This document shows positions 1-64,000 of a DNA stretch of 64,000 nt, piece by piece (positions within the stretch are counted from its first letter, which is position 1; each line of letters opens with the position of its first letter). Below the pieces are notes generated by a model. The model was given only the letters and a program-made list of their open reading frames with translations. It made no database searches and had not been told where the DNA came from. Position numbers and translations under genes: made by a program. Origin of the DNA: Gaeumannomyces sp. JS-464 (lineage: Eukaryota > Ascomycota > Sordariomycetes > Magnaporthales > Magnaporthaceae); the NCBI GenBank assembly GCA_002197995.1, contig NGZR01000002.1, forward strand, positions 9,238,001 to 9,302,000, given 5' to 3'.

Positions 1-516
1 AAGAAAGATATCTTTAAGCCATTTTACACCCGTTTTATCGTCTGTCCACCCCTTTTGTGTTACGTGGAATTTCCAAGGCTTAAATTTCTTTTAATTTTCC
101 AAAGGAAACCACTGCTTTTATATTAATAAACCTTTGAAAATAACGAGGGGGTCGAGCGCTTTTCCGGTGGCTAAAATGCATTCGATAATGGTCGTTTAAC
201 CTTGCGTGCCGAAGGCTTTTTTGCAACGGCTTGCAGCCTTTAATACCTAAAACGAGGCCGTTAAATCCGAAGCCCTCCATAAGCCCGCACTCGTCGAAAT
301 TGTATTTGTTTTCCGGCTTAATAGCTTTAACGGCAAGCACTTCCAAACGAGGCCACCACGCTTGGATTACCTCCGTTAAAGCGCCGTTAACGCGTGCGTT
401 TTTTATGCGCCGGGCTTTTTGGGTTTTAAAAATCGGGTATCTGGCTAAAAAACGGGCTACCTAACGCTTCCCAAAAGCTTAAAGGTCGCCGCCTTATTCG
501 AAAGTACGGCTAGCGA
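1..516 (-). pseudogene. Pogo-type transposase, C-terminal half (RIP-degraded, cut by window edge)
   Basis: This is the DDE region of a fungal Pogo/Fot1-like transposase, the enzyme that excises and reinserts a DNA transposon. Read on the minus strand, one frame carries the run FLARYPIFK, then ARVNGALTEV, then IKPENKYNFDECGLMEGFG (the first catalytic-Asp block), then WKFHVTQKGWTDDKTG and WLKDIF at the window edge. Several TGG or CAG codons have become TAG or TAA, as RIP produces. The N-terminal half lies at 7787-8044. The two halves are in frame once the intervening retrotransposon and one copy of its 5 bp target duplication are ignored, so this is one transposon split by a later insertion. 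The rest of the DDE domain and the far terminal repeat lie outside the window. Confidence 0.85.
512..516. repeat. Target-site duplication, left copy (AGCGA; right copy GGCGA at 7787-7791)
   Basis: The five bases next to the left LTR are AGCGA and those next to the right LTR are GGCGA. The single difference is the G-to-A change RIP would make on the mutated side, so this is best read as a 5 bp integration duplication aged by RIP. Confidence 0.8.
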
Positions 517-694
517 TATAATAAACCTAGCCATTAGGTGGTCGCTAGTAAGGGTTAAAATGATGTTATTTTAAAAGATAAAAAGGAAAAAAAAAGGCTA
601 TGGGAAAGGTTATATGGTTTTTATATATACACGAGTTGGCTTAAGGGTAACCCTTAAACTGTTACTTTCGTACCCAAAGCACGGAACCATAACA
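517..694 (-). repeat. 3' LTR of nested Gypsy element (RIP-mutated copy)
   Basis: 178 bp matching 7609-7786 along its whole length. It shares the blocks GGTTAAAATGATGTTATTTT, TATACACGAGTTGGCT and CCCAAAGCACGGAACCATAA. Differences from the right copy are mostly G-to-A or C-to-T. Read on the minus strand it begins TGTTATGG; its other end is TATA where the right copy keeps TACA. Confidence 0.92.
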
Positions 695-3299
695 TAACCG
701 CCTTTTCCGGGCTCGCCTTTTTTAATTGTTTCGTTCCTTTCCCGTTTTTCGCGCGTTTCGTTAGCATAAATAGCCCTTTTGTTAAAAGGCTTCGTGCCGT
801 GCTAAGGGGTGTTATTAGTATGTTCGGCCCCGGGTCGGCTTTTAAGTGGGTATTTGGGTCCTTCGTGTTTTAACCCGGGCGTTCCTTCCTTTTTTATCGG
901 TAGCGACGGTTTGCCTTTTGGTTGCTTTATAGTTTTTAATTGCCTCGCTCCTTTTTTCCCTTTTTTATGCTTGCTTTTGGTTGTTTCGCGTAACTTATTT
1001 ATCCTTTTTGCGATTTCGCTTTTGCCAAAAAATTTTCTCGCTCGTTATCGTTTTAACCTTAGCTTTTCGTTTTAACCATTTCCGTTTTTCCTCCGCCTTT
1101 TTTTTTAAATGTTATTTAATAGTTTTCGTTTTTTACTTATTACGGTTACGTTTTCGCTTTATTTCGCCGCCGTCGTCGTTTTGCCTTTTTATGCGATCCT
1201 ATTTTTGGTTTTGGTTTTTTCCGCAATTATCGCGCTTTTATTCCATTATAAACGCTAACTTTTACCCGCACGTTATTTACGATGTTTGCTGCCGCTACCG
1301 CTTTTTTTTCGCTTTTTAACGGTAATAGCGGCGATCCGTTTAAACGCGTAAATTTTTCCGCGCCCGTTTATTATTCGTATTTAACTTATTATGTTTTTTA
1401 GCATAAGCGCGATAAGGGCCGTCGCGCTGCTAACGCGATTAATTTAACGGGTAACTCGTTAAACGAGGAGCACGCGGTTTTTGTTTATTAAAAGTATAAA
1501 TGTAACGCGTGCTTTTAAAAGTTAAAGGTTATTAAGGTTATAGCTTGCAAAAAATACCAACCCGGACAAGCTTACAACCGCTACCGTAAAGGAAAAACAA
1601 CGGGCTGTAATACTTTTAATACTGTTTACGCTTTAAGCTTTGCCTTTCGCCGTGCTTAGCGTAACCTTTTTGTTATAACGATTAATAATTAACATATTTT
1701 TACGCTTAGCGTTTTTTCCGGTAAAGGCTTGCGATTAGTCCTTATTTGCAAGTATTTTATTGCCCATTAGCATTAATCGCGATTTTTTAACGAAATTAAC
1801 GCGAGTTTTAACCGTTAGTATGTTTAAAATGCCGACCTCGCGAAAAACGCTTTAGTTTTTAATAATGCGGTTAGTATTTTTTCCCGTCGTAGTAATTAAA
1901 ACTAACAGTTTATAAATACGTTTATTCGTAGTTTCGGCTTTATGCAAATAATTAGCCCTTCCTCGTATGCTTTTAATAATAGCGTCGTTAATTATCCGCA
2001 AAGGTTTTAAATAAAAGCGGAGCGTTACGCCGAAACGCGCGATAACCGGCTTATTAACGTTATTATTTAAATGGCTAGCAATAACCGTATTTAATTTGGT
2101 AAAAGCTTAACGCGTCGTCGTTTTGCTTATTATTTTAGCTTAAAGCGTTGTAAGCCGTCGCCCTCCTTTCGTACCGCCCGGTACCGTAAAAAGCGTCGTC
2201 GTCGCCGGGATATTAGTCGCAACGGCGGCAACTTTTTTTCCCGTCGGTACCGTTCCTTTTTTAAGCTTAAAAAAAGGAGTCCCTTAGTAATAAAAACGCG
2301 TTTTAATTCCGCTTTTCCTTCGTATTATACGCGCAGGTTTTTTTTTTGGAGTTAGGTTTTAAGCATGGTAATAACTTATCGTGCTAGGGCTTTTTTTTAT
2401 TTTCGTGTTTAAACCGGCGCGCTTTAACCTTAACGTTCGTTTTTGTTTTTCTTTGCTAAATTTCCGAAGCCGGCGCGCTTTTTGCTTTTTATCGCATCGT
2501 TCGTAGTTATAGTTAAACTGGGGGTCGTTTTAGCTTCGTGCTTTTATATGGTGCGCGCCCGCCCGCCTTTCGGCTTTTTTTATCCTTAAGTAGTTAAACC
2601 CCCGTAACGCGCCTTTTTTGTTTACGTAACGCCGCCGTTTGCTTCCTTTTGCTTTACAGTTCGGGACCGTTTTAAATGCGCGCGTTTTTTTATTGCGCTT
2701 CGAAATTTACCATTATCGCTATATTTTCGAAATTTTTTAATGGGTTTTAATCCGTTTTATCCCATTTTACCCATTTTATTAACATTTGCCTTTTTCCCCG
2801 CCTTTTGGCGTTTTTTACTGCTAATATCTTTTTTACGAACCACTTTTTCCGGGGTTCGCTATTTTCCGGTAATAAAACTAGGACGGGGTTTAATCGTATA
2901 TCCGTATTTATTTATAACGAAAGCGGGTCGTTCGCTATTCGTTTAATTAATTCCACGTAAAAGGTAAAGTAAATGTTTTTAAATACATTTAATATAATAT
3001 AATAAAAGGAGTTAAAACCGCAACCATTTCGTATTTATTTGCCATTTAATTTAGCTTTTTATTAAAGCGGTTTATTTTAATATTGCGAAAGGATAGCTAA
3101 ACTTTATCCCTTATTTTGTATTTTTTAGCCGGGCGGCGAAACTTATTCGCTTAGGACTTTTATTATTACTGCGCAAATGCCGCGGTTATTATAGCGAGTT
3201 TTAATCCTTCGCGTAAATGGGTTAGGAAGGCGAAAGCGCGCCTTTTTTTACTAGCTTTAAACGCGTTATTTAGTAAAAGGTATGTTAGGATCGGGTTAA

Positions 3300-3950
3300 T
3301 ATCGAATTTAAAAAGTAAGCGGTTAAGGCTATATCCCGTAATAGTCGAATTTTTATTATTAAACGCGAATTAGCAAGCGTTAAAGTGTTATAACTAATCG
3401 GTTTGCGCGAAAGTGATAAAATAGCGTAAATAATGCTAAACCTTTTGGTTTATTTGTTTTATACCCCGTTTATTTCGGGGTGGAAGGAAATAAAAAGTAA
3501 TTGTTCGATTTCCATTTAAAAATATAGTTTTATCCAAAATTTTCCGACTTAATTCGAACTTTTATCGGATATAATACTATTTGGGAAATTACGGAATCGC
3601 TATTAAATAAAACGGAATTTTATTGCATATTCCTTTGCTTTTATACTATATATAGCTTTTAATTAAATGTATTTTAATAACCTATTAGTAATTACTATTA
3701 AATATTCCGGTTTTTTTTCGGTAGCGGGAAACTTTATTATAAAATTTATCGAAATGTTTTTCCAAAACTGGTTTAAAACCGGAAAAGGGCGTAATAACTT
3801 TTGTTTATATTATTAAACGGGCGGGATTTGCGGCATATGTCGCAATTACGAACGAATCGTGCCATATCCCGTAATATCCCATTTTAATAATAATCCCGGC
3901 ATAAAACGGCGAATATGTTATTTTAACCCGCGTAGTTTACGATCGGAAAA
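3300..3950 (-). pseudogene. Integrase-like remnant of the nested Gypsy element
   Basis: Minus-strand translation gives a zinc-finger-like CDICRKSRPF segment followed by FGKTF/WKNISINFIIKLP-like and EYLIVITNRLLKYI runs, resembling the start of a retroviral-type integrase core. Frame breaks and stops are dense. The boundaries are approximate. Confidence 0.55.
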
Positions 3951-5039
3951 GCGTGTACTTTTTAAATTAAAATGGTAATTAATAGTTTTTAAATTGGAAA
4001 TTATAACCGCCTTTTATATTAAAATGCTTTTTATGCATTAATTTCGCAATTTGCCATTTGCGTTTTTATATTAACTTTTAAAAGAAAACTACGCGCATTT
4101 TGCTGGATTACTATAAGCTTATATTCGTATATTTTATCGCGGCGTAACGTTTTATTTTATAAATTCGCTAAAGCTTATTCGCGGAAAATAATAGCTCCCG
4201 TTAAAAGGGGTATAACGTAAGTGTGGTTTCGTATTAATAATTGGGTTAGGTTAAATGTTAAGGTTTTTTTTCGTATTAGCGTGGCTTTGTTATAAATTTA
4301 GCTCGGGGTAAAATGGTTATAAATACGGAGTTAATACGGAATTTTGCTAACGTTATGCTTTAACCGGGTTGCATTGGTTATAGCAGCGTTATTTTACGTA
4401 TCCCTCCTTTTTCGTCTTGTTTTTTTCGTAATAACGCGTTCGGTAATATTGCGTATTTTTTTAATCGGTATTATAAATTGTAATTAAATTTCGCTAATAT
4501 TTCCGCCTAACGCATTTGTTTTTCGGACATTTTTCGGGGTTTAAAAAAGTATTTTAAGCTTTTATAATTTATAAGGATTAAAAACGGCTTAAATACGTTT
4601 CGTAATTTTGCGTCCTAAGTTTTTAAGCATTTTATTATCGTTAGGAGTTTTTTATCGTAAATGGTATAATTGCGTTATGCGTTGTTTAGTTTAGCGGAAT
4701 GGTAAACAATTGGTCGTTATAAGCCGTTTTTTTTTTAAAATAAGTAACTTTTTAAAACCGTCCCGGAATAATTTAATTCCAGTTTTATATTTTGTTTTGG
4801 GTTTTATTATGCTAATACGGGTGTTTAAATAAACGCTAGCTTTAACCGCTCGAATGCTATATCGATTTTAAAGTCCTATCGGTACGAAATCCCTTTTTTA
4901 GTTAAAATTAGCAATAACGCAGTTAATTCCAAATATTTGTCGATAAAATCTCGGTAAAAATTAGCGAAGCTAAAAAAGCCGCGAAATTTTTTAAGTTTTT
5001 TTAACGCTTTTTAATCGCGAATCGCGCGGATTTTTTTAA

Positions 5040-5470
5040 ATTGGTTTAAATTCTTTCGCTTGCTTTAATTATAAACCCCAAATATTTAACTTTTTGCATT
5101 ACGAAATTGCTTTTTTCCAGGTTTAAGTTTAACCCGGCGTTTTTTAACCGACGGAAAACTTTTTTCATTTTTTTTTTATAATTTTTGCAAAATCCCGAGG
5201 AAAAAATAAGCACGTTATTTAAATATGCTAATACGAAATCGTTAAAAATATTGCTTAAAATACCGTTAATATAGCGTTAAAACGTTATTAGGGCTTTTGC
5301 AAAGCCGAACGGGCATATTAGCTATTCGAATAATTTAAATCGTATTTAAAACGCTATTAAATGTTTTTCGCCTTTTATTACCCGGATTTTATAAAAAACG
5401 GCTTTAACGTCCATTTTCGTAAACCATTTCGCTTTTAATAAAAAGCGGAATGTTTTTTTACTAACGGTAA
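5040..5470 (-). pseudogene. Reverse transcriptase remnant of the nested Gypsy element
   Basis: On the minus strand the translation includes FTKMDVKAVFYKIR, then CPFGFAKA, then AYLNNVLIFSS, then a run with LNLEKSNFVMQKVKYLGFII. These match the fingers, palm and thumb blocks of Ty3/Gypsy reverse transcriptase. The two catalytic aspartates of YLDD are both read as asparagine (GAC to AAC), so the enzyme is dead apart from its stop codons. Confidence 0.85.
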
Positions 5471-7608
5471 AAAATAGCGATTTTAAAGCGTAATCGCGTT
5501 AAATGCACGGTAATCCACGCATAAACGCTAGCTTTTTAACTGTTTGCGTATTATTAAAATAAGCGCGGTTACCGGGGATAAATTAGCGCGGATCCAGCTT
5601 TTATTTATTAAATCGGTAATTTATTTGCGCAATTTTAAAAGTTATTCCCTCGGTATGCTATATAAGCGTTTTTAAAAAAAGTTCGGAATAAAGCCGTCGT
5701 CGTTTTTTTTTAACTTAATATGGTGGTTTAAATTCCCCCGGTGTAAAAGCAACTTTAATGCTTTCGTTTTATCGAAAAGGTCGGCGAACTCCGTTAATTT
5801 TAAAGCAGCTTAGGTTTTAACCGGTTAAGCGGTGGTATTTTAACGGTAAGCTATAATATTCGTATTATTTCTTTAAAAAAGGTGGATATAAATTCGTAAC
5901 CTTATTAAAGGTTTCGTTGCTATTTTGGCAAACTGCGGCGAAAATACTGCCGATAACTACCGGGATTTTTCCGGGGTTAATCGGGCTTTCGCTTTTTTAA
6001 TTACGAATTAGCTTATTGCTTTTATTCGTAAACAGCTTAAAGCCGCGTTAAAAGTAACTTATTCGTGCTTTATTTACGGAAATTTTAAAATAACGTCCCG
6101 TGGCATGCCTGGAATAATGTAAAATAGGATAAGCTTTATTTAACCATTTATATCCATTTTACATTTAACAAAGTACCTAATGGCTGGCGGGGTTTTATTT
6201 AAAACCGTTCCAGTTGTTATGGTTTATAAAGTCGTATTTTTCGATTTTGGAGTTTTATCGCAAATTTTTCGCTTATTACCGCGTAATATTCGCACTTTAA
6301 ATTTACTTATGCATTAATAAATTGGGAAAAGTTAAGCAATATCGGGATTAAAAACGGGGGGCCGTTTATACTTCGTTCGATTTTTTTTAATTCGTTTTTC
6401 CATTTTCTTTTAAATGGTTTATTAGTTACAATTTATGTCCGTTGCCGCAATTTCCCTTTTTAACTAAGTTTTTTATTAAGGGCTACTTTTTTCCCCTTTC
6501 GGTACCGGTGTTTTAAATCGGGGCTAACTTAACCTCTTTCGGCCGTGCCGCGCTTCGGTACCGATAAGCTCGTTACTTGTATTTTTTACTTTTATAATTT
6601 AAATACGCTTCGGATTCCCGTCGCCGCTGGAATTTTCTTGGGATACTTAAAAGGCGCGTGGCTTACGTGGCGGTTATACGTTAATATAAGCCGCGTTAAC
6701 GCTTATTATTAAGGTATCCTTTGTATTTCCTCCGGTATAAGCAAAAACGGGGGGTTATAATGCTTTTTTACCGAATTTATTATTTAAGTTAATCGTTTCC
6801 AATGCTTATGCAATGCGTTTATATACCGTTACCATTTCCTAATAAAAGGTGGTATCGTATAAGCCCGTTACCGCCGTTAAACGGATGCGGTTAAAAATGC
6901 AAAAGCGGAGGTAATTAATTTTAATTTCGTTCGCTTATCCCAATCCGCTAGCGGATGCTAACAGCATTTCGAATTTAATATAAAAGTAAATGAACGTTTA
7001 GCCCGGCTCCATCCGGTAAGCTTCCAGCTTCGTTAAAGTTTGGGCTTTTTTATAAGGGTTATTAAAAATGGTACCGAAATGGAAAATAAAATCGACTGGG
7101 TTATACGTACTATTTAATCCTCCGATTTCGTAATAAAAGCGTACCACATTTTAAATACTTAAAGTTAAATACGTTTAAATGTACTCGAATTTATCGCGGT
7201 TATTTCCGATAAATTCCGCGTTTCGGTTAAGCTTATATTCGACCGCGTTTTTCCAAACGTCGAAACCGCCCCATCGCCGGCGTATAAAGTCGGGTTTTTA
7301 AAAAGCAGCCGTTTCGGTGCGAGGAGTGTTACGTATACGGTTAAAAGTTGGTTTTTTTATTCCGTTATTACCCGCGTGGTATCGTTACGGTGGTCGACGA
7401 AAAGCTTATTAGCGTCGTTTTGGAACTTTTGTTAGTTAAGTTCGGCCGCGGCTAATCGTGCTTAGAGGTTCGCAATAGCAGCGAGTAGCGAGCTTTGTGA
7501 AAGGGGGGTCGGGGCACCAAAGGTAGGAGTTAAGCCCCCGTCGTTGTTCGTGGTGTTTGGTATTGTTATTGTTATAATCCCTTTTAGTAGGAAAAGATCT
7601 TTTAGAAA

Positions 7609-7786
7609 TGTAATAGACCTAACCACTGGGTGGTCGCCAATAGGGGTTAAAATGATGTTATTTTGAAAGATAAGGAGGAAGAAAGAAAAGGCTATGGGAA
7701 AGGTTGTGTGGTTCCTTATATACACGAGTTGGCTCAGGGTGACCCCTGAGCTGTCACTTCCGTGCCCAAAGCACGGAACCATAACA
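7609..7786 (-). repeat. 5' LTR of nested Gypsy element (nearly unmutated copy)
   Basis: 178 bp with the expected TG...CA ends on the minus strand (TGTTATGG ... CTATTACA). It is the reference copy for the RIP-altered LTR at 517-694. A TATATA-like box occurs near its middle (CCTTATATACACG on the plus strand), a plausible start of element transcription. Confidence 0.92.
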
Positions 7787-8044
7787 GGCGATATAGCGCA
7801 ACTTTCCGTGGGTCGGAGGGTACCCTAGAGCGATCTGAACGAGCACCCAATCAGCCAAAAAGAGCTCTTGGAAGGGTCAACGCGTTGACGGTGCGCTTGT
7901 GCACGGCAGGAGGGCAGGCCGCCTCCAATCCGGCGCCGGAGGGTAGACCTCGGGATACCCATGTTTCGAGGCCGACTTAACAGAAGCGCCGGCACGCACG
8001 CCCTCGAGGGCGCACGCGATCTCCGTTTCCGTATATTGCTTCAT
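7787..8044 (-). pseudogene. Pogo-type transposase, N-terminal half
   Basis: The minus strand starts with MKQYTETEIACALEGVRAG, followed in a shifted frame by MGIPRSTLRRRIGG. This is the helix-turn-helix (psq/CENP-B-like) DNA-binding start of fungal Pogo transposases. After a second shift it ends ADWVLVQIALGYPPTHGKLR, directly at the retrotransposon's target duplication. The continuation is at 1-516. At least two frameshifts are present, but there is almost no RIP-type change, in contrast to the other half. The start ATG is at 8042-8044. Confidence 0.8.
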
Positions 8045-8083
8045 GAATGGTCCGGCATCAAAATGCATTAAAAAAGAAGTCAA

Positions 8084-8876
8084 ACGATCAATTACTCGTT
8101 AAATGGCGACGTGTTGAAGTTGACGCGTTGAAAATCGGGTGGTTGGAATTGGGGTGGCCGGAAGTGGGGGTGGCGCAAAACAGGGGTCTTGACTTATCTT
8201 GGCGACGAAGTGGGGAAAAGTGATGGCAGTAGTTGCGATGGAGAGACCACTGCATGGATTCATCACTGATCCTGGGTAGATAAACTACGTCTAGTGGTTG
8301 CAGTGATTGGGCGAACATAGGTGGGTGGTGGGTGTAGGCAGCTGCAATGAGTAATTATACACGGGGGTAGGGAAAACATGTGGAGGATGATCGTGATTCA
8401 CATGGAGCGGAGGATGACAGGAGGCACGGGTGCAGGGAGGGGTTGACGCCCGATTGATATGCGGCTGCAGGAGACGGGGCACACAGCATGACCGTTCGAC
8501 ATCGCACGCCCACTCGACGCCCAGCCTCTCGGCGCGCCCTGCGCCGAGCACCTCTGCAGGTGGCCGAGAGGTCTCGCGTGGCAGGAGACCATGGTGGCCT
8601 GGTCTCGACCGACCGTAGATCTTGGGCCTTGGTAGAACTTGAAGAGCCTGGGACCAGGGGCCATACAGAGCACAAATCGGAAGCGCATATGCAAGAGCTC
8701 GAAATCACGTGGCGGCGTGTTTAGAGGCAGCTTTGCCCAGAGCAAGTGGTGCCCCACCCTGCTGCCTAGAGGTAGCGCCAGGCAGTGGCGCATCTTTGTG
8801 ATATATCCCTCCTCCTCCGTCTCTGGAGAGTCCCCGAATTTTCTCACCCCGAAATCCGATCGCAGAACTCTCTAAC
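8084..8876. other. Intergenic stretch, no supported gene
   Basis: GC-rich flank between the Pogo start and the next gene. Several overlapping frames are open on both strands, but none resembles a protein I recognise. The Pogo terminal inverted repeat should lie here, perhaps in the G-rich segment 8105-8190. Its partner is outside the window, so it cannot be confirmed. Confidence 0.5.
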
Positions 8877-10423
8877 ATGGACGAACGCTCAATCCAGTCC
8901 TGGGAGGCCAGCGGGGGAGTCGACCCCCAAGCCGACTCTCCTTTGTACAGTGGCCGCATCCCCGCCGAGATCCGAATGCTCGTTTTCAGGCACGCGCTGG
9001 CCGAGAATCTCAAGCAAGGCGCTCCATTCAACACACACAGGGACTTCCGTGTCCAGAATAACCATGACGTCGACCCCGACTCAGACGTCGAGGATGAGCA
9101 CACGCCCCTGAGCACCAGCAGAGCCCATGTCGAGCCCGGTGCATCAATCCAGGGGGCACAGGGTAGTGGCAATGGTGACGACAGTGACGTTGGGGAAGAC
9201 GACGAGGACAACGACAACGATGGTAGCAGCGATCCAATGACCGACTCTGATATCGCGTACGAGCCTAGATACATCCATCACCAGCGTGGCGTCTCCCCGT
9301 GGGATCGGCCCGACGCGAAGGCGCCTCGCCTCCCGACGCCGCCGCTGCTGCGCCTGTGTCGCCGCACTTACATGGAGCTGGCTTCATCTGCGACACACCG
9401 GGACGCGTGGAGCGAGGTGCGCGCCTTCCGCGACCGCGGACCGGAGCTCTGGCTGCCGCCCGACGAAGCGCGCCCGCGCCGTGCCAGATTCTACACCCAA
9501 ATGTACTGGCTCGAGAGCTCGCTATACCCAGAGCTCAGAGGCCTGGGCCAGAACCTGCTGAGCAAGGTCCGGGAATTTCGCCTGACCTTCCGTCGCGGAG
9601 ACTGGTGGTGGAACGAGTACAACAACCCGCTGTTCGTCGACCCCTTTGCCGGCCCGCCGCGACGACCACGGCATCCGCACCCTGCTCGCCAATTCTTCCA
9701 CCCAGTCCCGTGGCCCAGCTTTCTTGCCCGCCAACACGAGAGACCACTTTTCCCGCGCCAGCCAGTTCGACTACGACTCCAGCCAGATGGCTGGCGCGCC
9801 CCTTCTGTTCCGGAGCCAGACGTGGGCCATGGCCTTCACGCAGCTTCCGGCGCTCGAGCGCCTCACCATTGACTTCGAGACGTCGGCCGACAAGCGGGCC
9901 GAGATGCAGGCCCTGGTCTACTGGGCTGTGCGGGACTGGGTCTTCCCGATGAGCGCGCCGTGGCACGCCCGCGCCACCGCGGGCAGCGCCGAGCCCGGCT
10001 GGATCGACGCCGTCGACGGCGGCGAGGCGGCCGAGCGGTTCTTGTCGGCCGAGGGCAACCCCGTGCGCAACCAGCTGGCGCGGCCTGGGCCACCAGTACA
10101 GCCAGCGCTGCCCGGCGCCGGGCCACCCTCACCACGGGCTCGGGCGGTTCGCGGCGAACCACGTGGACGAGGCCGGGTGCGACGAGTGCCGGCGGCGCAG
10201 GCGACGGTGGACGCGCAACATCGGCCCGCGGATGCTGGTCTGGACCGCGGTGTGGACGCCGCGCGACGCGCTGCCCGACGGCACGGCCTGGTCCTGCGCG
10301 ACGTGGCAACCGACCACGAACCCATCGCAGAGGGCTCCGTGCCTCGCTATCCCAACACTCCCTTGGCTGGCCGTTCAGCAGCAACAGCGGTGTAGATCCC
10401 AACTTGGACGAGGGACCGAATGA
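8877..10423 (+). pseudogene. DUF7730-like fungal protein, two frameshifts
   Basis: It starts MDERSIQSWEASGG with an early LYSGRIPAEIRMLVFRHAL motif. An acidic low-complexity linker follows (DDSDVGEDDEDNDND), then LLRLCRRTYMELA, then FRLTFRRGDWWWNE. This order (IPxEIR ... CRxxY ... LR-DWW) is typical of a large family of uncharacterised fungal proteins often labelled DUF7730. Near 9655 the frame shifts by one and continues with LPALERLTIDFET. Near 10085 it shifts again and runs through WTRNIGPRMLVWTAVW to a stop at 10423. Either the gene is broken or the assembly carries two 1 bp errors. No introns with good consensus explain the shifts. Function unknown. The family name is from memory of the motif pattern. 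Confidence 0.6.
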
Positions 10424-11108
10424 CCACGGTAGGATCGGCCGATGGGGCTTCCGAGCGCGGAGGACCGCCGCCGAGCTTGCGGGCCTGGTGGCGCCTGCTA
10501 TGGACCAAGAACCGCTCGGCCAACTTTTTCCCGGCGCATCATAGGTCTATTTTAAACCAGAATAATCCGTTTCTTGAGTTTTCGTCTCTTTCACTTCTCT
10601 CCCCCAGATACCGTTCAAGGTGCCGGGGCAGGTAATCAACCGTGACAGAAGGACAATAGCCAATAGCTACAATGCAACGTTTTTTTTTCTTTTTCGTTTT
10701 CCTTTCGCTTCGCATGGTAGCGCATGTGCATGTGTTTAGCTGGGTTGGGGTGCGGGCAAAACGCACGGTGGGTAGCCGCTCGAATTGGCACCTTTAACTT
10801 GCACCACCAACAAAAACAGAAATACAGGGATATGGTAGGATACAGGAACAGGAAAGAACACAGGGACAGAAAAGGAGTTGAGAGAATAATCGAGGCAACG
10901 GGGGTGCCGTCCTTTTTATTTGCCGTGAACCCGCCGGAAACAAACCTGGAGGTCTGCTTTTGGGAATTCGTTTGGCCGCACGACTGCACACACTTGAAAA
11001 TGCAAGTATATTGAGACTACCTACACATTGAAGGTAGGTGCACAGGTGGTTCTATCCTCCGGTTAGGGTCTTTTGCATCGCTGTTGTCAATGGACCACCT
11101 GGCTGGGG
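10424..11108. other. Intergenic stretch, no supported gene
   Basis: Between two convergent genes. It contains a T-rich run near 10680-10700 and no open frame with recognisable content. Confidence 0.5.
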
Positions 11109-11699
11109 TTAGAAACAGGCAGAGTACGGGATCCCCCTATGGTCCTCGGCGTTCAGCGGATCAGGAGATCTGTCTGGAATCTCCTTCCGGATAGGGATGA
11201 GAATATTCGTGACTTCCTTGTCCGACTCCCGAGCCGTTCTCTTCCTGACCTCCCTCGACAGCGCCGTCACGTTCTCGGCATATGTCGTGCTGCCCGTGGC
11301 ATGGACCACGGCCGTCTTGATGTCGTGACCGAGCCCGCTCGGGTTCCACTTTGGCCGCGGCCTGCCGCTCGCCGCGGCGCAGGCGTCCGTGACCCTCGTG
11401 GAAACGACATCGTGCGCCAGGCCGATCAGGTAGTTGGCCCGGAGGTGCGGCAGGACCTGGTCCAGTAGATCATACTGCCGCTCGAAGGTGAGCGCAATCT
11501 CGTCCGATAGCCGACTGAGGTATGGGCCCTTGATCATGTCGTCTGCCTTCGCCCTGAAGCCGGACAGGTCGACGGCGTGCCCGTCCTCGGTTCTGATGGG
11601 TGCTTCTTGCTCCAGGAGGGACCCGAGCGCCGATATGGCACAGGTGGCGATGACCTCGCTAGCCTCCTGGATCGCCGACTTGTGGTTTGCCGGTATCAT
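11109..11699 (-). CDS. Hypothetical protein, 196 aa
   Basis: A minus-strand frame begins MIPANHKSAIQEASEVIATC and runs uninterrupted to TAA-type termination at 11109. The frame stays open further upstream to 11951, but that extension is low-complexity and probably 5' leader; the ATG at 11699 gives a compact helical-looking protein. No transmembrane segment or signal peptide is evident, and I recognise no domain. It lies next to the terpene locus and could belong to it, but nothing in the sequence shows that. Confidence 0.45.
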   Translation of the reverse strand: MIPANHKSAIQEASEVIATCAISALGSLLEQEAPIRTEDGHAVDLSGFRAKADDMIKGPYLSRLSDEIALTFERQYDLLDQVLPHLRANYLIGLAHDVVSTRVTDACAAASGRPRPKWNPSGLGHDIKTAVVHATGSTTYAENVTALSREVRKRTARESDKEVTNILIPIRKEIPDRSPDPLNAEDHRGIPYSACF

Positions 11700-12614
11700 T
11701 GTGTCGGGCGGGATTCTTGTCTTCTTTTTGGCAGGAATAGAAGAGCTGAAATGGGCGAGATGGTTCGGTTTTTGCTGTTTCTGTTGGCCAAGCGATTGAG
11801 GAGGGAGCACGCGTTCTGACAGCGGGCACCGCGTATTTAAATAGACGTTCCCTCGGTGTAAGAGTGTGAGAGTCACCTGCCGCTCTCTTTGTGCCCTTTG
11901 AGTGATTTGGGGCGCCTTCAACTTCATCTGAATGGAATTGGGGTTGCTCATGTTTGAGCGCGGGTTCTTTGACCTTTGGAATTAACGCCAAGCTCGCTCT
12001 CCTTTCAAGTCCCCATCACATGAGGCCAGACCAAGGCCGCTACGATTGGCGCATGAGGCAGTGCGGCTTCAGGATATCCGCAAATGGGAATTTGTCAAGC
12101 ACCGGTAGAGGGGACAAGGAAACGGCCACACCGAGGTGGGTGTTGGTTGTTGCCGGCAAATGCAAGGGGTTGGCACTTGACCGATTCCGGCGCTTAGACT
12201 GGCCGAGATGGAGGTCCCGCCCGTCCAACAGCCCGGGTAGCGGAACCAGCGGCCCAAGAGGTCCCAGTCGCTGGCCTTCGCCGTAAAGACTAGAGACTGG
12301 GTAGGTACTGCCAGACTCCCTCGATCAAGCCCCCGCTGCGTCGGCTTTTTAGGCGTGAACATGCGACACAAACTCCTGGATCCTCGGCGCCGGGATCAGT
12401 CTCAAGTGGGAGAGTTCTTGCATAGCGTGGAAGACGGGAGCAATTAGCATCGTGGTGCTGCCTGAGCTGGCGATACATCAATACTGTGTGGGCTGCCACA
12501 GGAGCTTACCCGCGCGGCGTTTCCGAGTTGGAGATGCTTAGCACCCGATACTTAGGCTCGTTAACCTTAGGGGAATACCATGCGACATTGTACTAATGGC
12601 CAGGTATATGCAGA
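11700..12614. other. Intergenic stretch, no supported gene
   Basis: Upstream of the 11109-11699 gene and downstream of the reductase pseudogene. Short open frames exist on both strands but none is recognisable. Confidence 0.45.
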
Positions 12615-13480
12615 TGCGGCCTCAGGTGGAAGCAGCGCCGTCGGTGGTGTTGAGCTCCTCGCCGCCGGCCCGGTCTGTAAGGGCGATTCACTCGTCAAAG
12701 TAGGCGTTGGGGAGCCCGGTCGACTGGGTGCACTCGCGGTCCCGGGTAGCGTAGTCGTCGGAAAACCTGACGGGCTGGCACAAATGAGCCTGCACGGATG
12801 TGTAGACGCCCAGCCCCGTCAGGTGGTTCAGCGTGCCGCCGCGGGCGGCACCGACGATGTACGACGGGCGCGACACGGCAGAGGTGGCTCCGGCCATACC
12901 ACAGTACTCGGCAAGCGCGTCCTCCTGGGCGTAGTAGAAACACTCGGGCTGGAGCGTGCGGTTGTGGTCTGTCTCGAGTGTGGGCAGCGTGGGCGGCCCA
13001 TGGGGAAAGTGTAGTGACGAGTCACAGTCTGAAGCACGAAACGCCCCGGTGTGAGGGTGGATTGGCACAGCGCGCCAGGGAGTTTGAGAAGTTGAGCTCC
13101 AGTCGGCATCTCAGGCGTCAGAGCGAGACAGACTGTGACTGGCCGTGCTGGGATGATACCTTACTGTTTGCCGCCTCGAGCTCGCTGTGGGAGAATGGGT
13201 ACAGCCCAGGCACGACCTTCTGGGGTGTAGGCTGCACATACGAGAAGTCGGAAATGTAGTCGCTGTGTACCCTCGTCAGCTGCGCCCTCGCGTGGTCCTG
13301 GCCGAAGGACTTGGGGTGGAGAATGGGTCTTCGACACGGCTGACCCCGTCGCCAATGTCGGCGAGCAGCGAGCGTGCCAGCGCCCGTCAGCCCAGTGCAT
13401 ATATCTGGCGCCATATCTGCGGTGCAGCTGCAAGCACCTTGACCATCTGGAATCCAGAGCCACCAGTGGCGCCCGTCACG
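12615..13480 (-). pseudogene. PRISE/SirQ-like NAD(P)-dependent reductase, pseudogene
   Basis: The family (progesterone 5-beta-reductase / iridoid-synthase-like short-chain reductases, with fungal members in secondary-metabolite clusters) reduces enones with NAD(P)H. Minus-strand pieces in order are: AIVTGATGGSGFQMVKVLAA (Rossmann glycine motif), IWRQIYALG, then YVQPTPQK in another frame. Further on come VSRPSYIVGAARGGTLNHL, LGVYTSVQAHL and RECTQSTGLPNAYFDE. The codon where ATG is expected reads ACG, directly after an in-frame TGA. There is a TGA after IYALG, and the Trp normally following YFDE is TGA. At least two frame changes separate the blocks. It lies 0.7 kb upstream of the terpene synthase on the opposite strand, where such a reductase could tailor a terpene product. 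Confidence 0.75.
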
Positions 13481-13492
13481 ATGGCCGTTCAA

Positions 13493-14227
13493 CCTGAATT
13501 TCCGGGGCCACTATTGCCGTAGGTCGGGAGGCCATCGAAGATGCCTCTAGGGTGCGCGTCCTACGCCATTATTATCTTGTGGGACAGGATTTGAAGAGCT
13601 GCCGGTACGACGAGGCGGTGACTAGTGGCCAAGGCTGCGAGGCCGTGACTGATGACAAGCTTTCAGCTGATGTGGGTAGCAGACCCAGCCGGCGGCCGGG
13701 GTCCTGATATTTCAAGAGCCGACCTGGTTGCATTCGCCGGGTGCCCGAGATCGCCGTTCCACTGCAGATGCGATACGGTAGCATTCGCCGCGCACCGAGA
13801 TCTCCACACCCGCAGCCCAGGATGTGCGTCTGACACAGTGCCGTCTCGCTTAGCTGCAGCACCCTAAATCATTGACCCTTCTGGCTCGTAGCGCTGCAGA
13901 TCTCGCCGGGCCGGAGCCGACGCATCGCGGCATTGGATGGCCCGCCGCCTTGTCTTATCTGGCTGCCTGCCTAGAACACCCCATCACCCCATTTGGCGAT
14001 GGGTCGTGTCTTGATGGCGAAGAGATGGCCGGCATGACAAGCTCGGCGAGTACTGCATCTGTGAATCTTCATGCGATGAACTTTTGGAACCGGCCCTACC
14101 TATATGTAGGCAGGGACCGAGCTGCCCTCCGCCGCTCTCCGCTGCCGGTCGTCGTCCTCCAGAGCTAGCATACCGCATCACCGACTGCCTCTCTTCGCAC
14201 GCAGCCCCGACGAGGCTATCACTCATC
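13493..14227. promoter_or_regulatory. Probable 5' region of the terpene synthase
   Basis: It separates the reductase relic from the terpene synthase start. A TATATGTAG box at about 14100, some 125 bp upstream of the ATG, is a candidate core promoter. No other gene is supported here. Confidence 0.35.
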
Positions 14228-15408
14228 ATGGGAAATTCTTGTTCGACCCGGAAAGGACTTGTCGGCCTTAAGCTCAAAAAGCATGACGTTGCCCTGACGG
14301 TAGGTCGAACAAGATCCAGCGGCTAATATCCATCTGGCATCTGCTGGTATTGACAGACCCTCACGCCACAGTTCCACATCCCCACCGTTGGTGGCAGCCT
14401 CAGACATGCGACACAGGAGGAGGAGGCAGAGGCCTTTGCACTGATATTGGTCATACACGCAGTCTTCAAGGCCAGCATGCAGCCCTCCCTGAGATACAAC
14501 GAGGGCTACTACCGTCGATGCGTCGCCGAGGTTAAAGCAGTGCGCATTTTCTTTCCCGGGCCCCTGCCGGACTCCACGATGGCGTGCTTCTCGGCCTGGC
14601 TGGCTTTCGTTTGCGCGATGGACGACCAGCTAGAACAAATGTCCCCAGGGGAAGGGGAGAGGACGATGCTTGACTGCATCGAGATTGCCCAGGGCCGCCA
14701 GCCCCTTGGGAGGCCTCGGGGTACCTACTGCACTTCCAATCCCGAAGATGGTAGCAGAGGTGTAGGCTGACACATTGCTAAAACACAGGAGGAGACGAGG
14801 ACGCCACTATCCAGGATATGGCTAAAGCCCTCCATCAACACTGCGGCCAGCTCCTATCAGAGGAGAGCGCCGACGCCTTCTTTGAGGCCGCATGCGCGGT
14901 TTTCAGATCCCACATCGGCGAAATCCAGTTCCTCTCCTCTCAGGCTACCGCGGACCTCGAGACGTACATGGCTATCCGGCGGAGGACCATCGCCCTCGAT
15001 CCCTTCTTCGAGGTGCTCAAGTGCGACTACCTCGACAAGACGGAGCGCGCCAGCCCCATTTGGGAGCGCCTGCAGCACCACGTGTGCCTCGCCGCGGGCC
15101 TGCAGAACGACCTTGTCGGGCTGGAGAAGGACATCGAGGCGGGGGAGCGGATGAATGCGGTACTGGTCTTGCTCGGCAGCCGCGAAGAGGGGGAGGTGGT
15201 TTGCGAGTCGGCGCTCACCAAGGCCGTTGAGCTGATAAATAAGGAGCACAACACGAATGTAGCTCTGGCTAGCTCGCGCTTGGACGAAATAGCGGGTGTA
15301 GAGGGATTTTCGTCACAGGCGAAGTGGGTGGGAAGCTGTGTTCTTCAGCTCTGCCAGACGCATCTGAGGTGGTGTTCTTCGGCGAAGCGATACCGTCTCG
15401 ATGGGTAG
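14228..15408 (+). CDS. Class I terpene synthase (sesquiterpene-cyclase type)
   Basis: Predicted to ionise a prenyl diphosphate, most likely farnesyl diphosphate, with Mg2+ and cyclise it. Proposed exons are 14228-14299, 14357-14720 and 14789-15408. The introns of 57 and 68 nt have GTAGGT/GTACCT donors, GCTAAT/GCTAAA branch-like sites and ACAG acceptors, and join in frame to 351 aa, the usual length. The aspartate-rich metal motif is AMDDQLEQ (residues 113-117). The downstream NSE-type motif is NDLVGLEKD (252-260, Gly at the Ser position), preceded by YMAIRRRTIALDPFFE. The C-terminus has the family's RY pair (SAKRYRLDG). I found no stop or frameshift, so it may still be functional although both neighbours are broken. 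The first exon resembles nothing I know, so the N-terminus is the weakest part. The product cannot be deduced. Confidence 0.8.
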
Positions 15409-15410
15409 GG

Positions 15411-16934
15411 CTGCATGCCGGCTACGGTGACATCGCCCGATCCGGCACGGAGTTGAAATATTCGTCTGTACGATTGAACGCTCCAAGCCACTGCCAGCTC
15501 ATCGCTGGGTTTTAAGTAGCCCCTACCGAACCTTCTATCGCTGTCTTATAGAGGCTGTCAACTCCATCTACGGCACCAAGCCACCCGTATCCAAGGGCCC
15601 GTGGTATGAGCTTCTCGAGCCCCGGTATCCTATCCTGATGGTGCGTGACAATGCAGAGCACACCCAACGACGGAAAATGTGGGATCAGGAGTTCAGCACA
15701 AACGCGTAATTTCAATCCTTGTAGTTGTGGCTGGCGTTGATGCTTAGTTACATCTTCCACACCGCCCTGAACGCCTACGAACCTCGCGTCAACCGTAGGG
15801 TGGATCAGCTTCTCGATGTCGTTGCACAGAGTGGCGGGCACCCCGTCGGCGTGACAAAATACTTCAGCCTTCAGGTGTTCGAAATCATCGAGGAGCTGGC
15901 ATTCAACAAGACAGTAGATATGGTGCGCGAGGGCCGTGAGGACTACATCCACCACGCCGTCCGTATCGACATGTACAGCATTAGGTTTTTTGCCCGCCTG
16001 ACCTGGCTATTACCCATCATCAAGCGGATCCCCGCCCCGAACTGGAAGCACCACCGGTTCCTGGCCTGTATCAGCGAGTACATCGCCCACAGGAGCAAGA
16101 ACGGGCCTTCAGACCCGACATCTTCTAACCGCTTTACGTCGCGTACCGAAAGACCGCACACACTCGCAAGGACTAGACAAACCCGCACGGCGACACGCAA
16201 CTTATCATTGTCGGCCGCACCGAAAGCTCCTCGGCGGCACTCACGCACACCGTGTTTCACCTGGTCCACGACCCGATCCGCCAGCGAGCCCTACAAGGCG
16301 CATTTGATAGCCCGCACGACTTGAGTAACGACCAGCTCATGAAAGCGCCAGAGCTGGACGCATTCATCAACGAAACCTTGCGCATTCACCCACCAGTCCC
16401 GCCGGGCACGCAGGGGGTGGCGCCGCCCGAAGGCCTGACTATTGAAAACGAACACATCCCAGGAAACACCGTCGTCCGGGTTCCAACGTACACGGTGCGT
16501 CATGGTTGGCATACTTCTGCTACGTGACACAAGACGAAAATGTGTAAACTCCGAGGGTAAGCCACAGATCCAAGAGCCTTTGTGCAGCCCGACGACTTCA
16601 TCCCTCAGCGCTTGACCACGCGGCCCGAGCTTATCAAAGAAAAATCCATATTTGTGCCATTCAGTACTGGTAAGTTTTGGGTTAATTAGGACACGCAGAA
16701 ATGCACACGCAACTCACATACAGACTCCAGAGTCCAGGTCGTTACGCATGTCCTGGCAAGCGCTTAGCCATGATGCAGATTCGACGTGTGGTAGCCAAAC
16801 TCTTATTCCGCTACGATGCCACGCCGGGCCCAACCCACAGCGCAGCGGAATTTCTCGGAGGCAAACAGGATGTCTTCACTACTGTGACTATGCCGTCACG
16901 GCTTGATCTGGTTTTCCTTAAACGTGAGAGCTAG
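15411..16934 (+). pseudogene. Cytochrome P450, 5'-truncated pseudogene
   Basis: P450-like sequence begins abruptly with LHAGYGDIARSG, 3 nt after the terpene synthase stop. The membrane anchor and proline-rich hinge (about 80-100 residues) are missing. It continues, with frame changes, through SKGPWYELLEPRYP, RDNAEHTQRRKMWD, ALNAYEPRV and LIIVGRTESSSAALTHT (I helix). The K-helix is INETLRIHPP (ExxR), followed by DDFIPQR. The heme loop is PFSTGRYACPGKRLAM, matching FxxGxRxCxG. Two late introns look intact (16505-16567 and 16670-16737), but near 16110-16180 the frame breaks with TAA and TAG codons. The gene ends ...VFLKRES at 16934, 8 bp before a retrotransposon. A tailoring oxidase for the terpene is the natural inference; it should now be inactive. 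Confidence 0.85.
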
Positions 16935-16942
16935 GTCCATCC

Positions 16943-17224
16943 TGTCACACGGAGGCGGTCACGTGGACGGGGATTGGTCCGATCCCCCGCAGGGAATTGG
17001 TGCCCAACTCAGAAGTGAGGCGACCAATAGGGCCAAAGCCGGAAAAGGTACCCCGGACATTCGAACACCGCACGAACCACGAAATCCCTTTATTTATTCC
17101 CTTTTTTTCGCTTAAATCTCCTTAACAGATTTTGGCTCCTTAAGCATTTTTTAAACCCTGAAAGATTATTAGCTTTTATAAAGTAATATAATTTTTTCCA
17201 AGCCGACATTATCCCCTTATTACA
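16943..17224 (+). repeat. 5' LTR of second Gypsy element
   Basis: 282 bp, begins TGTCACACGGAGGCGG and ends TTATTACA. The outer half (to about 17050) keeps its original bases while the inner half is RIP-mutated, the mirror image of the partner LTR. Confidence 0.92.
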
Positions 17225-20200
17225 AATAATTTTTCATCATTTTAAACCGCTTAGTAATAGCCTGCTATCTTTCCTCCTAAGCTTTGAAAAGCGCTATTTA
17301 AGCAATCCAACCCTCCCAGTCGCGATTAGGTCGATAGTTACGGTCGGCCCTTGCCGTTACGGCACCCTTTAACCTTTCGCAAACGGCTCCTACGCAGCCG
17401 CCTGCGAAAACCCAGCCCGTTGCGCCACCTCCTACACCAGCCGCATCGGTTCCTATCGTTAGTATTAATTAGGGAACTATCGACGAAAATAGCAGCGAAG
17501 CGGATTACGACGAGAACATCGAGCGCTTAAACCAAAAAACCTCCAAAATTAAAAAGCGGCTTAAGGATTTTAGCGATAAGCTTTAAACAATTGCCAAAAA
17601 AGCCAAAAAATCCATCGACGCGACCTGGGCTAAAGTTAGTTAAATTAACGCAGCCTTTAAACAAACGCAAAAGGAGGTCCGAAATTACGCGGCTTAAATC
17701 GAAGCCCACGAACAAAACATCGTGTTATACCGCGCTACCCACGCACTATTAACCAATATACCAGCCCAAAATAACTCGTCCTAAGTTTATAAAAGTGGAA
17801 AAGGAAACTCCTCGTATTACAACTAATGGACGTCCTAATAACAAACGACGCGAAGGCTTTTATCTTATATTCGGCTCCCACCTTTAAAAAAGCCATAGGC
17901 TAAAAAAATTTCCAATCCGTAAGGAAAGTACCCGACCTTTCGGAATGGATAATCGGCATTTAATAAAATTTGTTAACATTTACCGCGCTATTATAACCTT
18001 ATCCAAAAGCGTCGAACGAAAAGCATTAAACGTATAAAGGCAATTTAGTAAGCTTAAAGCCCATTATAACAGCATTATTTACGATTACCATACCCTCGTT
18101 TCCATGTATAAAAAAGGATTATTAGCTTTTGTGGAACAATAAAAAAAGTTTTGCTAACGGATTTTTACGGAAAGCTACCTGTTCGCCCAGCAAATTTAAA
18201 GAAGCGTCGCCGCATTAGCGGAACAATAGGAAATACGCACCCAAACTTTAGCCCACTTTCGAAACGCTACCCGAGCAAACCAAAATCGTTTTTAAAAACT
18301 ATAAAAACGATTTACCTTTTTTAAAAAGGGCGTTAAAAGATAAGCAAAACAAAAAAAGGCATAAATCCGAGCCTTTATAGCCAAAAAACACGTTTTTTTT
18401 AACGACCTTACCGCCGCAAAAAGGAAAGTACTTTCCGAAATACGGCAGCTCGTTAAAAACACCCTAAAAGAAACATAACGCATAAAAAGAAAAAAAATTC
18501 GCCCCCGCTTTTTTACCATTATGTCGGCGTTGCAACGAAACTCGCTACCTCCCGCGTCGCAATAGGGGTTACCAGCTAACGACCCCGCCGACGCTCCGGT
18601 ACCCTCCATTAAAGCGGAACCCGCGAAATAATCGGACATAAAACAATCCGCTTTTTTACGATAGGGAATCCTTAACAAGGACCCCCTATTCCCCGCCAAT
18701 TTGCAACGCTAGCAGGTTAAGGCCATAGCCGCCGGGCCCACTAGCAGTATCGCGCCGCCATTGCCGGTCCCCGGCATTTAGGCAGCTTAAAAGGGCTATC
18801 CGGCGCCCCCCTTTAAAAACCACCTAACGAACCTCCCAATTACGTCGCAGCACTAAAGGACTTATTGGATTCCTCCGAATCGTCCTTTAACAAAACCGAT
18901 CGCGACCGAAACGGCCGAAATGACCTTCGGAGGAAATCCCGACGGCCTAGGGATTCCGAACTCCGAAAGATTATCCGGGAACTTCGGCACGATTTTAATC
19001 GGCTTTTTGCCCCGACCGCCATTATTAACCCAATCCAATTTAATAAGCCCAAAAAATACGAAGGGAAAAACCTAGCGAAGTTTAAACCTTAATAGTTCCG
19101 CATTATTGCCTATATAAAAACATACGCGAACAGCTTCCCAAATAACGTTATAAAAATCAACTAGGTCGGATTCCTCCTTACTAAAAATGCCCAGGTTTAG
19201 CATTACCAACGTATAAGGTCCATACGAAAAGTGGGATTGGAAAACAACTAGCGGGCCTATTCGTCCGCATTTTAAAAGCGCTTTAAAAACGCCATAAACA
19301 TTACCGCAACGCTCGAAAAATGCGAAAACTTAAATATAAAGGTGATATAATACAATACATTACCGAGCTTTTTAACCTTAACAAAGCCGTACAATAATCC
19401 GGTGTTATTTTTCGAAAGCACATTTCCAGCGCTTTGCTAAAGGAAATCACTCGTTTCGTATATTCGCAACGAAAGGGTTTTCCTAATACGAACGAAGAAT
19501 TCCTAACTGTTATTTAGTAAATAAGGAAAATCCATAAAGTTATGCTTTAAAATCCAAAGCTAAAATCGCAAGCGGGAAAAGAAAAGCCCGCTTCGATATA
19601 AAAGCGTTCGAACGCGGGCCGTCCCCGCGATAACAGCTTTAAAAAGGCTAACAGCTTAAACCAATCCTTAAAGCCGGCAGTTAAAAAAGCTGCAACCGGC
19701 GATAAAAAGGACCATATTTGGCCTTCCGTTAAACAAACATTAAAAGGTATCGACCAAAAGGATATAAACCAAAGAAAACAAGCAAAAGCGGCATGCTAAA
19801 AATGTGGCCGGGAAAACCACCACATTTTGGACTGCTTCGCAAAAAAGGACATTAACGGTAAGGAACTCCCGCCGCCCCTAATAAAGGTAGCCAGCAATAA
19901 AAGGGTCGCTTTTAGCGACCTCCCGGGTTTAAACCCTAAGAAAGCAAAAATCGCGGCTATTACCACCGGCAATACCACGGTTTTCGATAAAGCCTTCGAA
20001 AAACTTACCGAGTTCGACTCGGACTGTTAACTCGCTAAGGTAACGGCTTTGGGCACCGAACCCCCTCGATCCGGCACCCGCCGCTTTATTATTACAATGC
20101 ACTTTAAGGCAAAAAGCACCCAGGAAACCCAAATACGGGTATTATTGGACATAAAAAGCGACATTGCTATCGTTTCCCGTAAAATCGCAAAGGATTTAAC

Positions 20201-21049
20201 GCAATACCTAGTAACTCGAAAGGTTCCCCGGCTTATAACGGCTTACGATAAAACCCTTATGGAATTAAACGAATACTAATACCTTTTTAATATAACCTTC
20301 CGTTATTAGGATTACCGATTTTAAATCGCTTTTAAAGTTAGCGATTTAAACCCCGATTGTAATATAATTTTGCCTTATTGGTAATTGCAAATCTACTAAC
20401 CTTAAAACCTTTAAAACGACTTTAGCAAAATACATTTCGGCATTAATGCGTGTAAAAAGTGTCGTAGCCTTAAAGCCCGGCACCGCGTGGACCTTCGCGA
20501 CCTTTCGGACTTTTAAACCGTCGAGCCGGCTATAATCGCTGCGATTAAGAAAATTAGCCCCGACCCTGCTAAACTGGAAATCGCCAATAGTTTCGCGGCC
20601 GTTTTTAAAAAGTTTCGGGAATTTTTCCCGATTATATCGGACAAAACCGCTATGCGCTTACCGGACCACCGCCTATAAAACCATATTATAAAACTAAAAG
20701 AAAAGGCTAAACCTATTTAAAGCCCTTTTTACAATATAAGCTAACGAAAGCTTAATGTTTTTAAGCTTTAGCTTTAAAAAAACCTCGAAATAGGAAGGAT
20801 CCGGCGTTCCACCTCGGCCGTTAGCTTTCCCTTGTTATTCGCAAATAAGAAAAACCCTTTCGATCCTTTTCGTCCGGTTATCGATTATAAAAACTTAAAC
20901 TTTAAAATAATCCCCGTTTAATGCTTTATCCCATTTATTATTAAACTCCAAGATAAATTTCGAAAAGCTAAATGGATAACTAAAATAAACCTTAAAACAA
21001 GGTTTAATTTAATTAAAATAAAAGAAGGCTATAAATGGCTTATAGCTTT

Positions 21050-21812
21050 CCGTTGCAAATACGGCCTTTTCGAATACACCGTTATGCCTATAGGATTAAT
21101 TAACGCCCCGGCAACGTTCCAAAGCCTAATAAACTATATTTTTATAAACCTTATCAATTCGGGACTTTTGGTATACCTTAACGACCTTTTTATTTACGCC
21201 GAAAACGAAAAAGAACATAATAACCTCGTAAAAAAAGTCCTTTAATAATTTACCAAATATAACCTAGCGGTAACCCCCCGCAAATGCAGTTAAGGTATGC
21301 AGGAAATCGAATTCCTCGGTTACATTATCGGCTAAAACGGTATCGCCATAGCACAAAGCAAGGTTAATACCGTACTCCAATAAAAAGAGCCTAAATGCTT
21401 TAAAAATTGCCAATCTTTCGTGGGCTTCGCGAACTTTTATAAAAGGTTTATTAAAAGGTTTTCCAAAATTGTAAAACTTTTAATAACGGTTAATGCACTA
21501 TCCAAAAACCGATAAACATGGACCCCGGATATGCAAGCAGCTTTTAACACCCTTAAAGCGGCATTTACGTTACCCCCGATCCTATGCCACTTCGACCCAG
21601 CAATTCCAGCTATTATAAAAACGGACTTTTCCGATTTCGCTATCGGGGCTATCCTATCCCAACGGGACTTTAACAACGGGAAACTACACCCCGTTGCTTT
21701 TCACTTTCGCAAAATAACCTCGGCCGAAATTAACTACGAAATTTATAATAAAAAATTGCTGGCTATTATAAACAGTTTCGCGAGGTGGAAGCATTACCTC
21801 GAAAATGCTTAA
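21050..21812 (+). pseudogene. Reverse transcriptase/RNase H remnant
   Basis: Plus-strand blocks read YLNDLFIYAENEKEH (palm), then EIEFLGYIIG-like sequence, then an uninterrupted RNase H segment with IKTDFSDFAIGAILSQ, KITSAEINYEIYNKKLLAI and ARWKHYLENA. The order is canonical for Ty3/Gypsy Pol. One catalytic Asp is read as Asn. Confidence 0.85.
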
Positions 21813-22439
21813 CACCGAGTGGAGGTTTTTACGAACTACCAAAACCTGGCTTATTTTACCACGGTTAAAGTCCTTAATAAAAAAACAAGCCCGATAGGTT
21901 TAATAATTGGCTAGTTATTGGTTTATAATTAATTACCGGCTAAAAAAGCAAAATGAAAAGGCCGATATGCTATCGAAACTTCCGTAATACCGATTTAAAA
22001 AAGGGGAAAATGAAAATCAGCTAATTATAACGATTTTACAAAAAAAACACTTTCCAAAAACAAAAAATCGAAGGATCCCGCTAAATTTAAACATAACGGA
22101 TCCTCCTTCCTTTTATCCCCAGTTAAACTATGCAGTATCCCGACGCTTAAATGGGCGTCGGCTTTTACGAATAAAGTTAAAAAGCTTAAATTTTAAAATC
22201 CCGAATACCAAAAACGCTTCCGAACTTTTAAAAAAGGAAAAAAGGTAAAGGATAAACTTTTTTACTATAAAAACAAACTATGGGTGCTAACCACGGCCTT
22301 GCAAAAAAAAGTCCTTAAATTCGACCATAACACCAAAATCGCCGGACATATAGGGATAAACAAACTCTCGAACTAATTACACGCCATTTTTAATAACCCG
22401 GCATCGAAAAGGCAGTTAAAAAATACGTTCGGAGCTGCT

Positions 22440-23355
22440 TAAAATGCCAAAAGAATAAAGCTCCAAAGCACGCCTTTTTCGAACCTTTCCAGCTTATAAA
22501 ATTACACTACCAACCTTGGAAAACCGTCGCTATGGACTTTATTACCGATTTACCCTTATTTAACGGTTATAATTCCATTTGGGTAATAGTAAACCCATTT
22601 ACCAAAATGGAACACTTTGTGCCGCTTAAAACAAACGAAAAAAAAACGGATAATTTTATTCGCATTTTCGCTAAAAATATTAGCAATTATATAGTATGCC
22701 CCTAAACATTATTTTTAATAAAAATTCCAAGTTTACGGCATATTTATAAAAAGATTTCCTCCGTTTGGTAAGGATAAGGTCGCGCATAAGCACCGCCTTT
22801 TACTTTTAAACGGATAAGCAAACTAAACGACTTAATTAAAGCTTAAAAGCTTACCTCCGTTCTTTTATCAATTATAATATAACCAACTGGGTTAATTTCC
22901 TTCCTATAGCGGAATTTGCCTACAATAATACTGCTTCGGCAAATACCTCCGTTATTCCTTTTTTCGCTAATTACGGCTATCACCCAGCCTCGAACAACCC
23001 CCCTTTTCCTAGCCAAACGCACAACCTAGCCAGCAAGCTTTACGCCTATTAAATAACCCAAATGCACCGAAAAACCCGAAAATGTCTTAATAAAGCCCGG
23101 GAACGGATAAAGCACTAGGCAAATAAAAAAAAAGGCCCCCTTCCGATCCTTACCGAAGGACAACTCGTCATGCTTAGCGCCCGTCACGTTAAAACCCGAC
23201 GCCCTGCTAAAAAGCTTAACTCCAAAATGCTTGGCCCTTTCCGGATTATCAAAGTAATCTCCCCCACGGCAATACGGCTTGCTCTCCTTGCGTTTTGGAA
23301 AATCCATAATTCCTTTCACGTGTTTCTTATCGAGCCCTATCGCGCTGGCATTTAG
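22440..23355 (+). pseudogene. Integrase remnant
   Basis: A zinc-finger half (KNKAPKHAFFEPFQL after a CLKCQK-like block) is followed by the core start PWKTVAMDFITDLPLF and WVIVNPFTKMEHFVPL. The C-terminal GPF/Y module reads KMLGPFRIIKVISPTAIRL ... FHVFLIEPYR, which is diagnostic of Ty3/Gypsy integrases. Stops and frame breaks interrupt it. Confidence 0.85.
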
Positions 23356-23638
23356 GCCCGGCCTAACCCTAACCAAGTCCTGCGTAACGCCCCTCCTATC
23401 GAAAGAAAGTACATAATCGAGAAAATCATAAACTTTATGGAGGTATAAACAAAGTTAAGTACTTCGTAAAATGAAAAGGTTACCCTGCCAAAAAGGATTG
23501 AACCTAAAAACCTTAAAAGCATTTCGACGGCGAAAAAGCCAAAGCGAAAGTCAAGGCCTTCCATAGCAAACACCCCACCAAACCACGGGATTTTAAAGCA
23601 TAAAGGTTTCGGGGCGAGCCCAAAGGAAAGGAGGATAG

Positions 23639-23920
23639 TGTTACACGGAGGCGGTCACGTAAACGGGGATTAGTCCGATCCCCCGCAGGAAATTGGTGCC
23701 CAACTTAAAAGTGAGGCGACCAATAAGGCCAAAGCCGGAAAAGGTACCCGGACACTCGAACACCGCACGGACCACGAAGTCCCTTTATTTATTCCCTTTT
23801 TCTCGCTTGAATCTCCTCAGCAGATTTTGGCTCCTTAAGCATCTCTTAAGGCCCTGAAAGATTATTAGCTTTCATGAAGTAATATAATTTCTTCCAAGCC
23901 GACACTGTCCCCTTGTTACA
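23639..23920 (+). repeat. 3' LTR of second Gypsy element
   Basis: 282 bp, begins TGTTACACGGAGGCGG and ends CTTGTTACA. The inner first 100 bp carry G-to-A changes relative to 16943-17224, while the outer part from about 23740 is unmutated. Confidence 0.92.
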
Positions 23921-23925
23921 CATCC

Positions 23926-25480
23926 CCCGCAAGTATGATTAAAGTAGGCAGACCGCATCTATCATCTCCTCGAACTGGAGCTTTGTTTGACTTGCATCGA
24001 TACGTGGAAAGGAACGGATTCACCAGGAAAAAAGATACCGCAACTGGAGCAAGTCAAATAGATCGGTAAGTAATCTCTCTTTTCCCTGGCAACAAACTCA
24101 GAAATCCCGCACGTGGCCGGTCATCTTCTTCATTGAATTTAAATCCTCGGCGATAGCCTCGAATTGCCCTTGGACGTTCTGGCAGGCTTCAAAGGCGGCC
24201 CTGCCGCCCATCTGCTTCGATTTGGTTGTGCGGAGCCCGAGGCACCACACCGTTTGTCTTGGTCACTGTGCCATGTGTTTGGCCACACTGCAAGGCCAAT
24301 GCACCTTGCCAAAAATGCCTGCAGCCCAAGGATAAGCAACCAATGACCACGTCCAAATTCTACATTTTTAAAGGCTGATGCATGCAAGGAACCGTTTCAC
24401 AGATCGGAACCGCATCTATCAACACAGGAGACCGACAAAAGGATAATCATGTGTGCCCAAAAGCTACAAGGCGTGGTTCAGGGCTTATTCAAAATGGCGG
24501 GCAGCGCGCGCGGAAGGGGTGCAATTAACTGGAGTTGAAAAAGGCAGTTTGGCTGGTGGGTCCACAATGGGCATGGTCAGCCAATAAAATCGTGCAGCCA
24601 TCTCGACCGGAGGTGGGGGCACGAAAGATGTCCCAGTTCAATTGCAAGATGTCATTCTGTGAGTTGGGGGGTGCACGAGTGCGTAGACGCGACCGAGGGA
24701 GACAGTTAAGCCGCTGCCATGGTTCCGCTGATCAAAGGTCCGGAATTGACACCTACGGGTCATCTACAGTATCCCACCCAATGAAAAAATTACTCTCGAC
24801 CCCAACGACAAGTGCTGATGCGCAGCGTTTCGATCTAGGCCTGGCCCTGCGCGGCAGCGCTGCTCCGTCTAAAACGTGACACCTAGAGAGGTCCCAAAAG
24901 GTGTTTGGGGAGTGCCGAAAAAAAAAAAAAAAAAAAAAAAAAAGCGACCCAGTGCACCTGTGTCATGGAGTGTCAATTGGCTGGGAGCTCTGGGACTTTG
25001 CCCTCAATGCACTCTAATTTGACCACCGATGTATCCTGCACACATTGAAGCCGTGCGGGAGCCGCAGCAAGGAAACCCACCGGCGCTGACCTACTCGCCC
25101 AGTTTGCGCAAGGGAACGCGCCTCGGTGCCGCGATTCCCTACATCCCAAATTTTTAAGTTAAAAGCAACATTCGTTATGCAATTGGCTGAAAGAGGGTCT
25201 TGATTATTATTATGTATTTGCGAATCATCTCGACTTTTATTGAATGGCAATGGAAGCCGCCGTTGTTCTTCCGAAATCTTGTCCAGTGTCTGGGGTTTAT
25301 GTCGAGCCAGGCTCCATTCAGCCATCCCATTCAGGTTGGCTGTGCTGGGCGCGGGCTGTTCGTGTGGGCCAGGCTGTGGGGTGCTGGTCGATTCACCAAT
25401 CAGCGTGACCAACCCCGCCTCAATTGTATGTGGAGTGGCTGCGCCGCTGTTGCTGCTGTTGCTACCTGGTACCTACCTAG
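23926..25480. other. Gene-free flank with a 26 bp poly(A) tract
   Basis: Normal-composition DNA after the second retrotransposon. The only distinctive feature is an uninterrupted A run at 24918-24943. It could mark the end of a non-LTR element or be simple slippage. No protein-coding content is recognised. Confidence 0.5.
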
Positions 25481-25489
25481 GGGCGCCGT

Positions 25490-26960
25490 CGGTCGTTCTG
25501 TGCTTCGTGTAAGTACTTACCCATCTCCCATCTCCCATCAGTCGAATCGTTTGGTTGACGATTTTATTCCATATAGTCGCGTGGAGGGGCTGTTTCGCCA
25601 TGACGGACTTCAAAGCTACGCTCGCCCCGCGTAAGTTCAGCGCCCTCGTACAGGGGCTTATTATCGCAGCATTCCTTCTTAGACAACTACCTAGGTTTCC
25701 GGGTGCCTTCTGGCGGGTCGCTTGTCTCAGAAGATCGGCCCAATTTGCCTTCGCTGTCTTCGCCTGCTTCGGTATCGAGGTCGAAATCGCAACCACCGTT
25801 GTCTTTCCTACTACATCGGCTTCTCCCACTAGCAAAGGAGTGTCCTTGCCGGCCTGGTCTCATCGTCGGAGCCCTGGTCATGGCCTCTGCTGTGCAAGTT
25901 CTCATTTCCATGTTTTATTCTCCCATTTCTCATTTCCACCACCATACTTACCAGTATGATTTAGCATTTACGAGAGCGTGGGCCAGTTCTTGCGGCGTGC
26001 CGGTCACCCCGAAAAGGCGCCTTCGGCCGGCTGGTCCGTGACGCGCAACGTCAACCAAGGGCAACGTCGGCCTACGCTCTCTGTTCCTCGGTCCTCGACC
26101 CGGTCTGCCGCCGCCGCTTCCCGCTCAACCGCGAGGATCGCGTATACCACGAGCTTCCTAGTCTCGCTCGCCGCCGTGCTCGAGCTCGTCGCCCTCGTCC
26201 CTTTGAACCTACCCGAAGCACGTCGCCCATTTCTTTTTATCCCTTTCCCCTTCCCCCATTCCTTTCCTTTTCCTATCCAATCGAATTTATTAGCAAACCT
26301 TTTCGTTATTTTTTAGTGGTGTTATTAGGGGCTGTTTCGCCATGAGGCTTCCAACATAAGGGCCAGGGCCATATCCACTGGCACGACCAGTCCCCACCAT
26401 GATGCGTCGTCTGCTCATCGGCGTCGGGCTCCTGGCTGGTCAGCAGCTCACCAGGCGCTTGGAGTGGTAGTAGACGACGAGGGCGACGCGCCTGGCCCAC
26501 ATCAGGCGCGTGTTCTGCTGGCGCAGCGGCGACACCAGCGCTGGAGAGTTGGCCCCGCTCGGGAGGAGCGTCGCCGGCGAGTGGCCCTCGCCCTCGAGCG
26601 TGAAGCGGAGGTCGCACAGCAGCATGCAACAGCCACCAGTGGTTCTCGTTGTCATGCCCGTAATGCTTCGGCATCGTTCGGGTCATGTCTGGGACCGCCT
26701 AGTTCGCATGTCTCGGCATCGCCACCCAGGCATCCACCAACTTCCACTGGCAGCAGATAATGTCTGGCAAGTTTCTCGAGGGCTTGGCCGTTGGCGGCAT
26801 CAGCGTCGTCCCGCCTCTTTACCAGGCCGAGACCGCCCCGACGTCAATCCGCGGAATCGTTCTTGCGTCGTTCCTGCTCATGATTGTCGTTGGCATTCTC
26901 TTAGCCCAGTTTTGCCCTGTTCCAGCTTATACCTTTCTGGCCGCTTTAATGGTCGCGGAT
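25490..26960 (+). pseudogene. Scrambled MFS sugar-transporter relic
   Basis: Several pieces match the transporter at 50052-51670 but are out of order and frame-broken. 25490-25530 repeats the end of its second exon and the following GTAAGTAC(T/C)TACCCATCTCCCA intron start. 25850-26040 corresponds to the next transmembrane segments (LIVGALVMASAV ... AGHPEKAPSAG). 26370-26465 matches its MMRR(L)LIGV-LAGQQLT segment. 26640-26960 matches an earlier part (MSGKFLEGLAVGGISVVP-PLYQAE). Between the last two, 26460-26640 reads on the minus strand as an unrelated regulator-like fragment. A TAG at the same codon occurs here and in the 50 kb copy. No functional product is possible. Confidence 0.7.
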
Positions 26961-27105
26961 CCCGGATCACGGGATCGTCGGGTTCCCGAAGGGCCGAAGA
27001 GGCCACAGGAGGGGAGCGCACGAACAAGCCTTTGGTGATCTGGTGGAACCTGTATATAGGTATCCTGTTCTCTCCTATTTCCTCTCCCACTTCCACTCCC
27101 TTTTA
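26957..27105 (+). repeat. Interspersed repeat R1, partial copy
   Basis: It shares the core CCTTTGGTGAT followed by GTATATA and a GTTCTC block with copies at 31215-31590 and 59535-59935. It directly interrupts transporter-derived sequence. It may be a fragment of an LTR. Confidence 0.5.
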
Positions 27106-27329
27106 ATCAATATTCCCCTTGCCTTGCACACACCGGCCTGTGGCCTCCAACCTACCCAATATACCACCTTTTTAGCCACTACAACTGATCCCCTGCGAGC
27201 TCTGTCAGCTCGGCGGCATCGTTGTAGAGCACGGCCATCCAGAGATGAGGCCCCCAAGCTGATGCAGAAATCCAGCTTTTCCACAATCTCGGGGCCGGGG
27301 GCAGGCAAAGTGATGCTATCCAGAGTAGG

Positions 27330-27440
27330 TTCCAAGCCGGGGACTGGGGGTGTAACACCCTGGGTGAACCCCTTTCCTTTTCCCGTTCCCCTTTCCTGTA
27401 CCCTTTACTTCTTCGCCTTTCCCACGCCCCTTTCCTATGC
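27330..27440 (+). repeat. Interspersed repeat R2 with polypyrimidine tract
   Basis: A GGGTGTAACACC-CTGGGTGA block followed by CCTTTCC/TTCCC-rich sequence. Related copies lie at 29985-30080 (minus) and 58455-58550 (plus). The termini resemble transposon ends but no full element is visible. Confidence 0.45.
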
Positions 27441-27631
27441 CATTTTAGACACACTGCGAGTACCACTGGTTACTCGCCGTGCAAGTACCTGAAGAGCAGC
27501 ACGTCGGGCCGGTCCATCCCTGGCCTCCGCACTGGCCATAAAGAGGGGCGCACTGATACCACCGAGGAGGTTAGCGCACTGAGTGTCATGGGTGTTCTAG
27601 AGCCATGCTGTGGAAAGACGGGACTGTCTTC

Positions 27632-28914
27632 TTACCGTTCCGCCTCCGCCTCCGCCTCCTCCTCCTCCTCCTCCTCCTCCTCCTCCTCCTCCTCCTCCTC
27701 CACCACCACCGCCGCCACCACCGCCGCCGCCTCCGCCGCTGCTGCTGCCCAGGCGTTCAGTATAGCGTTGTATGCGGGCTTCTTGTTGTACGAAGAGTCC
27801 CAGATGAGGGCGTTGCCGCCGCTGATCCAGCTGTGCGCGTCGGTGAAGCCCCAGGCGGTGATTCCCACGCGCAGCGGCTGACCTGCACGCAAGCCTGAAC
27901 GACATAGCCGTAGTCGGTCGCTTGCTGCGCGAACTGGCTCGATCCACCACGGGCAGCGATGTCCTTTTTTTTATCACTCTTGTCAGCCTCGATCCTGTCA
28001 TCCTGGACTCTGCACATGACGCAGGGTCAAGCTTACAAGCTCGTGTAGGCAACGTCGACGCCCAGGGCCGTGAAGGCGTTGAGGTTCTGCACCAGGGTGC
28101 TGACGGGGCCGACCTGGCCGACCGACATGTGGCCCTGCAGGCCCATGCCGTCGATGGGGGCGCCGGCGGCCTGGACCATCTTGATCAGGTTCTGGGCACC
28201 CGTGGCCTTGCGGCCGGGCTTGTCGCAGTTGTAGTCGTTGTAGTACAGCTTGGCGGCCGGGTCGGCGGCGCGCGCGGCCTTGAAGGCCAGCGGGATGAAC
28301 TCGGTCGCGCCGATGGTGCGGCCCCAGACCGAGTCGCTCGTCCGGTACGAGCCATCCTCGTTGAGCGCCTCGTTCACGACGTCCCAGGCGTAGCAGGAGC
28401 CTGAGGCAGGAGAAGGAGGCGTTACAGGTCTTGTTTAGTTTATTCCCCTTCCCTTCCCTTTCCTTTCCTTTCCTTCGCCAGCAAAGAGCAAGACTGACCT
28501 TTAAAGTGCCCGACGACGTTCTTGATGTGCGTCTCCATGATGCTGATCAGCGTCGCCTTGTTGAAGCCGCCGTTGGCGACCCAGCCCGGGACCTGGGAGT
28601 GCCAGATCAGGGCGTGGCAGCGGACATGGGCGCCGATGCTTTTGGCCGTCGACACGATGCGGTCGGCGTTGCCGTAGTTGAAGTTGCCGCGACGGCTCGA
28701 GCGCGTCAAACTTCATCTCGTTCTCGGCCGTGTACGAGCCAAAGTCCTCGCCGTTCTTGACGATGGGGCTAGCACGGCCGTCGTTGAGTACCGTCGGGTT
28801 CACGCAGGTGCCCCAGTATCGCCCCTTGGCTTTGGCCCGCGCGTTCAGCCCGTCGGCCGACACGAGGCCCGACGCGCCCAAGGCGGCCGTCAGGAGTTGC
28901 TTGAGGGCCACCAT
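27632..28914 (-). pseudogene. GH10 endo-1,4-beta-xylanase, pseudogene
   Basis: The family cleaves xylan backbones outside the cell. The minus strand starts with a signal peptide, MVALKQLLTAALGASGLVSA, then GRYWGTCVNP and SYTAENEMKFDALEPSR. A 1 bp frameshift follows, then NFNYGNADRIV, GAHVRCHALIWHSQVPGW, an intron at 28401-28498, and [17 protein letters not shown] with the acid/base Glu. At the nucleophile block, YTEL is broken by another 1 bp loss (read as YTSL), after which matching sequence is lost for about 90 bp. QFAQQATDYGYVV follows, then one more shift before GITAWGFTDAHSWI and ALIWDSSYNKKPAYNAIL. The tail is a microsatellite-encoded Glu run. Three frameshifts make it non-functional unless they are sequencing errors; the lost segment after the nucleophile argues for real decay. 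Confidence 0.85.
27642..27737. repeat. (CCT/CTC)n microsatellite grading into (CAC/CGC)n
   Basis: About 95 bp of trinucleotide repeat at the 3' end of the GH10 relic. Read in the gene's direction it encodes a run of 15 Glu preceded by Ala/Val, and it replaces the normal C-terminus. Confidence 0.9.
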
Positions 28915-28919
28915 GGCTT

Positions 28920-30790
28920 GCCTGGGATGTGATAAACAGGGTCCTAGGGCGGTTCTTGGACTCCCAAGAGTATGATGATCTCGAACCTCCTGTCCAGAGC
29001 CTGTGCCTGACCAAGGAAGACCAACAGTACATCTTTATATCCACCGGCGTTGTACTCGCATTGCTGTAGAATCTACCCCCACCGCTGATATCTCCTTCTC
29101 CGGTCGTCAAGGTCCGCTCGAACAAGGGCCGTCGCGCCTACCTCGCCCCTTTTCTTGCTTGTGTCGCTCAGGGGGTGGACCCCCCTTTTCCCTTCTGTGA
29201 TGCGGCTTCCACTGTCATTGGCGGCATTTGTTGCATTCTCCAATTCCTTACATGGCTCCGACAGCTCCCCGGATTCTTCTGTGCGGGGAAACGGACGGAC
29301 TGGGGTGTGCTCCCCCGCCTGCTCCGCGGCGTCAGCCTCCGAGGAAGCTTGATTAGGACTTCATCGGCCAAGCTGCGGCCGGAATCTGACCAGGAAGTGG
29401 TCCTGGATCCGACTTAGGTTGCTGGCGCTAGACGAAAAAGCAGGCCAGATACCACCCTACACCACCCAGCAACGGCTCTCGGTCACTGTTTACTGGAAAT
29501 GGACGAGATAGGCATTGTCACGTTGGTCGCGCCGCCCGTGCATGCTGTTCGGGATTCGGCCGGGGTTGCCGGGCCTGGTGGGGGTGCTGTCCGAGCGCAG
29601 GAGCCGTACAAGGTCGTCGTATGGTTGCTGTTCTCACCCCCTCTCCCCCATCACGCTCTCGGAGCCCGGTCAAGTCCGAGCTGTAGAAAGGTCTGACAGC
29701 GATCGACGCGCAAAGAACAGGACCGAGCTCGCCTTTCAACTTCGGGAAATTGATCTCCCGTTTCACGGACCATATGGCCTCTATTCTTAGCGGTCGCCCT
29801 CGCCACATCCTTCCACCGTCGTGAAAAGCACTCCCTCCAATAAGGCCAGTTGACGCGATGCTGCTCTCACACTTGAAGTCGAGATTCGAGCGCTTGTGGC
29901 CGTGGGAAGAGGGTCAGGCTAAGCGAAACTGCTAGTAGTTATGTCTTGGTCCATAATTACTGGAGGAAATCATGGGCAGCACAGTAGCATCACGCGGAAT
30001 CCCGCTCTTTCTTTTCTTTTAGGAAAAAAGGAAATAGGAAAGGGTATCACCCAGGAGGTGTAACCCCCCGTTGTGCCTAGCATCCCAGCCCTTCCATTTG
30101 ACGAGGAAAAATGCGCTTGATCTTCCCACCTCTCCTTTCTTCTTTGCCACCCAGAATGGCCTCGACAGCCCAACAAAGCTACTTCGACTCGCTCATTGTT
30201 AAGAATACTCTGGAGTCAGACTCTAATGATCTCGGAGCTGGTTCGTCGCAGAAGAGGCCGGTGTGGCTTTCCCAAACCACCCTGTGACTTCAGCTTGTAG
30301 GGACCTCTGGTATCTCAACAAGAGGGAGTGTAGGGCATCGGATATTGACTATTACAACCAGAGCATACCCTACCCGGCCTAGCCCACGGCAGTCTACCCA
30401 ACCGCTAATTGCCATCGCCAGCGTGATGCCTATTACCAGACACTACAGCCCCAGCCTCAGGCGTGGGGACCTGCTCCGAATACCATCACCTTGCCTGCCC
30501 CCCAACTCAACTGCTTCAACACATCCTTTATATATATATATATGTATGTGTGTGTATGTGTCATTTTGACTTTGCCATAAGGTCACGCTGCCCGGCGCCG
30601 CCTACCACTTCCGGGGGTGTGCCTTGTGAGAATATATGTATTTAACTGACTGGAGGTGGGTAAAAAGAAAAAATTAAACATACGAAGGCTGCCGACCCGA
30701 GACACGAACACGCAAAGATAAAAACTGAAAGCATTCCTGTGCCAGTAGGGGGTCCCGTCTGGATATCCCAATGCCATCCGTCGCCTCTCT
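28920..30790. other. Gene-free stretch with scattered repeats
   Basis: It begins with the 5' flank of the GH10 relic. An R2-type repeat lies at 29985-30080 on the minus strand, and a (TA)n(TG)n simple repeat at 30525-30560. A 44-codon open frame at 30156 begins MASTAQQSYFDSLIVKN but is unrecognised. Nothing else is supported. Confidence 0.45.
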
Positions 30791-30794
30791 GCCT

Positions 30795-31190
30795 TCACGC
30801 CTTGCGCGGATCCGCCCCGCGCAGGTACAACTCGTCGATCTAAGGCATGATTTTTCCTTTAGGCTCAATGACAAAGGCAAAAACGAGCACAGCCAGCCCG
30901 AAGCAGCAGACAAACACAAACCAACAGAATAAACGGGTCTATGCCACAATGAACCCCGCCGTGCTTGTAGTCACGGCGTTAACCAGCCAATTTGTTTTTA
31001 TCGAAACGGTTATCGGAAAAGGGCGATGCGCTGGCGGGAATAACTTGGCAGTTATGGCCCGCACCAGGGGTACCCGCGTGGACGCGAAAAACAAGCCGAT
31101 TCTAACCGCCGAGGATTGGGATTAATATTGCAGCCGTAACTGTGAAAGCATTGAGGGCAAACGCAACCGGGCGCTCGGAGGCGGGGAACA
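30795..31190 (-). pseudogene. C-terminal sugar-transporter relics, two partial copies
   Basis: The first minus-strand piece (about 31190-31105) reads LLFPASERPVAFALNAFTVT. The second (about 31085-30795) reads PLVRAITAKLFPPAHRP, then TNWLVNAVTTSTAGFIVA, a stop, then GLAVLVFAFVIEPKGK and IDELYLRGADPRKA. Both match the end of the transporter at 51370-51670 (PLVWAVCAELYPAAHRP ... VIEPKDKTLDEIDQEYK ... SPRKA). So the same C-terminal motif occurs twice within 400 bp, opposite in orientation to the 25-27 kb relic. No complete transporter remains. Confidence 0.75.
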
Positions 31191-31214
31191 GAAGGTAGAT
31201 AGATGATACGTCTT

Positions 31215-31590
31215 GGTTGACACCTTTGTGGAAAGGGGGGGGGAAATAGGGAAAAAGAAACAGGAAAAAAAAATAGGGGAAATGTTGGACTCTTGTCGCC
31301 GGCGCATGCGGCCGGTAGGACCGTGGGGGTCCCGGATCTCTAAGTCCCATGATCTCCGACCACGAGATCCGTGGGACCCGGGGGCCCTTATGGAGAGGAG
31401 CGGAGGAACAGGCCTTTGGTGATTGGGATCGTGTATATATACATGTTCTCCCACACCATCTCTGGCTGATACATTTCCTTTTTACGCAGAATATAGGACC
31501 CTTGATTCCCAGATCTAGACCATCGTTGTTCATAACCTTTGAAGCTCTCTGTGCGTACAGGAGTAACCCCTACTCCTACCAATAAAAAAA
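31215..31590 (+). repeat. Interspersed repeat R1, longest copy
   Basis: It runs from a GTTGACAC start through a purine-rich stretch, a GC-rich segment with short inverted repeats (GGGTCCCGGATCT/AGATCC-GGGACCC), the CCTTTGGTGAT-TATATATACATG core and a CAGGAGTAACCCC end. It ends about 10 bp from the alpha-galactosidase stop codon, in its 3' flank. An inverted relative is at 59535-59935. The length and TATA-like core suggest a solo LTR or small non-autonomous element, but no target duplication was found. Confidence 0.55.
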
Positions 31591-31598
31591 GCACCCCA

Positions 31599-33313
31599 TC
31601 AAAGCTCATCTTTGGCAACGCGGTCAAGCGTCTTGGCCCTAAACTGACCCTGACTCTGACCCTCCTTGGCAATCCGGCGTAAACGCAGGACGGCAGCGGC
31701 GTGTCTTTTAACGGGGACCGAGAGAACACCACCGGCCTCGACAACGGCGATCTTCTCGCCAAACAGACGCGGATCGCCCTCCCGCAACCCGACTTCGTAC
31801 GGCTTCTCGGTGGCATTGTACCAGTTAGCGCCCGCTAGCACGGCCGCGCCCTCATCCTCGGTCCGGGAAGCCAGGAGACGTGCCGCCGTTTCAAGCGGCA
31901 TCCGGTGAGCCCACAGATCGTGCACGGCCCAGTCGAAGCCTACGTGAGGCGCCGACCCTCCTGGGCCGAACGACGTGAAGATCTCGGACAGCGGAACCGA
32001 CATGTTCTCCAGGCCCTCGGCGCCAGCGTTGAGCAAGACGACAGCCTGGTCACCGTTGGCCAGGTAGCCGCTCCAGACGTGCGTCTCGCCGACGCCGTAG
32101 ACGTCCTTGGCAACCCCGTCGATCACGCGGTTGACACGGGTTAGCGAGCGCCCGTGCGGGTCCTGGCTGAGCGCGATCACAGCTGGGTTGTTGATGATAG
32201 ACAGGGCCTCGGGCGACATGGCACGCACGTCGTTGCCCAGGAATAGCGGGCTCTTGAGGGCGGCCCACAGCGCAAAGTGCGCCTTGTACTCGTCGTCGGT
32301 CATGCCGCCCTGGCCGACCTCGAGCATGTCGAGGTCGCTCCAGCCGCCGGGGATGCTGCGGTCGGCAAAGGCGGCGACCTTGTTGAGGATGAAGAGGACG
32401 CTGCAGTGGGTGCCCGGCGCGATGCAGGCCGGGTCCGACAGCTGGTTCTTGTCGCAGCCACAGAGGTCGTCGGGCCGCGTGAAGGAGTCGTAGATGTCGC
32501 CCGTGACGCGCCATGAGTTGGCGATGGACATGCCCCAGGTGTGCACCAGGTCCTCGCCCCAGTTGCACAAGTTCAGGAGGACGTTGCGGCCCGTTGCTCG
32601 CAGCGCGTCCGACATGGCCTTGAAGCGGTTGAAGGAGATCTGCGGCGTCCCGATGCGGCCCATGTGATAGCAGCTGTCGTACTTGAGCATGTCGACGCCC
32701 CAGTCGGCAAAGCTCTGCGCGTCCTCCTTTTCGTGGTCGAGCGAACCCTCTGGTCGCGGCGGCGCCGGAACCTCCGTCAGCACGGCCGTCCCATACGCGC
32801 CGTATTTTGGGACAGGGGGGACCTGGGTACTAACCAAACCTGGCACAAGTCATCTCTCCCGCGCTCGAGTACATGCCGTACTTGAGGCCCATGGCGTGTA
32901 GGTCATCCGAGATGGCCTTGAGGCCGCGCGGGAACTTTGCGGGCTCGGGCTGCAGCTTTCCGTGCTCGTCGCGGCCCTTGGGGTCTTGCCAGCAGTCGTC
33001 CAGCACCACGTAGTTGTAGCCCAGGTCGCGTAAGCCGAGGTTGACGATCGTGGTTGCCGTCGACAGGAGCAGATCCTCCGAGACATCACAGCCAAAGGCG
33101 TTCCAGTTGTTCTTTTGCGGGATTTGCGCTGTCAGCCGCCCTAGTCCGTTGCACCGAGGCTAAAGAGGGAAAATAGAGAGAATGGACACTGTTTCATACC
33201 CATCCCATCGGCGGCGTCAACGCCAGCCCGTTGTTGATGGCTCCAGCGCCTCGGGCCAGGAGCAGAGGCAGCGCCCCGGCTACAGCCATGGGACCAGGTC
33301 TTCGTGCTATCAT
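31599..33313 (-). CDS. Secreted GH27 alpha-galactosidase
   Basis: Hydrolyses terminal alpha-1,6-galactose from galacto-oligosaccharides and galactomannan. Exons are 33200-33313, 32835-33111 and 31599-32749. The introns of 88 and 85 nt join in frame to 513 aa. Residues 1-26 are a signal peptide, followed by NNGLALTPPMGWNNWNAFGCD, the GH27 start. LDDCW is at 75-79. The nucleophile is D155 in LKYDSCY, the acid/base lies in GGWSDLDML (about 265-273), and PLFLGNDVR follows. A beta-sandwich follows, ending in VKRHAAAVLRLR. About 22 extra residues come after that, finishing in KDEL, an ER-retrieval-type tetrapeptide that is unexpected on a secreted hydrolase. Its neighbours are a Zn2Cys6 regulator and an alpha-glucoside-type permease. 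All key residues are present and there are no frameshifts. Confidence 0.93.
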
Positions 33314-35669
33314 CGCGATGTGAGATTGCGGCTGACAATGGACTACACTGTAGGATGAAAAATGCCAACGACGGCTCCCGAGCGGTAGTGTCTGTCGTCG
33401 GAGCCGGGCAGGAAGGACAGCCGGGTTTCCAGACCGGCTTTGGACAGCACGCTCACGTGCGGAATGCATCCATGCCCGCCCATGTCGGTGAGGAGGGTGG
33501 GGCAGCGGCCGGCAGGGATCTATGGTCGTGCGGAAAAGTGGGTGGAGATGGAGGGGGTTCATGGGCTCATTGTTTTCCGCCGCTACTGTCCCGGTACCCC
33601 AGGGCGTGCCGCCGAGGGCCGAAGCAGCACACTCTGCTCTGCAACCTGGCCCACACGAGAACCGGGGCCGTCTCTCCTGCTCAGCCTTTGAAAGGGACCA
33701 CAAGGCCTCGTAGTCAGGGTCCATCTCGCGCGGCTCGTCCTCCATATGGTCAGCGAACTCGACCAGGAAGCGCAGCAGCCACTGATCGAGAACAAAAGCG
33801 CTGCTGCCGCCAGGGCTGTTGCCGCTGAAGCCACCCCCGCTGCGGCGCAGACAGGTCTGGTGGAAGGCCCGCAGGCGACTCATGGCCCCGTCAACGGCGG
33901 GCCAGAATGGCTTGAGGTCCAGCAAGATGATCTGGAAGTTGCGCTCCAGTCGAGCGCGGGCCTCCTGGATGTGTCGCTCACTGGCCGCAAAGAGCAGGGT
34001 GTGGATCTGTACCGTAGACGCGATGACAAGGACGTGCGCCACCATAGGGTAGCGCACGTCGGCGCCGGGTATAGTAGCGCAGCGGTAGATCAGCTCACAT
34101 AGACGGGCGGCATGGTCCTTGCAGCGCTCGGCGTAGACCACGTACGCCGACAAGCGGCTGTCGCTGTTGTTGCTGCTGCTGCTGCCGTCGTCGACGCTGC
34201 CACCAAGGAACTGAAAGTAGAGGAGCTGGCCGAAGTAATAATACCCGAGATACACGGCGGCGAACATGCGACCCAGCCCGCGCCCTGCAAACCAGGCCAG
34301 GTTCTCAGGGGTATCACGCATGCTCTGAGGTAGGCTGACGAGCCAGTGCTCCAACTCGAGCGAGAGCGTCTGCACACCGCTGTCGAGGGCCGGACCGGTC
34401 AGGTGAGCGGCAACGCAGCTCTTGTTGAAGTCGATAATATTGGCGAGCACGCGATTCAACTTGATCATTTGCGCTAGAAGCGGGGACTGGAACAGTGCCT
34501 CACGACCACTGGTCGACATCGCGCCACTACCGCCCATTTCCAGGAACGGAAGCTCGTCCATGGGGGTGGTGGCGGCGTGGAGATGCGTGGCTGCCGGCAT
34601 GATCCGAGGAAGCTTGACGGCGGTCGAGGACCAAACATCGATCATGCACAGGCTCCACCAGGCTGCATTTGTTTCTCGGGCATTAGTTGGTAAGTGCGTG
34701 TGTGCAAGCCGGGGTCCTGGGACAATGCGAACCTCGGATATTGGTTTCCCTTTCCAGAAGGCTGGAGACTGGACGGTCGAGCAGGTTCATGGTACAGGCC
34801 ATGCGTCCTGCGAGGGTGTAATAGATGTTCTCAGCCTCGATCTCTCCCTGTCCAGCGGCGTATGCCCCTAGAAGGACACAAACTTGAATCGTCAGGACGG
34901 AGACGTGGTGAACACGTAGCTGGGCCTCGCAAGCGACGCGGAACCTCTCTCCCCTGTTCCGAGGGGCTGCGTCGGCGAGGAAATCATGGGTTGAGAACCT
35001 TTGGGTTGGTGGTGAGGATCTCTGGTTAACCTCAGGCCGCACACCACATGGCAGACTTGGCACATGTGAGGGAAAAGAAGTACCTTGCAGCCAAGGAGAA
35101 AACAGCCAACAGCAGGATGGCTGGGACCCGGTCCTTGGCAACATCGTCTTCGAAGCTGGGGCGATGGAACAGAGAATGGAACTGGTCGTGGATGTAATCG
35201 AAATAGCAGCTAACCAGGTCCAGCCTCAAGGCCATGGGCAGGGTGTTGATGTCGACGGCGACATTGTGGCTGACGACAGCTGCTTGTGGCGTGGCTGGAG
35301 CAGAGGCTGCTCGCTCCGAGGATTGACGGAGGAGTCGGGGCTCGTCTTGTGACTGGCTGGCACGTTCCGGGAGCTGGGCCTCCGCAGTGCCTGAGACCTG
35401 CAGCCGCAGCTGGCGACGGTGATACCAGCCCCCGTCAGGCGGCTTTTGGACGCACTGCAAGCCGTAAAGGGTACAGTACTCGCAGGATGGGCTCGGCGTG
35501 TTGCTCGCAGGCCAGATGCAGCGACGTCGGCGGGCCCTAGGATAGGCCGAGACGAGGATGTCAGCCAAGCGATGCAACGATTGTATTCTCCGACAGTATC
35601 AGGGGCACGGCGGGGGACAGCAAAGTCCGGAACTTACCGACAGACACCACAGGCCGATGGTTTACGCAT
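33314..35669 (-). CDS. Zn2Cys6 transcription factor with fungal-specific domain (3' end uncertain)
   Basis: A binuclear zinc-cluster regulator. Exon 1 (35638-35669) begins MRKPSACGVCR. After a 101 nt intron, exon 2 (35084-35536) completes the finger: C-x2-C-x6-C-x11-C-x2-C-x6-C, ending GLQCVQKPP. Exons 3 (34733-34998) and 4 (from 34674) follow introns of 85 and 58 nt. The fungal-specific (middle-homology) domain is seen in LRLDLVSCYFDYIHDQFHSL, LAGRMACTMNLL and AAWWSLCMIDVW. Recognisable protein ends near 33686 (DYEALWSLSK). No stop follows in that frame before the alpha-galactosidase start at 33313, which is in the same frame, so the true end or a last intron is unresolved. Its place between that gene and a divergent permease suggests a local sugar regulator (inference). 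Confidence 0.82.
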
Positions 35670-36526
35670 CAACAGGGCCAGTGGGGAGCAGAAGGGTGCG
35701 AGAGAGTGTGGACGACCTGCAGATGCTGGCGCGAGTCGCCGATCCGACAAGCAGCGCTAAACGACGTCGCACGGCAAAGGGCCGGGAAGCTGGCGGGAAA
35801 CTTGCATTATATTTGGTCCGGGTCGACGTCTGGCCGACAACACAAAGCTCTTCCAACAGAATGCTGTGGTGCTGATCACGGTTGATTGACTGCTAGGGAG
35901 TCGATGGGCTGCCAAGTCGCTAGCCCCAGAGGACCTGACGCTTGGCCTGATCAGGTCCTAGCGGCGGAAAACTCTGCGGAAAACTGGTGGGGCGTCGGTC
36001 AAAGAGGAGCAGGGATGCTGCAGAGAGGTGCGGGGCTGACCAAATTGCGCGTCACCACACACCTCGGCCGTGGCTCGATTCTGGCTCTTGGGCGCGTCCT
36101 CCGCGCCAGCTCCCCAGACATCGCGTTCCCCACGGGGACTTCCCACCAGACCGCCCTGTCAAAGGCCTCGAACGTCTCCCCCGCAACCGAGAACCATGAA
36201 TCGGGATGGCGCTGCTGCGGGGACCCAGCCTGTCCCACGGGCCGCCGGTTGCCGAGCAGAGAAATATCTGCCTCCCCATCCCCGCCCTCTCCCGCTCAGA
36301 CGCCCTCACCCTTGCCTTTGCACATGCCATGCCAGGGACAGGGGCCTTGGGGTCAGAAGACGGCCGCATCCAAGGCACCTAGCTAGGTAGGTACGCAGGC
36401 GGGCATATATATCATCTCCAATGCGACACTCCATGGCTGGCCACTTGTCCCATCACGCAGCCTCTGTCTCTGACTCCCTCGTCTGCCACAGGCCGTCGCC
36501 GATCCGGATTCCCCAGGCACCTAGCC
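35670..36526. promoter_or_regulatory. Divergent promoter region with a CGG-N9-CGG site
   Basis: 857 bp between the divergently transcribed regulator and permease. At 35965-35979 there is CGG-N9-CGG, the half-site spacing known for yeast MAL activators and typical of zinc-cluster proteins. It sits in an imperfect 12 bp direct repeat (GCGGAAAACTCT then GCGGAAAACTGG, 35964-35987). A TATATAT box occurs near 36405, about 120 bp before the permease ATG. Binding is not shown. Confidence 0.45.
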
Positions 36527-38200
36527 ATGTCCGCCCCCGAGCCCACCAAAACCGCCGGCGATGGCGCCGAGCCCACGGTCGAGAAGGTCGTGTCCACGGC
36601 CACTGGCGGCCCAGGCCTCGACGGCAGCCATGCCGCCGACGAGACCAACGCGGCGCTGGCCAACGAGCGCAACATGACCATCCCGCAGACGCTGCGCTTC
36701 TGGCGCAAGGCCGTGCTCTTCTCCTTCTTCCTCTCGCTCTGCATCATCATGGAGAGCTACGACACGTCGCTCATGAACAACTTCTTCCCCTTCCCGGCCT
36801 TTCAGAACCGCTTCGGCGACGAGCCCAACCCCGCCGGTGGCAAGGTCGTCTCGGCCCGCTGGCAGACCATCATCCTCAACGGCACCCAGGTCGGCTGCAT
36901 CATCGGCCTGATCGTCAACGGCTATGTCACCGAGTGGCTCGGCTACAAGAAGACGATGCTGGTCTCCATGACCGCCATGATCGGCGCCATCTTCATCCCT
37001 TTCTTCTCCACCGGCCTGCCCATGTTCCTGGCCGGAGGACTGGTCCAGGGCATCCCCTGGGGCGTCTTCCAGACCCTCGCCGTCTCGTACGCCGCCGACC
37101 TGTGCCCCACCCACATCCGTGCCTACATGACCTCGTGGATCAACCTTTGTTGGGTTACGGGCGGCCTGCTGTCCACCGGCATCCTGCGCGGCCTGCTCAG
37201 CATCCCCGGCGAGCTGGGCTACAAGATCCCCTTTGCAGTCCAGTGGGTTTGGCCCGTGCCCATCATGGTCGTCACCCTGCTCTGCCCGGAGTCGCCCTGG
37301 TGGCTCGTCCGCCACGGGCGCGTCGACGAGGCCCGCGCCGCTGTCCGCAAGCTCATCACGCCCCAGGACGACGTCCAGTTCGACCTCGATGCCCACGTGG
37401 ACATGATGGTGGTGACGGACAAGTACGAGAAGCAGATCAACGCCGGCGTCAACTACCACGACCTCTTCAAGGGCGCCGACCGCCGCCGCACCGAGATCGC
37501 CCTCATGGTCTTCGTCACCCAGGCCCTCTGCGGCGTGCCTTTCATGGGCTACGCCGTGCAGTTCATGACCAACGGCGGCCTGCCCACCGAGGCTGCCTAC
37601 AACGTCAACGTGATCCTCAGCTGCGCCCAGTGGCTCGCCTGCGTCGCTGCCTGGTTCATCATGACCCGTCTCGGCCGCCGCTTCCTGTACGTCTGGGGCT
37701 TACTGGTCATGGTCGTCATCCTCTTAATCGTCGGCTTCGTCGGCCTCGCCCCAGGCGCCGGTACCACGGAGAACCAGGAGGCCGCGCGCGCCGTCGCCGC
37801 CCTTATTGTGCTCATGCTGGTCTGTTTCCAGCTCAGCCTGGGCCCCATCTGCTACACCATCGTGGCCGAGATCCCGTCGACGCGCAACCGCATCAAGACA
37901 GTCGCCCTGGCCCGCGCCAGCTACAACGCCGCCGTCTTCATCAACAATGCCCTCATGCCGCAGATGGTTGGCGTGAACGCCTGGAACTGGGGCCCCAAAG
38001 CCGGCTTCTTCTGGGCCGGCGTGGCCTTCGTTTTCTTCCTCTGGACCTACTTCCGCCTGCCCGAATCCAAGGGCTTGACCTACGCCGAGCTCGACCTCCT
38101 GTTTGAGCACCGCGTGCCAACCCGTGAATTCTCGCAAGGGCGTGCTGACCAGCTCAAACCTGCCCTGGCCGACGCTGCCGCGCAGAGCGAGAAGCAGTAG
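36527..38200 (+). CDS. MFS sugar permease, alpha-glucoside:H+ symporter type
   Basis: An intronless 557-residue protein with about 12 hydrophobic segments and a long polar N-terminus, as in fungal maltose/alpha-glucoside permeases. Sugar-porter signatures are present: NGYVTEWLGYKKTM after TM2, CPESPWWLVRHGRVDEA before the central loop, TRLGRRF after TM8, and FFLWTYFRLPESKGLTYAEL at the end of TM12. YDTSLMNNFFPFPAFQNRFG after TM1 fits the MAL-type subgroup. It should sit in the plasma membrane. Divergence from the Zn2Cys6 gene and closeness to an alpha-galactosidase support uptake of a di- or oligosaccharide such as melibiose, maltose or raffinose products, but the substrate cannot be read from sequence. 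No disruptions. A further in-frame ATG is not needed; MSAPEPTK is the natural start. Confidence 0.92.
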   Translation: MSAPEPTKTAGDGAEPTVEKVVSTATGGPGLDGSHAADETNAALANERNMTIPQTLRFWRKAVLFSFFLSLCIIMESYDTSLMNNFFPFPAFQNRFGDEPNPAGGKVVSARWQTIILNGTQVGCIIGLIVNGYVTEWLGYKKTMLVSMTAMIGAIFIPFFSTGLPMFLAGGLVQGIPWGVFQTLAVSYAADLCPTHIRAYMTSWINLCWVTGGLLSTGILRGLLSIPGELGYKIPFAVQWVWPVPIMVVTLLCPESPWWLVRHGRVDEARAAVRKLITPQDDVQFDLDAHVDMMVVTDKYEKQINAGVNYHDLFKGADRRRTEIALMVFVTQALCGVPFMGYAVQFMTNGGLPTEAAYNVNVILSCAQWLACVAAWFIMTRLGRRFLYVWGLLVMVVILLIVGFVGLAPGAGTTENQEAARAVAALIVLMLVCFQLSLGPICYTIVAEIPSTRNRIKTVALARASYNAAVFINNALMPQMVGVNAWNWGPKAGFFWAGVAFVFFLWTYFRLPESKGLTYAELDLLFEHRVPTREFSQGRADQLKPALADAAAQSEKQ

Positions 38201-38319
38201 CACTGTAATTATGTAGTCATACTTATCGGCCGTAGTCTGCCCTTGATCGGGCCTCTTACAGTCAATATTAATGCGAGTCTTCTTACTACGGCTTCTCTAT
38301 TTCCTTTCCTATTTTCGTT

Positions 38320-38780
38320 CCTACCTGAGGATCCTCTGGTTTGGGCGGTAACGGCAAAGCTTACCCGGCGGCAATCGTTTTGTGGCATTGACCCTGGCCA
38401 ACGACAAAGCTCTCAATTGGGATCCTCGCGCCGGCCCCTTGCCCAAAGGGTATCTACGCTCGACGGCACCAACTTCCACAGCGCCCACGATACTCAGACG
38501 TCTCTTCATTGGCGTCATCCTCCAGGCGCGCCAGCCGGACATCCCGATACTCCCGCCGCCGGATGGAACCGGCATGCTCGCTATCTCAGTCGTTTTCATT
38601 ACGGCGTTTGCCAGCACGTGGCGTCCGCTTGTTCGGGCAGGGCAAACCCCTTCCCGACGGCTTATCCCCCCATCGCGTCGGCGCTCGCGAATTCAATCAT
38701 TGCCGGCACCATCAGCATCGCCATTTTTTTCCTTATTGACTCTTTCGGGCGTCGTCTCGATCTTGTCTCGCCGCCTCCTC
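38320..38780 (+). pseudogene. Scrambled sugar-transporter relic
   Basis: Pieces of the same transporter family in the wrong order: DPLVWAVTAKL (38325-38362), RRLFIGVILQARQ (38490-38530), GMLAISVVFITAFASTWRPLVRA (38570-38640) and SIIAGTISIAIFFLIDSFGRRLDL (38695-38765). In the 50 kb copy the second piece precedes the first. The pieces are in different frames. Polypyrimidine sequence just upstream (38300-38325) resembles that near the R1/R2 repeats. Confidence 0.65.
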
Positions 38781-39165
38781 CCGGCCTCTCGTTCAGTACC
38801 ATGGCTCCACCCAACTTTCACACAGTTACGGCCACAGTGACTCACCCCTCAGCAGCCGGGATCAGTCATATTACGTGCCTTAATATTCTACCCTTGTTAA
38901 CATTCATTGAAGACTACTCGCAAGGCTTTCCTAACCTTCCGGTTATTTCCCGTAGGGTGAATGATAATTACAACCTGCATGCTTCTGGCACTGCTCCGAC
39001 GTCTGCCCACCAACACGAAGATGAACTGGAAGACGTGTCCGCCCTACGCCTTTCTTCCCCACTCAGTAGTTCCAGGAAGCTCGGTGAGCCCTGCCAAACG
39101 CCGACGTTAGCAGCTATTCGCCTCCGAGATGCTTGATCACGCACGGTGGAAGCCTCGGAGAGAGA
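38781..39165. other. Intergenic, no supported gene
   Basis: A frame is open on the plus strand but has no recognisable content. It serves as the 3' flank of the DUF1996 gene. Confidence 0.4.
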
Positions 39166-40607
39166 TCAGGGGTGCAGAATGGCCAAGGTGAAGGCATCAA
39201 AGCAGCCAGCACACAAGGAAGTGAACAGAATAACGTAGAGAGGGGGAGCAGACTGACAGTTATCAATATCCTCGGGCACGCGGCGTGGAACGGTGCAGCC
39301 CCTGGCGCGGTCGATGGCCTGGGTTTTGAGGGAGCCGCACTGGGCGCCGAAGCAGCCGGCGCGGTCCATGGCCTTCTGCAGCGAGTCGTCCTGCCAGCCG
39401 AAGACGTAGTCGCCGTGCTGGCCCAGGCCTGTAGGGTCTCCCATGCTGAGGACGAAGGGCTGCGAGCCGTCGGTGGGCCACAGCGAGCGGTCGTTGAACT
39501 TTGTCGTATCCCAGACCACCTCGTACATAAGCTGCGGGATCCGCACCGGGTGTGTGGCTGGACAGGCGCCGCCGCGCGTCAGGAAGTTGGCCGGCCCCGT
39601 CACAGGGTATGCGACGTGATCCTTGTGGTTCGGGCTGTCGAGGTTCTTGCCGTCCCAGCACCTAGAGACGAGGAGCCAGTCCATGTTAGGACCCTGCAGT
39701 GTTCTTTGGAGGAAACTAGGAGCAGCTGGAGAGCGGATCGAAGGCTAGAGGGAGACGGAGAGGGGAGTACTGACGTCGGGAAGAGGATGTTTGTGCGAAT
39801 GCCCCCTGGGCAGACCTTGTTTGGGAGCGTCTCGGTGTCGACCCGGTCGTCCATGCACGGCGCGCCCGTGTCGCCGCCAAAGTTGGGCCCCGTGTAGCAG
39901 CGGTAGCAGTTCTGGCGCTTCATCTTCGTTCCGCTTCTCGACCGTTCGTTGGGGTCGCCGACAAGCATACGGAAGCCCTAGTTGGAGATGTAGCATTGAA
40001 TCCTGTTAGCACTGCCTCCCCACCGAAAGTCGACCTCGGGACAGGAGGAGGAAACCCAAACGTACAGGCTTGAAGGCGGTGATCTTGCCAGGCTGGTCGG
40101 CCGCGTAGTAGACAAGGATGCCGCCTTGGGTCTGCGTGCTGAATCTGTCGTTGAACTGGAAACTAGAGCGAGAGGAGGGCAAGACGTCAGCGAGCGGGCA
40201 ACAGAAGATGGCTTTGGTCGACGCCACGCGACCACCTAGCCAAGACGACAGAGAGCGTACGCATGTCCACCCTGCGGCACGCGCTTGTAGGTGCCGTTCC
40301 GGGCCTTGAAATACAGGCTCGCGGTCCAGTAGTTGGAGAGGTCCTCGCTGAAGACGCAGGTGGTGCACTGGGCCGTTTTGGAGACGTCGCCGGTCGTCAT
40401 GGTCGTGTTGAAGCCGTCGCCGCCCACAATCTGGTGCAGGTGAGGAGAGCCGCGCACGCCCGGGTTGACGAGAGGGTCGAGTCGGTCAATGACGACGTTG
40501 GTGCAGCCGAACCGCAGCATCGTCATCCCGGTGTAGGGGCCGCCCGTGAACTGCGGCACTGCCTGGGCGAGCCCCGCCATGGCCACGACGAGCGTTGTCC
40601 GAACCAT
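39166..40607 (-). CDS. Secreted DUF1996-domain protein
   Basis: A common secreted fungal family of unknown function; some members are linked to cell wall or plant material. Exons are 40261-40607, 40066-40162, 39775-39977 and 39166-39661. The introns of 98, 88 and 113 nt have clean GT...TAG ends and join in frame to 380 aa. The signal peptide is MVRTTLVVAMAGLAQA. The diagnostic start LRFGCTNVVIDRLDPLVNPG is followed by SPHLHQIVGG and TCVFSEDLSNYWTASLYF. Later blocks are GFRMLVGDP, PGGIRTNILFPTCWDGKNL, FLTRGGACPATHPVRIPQL and GDYVFGWQDDSLQKA, all conserved landmarks. The C-terminus after DIDNC is the least certain part, since another intron could start there. An ATG 18 nt further upstream is possible. 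It appears intact. Confidence 0.88.
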
Positions 40608-41537
40608 TGTAGCAGAGGAGGACAACCAGGTTCCGAGGGAAACAAAAAGACGGATTGAGGCTCTCGTCGTTGTTTTCTCTGTACGCCGTCGAGCGACAAT
40701 GCGAATATCTACCTAGATAGACCAGAACGCCTGGGTTTGACCACGTCCAGCTCCTCGCTTCGACGGGCAGTTCTTGTGTAGTCGCCGGCCTGCCCGCTCT
40801 ATTAATACGTCAACCAGACGCCGGCAGCATATGCCACATCCTATCGTTGCAATGGCCATGCTGCCGATATTGCGGGTAGAAGTGCCGATCGCCTGGCGAA
40901 GCCGGCAAAGTCGGCGGCAATATCGCGATCCATCCACAATCCATCCGCAATCCAATCACAAGTCGCTCCAGATATAAACTTGACGACCCGCTCTAGATTA
41001 AATGGCCAAGACCAATCTCCCATACGGGCCTCGCATGCTTCACAATATCCTGAATGTAGCCGCCATATCACCGGCGAGGTTGCATCAACTTGGGAAGATA
41101 TTGACCACCACATGTTCCTTTGAAAATGCGCGAGCAAGCCGAGACAGGAATAAATAATGCCTATCGCGAGACATGTCCGACCAGGTTGGGACGCTCGCCT
41201 GTCTGGGGCCGGGCCGATGAGCATGGCGGCACAGAAGAACCACCACCTTGCATTGGGGTATCTGGACAAGAATAGTGGGATTATATATTAAAGCCCCGTC
41301 TGGGCCCCCACGAGATCAAGTTAGTCGGGTCTATGATCCCGAGCAGCCTCGCAGCCCTACGATTCCCTAGGTACATGGCCCTGCCCACATCGATCCCCTC
41401 CCGCAGCCCTGTCCCATCCATGTTGTCCGCCCTTTGGCCGAGCCGAGCTGGTACGCACATAAACGCCACATGTTTAAAACCCTTCGAAAGCATCTCTCTG
41501 GGCCTGGACCCGCATCGGAGAAACGGTCGGCTCGAGG

Positions 41538-41670
41538 GGCCGGACCCGCACCGCCTGGATGGCCAGCAGACCGGAGACGCGCGCCCGTGCCAGCGGCCGC
41601 CTGGGAAGGCCGGCTCCGCACCGCTTGCCTGACCAGCAGACTGGAGACGCGCGCCCATCGCAGCGGGCGG
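41538..41670. repeat. Imperfect tandem duplication, about 70 bp period
   Basis: Two units (41538-41599 and 41608-41670) share GGCCGG-CCGCACCGC, ACCAGCAGAC/T-GGAGACGC and GCGCCC segments in order. Confidence 0.7.
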
Positions 41671-42361
41671 CCATGCCAGGGACCCCACGAGACGATCCCG
41701 CGTGCCGACGCGCGCGGTTCGACAAGGGCAGTGCCAAAGAGGCAAAAGAAGGGTCAGACGAAGCTCGAGTGGGTATGGAAGGAGTCCATCCGCGACGCCG
41801 CCAGGGGGGTTGACTCGATCTCAAGGGGTAGGGAGGATCTGCTATTTCCGTCGCGGGCCAATGCGAGCCCCAGCAGTTCGGTAACGCAGCCGAGTCAATC
41901 TGCAGCCCTGTGGAAGGGCCCTATGTTTTGCCCTGAACAGGACAAGGAATAGGCCGCCAAAAATAGAGGTTCCTGGCGTGCCTGGACAAGCGGGTTGGAG
42001 TTTGGCGGGCCGGTGGTTGGCTGGTCAGAGGCGCGAATGGGAGAGGCTCGACTGGAAGCAGCCGTTGACCGCTCGCATCGTCATTGGCATCGCCCAGGCG
42101 CCGCGCGCGCCGCGTCGACTTGCAGCAATCAATGGGAACATCAACCCTTCCGGGGAACTCTGGGTCGTGCGACCGCACTTAGAGCTGGCGACGATCGAGT
42201 GGCTGTGAGGCACAAGAGCATAAGCGCGCGCAGGTCACAAGTTCATGCAGGAACAAAACGCGCGTGCAGCTTGCATCGATTGACGCTGCAGCGGGGACAT
42301 GCTGCTGCTCGCGGGGGGCTTGAGAGCTTCGCGCGACAGCAACCAACAATTGTGCCCAAGG

Positions 42362-42455
42362 GCGCAAAAGAGAAGAAGAAAAAGAAAAAGAGAAGAAGAA
42401 GAAAAAGAAAAAAAGAAGAAAAAAAAAGAGAGAGAGAGAGAGAGAGGAAGAAGAA
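42362..42455. repeat. Purine-rich simple repeat (GAAGAAGAAAAAG)n with (GA)n
   Basis: Nearly 100 bp of A/G only on the plus strand, ending in an (AG)n run. It explains the Lys/Glu/Arg-rich open frames here, which should not be called genes. Confidence 0.85.
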
Positions 42456-45400
42456 AATCTACACGGAAGAAGAAAAAAATCCATGCCCCAGCACGGAATT
42501 GCCGGGTCAAAGGAGACGACCGTAAGGAGGCTCAACTCCTCCAGGGCCTCTGTCCAAAAAAAAATCCTAGCTGGCATGGTGCTGTCATCAACCCTGAGAC
42601 CAGTGCAGGGCTGGGTCCTCACGCCAGTGGCACCCAGCACAGACCATGAGGCTGGAGCACCTTCACTCGCCTGCTCGAAGAGGGGTCTTGCTAGGTCGCA
42701 TCTTGGTGCAATCGGCGAGTCGTTGGCTTCGGGTTTGCAGACGCTGAGAATTCCAATCTGCGGTGAATGGCGGCGATGGGGTTGCCGTAGGACGAAACAA
42801 ACCGTTATGCGGCAAATTGGAAGGGAAGAAAAAAAAGAAAAGAAAAAAAGAAAGAAATACAAGCCCATTTGCTCAGAGGCCTCTTTCGGAGACCTCCGGC
42901 GGTTTGGGCCATAATTTCGGTCTGCCGCAGTCGGGCTGTTGGTTGCAGGTGAAATGGACTGCATGACTGCGCCGCGCCTTGCAATTTTCTGGGTCCCCAC
43001 TGCATCCCGGGATCACGACGCAGCCGCCGCCACCACCAGCCCGTCCACCACCATGTAGCCGAGTTGTCAGAGTCTCTAGCTTGGCTGGTAATATCATGCA
43101 AAAGATGGCATGTAGCGGGACGGCGAGGTGCTTCCAATGGTTAGGGAACACGTTGGATGGAACGGCGGGCGTTTGTCTCCATGCTGTAGCATTTGCCGCC
43201 GCCAGAACTGGGAAACGGGCCAACATGATAACAATGCGAACAAGAGATGCGCGCGCATAACACGAGGAAAGAAAACAGGGCGAACCAGGGCCAGGCAATC
43301 TTGTGGACAAGGTAGCGAATGTTTCTGGCGTTGGCCGACGAACAAAACAAGAAACATTTCGCATGTGTGGGCCTAATGAAGGAAGAAATGGGACGGGGAC
43401 CTTGATTGCCGGCATTCCAACAGGGCGGCCGACCCGTCGATCTTTCTTCCTGTGGGCTCGCCACCTACGCAACCCAGACGTGCCCAGCAATAAGGGTCCT
43501 CTCGGAGTGTGGCAGCCGTGCAGGTACGGGGTCCAGAGTACACCGTACGGATTGGCGATGGCGTCAAAAAGTGACTTGTGCGAGCCGAAGGCGGAGGGTG
43601 AGTGGGTGTGAGGGTGGTGTTTCTGCATGCACCCCCTCCAGCCATTGGAAATCAGTGCATCGAAAGGAAATTTCCAGCATCTCCACGAAAGCGCCGTCTC
43701 CACGACGGGCACGCAAAGATGTCGTCCGAAGGTTGCTGACCTCTTGCTGTTGGCATCTTCACCTTTTCTCCACGCCGTCCGGCGCTGGTCGCTCGCATGT
43801 GTAGAGCCGACGAAAATGCATGCGACTTTCCTCTGCCACACATGCAACCCCACTGTCTCATCCTGCCCTGCTGCAAGTAGAAGACAAAGAGAGCTGCCGA
43901 CGTGGGCATCGTGAGCCGGACGGCCTGGCGGAGGCAAGGCTGTGGGGTGTGCTAGCGTTCTTGCCACCGAGGCGGCTTGGCGCGATGCGCGTGACTCTAT
44001 TCGTAAAGAAGCCAGGCTGCCCACCACTACCGAACACCGCACTCGGATTCCGGAGATGACCTAGGAGCAGGTCTCTAGTGTCATCTATGCCGTGACGTTG
44101 GCCTGATGTCGACCCCCGCGGTGCAAGATTGCATTTTTACACCTTGGAGGTGCTGCCTGGAGGTGGCCTGCAGCTTTGTGCCGTCAGCCAGTGGCGATGC
44201 GCGATCTTGAATGCCGTCAGACCCAAGGGAAGCACAAAGTACAAAGTACACCGGCTCTCGCAGCGCAACAGGAATGAGACCTTAAGCCTGTGACGTAGGA
44301 GGAGCCATCTTGAGAATCTCGAGTCTACGATGCCGGCTGGCACGACATACTACGTAGAATGGTTGCGCAAATGTATTTTCTACGTCTTGGCTCCCGCAGA
44401 CGGCGACACGAACAGGCGAAACCACATGCCGTCCAACTACAACCACGCCATGACCGGATTCAACACCCGACGTAAAACAACAGCAAAGGCGACGAGCAGC
44501 AACCAGGCTGTCCGGCCAGGTCTGGGCCAGAAACATCGCTACACGTGACCCATCGATTCTGCTACCAAGGACTCGGCCGATGACTCCAGCAGAGCCCATG
44601 CGCACTCAAACGCGACTCGATTGTGCTGCGCGCTGCCCGCTGCGCTGCTGCACGTACAGTACGCCATGGCGTCATACAGTAAGCTCAAAGCACGGAGGGT
44701 CTGGTGGCTTAGCACGCTCAGCAACCGCCAATTTCGGCTGCCTGCCTGGTACCTGCCACCTGCCACCTGCCCGGGCAGCAGTCTGCAGACTGTGTTGGCT
44801 CCCCAGCAGTGCCCGCCTGTCCACAATCGACATCGCAACCAGCCATTCAGAGAAGATCAATCCTTCTGGTCTTACCATCCGTCGCGCAGCTGTGTGCTGT
44901 GTGCAGCGTGGAGTGGGAAGGAAGCTCTGGAATCGAGGTAAGGTCATCGGTCGCTGTTGGAGCAGGCACGCAGGAAAGCCACGGGCGGCCGGTCGCGACC
45001 AGTCAGGCGGCGCTTCTTGATGGAGGACGACACAAAATCCAATTGACCTGCCTCGCCATGCTTAGACCTGAAACGAAGCTGCGTGGGCACGACGGGTGGA
45101 CCAAAATAGAATCCCGTCATCTGCTCGGTCTGCGGGCAAGCTCCGTCTGTGCTTTGCTACTTCCCCACCAACAGCAAAGTGTTGACTGGCGTGTCTCCTC
45201 GAGCACGGTAGGCACGAATGGAACCGATCGCCCACCCCCGGGATGAGAGGGGTGCGCAACTCAATTCGGCAGCGGAAACGGGAAGGAGTCTTTGGATGAA
45301 CCATGATGGCTGTCAGGTGCCGATTCCCGTCGCTTGCTTCGCGATTTAAAATTCCCCACCGGCGCGACAGGGAGATTCCTCTCCAGGGCTCCTTCCAGTG

Positions 45401-47906
45401 ATCGTATCGGAATGTCATACGAGCAAACATCACCGATTCGTCATCCCGGCCTGAGTCACCGTGGCTAGCTGCTTCGCTGCATGGAGGCAGGTCCCGTGGG
45501 GGCAGTTCAGGCTAGCGGAGCCCAGCGAGGAGCGATGCGTTTGTGGGCTTGCGCCGCCCTCGGTGACGTGCCACACACCTGCCGCCGCTATGCGTACCTG
45601 GCAGGCTGCAGCTTTCCCGATCTCGGGAGGGATCGAGCGTAGGACTTTTCGGGGCCTTGCTTGCTTGCGTGCTTGCGTGCCGCCCACCCATTGACCTGCC
45701 GCCCACTCATTGACCGGGCTCCTCCTGCCTGCTCAAGTCCCGCTGCGGAGGTGCGCTGGTGGGCTGGATGCTTCCAGGCGGGTGCGCGGGGATGGCGAAG
45801 CACCGCCTGACGTGGAATTGCGTGCAGCGTGGAGAGGCAAGTGGCAGGCAGCCCGAGAGTCAGGACCAGTTCGGGGAATTCCACAGGGCTGCGCCCCAGA
45901 CAAGCAGGGCATGGAGGGATGCGATTTAGGTGCACGCTTGGGAGCTGGGAATCAAATCAAGGCAAGTCCAACGTCCGTCTCTTCCTGCAAGGCCGAGGGC
46001 ATGTCGCGTCATGCGCGATGGCCCGACTGGGCGTCTGGCAATGGGGCGCGCGTCTCGTCTTTCCATCGCAGTGCGCAGTTGGCTTGGCTCAAGTTCAACT
46101 GCTGCGCTGCCAATAATTACAGCCCGACAGATCCTGGGAGGCCACATCGGGAAATTGAGAGCACAGACACCCGGGGACCCATTTTTGGCAGGCTTTGGCA
46201 TGTTGCTATCTCTGGCTGTCCAGGCGACAGAGCATGCCCCTGATTGCAACTTGACATATGGTCGAAGAAAAAATAACCACGTTTCGCGAAACAAGAGACG
46301 GAGACGGACCACTATGAATAGAGACATCCTAGCACAACGCCTGCCGGCACGTGGAGAACCCGCTTTCTTTTCGTTGCTCGTCCTTGTCGCTAGGGCAGGG
46401 TGCTGGAGTTCATGCAACGGGTCCCAGCACAGTCAAGCGTCGAGGGTCGAGTGCGTTGAATGTGGGTCGAGCCTGGATTGTGCTCTGGCCCCTGGGGCCT
46501 CCCCCCATCAGAGTGCTCAGCCTCGAGCCGTCCCCGTCCGCTGGTGGGTGGCCTCCGCGATCTGTGGCTTTTGCAGCACCCCGTGATTTGGCCGTCCCAT
46601 CTCTGCACGACAGGCTCAGACAAAGCCTTGCGGAGAATGCGACCTGACAGAGTAAGGACAACTACCTGCATGTCTGGATCAGTCCTAGCCAGCCAACAGG
46701 TGCGACTACGGAGGTTGCTCACAGGCTGCCGGGAAGCGTACCCATCACACACTCCGAAGGATTCCTCGTGTGCATGAGTGCAGCGAAATTTGGCGGCCGC
46801 CAGCTGAGCCAAATGCGGTGGCTTACTGCAAACACCCTCAGCAAGCTTAGATGCTTATCCACACTGGGTACCGACGACGAGGTGGGGAGGCTGTGGAGAC
46901 GGACCACAAACCCAGTTGCGCAAGCTCAGCCAGCGCGCCAGGATGGTGGGCTGGCCCCACACCCTGGCATCGGCTCCCGTCGTCGCAAGGGGTCGGTCCC
47001 CAGCTCATTTATTCCCCCCTTCTTGGGCGACCAGGCTCGCGGCCGGGTTCCATAAAGCGATGGGAATCCCCCTCCTGTGAATCACCTGCATGGGACGTTT
47101 GTGTTTGGTCTTCTAGCCCCGGCCTCGCCATCGGTTGTGCTTGCTGGCTTCCACTTCCAGTCACTTACAAACCATCTATATAAACCAGACCATTCCTTGA
47201 CCTAAACGTCAAGCACCAGCCCGGAAGCGCGACACCTCGAAGCCTTCCCGCACGCACACCAAAACCTGCACGCTACCCAAACAAGGCCTGCAGTTCCGAC
47301 TACGATAATTAAAACGCTCCATTACCACGATTCTTTTCTTGGTCCTATCTTTTCCGCTCATATTTCTTGTATCCTTCCCCTACCCGCTATTACACGAATC
47401 CTGGACTGGCCACATCACGTAACGGTGCCCGTGCATCAACTCAACTCCAGCCCCACCCGGAATCGCCGCAATCTTCAACCGACCACCACCTAGGTCGCCA
47501 GCTGCCGCGCGCAACCAACCCCAACAGACATCATCCAGCTCGCGCAATGGTTCAGGATTAAACAGCGGCATTTAACCCCGTCCTCCATCCGGAATATTCG
47601 GTGTGCTGGCAGCCATCGTATCTTGATTTTACCTTCATCCTTTTTTTTTTCCCCCGCGGAACAAGGAAATTCGGAGGGATCCGGATTTGTTTCCGTTGGT
47701 CCGTGCCCCGACGTGTTGACCTTCAACGCAATCCGGAACCTCCGCCCTCCTCAATCCAGAACCTCCGTTCTCCACGACCACAATCTCATCCCCACTTTAA
47801 ATCCACCACACCCTCAATCCGGAATCTCCGCTCTCCGCAACCACAACCAAACCTCCGCAACCTGCATCCTCCGCCCTCCAACCTGCGCCCTCCACCACTC
47901 ATCACC

Positions 47907-49273
47907 ATGGCCGCCTACTCCTCCTACCCGGCCACGGCCTACTACCAAGAGTACGTGGCTCAGCCCACGTACCAGGTCGAGCCGCACCCATATGGCGGTA
48001 ACTACACCACCACCGCCCACCTCCAGCCCGAGCAGTACGAGCGCCCATCCTCGCGCCGCACCGTCTCGCCTGCCTCCTCCAACGACCGCTCTGATTCCTC
48101 CAGGTCACATCACCGCCGCCGCCGCTCCAGCATCTACCTAGACCCCGACAGCGACCGCATAATTGTCACTGGCGGCTCGCCTTCGCGCCGCGACCGCGAC
48201 CGCGAACAGCGCAGCCGCGAGCGCGAGCAGCAGCGCGACCGAGATGCCCAGCGCCAACATGACCTCGAGAAGGAAGAGCGCCGCCGCCGCCGAGAGCAGG
48301 AAAGGCGCGAGGCTGCCGCCGCTATCGCCGCCAAGCCTGAGAAGACCAAGCCCATCCCATTCCCGCGCTCCTCCACCATGCCTACAGGCCACACAATTGC
48401 TCCCGCCTACGAGACTAGAGGCCGCCGCCCCATCATCATGGCCGAGCAGTATGACGACGGCGAGGTTTCTGCCCGCATCCCAATTGGCCCTGTGCCCGTC
48501 GTCGAGCACGCGTCGCGCGGCCGCAGCAGCGGCAGCAGGCGCTACTCCACCTCGCGCAGCTACGATCGCCCCATCACTCTCCAGGCTACACCTCCAACGA
48601 GGAGGAGCTTCACAGGCGGGCCAGCCAGCGCGCCCGCGCCCACGACGATATGCGCACCAGCCGCGGCGGCCAGGACTTCGCCACGTCGGCGCCAGAGCGC
48701 GGTGCCCACGACAGCCTGTCCAACGCCGCCATGTACGACTCTTACGGATCCTCCTACGGATCCTCGGCCTCGGGCTTCACTCCTCCACCATCGCGCGGCC
48801 ACCGGCGCATGTCGTCGACAGGGTCGCGCGGGTCCGCTGCGGCCGAGGCGGCGGTCAAGAACCTGCGGTGGGCGGACCAAGAGACGCGCAAGGGAATCCA
48901 GGACCAGAACGACCGCATCAACCAGCGTCCCAAGCTTGGGCGGTCTGAGTCGGTCAAGGCCAACCGGCCGCTGCATGGTGAGGTCAAGTCAATCCTCAAG
49001 AATGGCAACAGTGCAAACAACACAAGCACTCCCCCCACTCCCACCTCGGCGTCGCGGCCGTCAAGCAGTGACCGCCCTCGCAGCCGTCGCAACAGCATTG
49101 ACCCCGAGGGCTTATCGCGCGCCATGGAGGGTCTTTCCACCGAGGACCCAGAGTACAGGAGGCGCCTAGCTGATCGCTTCGCAAGGCCAACTCGCCGCCA
49201 CTCGACCTTTGGGCCGGGCGCGGGCTCCAGCCTCAACACTGACTACCTTGGCGATCGCACTCGTCGGTGGTGA
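47907..49273 (+). CDS. Arg/Ser-rich low-complexity protein, single frameshift
   Basis: It begins MAAYSSYPATAYYQEYVAQP after a long CT-rich leader. Residues about 60-140 are highly charged, with RRDRDREQRSREREQQRDRD and a predicted coiled coil. Near 48578 the frame must change by one. Before it lies SRSYDRPITL and after it GYTSNEEELHRR, continuing through KNLRWADQETRKGIQDQND and LHGEVKSILKNG to ...DYLGDRTRRW at 49273. Composition, tone and codon use match on both sides, so this is one gene with a 1 bp indel, either mutation or assembly error. WADQ and EVKSILKN blocks suggest a conserved fungal family, but I cannot name it. It could be nuclear or cytoskeletal; no domain supports a function. Confidence 0.6.
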
Positions 49274-50051
49274 TAGATGCAACTACGTTTGTCTTGGAAA
49301 AATTTTTCCTTTCTTTCTCTCTCTCTTCTTACTTTGACTAGAGCATGGCGCACAGGAGATCAGGCATGGGACGAGATACCACATTGGGCCAAGGGGCTTG
49401 GGCTTGGAGTTTTTGTCTACATTTTTCTTGTCTTTCTCAACAGTGCCCACTACAACCAACACAGGACATCACGAACTATCATGGCGTGCATATACATGTT
49501 TCTTTCCTATCTTGTCTTTCTCTTCTGCGTTTGCTTCTGGCATCACACGTCACGCGAATTGCGTCACCATCATCTGCCTTCCATGATTCTTGCTCTGACA
49601 GATTGCGCTGTAGAATTTCGCGTCATGCGGGCTGCCGCTGTGTCCCTTCCATTCTCTTTCTATCCACATCATCCTTGAACTCAAACTCAATGGCCTTCTG
49701 CCAGGGCACCCACCTGCCTCGACAACCACTCCTCGATTGCCTCCTGCTTCCTGGGCAATCGAGCAGTGGTTGGTCCACCCTGGCAGGAGGCCAGAAGAGG
49801 ACGGGGAGCGGTCTACAAAACCCCTCGCTCACCGTCCTTTTCTCCCAATCTTCATCTCTTCCGACACAACATCATCCACAACACTTTTTGGCCCATCAAC
49901 TACCAGCATCGCCAGCATCACGCATTTTTGGTACCGAATTCTTAGCTGCATTGATTGCGTCTGATACTATTGTCTTCCGTCGTCTTCTTTCCCCGCCGTC
50001 ATCATTTTCCACCGTTGTCGACCTCCATCGTTGTCTTCATTCTCCACCACG
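49274..50051. other. Intergenic flank
   Basis: Trailer of the Arg-rich gene and leader of the transporter pseudogene. CT-rich near the right end. No gene supported. Confidence 0.45.
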
Positions 50052-51670
50052 ATGGCGAAGGTCACGCCCCTTGCCATCGCCGCCGCCTTGATCCCCGCCA
50101 TGGGCGGAATGGTCCTTGGCCATTCCATGTATGTCGCCCGTCTCTTTTCCATACTCATTCCCCATCTCCATCCTTTTCCATCCCCATTTCCCCCCCTCTC
50201 CTATTACCGTCCCGATTCCATATATGTTAGCTAACGTTTCCATTTCCATTTAGTGGAGTGATCGGTGGTATCCTCGTCATGCCAGACCTCATCGACCGCC
50301 TTTCGCCAGGCGGTTTCTCTCCCACAGTCAATGGCCTCATCGTCTCGGCGTTCCCCGTCGGATGTCTTTTTGGCTGTCTCGCCACAGGCCGCCTTGCCAA
50401 ACGCTTCGGCGTGATCCGGGTCATGTCTGGAGTCGCCTAGTTCGCGTGCTTTGGCGTCGCCGTCCAGGCCTCGACTTCCCACCACTGGGCGCAGCTGATG
50501 TCTGGGAAGTTCCTTGAGGGCATCGCTGTTGGCGGGATGAGTGTGGCATGCCCGCTGTACCAGGCCGAGACCAGTCCCACATTCATGCGCGGCACCGTCC
50601 TGGCCCTATTTCAGCTCCTGGTCGTCACGGGCATTTTCGTTGCCCAGCTCCTTACCTACGGCACTTCGACGATGATCGGGTCTCTGTCCTGGAGGCTCCC
50701 GGTCAGCATCGAGATCCTCTTCGCTCTCTCCCTCGCCATCGGCAGCCTCTTCCTCCCTGAGAGTCCCCAATGGGCGCTCATCCATGGACGCGAGGAAGAA
50801 GCTCGTAAGACTGTGGCCAGACTCAACGGTGTCAACGTCAACAACCCTCTCGTCACGGACATCATGGCCAGTTTCCGCCACCGCCAAGCCCAAGACAAGG
50901 AGCAAGACCACACCCATTGGCACGACATATTCACCAGCCCGACCATGATGCGTCGCCTTATCATCGGTGTCATTCTCCAGGCCGGTCAACAGCTAACCGG
51001 CGTCAACTATTTTTTCTATTATGGCACCAGCATCCTGAAGACGATCGGTATCGGCAGCGGCTACGAATGTTCCATCATCCTCGGTGGCGTCAACCTCGCA
51101 TCTACGCTTGCCGGCATATGGATTGCAAAAAAGTGCCGTCGCCGCCCTGCGCTGATCATCGGCGCTTCCATTATGTCCGCGTGCTTCGTGTAAGTACCTA
51201 CCCATCTCCCAGCTCCCATCTCCCATTTCCATCCTATTTCCAACACGGTACTAACCAGCTTATGTTAGCATCTATTCGTTGGTCGGTCAGTTCTCGCTCC
51301 ACGCCGGCCATCCGGAGAAGACCCCCTCGGCGGGCAAAGGCATGCTTGCTGTGACGGTCCTTTTCATCGGTGCCTTTGCCACCACCTGGGGCCCCTTGGT
51401 GTGGGCAGTCTGCGCGGAACTGTACCCCGCCGCCCACCGCCCAGTTGCGCTTGGTATGGCCACGACGGCCAATTGGGGATGAACGCCATCATCGCTGGCA
51501 CCACCCCACTCATCGTCGCCAGGATCCGCTTCCTCTATGGACTTGTTTTTGCGGGCTCTTGCGCCTTGCTCGCCGTCTTCGTCTACTACTTCGTCATCGA
51601 GCCCAAGGACAAGACCCTGGATGAGATCGACCAGGAATACAAGGACCACGTGAGCCCCCGCAAGGCTTGA
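50052..51670 (+). pseudogene. MFS hexose-transporter-type pseudogene, nearly complete
   Basis: Three exons, 50052-50128, 50254-51189 and 51269-51670, with two well-formed introns (GTATGT ... TTTAG; GTAAGT ... ACTAACC ... GTTAG). Translation gives MAKVTPLAIAAALIPAMGG, GGILVMPDLIDR, LAKRFGVIRVMSG, SGKFLEGIAVGGMSVACPLY, LPESPQWALIHGREEEA, AGQQLTGVNYFFYYGTSI, GPLVWAVCAELYPAAHRP and IEPKDKTLDEIDQEY. These are the standard sugar-porter landmarks. Two lesions are seen: an in-frame TAG at 50438-50440 and a 1 bp loss near 51480 (TANWG-NAI). Both are needed to inactivate the second half, but the TAG alone truncates after about 85 residues. Relics at 25-27, 31, 38 and 58 kb derive from the same family, and one shares the TAG. 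It may be recently lost. Confidence 0.85.
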
Positions 51671-52018
51671 GCTGGTGGTGGAGCGGTGGAGTGGTGTGTG
51701 GTGTGTGGTGTGTGGCGTGATCTCTGGTGTGTGTGTGTGTATGGCGATAAGATGGACAAGACTTCTGGACGGCAGTATTATTATCTTTTGGACGGCAGCT
51801 TCATTACCCGAGACCCCAGATTGCGTGGAACACATCCGTAGACATATTCTCGTTTTGCAGATACCCTCCTAGGGGTGGTTTGGGCGAGATATCCATCCTT
51901 AACAATACACAGATTCATCTCGTACAACACGCCCGTGATCATCACTGAACCGTCTCCTCGAGATGAGAACTGCCATTGTTACACATCTAGTTGACTACCT
52001 AGACAAAGTACCCCCCCT
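51671..52018. other. Intergenic, no supported gene
   Basis: A GT-rich simple stretch at 51690-51745 lies between convergent genes. Confidence 0.5.
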
Positions 52019-53255
52019 TTACAAGAGAGCCAGGGCCGCAACGGCGGCGACCAGGCCGAAGAAGCCAGCGCCAGTGGCGGAAGCACCGCTGAAGACAGGC
52101 TGCGACGGGGTGGGCTTGACGACACCGCCAGTGGGCTGGACGGCAGGCGAACCAGTGGGGGCGGCGGTGGTCGGGATGGCGGAGAGGTTCTCGGTCGTCT
52201 CGCACGTGGCCTCGGGCAGAGGGAGCTTGACGGTCGGAGAGTGGTCGGCGGGAGGGGTGACGGTGTGGGGGTTCACGGTGTAGGACTGCGTCACAGGCTA
52301 GGAGGAGGGAGATGAGGGTCAGTACTGGGCAAGCTGACAAGGAGGGGATAAAAAGAAGAAGAAAAAAACTTACGCATTCGGTGGTGTAGACGGTGACAAC
52401 ACCAGAAACGTCGGTGACGGTGACAACGGTGGAGCTGGGGGTAGCCGTGGTCATGGTGTCGTTGGCAAAGGGGAAACGGGTGGTGGTGGCGGCCGGGGTG
52501 GGGGCGGGAGCGCTGGACTTCTCGGGGCCCTTGAAGGCGGCGAGGCGGTCCTTGACCCAGGCGGCAGCGTCCGGGGTATCGACATCGAAGTAGTTGAGGT
52601 GCTCGTCAACAACGTGGCCGCCAGCGCAGACGGGGTCACCGGCGTTGCAGTAGTCCCTCCAGACACCAGCGTAGTTGATGGCCTTGGCCAGCTGGTCGGT
52701 GTTGCGGGGGAACAGGCCCCAGTGGGTGGCGCCGCTCTTGTAGTTGTAGGGCTGGAAGGCGGTGTGCCTGACGTCGCCGAAGGTCAGGATGGCGGCGACC
52801 TGGCGACCGGCAGGGCTGGTGATGTCGAGGGCAGGGATGAAGGGCACGACGCAGCCGTTGAACTCGGTGCTGCCGGCGCCGGAGAAGATGTCGCCGACGA
52901 CCTGGCCGCCCTGAGAGAAGCCGCTGACGACAAGCTTGGAGTCGGGGCAGCGCTTGTTGTAGGCGATGATCTGGGCGCGGCCGTTGGTGACGCCCTGGGT
53001 GATGGCGCCGCAGTACTCGTCCTCGAGCATGTTCTGCATCTGGATGTCCTCGTAGTCGCACGACGACAGGCCGTTGCAGATGGCCGAGACGAGCTTGCCC
53101 TGGCGGCCGGGGTAGGGCTCGTTGTTGCCCTTGCCAAGGAAGATGTGGACGTCGGCGCAGCTCTCCGTCACCATCTGGCGCGGGGCGAGCTCGGGGAGGG
53201 CCGAGGCGACGCCAGCCAGGACGGCGGCGCGCATGACGGAGGCGGCGGAAGGCAT
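52019..53255 (-). CDS. GPI-anchored cutinase / CE5 esterase
   Basis: A serine esterase of the cutinase family (CE5), which hydrolyses cutin esters or deacetylates xylan outside the cell. Exons are 52374-53255 and 52019-52297; the 76 nt intron joins in frame to 386 aa. The signal peptide (about 1-19) precedes a Cys-rich core. Ser114 lies in VVSGFSQGGQVV, Asp207 in YCNAGDPVC and His219 in VVDEHLNYF, the family's triad in the right order and spacing. ICNGLSSC and CP-DSK match disulfide positions. After residue 245 a Ser/Thr/Pro-rich linker (about 120 aa) leads to a hydrophobic tail, GFFGLVAAVAALALL, preceded by small residues, which fits a GPI signal. Free cutinases are about 220 aa, so this is the long, wall-anchored kind. 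Intact. Confidence 0.92.
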
Positions 53256-55390
53256 GGTTGTCGGAGGGAGGGGGGAGCAGACGGCTGGCCAGCTGAGCGA
53301 ATGGATGGCTGAAGAAAGTATTCAAGCCGAGGGAGCGAGCGAAAGACTGGGGAGCTGGGCCGGTCGGTTGGGTTGGCTGGAAGACAGGAGTGCTGGCCAA
53401 GAGCAGCAGAGAGCGACGAGAAGGGCGTGGCGGCGGCTTTTGTGGACGGCCACGACGCCCCCTATCGAGACCTTGTGCCGGCCAGCCGGGCGCCTGGCCC
53501 TGCGGTCGACTGCGTGTTGGGCGTTGTTGGCTCATGGTGGGGTGGGCTCTGGGAGTCGGTGGTGAAGTGAGGTGCGAAGGTGGAGCAGAGCCACCATCGC
53601 AATTTCGCAGCGCGGGGTCCACAATGTTCGTGATGGCACTGTGGCCGTGGGCGCGAGCATCACCAGATGGGCTCGATGGGTGGGGCGCGGCCCCGAGGCA
53701 GGCTGCTGATTTGCTGGCGCCTCGCCTGGCCGCCTCCTCGCAGCGCGACCTGTCAATCTCTCAATCTCCAGGGACTCGAATGCGGCTGACAGACACTACC
53801 CATTCCACGGTGGGAAGGCTGCCCGTTGATGCGGAGCAGATAATGGCACCCCTGCCAGCCCCACTGCTTCTCTGCCTCGGCCAGGGGAGAGAGGGGAAAA
53901 GGGGTCCTCCTGGGCGACGATGGAGCCTCCACGCTTCCAGTTCCAGTCGCCTGCCTGTTTGGGACTCTGCCCTGTGCAGATCGGGTGACAGGCTGCCCTG
54001 CCAGGCACGGACTGGTTCGGGCGGCGCGAGAAGCGAGCGTGTGTGCTCGCGCGAGGTGTGTCATCTCTCAACATTGACGTCTTTGATGCGATTTTCCCTT
54101 GCGGCAGACTGACATGCAGAGCTAGGTACCTACGTGCCTACTAGTCAACCAGCACTAGAGCACAGCGACGACGCTAGGTATCCCGCACAAGGACATTCGA
54201 TTGACAGAGCAAGCTGGTCAACTAACACCGGACCACAGCGGCGACACCATTCCGTAAAAGGAGGGCTCCCCCGTCTTTCCCTCGCTGCCAGGGGCCCGAA
54301 TATTGGCACTTCGTATAAAAAGTGGCCTCTGGCGGCCCTGGGAAAGCTTGACTGCTCCTGTCTCATCCGTCCCCACGAAAAACGCGAGTCGGTCATCACC
54401 ATACCGACCACAAGAGATCAGCAGCCGGGACAGCCGTGCGATACGATCGGTCCCAGGCCCATGTCTGCCTCCTTCCCAGGCCGTTGCGCTTTATTTAGCA
54501 GCAGCTCATCAATGTTTTCCTCTCGTTCCGTCGTCCATGGCCACCTGCCACAATTTTTCCGGCTGTCGGCACAGCGTTCGATGCAGCCTGCCAACGACTC
54601 CGAGCCTGTGGAGCCTCGGAAAAACGTCGCTGCAACCCTTATTTCCCTGCTCAATGCCTCCCAGGCCACCCCCCCAGATAAGGGGCAGAGGACTGGGACT
54701 GGCGTCCGCCTGCCCACACCGTCTGTCAGCAGCCAGCCACGTGCCAACCAGCCCTCCCCTCCATCTTCTTCCGGCCATGTCTCGTCGGTCGAGACGCCCC
54801 CGGACGGCGGCTCTGGCGCTACCCCGACTCGGAGGTCGACCTGCAAATCTTCTTTGCATGTGCCCCACTGTGCCGACTGTGCCGGCGGCCAGTCTCCTCC
54901 GGCACCGGGCCCGTCAGGAGCTAAGCACGGCTTCCGTCGGGACACAGCGGCTCGCCACGGCGCTCGCCACACACCGACCTCGACATAGAATCACCCAAAC
55001 AGGCCTTCGCTGTGCATGCGTCGTGCATGTTGATCGCACCCTCCCTCAACAAGCAGGCCCCCGCTGGATGGATGGTCTAGAACAGGCTCGGATGCTTGGA
55101 CCGAGCTTCGCATCTGCCATTGATGTGGACGACTGGGTGCCGGCAGATGCAACCATAAGCCACGGCACTCCAGCGTCAACACCGATCATCGGGCAGCCCG
55201 CATATGCTCACCCAAACCCGCGGGGTGTGCTAGGTCACCAATGTCGCTGAAAGGGCGCACCGCAGCGCTTGGCGCCATGGAGGGAAACATGATGCACCTT
55301 AAATCCCAGACTCTGCAGTTCGGCTGTGGTATTGTCGTCTTTTGATTTCGCAGATGAGGGCCGGACACCGTCTCCGGGACTAGCACACCA
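53256..55390. other. Gene-free stretch
   Basis: Upstream flank of the cutinase and of the next relic. Overlapping open frames of up to 315 codons exist at 54134-55250, but they read as Ser/Pro/Arg-rich noise with no recognisable motif. Confidence 0.45.
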
Positions 55391-55399
55391 TAAGCCCCG

Positions 55400-57211
55400 A
55401 CTATTGGCCGCCATTGGAGACACCGCGCACGCAAGAGCACAGGCCCGACCTTCGGCAGCGCCTTCTCCAGACCTGGCTCCGAAGTCGGCCCCTGAGCCGG
55501 TCACTGTCGAGCCCGGGGCCGGTGCTTTCATCGCCCAGGACGCCGGGCATCACCAGCGGCGCCCGACAGCGACGTGTCCGAGGGCCCTTTCCCCCTGTCG
55601 GCCGCCAGCCAGCCCATAGACACAGAGTCAGGCACCCTAGCCTGGCTCTGTGTTCTCGGCGCCTGGCTCTTCCTCCTACCCACCTATGGTGCGATGATTC
55701 CATTGCTACACAGCCACCTGCTACCATGAACTGGCGTCCCGCAGAGATACACGGCATGTATTGACAGCAATGCTCGGGACAAAGGATTCATGCAGGCCAT
55801 CGGCGTCATCCAGTCCTACCCCAGCTGCACCAGCTGGACGCCTATTCGGCCCGCGACATCGGCTGGATCTCTGGAATGCTGACCTTCCTGACTCTGCTTC
55901 TGGGCATCCAGGTGGGGCCGGTTCTCGACGTCTACGGCTCCCGCACCTAGCTCCAGCCTCTGCCCTCATCGTGACCGCCACGTTCTTCTTGCTGGCCGAG
56001 TGCGAGCCTATTGGCACTTTATGCTCTGCCTCGGTATCCTAGGCGGCGTCGGCGGCGCCTTGGCATCCACTGTCGCCATGTCGTGTGTTCGCCAAACTGT
56101 TTGTGCGCCGCAGAGGCCTCGCCGTCGGTGCTGCCATGAGCGGCTCCTCCATCGGCGCCATCGCTATTCCTCTCATGCTGCGCCAACTGTTCTCCACCAT
56201 TGGGTGGACCTGGGCTATCAGGCGCTGGGTTCTTTGTCGCCGGCACCATGAGCTCGGGGTTCTGTGCCTCATGCCCTATCAACTGGTCGCGATCCCTACT
56301 GTTTCCCTTTTGGCCAACGATCAGGGCGCCGCCCCTCTGCCGATGCATGTTACGGCCAGGACCCAGCTACGATCCGTATGAGCACAGAACAGCGGGCCTT
56401 GAGGAGGACATGTTCATGGCAACCGGCACGGCATTAACCCTCCCAGCCGGCGAAAAAAGGTCTGCAACCCTCAACTTCTCCGCATTCAACTCCCGTCCTT
56501 CTCACTCATCACCGCGGCCTCTTCCTTACCGAGTTCGTCGTCTACGGCATCAGCGGCTTGCTGCCACATACGCCATCGTGGCCGGCTTCAGCCCCCAGAC
56601 CGGCTACGCCCTGATAGCGCTCGCGAACGATGTGGATGTCTGGGCCGGATCATCCCGGGCGTGGCCGGCGACCACTTTGGGCACTTCAACGTGCTGCTGC
56701 TGAGCATCGTTCTCACCTTGGTGTTCATGGCTACCATATTTGTTCCCTTTGCTCCCCGATCGCTCCAAGCCCTTTACGCCTTCTCCGCCCTCTGGGGTTT
56801 CGGGTCGGGGTCGTTCCTAGCCCTCACGCCAGGTTTGTCCCACGGCCGTCTCCGGCAACCATCATGTGCGAGCGGAGCACCACTGACTCCCTCGTTTGCT
56901 CAGTTTGCATGGGCAAGACGTGCGACCCCAAGGATTATGGGCGCTACTTTGGTGAGCTTCCCCGCCAGAATGTCTTCTCCCTCGAGCCATACCTGACCAT
57001 GCATGTCTTTATGGATTTAGGGACCATGAATTTTGTCGTTAGCTTCTCGCTCCTTATCTGCCTTCCCATCGGTGGCCACATGCTTGAGGTGATGGGACCG
57101 ACAGCCCTGTCCGGGTTCTACCTCGCCATCGTCTTCCTGGCCGGCGCATGCTTCTTCGGCGCCAGAGCGCTGCTGGCTGGCGGCCTGACGAATTTTAGAC
57201 AGAGGATCTGA
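55400..57211 (+). pseudogene. Monocarboxylate-transporter-like MFS pseudogene
   Basis: In order, with many frame changes, the plus strand gives: GTLAWLCVLGAWLFLLPTYG (TM1), LDAYSARDIGWISGMLTFL and GPVLDVYGSR (TM2-3), and FMLCLGILGGVGGALAST. These are followed by RRRGLAVGAAMSGSSIGAIA, LRQLFSTIGWTWAIR, ALIALAN-GRIIPGVAGDHFGHFN and LYAFSALWGFGSGSFLALTP. The last piece is NFVVSFSLLICLPIGGHMLE. This is the MCT family layout, including the usual TM4-5 RRG-A-G-SGSS block. TAG codons (such as after YGSRT) and at least four frameshifts exclude function. Introns may account for some breaks but not all. The N-terminal limit is approximate. Confidence 0.75.
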
Positions 57212-57815
57212 ATTCTGGTGCCGAGGCACGACCTGAGGTGCCACGAAGCGAGTGGATGCCCCAAGGCTGATCCGTCTTGATCAGCTTTGGACTGAGACCA
57301 CGGAAGCTCGGTCGCGTCACGATTGCTCTTCAACAGTTACAGAGCACCCAGAGTGCCTTGTACCGAATTTCCATCACCCTGGCGCACACGTGTATATATG
57401 AGGCCAGAGGGTCTCGCCCTCTACCACAATTGTTTCAGTAAATCAGAGACAGATCGATCTTCTAGGCCTACTGCACGCCCTCTCCTCTGCAAAATGAGGC
57501 CATGTCATATGTTGGCAGGCCTATCTCTGCTCAGCCCTGGAGACCACTAGAAGCGAAACAAGGCTTCTCGAGGAAGCTGCCTGTGCGTTCGAGATTGACA
57601 TGTAGCTCAGCCGTGGGCGCGTGCAGCTCACTCAGCCTGCACCAACAATATACCCGAGCCCCGCGTTTTGGCAATCGCCCTGGGCCCTCCAGGTCTCTCA
57701 ATCCGACACCTCAATCATGGCCCAGTTCGCATCGCCGAGCAACCAAACCAAGATGATGTTGCCCAGCGCTCGAGTCCCGGTCCACACAGAAACCCCTGGC
57801 CCGAGCGATGACTGC
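57212..57815. other. Intergenic, no supported gene
   Basis: Between two transporter relics; no recognisable content. Confidence 0.4.
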
Positions 57816-57819
57816 AACC

Positions 57820-58020
57820 GTCCGGCCGCCCACGCAATCGCAATGGCCACCGATTGGAGCGTCAACTAGACGTCAGCAGCGTTTTTCGCTCCGTGCTCGA
57901 TCCGGCCTGGGGCCCTCTAGTCTGGGCGGTCACTGCTGAGCTGTTTCGCGGTGCGCACCGTCCGTCGCCCTCGCGGTCGCCACGGCCCATAACTGGATGG
58001 CCAACACTCAGCACCAGCTG
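57820..58020 (+). pseudogene. Sugar-transporter scrap
   Basis: AAHAIAMATDWSVN (57820-57868) matches HRPVALGMATTANWGWN of the 50 kb family. It is followed, not preceded, by DPAWGPLVWAVTAELFRGAHRP (57900-57965) and a THNWM-like continuation, so the pieces are in inverted order as in the other relics. Confidence 0.65.
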
Positions 58021-58454
58021 TTATCACGATCGCGTTCGTGATCCACCTTGACAGGTCCCTGTCTCGCCACCTCGCACAGGCACCGCCACGGGCGCGGGCC
58101 CTGCCCTCGTTAGCCTAGGTCCCCCCGCGACGATCCCTTGCAGGGATCCGACCGAGGACGTTTTATTTACATCTTTATGTCTTGGTAGGTTGATACCGGA
58201 GCATGGCCATCTCGATAGGACCCCACAGGTAGGTGGTGTGATGTTGCTGTTTCGGTTCTCTTTATCGCTTTTTTCTTCTTTTTTTTTCGGTTCTGTATCC
58301 GGCTCCAGCCGGGTTCGTTCGTCGTGAAGCCAAAGATAAAACGACGGATGGGATCGAATGGATGTAAGTATATATCTATATAGGCAGAAAAGCAGAAAGG
58401 TGTCAAAGCGGTTTCGGGGCAGGCAATTAGGAGGCAAAGTGACGGTATTCGGAG

Positions 58455-58550
58455 TAGGTCCTAGGCCGGAGGCCGGGCACGCAATTCCCTGGGTGATCTC
58501 CTTTCTTGTTTCCTTTCACAATCCCATTCCTATCCTGTTCCATATGTGCA
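58455..58550 (+). repeat. Interspersed repeat R2, another copy
   Basis: CCTGGGTGATCTCC followed by TTTCCTTTC/CCTATCC pyrimidine-rich sequence resembles 27330-27440 and the reverse complement of 29985-30080. It overlaps the end of the BolA reading frame. Confidence 0.4.
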
Positions 58551-59134
58551 GCACCATATCCTTGCTCGTCCCCTCCTCGCCTCTGCGGACAACAGATAGG
58601 GCCCATTCACGGAGCCCGTGCGCAGGCTGGACGCCATGCCACCCCTTCATCAAATCCGCAAGGGCGCTATTTACCATACGCTGCTGCTTCAGCATGCCGT
58701 GGCCGCGGAACCTGTCAGAGCTGATCTCGATGCCGTACATGGACCCGCACCCGCCCGAGATGTCCTGCACCACCAGCTCCGCGGGCGCGAACTCGGCGAC
58801 CAGCCGGTCCCAGATAACCGTTTCGGCTTCGGTGAGGTAGTCGGGCTTCGCAGGCTGCGCGGCCGAGGAGGTGCCGTCTGCTGCTGCAGAGGGCGAGGAG
58901 GAGGAGGAGAAGGCAGCTGTCGCGATGGTAAATTCGGCGGCGCGCGGCGGTGTCCGTGGCGGTACCAGCCGGCGGGGGGAGCGAGAGGATGTGCGCGGCG
59001 AGCTGGTCTGGAGGGCGGCTTGGGAAAAGTGTCGGCGGAGGAGAGTCGGCGGAGGCGGCGGCTGCGGGCGCTGGGTGAGGGCGGCAGGCCGGGACAGCGG
59101 CCGAGGCTGGCCGGGCGCTCATCCTGAGAAGCAT
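58516..59134 (-). CDS. BolA-family protein, probably mitochondrial (Bol3-like)
   Basis: BolA proteins act with monothiol glutaredoxins in iron-sulfur cluster handling; the mitochondrial Bol3 form helps deliver [4Fe-4S] clusters. The domain is clear on the minus strand: LTEAETVIWDRLVAEFAPAE, then VVQDISGGCGSMYGIEISSD, then RFRGHGMLKQQRMVNSALAD and KGWHGVQ. The N-terminal part is Arg/Ser/Ala-rich with few acids, as in mitochondrial presequences. No ATG exists in the BolA frame. An ATG at 59134 (MLLRMSARPAS) reaches it only if a 49 nt intron (58917-58965, GTACCG...ACAG) is spliced. After GVQ the usual short end is replaced by an unrelated 33-residue tail, perhaps from a 1 bp insertion in CAGCCTGCG. 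The domain is certain; the ends are not. Confidence 0.72.
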
Positions 59135-59534
59135 TGGCGGCTGGGAGCGAGCAATCGTGAGAGTGTCTAGGCGGGTTGTCGACGAGCTGGTGGTGGGCGT
59201 GGTGCGGGCAGGCAATGAATGCTTTGCGGGGAGATAGAATCGGATGGCGGGCGTCTTGGAGACTGCGATGCGACGTGTGGGGCGCCAGATGGGTCTGCCC
59301 GGTCCGTGCCCGCGTGCAGCTCAATCACCGAACGACAGCGCGTTCAGGGGGGGTTGCCCCTGAATTGATTGATGTGCTGTCACTGCCATGTGCTTGGGGT
59401 AGCAACGGCAGAGAGAAAGGTAGGGCGGCGGCCAGATAAAGATCTACAGTTCTGATAACGCTCACTGGATCCCCATTATCCGAACATATCTTGTGGGTTT
59501 TCTCCCTATTTCCTTTCCTATTTCCTGTTTCCTA

Positions 59535-59935
59535 CATCCTTTTGGTGGTGGGAGTTGGTACTCCTGCAGGCCCGGAGACCTCCAAAAGGGACGAACAACG
59601 ATCTAAAGATCCGAGGAATGGTGTCCTTATTTTGTATGAAAAAAAGGGATCTATCTGTTAAAGAGGGAGCAGGAGAAAGGCCCGTATATACACGATTCAG
59701 ATCACCAAAGGCCTGTTCCTCTGCTCCCCATCTTGCGGGCCCTTCCAAGGCTGGAGATCCAGAGGATCCCGCAATCCAGGACCCTTGGAGACCCTCTGTG
59801 CCCTAGTGGTTGCACGCGCCGGGCAACGCGATCCAGCACGCTCCCGATTGCCTATATCCTTCCTACTTCCTATTCTTTCCCATTTCCCCCATCATTTCCC
59901 ATTTCCTGCGTCCTAAAAAATACATGTCAACTGTA
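59535..59935 (-). repeat. Interspersed repeat R1, inverted copy
   Basis: The reverse complement shows the same sequence of landmarks as 31215-31590: GTTGACAT start, purine-rich part, GC-rich part, CCTTTGGTGATCTGAATCGT core with TATATA, and CAGGAGTA end. The polypurine/polypyrimidine tracts on both sides are similar (59500-59535 and 59860-59925). Confidence 0.55.
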
Positions 59936-59939
59936 AGTT

Positions 59940-60498
59940 TTTGGATGTTTCGACCCGGTCGTGCGGTTTATACGGACTGCGGGCTTTCATTTGGGGGACG
60001 TGCATAGTAGATGGGACGAGCACCTGAGGTTGCCAATGGTAGCAGTGCTGTCCTGATTTATTCCCCATGCTCTCTGCTCCCGTGTTTTGTTACCTATCTT
60101 TTCCATCTAGCCCTTATTTAGATTCTTGTCTGGTCATCCACTGTAGCGTCCGTCGTACGTTCTCCGGTAGCATGTAAACACCGGCAAGGCAGGGAGCCTC
60201 GATCTCGTCTGAAGCGTAGGTGAATATTTTTCAGTATTTGGGGTATCCATGAGGTTAAGCCATGTATGTAACCGTTCCATTCCAAGTCAGTCAGTAGGCG
60301 GATCCGCCTGATGCAGAACGGTGTAGCCCTTCTTGGTGCAAAAAGGGAACAGGAAGATACATGGGATAAAGGAATAGGAAGAAGGAACAAGAATAGGAAG
60401 AGGAATAGGAAGTAGGAACAAGAATAGGAAGGAGAATAGGAACAGAAGCATGAACAGGAAGAGGAACAGGAACAAGAAACAGAACTGCCAGTCATAAA
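59940..60498. other. Intergenic with purine-rich minisatellite at 60350-60480
   Basis: The tract repeats AGGAA(C/T)AGGAAGA-like units for about 130 bp. No gene is supported. It is the 3' flank of the last gene. Confidence 0.6.
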
Positions 60499-63400
60499 CT
60501 ACTGGGGGCACATGTTCATGTGGTCCACCGTGCTTATACTGCTAACGTCGTCGTCCACGAAGCCCTCGTCAGACCTACTACTTGCCCGCTTCTTGAGCGA
60601 GTCCCAGCGCCCCACCAGCGACGACGACAGCCGTGCCGAGTCGGGCCGCAGCGGCGTATTCCCCGCGCCACCCTGGTGGTGGTGGTGGTGGTGGTGGAAG
60701 GCGAGGTCGCTGCTGACGTGCCGGACGAGCTGCGGCGGCGCCGGCTGGGCCTCGGTGGAGACGGCGAAGGCGGACGACGCCGCAGACAGCTTGCGCGCCC
60801 TGCGCTCGTCGGCGTCCATGGCGCGCACGACGGCGTCGCCGCCGGGTAGGCGCACGTCCTCGGCGCCCAGCGTCTCGGCGATGTCGAGCAGCAGTACGTC
60901 CATGGGGCACAGGTAGGCGACGCGCTTCTTGTCGCTCCAGGCGAGCACGTGGCCGCACAGGCGGCCGTGCTCGCGCTCGACGATCCAGGCGCCGCTGTCG
61001 CCCGGGATGCCCATGGGCAGCGGGGGCGGGCCGCCGGGCCGGTCCTGCTGCCGCCGCTGCCGCTGCTGCGGCGAGGGCGTGCCGCTGACCTGGTACGAGT
61101 GGCTCGGCGTCTGGCGGCCGTAGATCTTGATGGAGACGAGGGCGGGCAGCACGCGGCCCGTCTGCAGGCCGCTCGTGCGCGCGATGCACTGCACCTCGAG
61201 GCCCGGGAGCGCCGAGGCCGGGGCGACGGTGGTGGGCTGGAGGCCGCTGGCGGCGGCGGCGGCCAGGGCCTCGCCGGCCGGGCCGACGTGGGGGATCAGG
61301 TTCCTGCTGGGCACCCGGTTCCTGCGGTGCTCCTCGTCAAACTCGATCAGGGCCCAGTCGATCTCGTGGATCAGGCCGTTCTCGTCGGTGCGCCGCCGGA
61401 TCCCGCTGGACGCGTGCACCTCGCCGATGGTGTGGCTGGCCAGGTGCTCCTCGTCGGCCGTCTCGGGGTCCGGGAAGAAGCCGTCCTGGACGTCGTCGAG
61501 CGCCGGCTGCGTGACGACGTAGCCCTCACCGCACCCGACCTCGACCCCTGGTATGTCGCCGGGCTCGCTTGGCGCGTCGTCATCGTCGTCACCGCCGCCG
61601 TTATCGTCCTCGTCGTCGTCGTCACTGGTAAAGGCCGACTCGGAGTAGGCATCGGACTCGCTGTCGGAGAACTCGCACGCGTACTCGGACTCGTTGCCGC
61701 TGCTGCTGTAGCCGGCCGACTGCTCGGCCTGCAGGTCGGCGTACCACTGCGACAGCGACGCGTTCAGGTCCATCATCTCCTGTGCCGTGGCGCTGCTGCG
61801 CAGTATCTTTTGTATCTGCTTCTCCGTCGCCGTGTTCTCGTTTATGCCGGCATCAGGGTCGTCAAGCATGTGGTGCACCGTCATGCCGTACGGCCTGTCG
61901 TCCACCAGGACCAGCCCGCCGAAGCTCACGGGCGGCAGGTGCCGGTTGCCGATCCACGCCCCGATGCTCGCCCGTTTCCCGGCTGCTCCTGGAAGTCGCC
62001 GTTGGCCGGCTCGAGCGGGCCGCCTTGGTGCTGCTGCTGCTGCTGGGGATCCTTTGCGCCGGCCGCCGCCGCCGCCGTCTTGCGCGAGCGCAGGACCTGG
62101 CCCCTGCAGACCTTGAGGGCGAAGCCTGTGGTGCCGTCGAAGAGGGTGCCCAGCTGCTTCTTGAGGATGCTGCGCACCTTGGAGACCGAGGTGCAGACGA
62201 CCAGGACCGTGGGCTGCGTCTCGCGCGCCGACGCGCCGATGGACTCGAGCGAGATCTCGACCGACTCCGGGTGCTTGCGGTTGAAGTGGCGCAGGGCCTG
62301 GTTGACCTGCGGCATGATGTGCTTGTTCCACTGCTCGACCGCGTCGGCCGGCAGGGGCACGTGCGGGTACAGTCTCGACTTTGGCGCCGACCTCTTGGCC
62401 TTTGCTCGTATCTCCTCGGGCAGGGGGAACGCTGCAGAAAGGGGGCACGGGTTAGACGAGAGCAGACGGCAGCAAAGAACAAGGGCGCGTGCAACCAAGC
62501 ATCCACTTACTCTCGATGAGACGGGCGTGGTTTGGGTGAAGCCTGGCGGTGGGGGCCTTGTCTTTCGGGGATGACCTGCAGATCCGGCGCCTTTGCGGAC
62601 TTCTTGGACTCCTTGGACGATCCTGCCTGTGCCGGGACGGCGACTGGGGGCGGGCGCGGCTCGCCCAGGTCGTCGCTGAGGCGCTCCTCCAGCCCGCTCA
62701 CGCCGTCGAGGATGCAGCACGCCTCGAGGTAGCGGCTGGCCTTGACCTGGACCCTTGACAGGAGCTGCTCGCCGCCGCCCTGGCCCGAGAGCTCCTTCTC
62801 CACGGCGGTCCAGCAGGCCTGGACGGCCTTCATGTACAGGGTGCCGCAGCGGATGGCGAGCTGGTCGAGGAGGCCGACGGGGATCTCGGTCGAGCCGCGT
62901 ACGGCACCAAGTTCTCGAGGTCGTCCACAGGCCGATGGAGAGGAGCAGCATCGAGAGCGAGTAGAGGTCGAAGACGCGGGACTCGGCGCCGTCGCTCCCG
63001 CTGGACTGGCCGGTCAGACGGGGGTCGAGCGGGTGGCGGTAGAGCGAGAAACCCGTGGCCGAGGGGGCCGGGGCGGCGGCGGCGGCAGCAGCGGCGGGGT
63101 CCTCAAATGGCGAGCCGGGGAACAGATCGAAGGACGAGACGAGCGGGCGGCGGATGTCGACGTCGGCCGTGTTCATGGCTGGGTCGTTGCCGACGGCGTT
63201 GCAAAAGGAGATGTTGGTGTCGACCAGGTTGCCGTGGGTGATGCCGCGGGCGTGCATGTCGAAGACGGTGTTGGCGAGGTTGGAGGCGAGGCGGAACTTG
63301 GCCTCGAGCTTGGGCTCAAAGTCGGGGCGGCGCAGCAGGTCCGAGAGCGAGCAGAGGCTGTAGAGCGGGTTCTGGGTCAGGTTCTCGAACGAGACCGGGT

Positions 63401-64000
63401 TGAAGGTGGGCGGGAACTGGTAGACGAGCCCCAGGCGCGAGTGCTCCATGTCCTCAAAGTAGGCCAGCAGGCGCGGCAGGCCGGTCCAGGAGCCGGGCGA
63501 GCGCTGCGAGTCGGTCCGCAGGCCGGCCGAGAGCTTCTCGAAGCGCGTCATGGACGGCATGATGCCGGCGGCCGAGTAGATGGGGTCGAAGCTGGCGTAC
63601 TCGAGCAGCAGCGGGGCGTTGGGCTGGCGGCCCTGGGCGGCGCCGGCCTGCGGGGCGACGTCGGCGTAGGCCTGCTTGTTCATGAAGACGATGTCGCGCG
63701 GGCGCTTGTCGTCGGACACGGCCTCGGACATGGGCTCGGCCTGGATGGAGCGCAGGTTCGTCAGGGTCCTGGGGTCGATCTGGCGGGCCGTCTCGAGGCG
63801 CGACGACTCGAAAGCGCGCATCTCGTCGGCGGCGCCGGCGGCCTTGAGCTGGTCGGCGCGGGAGCCCGGGCCGCTGGAGCGGGTGCGCGAGAGGTCGTAG
63901 AGGGTGTCGATGGAGGTGGTGAGGTCGCGCACCAGGTCCTCGAACCGGCCCTTGTCCCACGGCACGACGGGCAGCTTGGCCTGGGCGCTGGCGGAGCCGC
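60499..64000 (-). CDS. Large multidomain protein: kinase-like region plus trypsin-like peptidase (5' end outside window, frameshifts)
   Basis: The gene enters from the right edge with [20 protein letters not shown], resembling the end of a fungal HeLo-type helical region. The kinase-like part has [19 protein letters not shown] and the loop [17 protein letters not shown], where HRD is replaced by HGN, so it is likely a pseudokinase. After a 76 nt intron (about 62432-62507, joining IE|TFPLPEEI) comes an alpha-rich linker ([19 protein letters not shown]). A trypsin-fold segment follows with His in GMTVHHML (about 61870), Asp in [13 protein letters not shown] (about 61355) and Ser in [13 protein letters not shown] (about 61000), a complete triad. 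The C-terminus is low-complexity with a poly-His run and ends DHMNMCPQ at 60499. Single-base shifts are needed near 62930, 62900 and 61985, so the gene is broken or the assembly has indels. The role could be in cell death or non-self response (inference from the domains). Confidence 0.65.

Follow-up and report, generated by a model that had tools for sequence, protein, structure and literature searches.

The 64-kb stretch of DNA analyzed here (the window) contains scattered pieces that resemble one sugar transporter gene, and at several sites these pieces do not follow the order of the gene. The first-pass annotation concluded that repeated rearrangement, or capture by a mobile element, was needed to produce this picture. 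The question raised by the locus is which process could break a gene family into short pieces of altered order along one chromosome.

The longest copy and its relatives

The copy used as reference for the other pieces was identified from reading frames, the PF00083 profile and peptide matches:

50052..51670, + strand: W50, the longest copy

W50 is a sugar transporter gene with two introns. Its limits, read from the frames, place exon 1 at about 50052-50129, exon 2, following intron 1, at about 50255-51190, and exon 3, following intron 2, at about 51282-51667. The profile for PF00083 (Sugar_tr / MFS sugar porter) scored 266 bits at C12:9288324-9289199, compared with a curated cut-off of 22.3. 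The first-pass annotation had set this copy apart from the shuffled ones, but it is not intact: an in-frame TAG lies at 50438-50440, and the frame breaks near 51476-51482. No complete open frame for the whole transporter was found in W50 or in the other copies read, all of which are partial. A genome-wide search for the fragments, as had been proposed, gave family-level matches only within 8.67-9.30 Mb of contig C12.

The window (C12:9238001-9302000) is fungal and close to Gaeumannomyces hyphopodioides; a bacterial origin was rejected on account of its introns and fungal matches. The closest annotated protein was RB595_006908 of G. hyphopodioides, a 'hypothetical protein' with PF00083, which was 52% identical over 95% of the query and was the best match of the transporter in that species. 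Two neighboring genes, a cutinase and MFS2, were 93% and 95% identical to G. hyphopodioides proteins. Because these neighboring genes are so much more similar, RB595_006908 probably does not correspond directly to W50. The difference is what would be expected if the two species had lost different members of the family.

Pieces of the transporter within the window

A sensitive blastn search of the window with positions 50001-51700 returned W50 itself and eight further pieces: 25500-25539, 25832-26031, 26392-26452 and 26662-26909 on the + strand in the 25-27 kb region, 31088-30795 and 31191-31158 on the - strand, and 38534-38640 and 57906-57984 on the + strand at later sites. Searches by tblastn with the exon peptides added 25588-25745, 26352-26387, 38478-38534, 57866-57964 and 57961-58005. 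Together the pieces form the following features:

25500..25590, + strand: hybrid intron, the end of exon 2 and the 5' part of intron 2 joined to the 3' part of intron 1
25588..26031, + strand: partial copy B, the start of exon 2, a skip, the end of exon 2, intron 2 and the 18 residues that immediately follow it
26241..26452, + strand: partial copy C, the 3' end of intron 1, the start of exon 2, a skip and a later part of exon 2
26662..26948, + strand: partial copy D, the middle of exon 2, 72% identical to 50400-50647
30795..31191, - strand: partial copy, a repeated exon 3 piece (31191-31158) followed by most of exon 3
38315..38720, + strand: partial copies, with a weak PLVWAV block, a late exon 2 piece and part of exon 3
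57780..58005, + strand: partial copies, with a weak PLVWAV-like block (57780-57836) and part of exon 3 (57866-58005)

Both search methods thus confirmed pieces of the same transporter at 25.5-26.95, 30.8-31.2, 38.3-38.7, 50.05-51.67 and 57.8-58.0 kb. The exon-2/intron-2 part of the hybrid intron was 95% identical to W50 51181-51220, and the copy at 30795..31191 carries two in-frame TAG codons. PLVWAV-like patterns occurred at nine places in 24-64 kb, compared with one in the whole reversed window. Six had family context (31070 on the - strand, 38333, 38625, 51393, 57793 and 57914), in agreement with the earlier count of about six, though those at 38333 (23.1 bits) and 57793 (17.3 bits) are weak; the matches at 41596 (- strand), 47693 and 61169 look like chance. 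The order of the gene is broken at 25.5-27 and 30.8-31.2 kb, and also at 38.3-38.7 and 57.8-58.0 kb provided the weak PLVWAV blocks are counted, so the reported loss of order outside the 50 kb copy stands, conditionally for two sites. Rfam and tRNA scans gave no matches.

The in-frame TAG of W50 is also found in partial copy D (26700-26702), and one stop codon is common to three copies. No clear conversion tract was seen around the common TAG, with identity of 61-84% in 31-base windows.

Pieces elsewhere on the chromosome

When stretches of C12, those beyond the window chosen for having family matches, were searched with the exon peptides, there were 86 matches at E ≤ 0.05, compared with one in a sequence-reversed control. 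Fifty-one of the matches were pieces; 18 lay in two long source copies and 16 in other transporters, and one was elsewhere. One stretch, L048 (C12:8667001-8677000), contained a weak inverted exon-1 piece followed by successive copies in a single direction.

Across the eight sites with at least two pieces, adjacent pieces were co-oriented in 18 of 20 pairs (p = 2e-4, an optimistic value because three of the pairs belong to a single alignment). A stricter count, made up of nine backward steps and the two inverted pairs, gave 9 of 11 in agreement. The inverted pairs were downstream in L044 and the first pair of L048. Within the window all eight pairs were co-oriented, and strand varied among sites and never inside one, so the variable orientation noted earlier holds between sites only. 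The count leaves aside all of L050-L053, MFS2 (36.5-38.25 kb), L048 below 900, the main part of each of the two long copies, matches with E values higher than 0.01 (such as L048:5106-5204, L044:5819-5931 and L044:933-1016), and pieces matched only from relic to relic (26241-26345, 38315-38361, 57780-57836 and L045:505-594).

Constraint, introns and junctions

The ratio dN/dS was 0.07-0.27 in all seven pairs. In exon 3 the ratio of the rate of change at third positions to that at first and second positions was 2.05 for six pooled pieces, 7.78 for L044 and 3.40 for W50, in a test that draws repeatedly on the same sites of L044 and W50. Intron sequence is retained in several pieces, and processed (retro)pseudogenes were rejected on that ground. 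Two of the four junctions examined could be resolved, with overlaps of seven bases (25.53 kb) and six bases (L045), where the chance of an overlap of at least six bases is 0.0025 per random junction; the other two were too diverged to be read by hand.

Probable eroded clusters of head-to-tail copies

The sites are probably the eroded remains of head-to-tail clusters of anciently diverged sugar transporter copies, once under selection and later shortened by deletions. The copies would formerly have lain head-to-tail in small clusters and at dispersed places over about 0.6 Mb of a single chromosome. The dN/dS values show that they diverged anciently while selected as genes, and the pooled exon 3 pieces show that constraint was then lost. 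Deletions within and between neighboring copies would then have trimmed them, often to less than 300 bp. If a deletion began late in one copy and ended early in the following one, the order would look shuffled while orientation stayed constant.

Pairs that are head-to-tail in 18 of 20 cases are expected from deletions inside head-to-tail copies and not from free shuffling, and the earlier statement that tandem duplication cannot give such a picture was not supported. The single-direction succession in L048 was also counted in favor. Against this reading, order alone equals the expectation from random shuffling, since a hand count of the 18 co-oriented pairs found nine stepping backward along the gene and nine forward; order statistics cannot separate shuffling from short head-to-tail copies.

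Alternative explanations

Rather unlikely, though the strongest of the alternatives, is that template switching or gene conversion during break repair copied short pieces of family members to new places and so produced true mosaics. In L045 a 225-bp piece that is 95% identical to W50 abuts, at CCAGGC, a 35-bp piece that is 94% identical to copy D, and its other neighbors are 64-76% identical or without a match. The 40-bp piece at 25500 is likewise 95% identical to W50 in a site that is otherwise 66-80%. However, orientation is mostly constant inside sites, and no pieces of six other proteins tested (three of them raw open frames) were found. The R2 block, located downstream of the pieces and in their direction at three window sites, argues for longer original copies:

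27303..27388, + strand: R2 block, downstream of transporter pieces
30444..30502, - strand: second copy of the R2 block, with a partial match at 30027-30071 (- strand)
58432..58517, + strand: further copy of the R2 block

Among the examined stretches of C12, R2 was found in the window only, besides one weak C/T-rich match in L048. A genome search with R2 returned the query place alone, missing even the two other window copies, and is therefore no proof of absence elsewhere. The L045 piece nevertheless suggests, from its identity, that some recent short-tract exchange accompanied the erosion of head-to-tail copies, as plain deletion would not place such a piece beside ones of 64-76%.

Very unlikely is capture and spread of the pieces by a mobile element, whether R1, a Helitron, a Starship or another:

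31368..31582, + strand: R1, a short dispersed element with inverted ends and copies across the genome
59542..59784, - strand: further copy of R1
26957..27042, + strand: partial match to R1

Three window sites have R1 or a partial R1 next to them or at most 1.6 kb away, but it does not enclose the pieces. Its 18 genome matches include the query; the 1.5-kb flanks of nine other R1 loci held no transporter pieces, and the other examined C12 stretches yielded no R1. Among all examined stretches, the window included, no other common element ends enclosing pieces were seen. R1 was rejected as part of a transporter unit because it is a dispersed element. Rearrangement did occur repeatedly, as had been proposed; a need for capture is not supported.

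Destruction of the duplicates by RIP is extremely unlikely. RIP has been reported in the genus (PMC11905480), and two LTR-like elements nearby are RIP-marked, with composite indices of +0.84 and +0.50, but the index was -0.38 to -0.92 at the window relic sites, L044, L045 and L048 (L047 and L049 entered the check by G+C only), and RIP is unlikely as the killer because the relic sites tested lack its marks.

Equally remote are independent decays of different transporter subfamilies, since 19 of 20 tested pieces scored best with the subfamily of W50, some narrowly and several widely (for example 102 versus 74, 89 versus 65 and 56 versus 40 bits), as the annotation's single family implied. The L048 piece at 5.56-5.70 kb matched outside proteins slightly better (28.9 versus 26.9 bits), and in four more the family led by less than 2 bits. 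Two of three control transporters were best elsewhere; small leads mean little because the third, L051, was also best with a family protein (63.9 versus 59.3). Independent decay is ruled out for the long pieces, and the shortest cannot be placed alone.

Comparison with known systems

Order-broken gene remnants can thus arise without a mobile element, from head-to-tail copies and deletions, and orientation provides a simple test, as deleted head-to-tail copies look shuffled yet mostly keep their orientation. In Gaeumannomyces, the known family members on one chromosome were apparently lost without RIP, beside RIP-marked elements, which is relevant to the way gene copies are limited in this genus. 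It is doubtful that Gaeumannomyces has a RIP-independent process in which local deletion and short-tract exchange eliminate duplicated genes. If it did, a whole multi-copy family would have been reduced to pieces of less than about 300 bp that are free of RIP, with this chromosome stretch as the footprint, and the process might bear on why high-copy genes are lacking in G. tritici type A, a lack described as unexplained (PMC11905480).

A literature search found no report of these transporter relics, which does not show that none exists. Three known systems are similar. Yeast tandem gene arrays with relics, with 78.9% direct orientation (PMC2822764), likewise have neighboring paralogs, degenerated copies and birth-and-death evolution. 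Here too neighboring paralogous copies are mostly in direct orientation (18 of 20 pairs); in contrast, where such an array has at least one functional gene, the genome search found no intact member at family-level identity, and the pieces are often below 300 bp. Copies are contiguous, with at most one spacer gene, inside sites, but other genes intervene from one site to the next over a span of about 0.6 Mb. Hemiascomycete yeast pseudogenes, which fall into a full-size class and a class truncated at one end (PMC2876123), share truncation by deletion at the DNA level, duplicated pseudogenes and regional clustering, whereas in the present case several partial copies adjoin one another within 1.5 kb and some joins are intronic. 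The genomic islands or 'gene dumps' of Aspergillus fumigatus, which have been attributed to duplication, diversification and differential loss (PMC2289846), also combine pseudogenes and transposons with carbohydrate and transport genes, while here a single family is singled out. This case is a striking example of known birth-and-death decay rather than a new system.

The 50 kb copy and its neighbours

The window is fungal DNA from an assembly of 53.0 Mb in 34 contigs, and the protein identities of MFS2 and the cutinase given below place the genome in Gaeumannomyces or very near it. Its longest sugar-transporter copy, the 50 kb copy, has three readable exons with C/T-rich introns between them.

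Transporter sequences, neighbouring genes and other elements in the window
about 50052-50129, 50255-51190 and 51282-51667, +: exons of the 50 kb copy
25.50-26.95, 30.80-31.19, 38.48-38.72 and 57.87-58.01 kb: transporter pieces (sequence matches)
38.32 and 57.78 kb: weak blocks
36527-38200: MFS2, an intact transporter, 95% identical to RB595_006904 of Gaeumannomyces hyphopodioides
51999-53255, -: cutinase, 93% identical to RB595_006901 of G. hyphopodioides, covering 70% of the query
31368-31582 and 59542-59784, with a partial copy at 26957-27042: R1, a dispersed short element with inverted ends
27303-27388, 30502-30444 (-) and 58432-58517, also 30027-30071: R2, a block near the pieces that reaches 86 bp
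511-7786 and 16943-23923: AT-rich elements with direct terminal repeats

A profile search matched the 50 kb copy to PF00083 at 266 bits, and the best solved relative of its exon-2 piece was facilitated glucose transporter member 1 (5eqg, E 2e-30). Two lesions disrupt the copy: at 50438-50440 a TAG stands in frame, and near 51476-51482 the reading frame breaks. Among the best 120 of its 526 homologues (E ≤ 1e-10), the closest was RB595_006908 of G. hyphopodioides, with 52% identity over 95% of the query, in contrast to 93-95% for the neighbouring genes in the same species; the rest of these 120 were at 41-47%. Among the protein matches that gave RB595_006901, the cutinase of G. tritici was at 85%. 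The order of the locus tags (006901 cutinase, 006904 MFS2, 006908 transporter) suggests that RB595_006908 would sit beyond MFS2 on the low-coordinate side, toward the 25-31 kb relics.

Glycoside hydrolase 10-like coding stretches were found at 28126-28751 and L046:538-1150, on opposite strands about 48 kb apart; they share 61% DNA identity and are probably paralogous genes with introns. A 70-76 bp unit at 41524-41669, unrelated to the transporter, occurs as two tandem copies that are 78% identical.

Extent and origin of the pieces

The scattered fragments reported in the first-pass annotation are real. Peptides of the family gave 86 matches at E ≤ 0.05 in the stretches examined of C12 (contig NGZR01000002.1), against 1 for the reversed control, and 51 of the 86 were pieces outside both long copies and other transporters. 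Genome-wide counts are lower bounds, a limited candidate set being scored per search: the 50 kb copy as DNA query gave at least 10 matches, all on C12. Protein matches at the family level (≥48% identity) spanned C12:8671647 to C12:9295967, with the sole exception of C12:316840 (51% over 57 residues), where the gene scores higher with outside proteins. A C30 match (45% over 42 residues) overlapped another transporter. The second long copy, L044:3701-5260 (L044 being C12:8684001-8693000), contains internal short repeats of 50 bp at 84% and about 89 bp at 67%; exon-3 pieces lie downstream of it, one of them inverted.

Twenty pieces were compared with the family itself, 23 stretches of transporters at other places in the genome (some of these sharing a gene), 119 sister-group proteins and 120 MFS2-group proteins. 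Nineteen scored best with the family, four of them by less than 2 bits, and the two at 38.30 kb (23.1 bits) and 57.77 kb (17.3 bits) were very weak. The exception, at 5.56-5.70 kb of L048 (C12:8667001-8677000), scored 26.9 bits with the family and 28.9 with an outside protein. Two of three control transporters scored best elsewhere, and the third, L051, had its highest score, by a small margin, with the family protein of G. hyphopodioides. The claim of a single family thus holds, with the pieces having been picked by family similarity, so that 19 of 20 indicates closeness rather than an unbiased census.

Orientation and order

The pieces were sorted into 11 clusters, eight of them with more than one piece. 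Of the 20 neighbouring pairs, 18 had the same orientation (binomial p = 2e-4, optimistic in that three pairs are parts of one alignment), as did all eight pairs in the window alone, and a hand count gave backward steps along the gene in 9 of the 18 concordant pairs. Random shuffling should turn half of the steps backward, as observed, but should also invert half of the pairs, contrary to what is seen; short head-to-tail copies are consistent with both observations. In L048, one weak inverted exon-1 piece is followed by successive copies in a single direction. The 25.5-27 kb site resolves into four partial copies, every one internally forward.

Partial copies at 25.5-27 kb
Copy A: exon 2 end and intron 2
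Copy B: the beginning and, past a skip, the end of exon 2, followed by intron 2 and the beginning of exon 3
Copy C: the end of intron 1 and the beginning of exon 2, then, past a skip, a stretch further along exon 2
Copy D: exon 2 middle

We therefore think it fairly probable that the pieces are head-to-tail gene copies cut down by deletions, where deletions within and between copies would leave pieces in broken order. The first-pass annotation had invoked repeated rearrangement or capture by a mobile element; the sequences are rearranged, but the process required is milder than that, and a need for capture is not supported. R1 is about 230-300 bp long, with at least 18 genome matches (query included) and ends read by eye as TGTTGG...CCAACA in several copies, and the mobile-element explanation, examined for R1, was judged very unlikely, the 1.5-kb flanks of nine other R1 loci holding no transporter pieces. 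At three window sites R2 follows the pieces in their own direction, beginning about 290-430 bp downstream; two of its copies lead into a possible splice donor and then a C/T-rich tract. The simplest reading is that R2 is old flanking sequence carried along as copies arose; a genome search returned the query place alone and missed two other window copies, and so is uninformative on its spread. Apart from cross-family transporter matches, the C12 stretches examined held no additional pieces of the cutinase, MFS2, alpha-galactosidase or three raw open frames.

The AT-rich elements look like LTR retrotransposons, with terminal repeats about 91% (16943-23923) and 84% (511-7786) identical. Their composite RIP indices were +0.84 (511-7786) and +0.50 (16943-23923), versus -0.38 to -0.92 at the relic sites tested, and these negative values led us to reject RIP as the killer of the copies. 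Retrocopying was dismissed since several pieces retain introns.

Junctions and selection history

The junction at 25500-25590 brings the 5' portion of intron 2 up to a 3' portion of intron 1, and both partners carry TCCCATC; the exact join is uncertain because this motif recurs within the intron. In L045 (C12:9228001-9238000), 225 bp with 95% identity to 50341-50565 meet, at CCAGGC, 35 bp with 94% identity to 26726-26760; the chance of six or more shared bases at random junctions between such sequences is 0.0025. The joins near 560 in L045 and at 38.53 kb could not be placed. The 95% piece in L045 and a 40-bp piece at 25500 point to recent short-tract exchange as a minor addition.

Across seven compared pairs dN/dS was 0.07-0.27, with dS at least 0.79 in six. 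Piece-specific changes in exon 3, pooled over six pieces, were 0.23, 0.14 and 0.38 at codon positions 1-3, a third-to-others ratio of 2.05; the ratio was 7.78 for L044-specific changes and 3.40 for the 50 kb copy. The contrast between pooled pieces and these two copies gave Fisher p = 3e-6 and 0.009, respectively, with L044 and 50 kb copy sites counted once per piece. Together these values indicate that the copies long functioned as genes and that the pieces afterwards lost constraint.

The in-frame TAG of the 50 kb copy is common to copy D (26700-26702) and L045:713-715 (-). Despite it, divergence between the 50 kb copy and copy D is deep, and both went on evolving as coding sequence past that codon: 59% of synonymous sites differ and dN/dS is 0.27, mostly downstream of the TAG. 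A search for a conversion tract around it revealed no clear one; the common TAG may reflect gene conversion, readthrough or chance.

Comparison with known systems

For Gaeumannomyces, PMC11905480 describes RIP and a low number of gene copies; its main text, searched by word, gave no hit for 'pseudogen', 'transporter' or 'subtelomer'. This kind of decay is already known, as arrays with relics, birth-and-death evolution, truncated pseudogenes and gene dumps. The respective papers describe tandem arrays with relics under birth-and-death evolution in yeasts (PMC2822764), truncated pseudogenes (PMC2876123) and gene dumps (PMC2289846).
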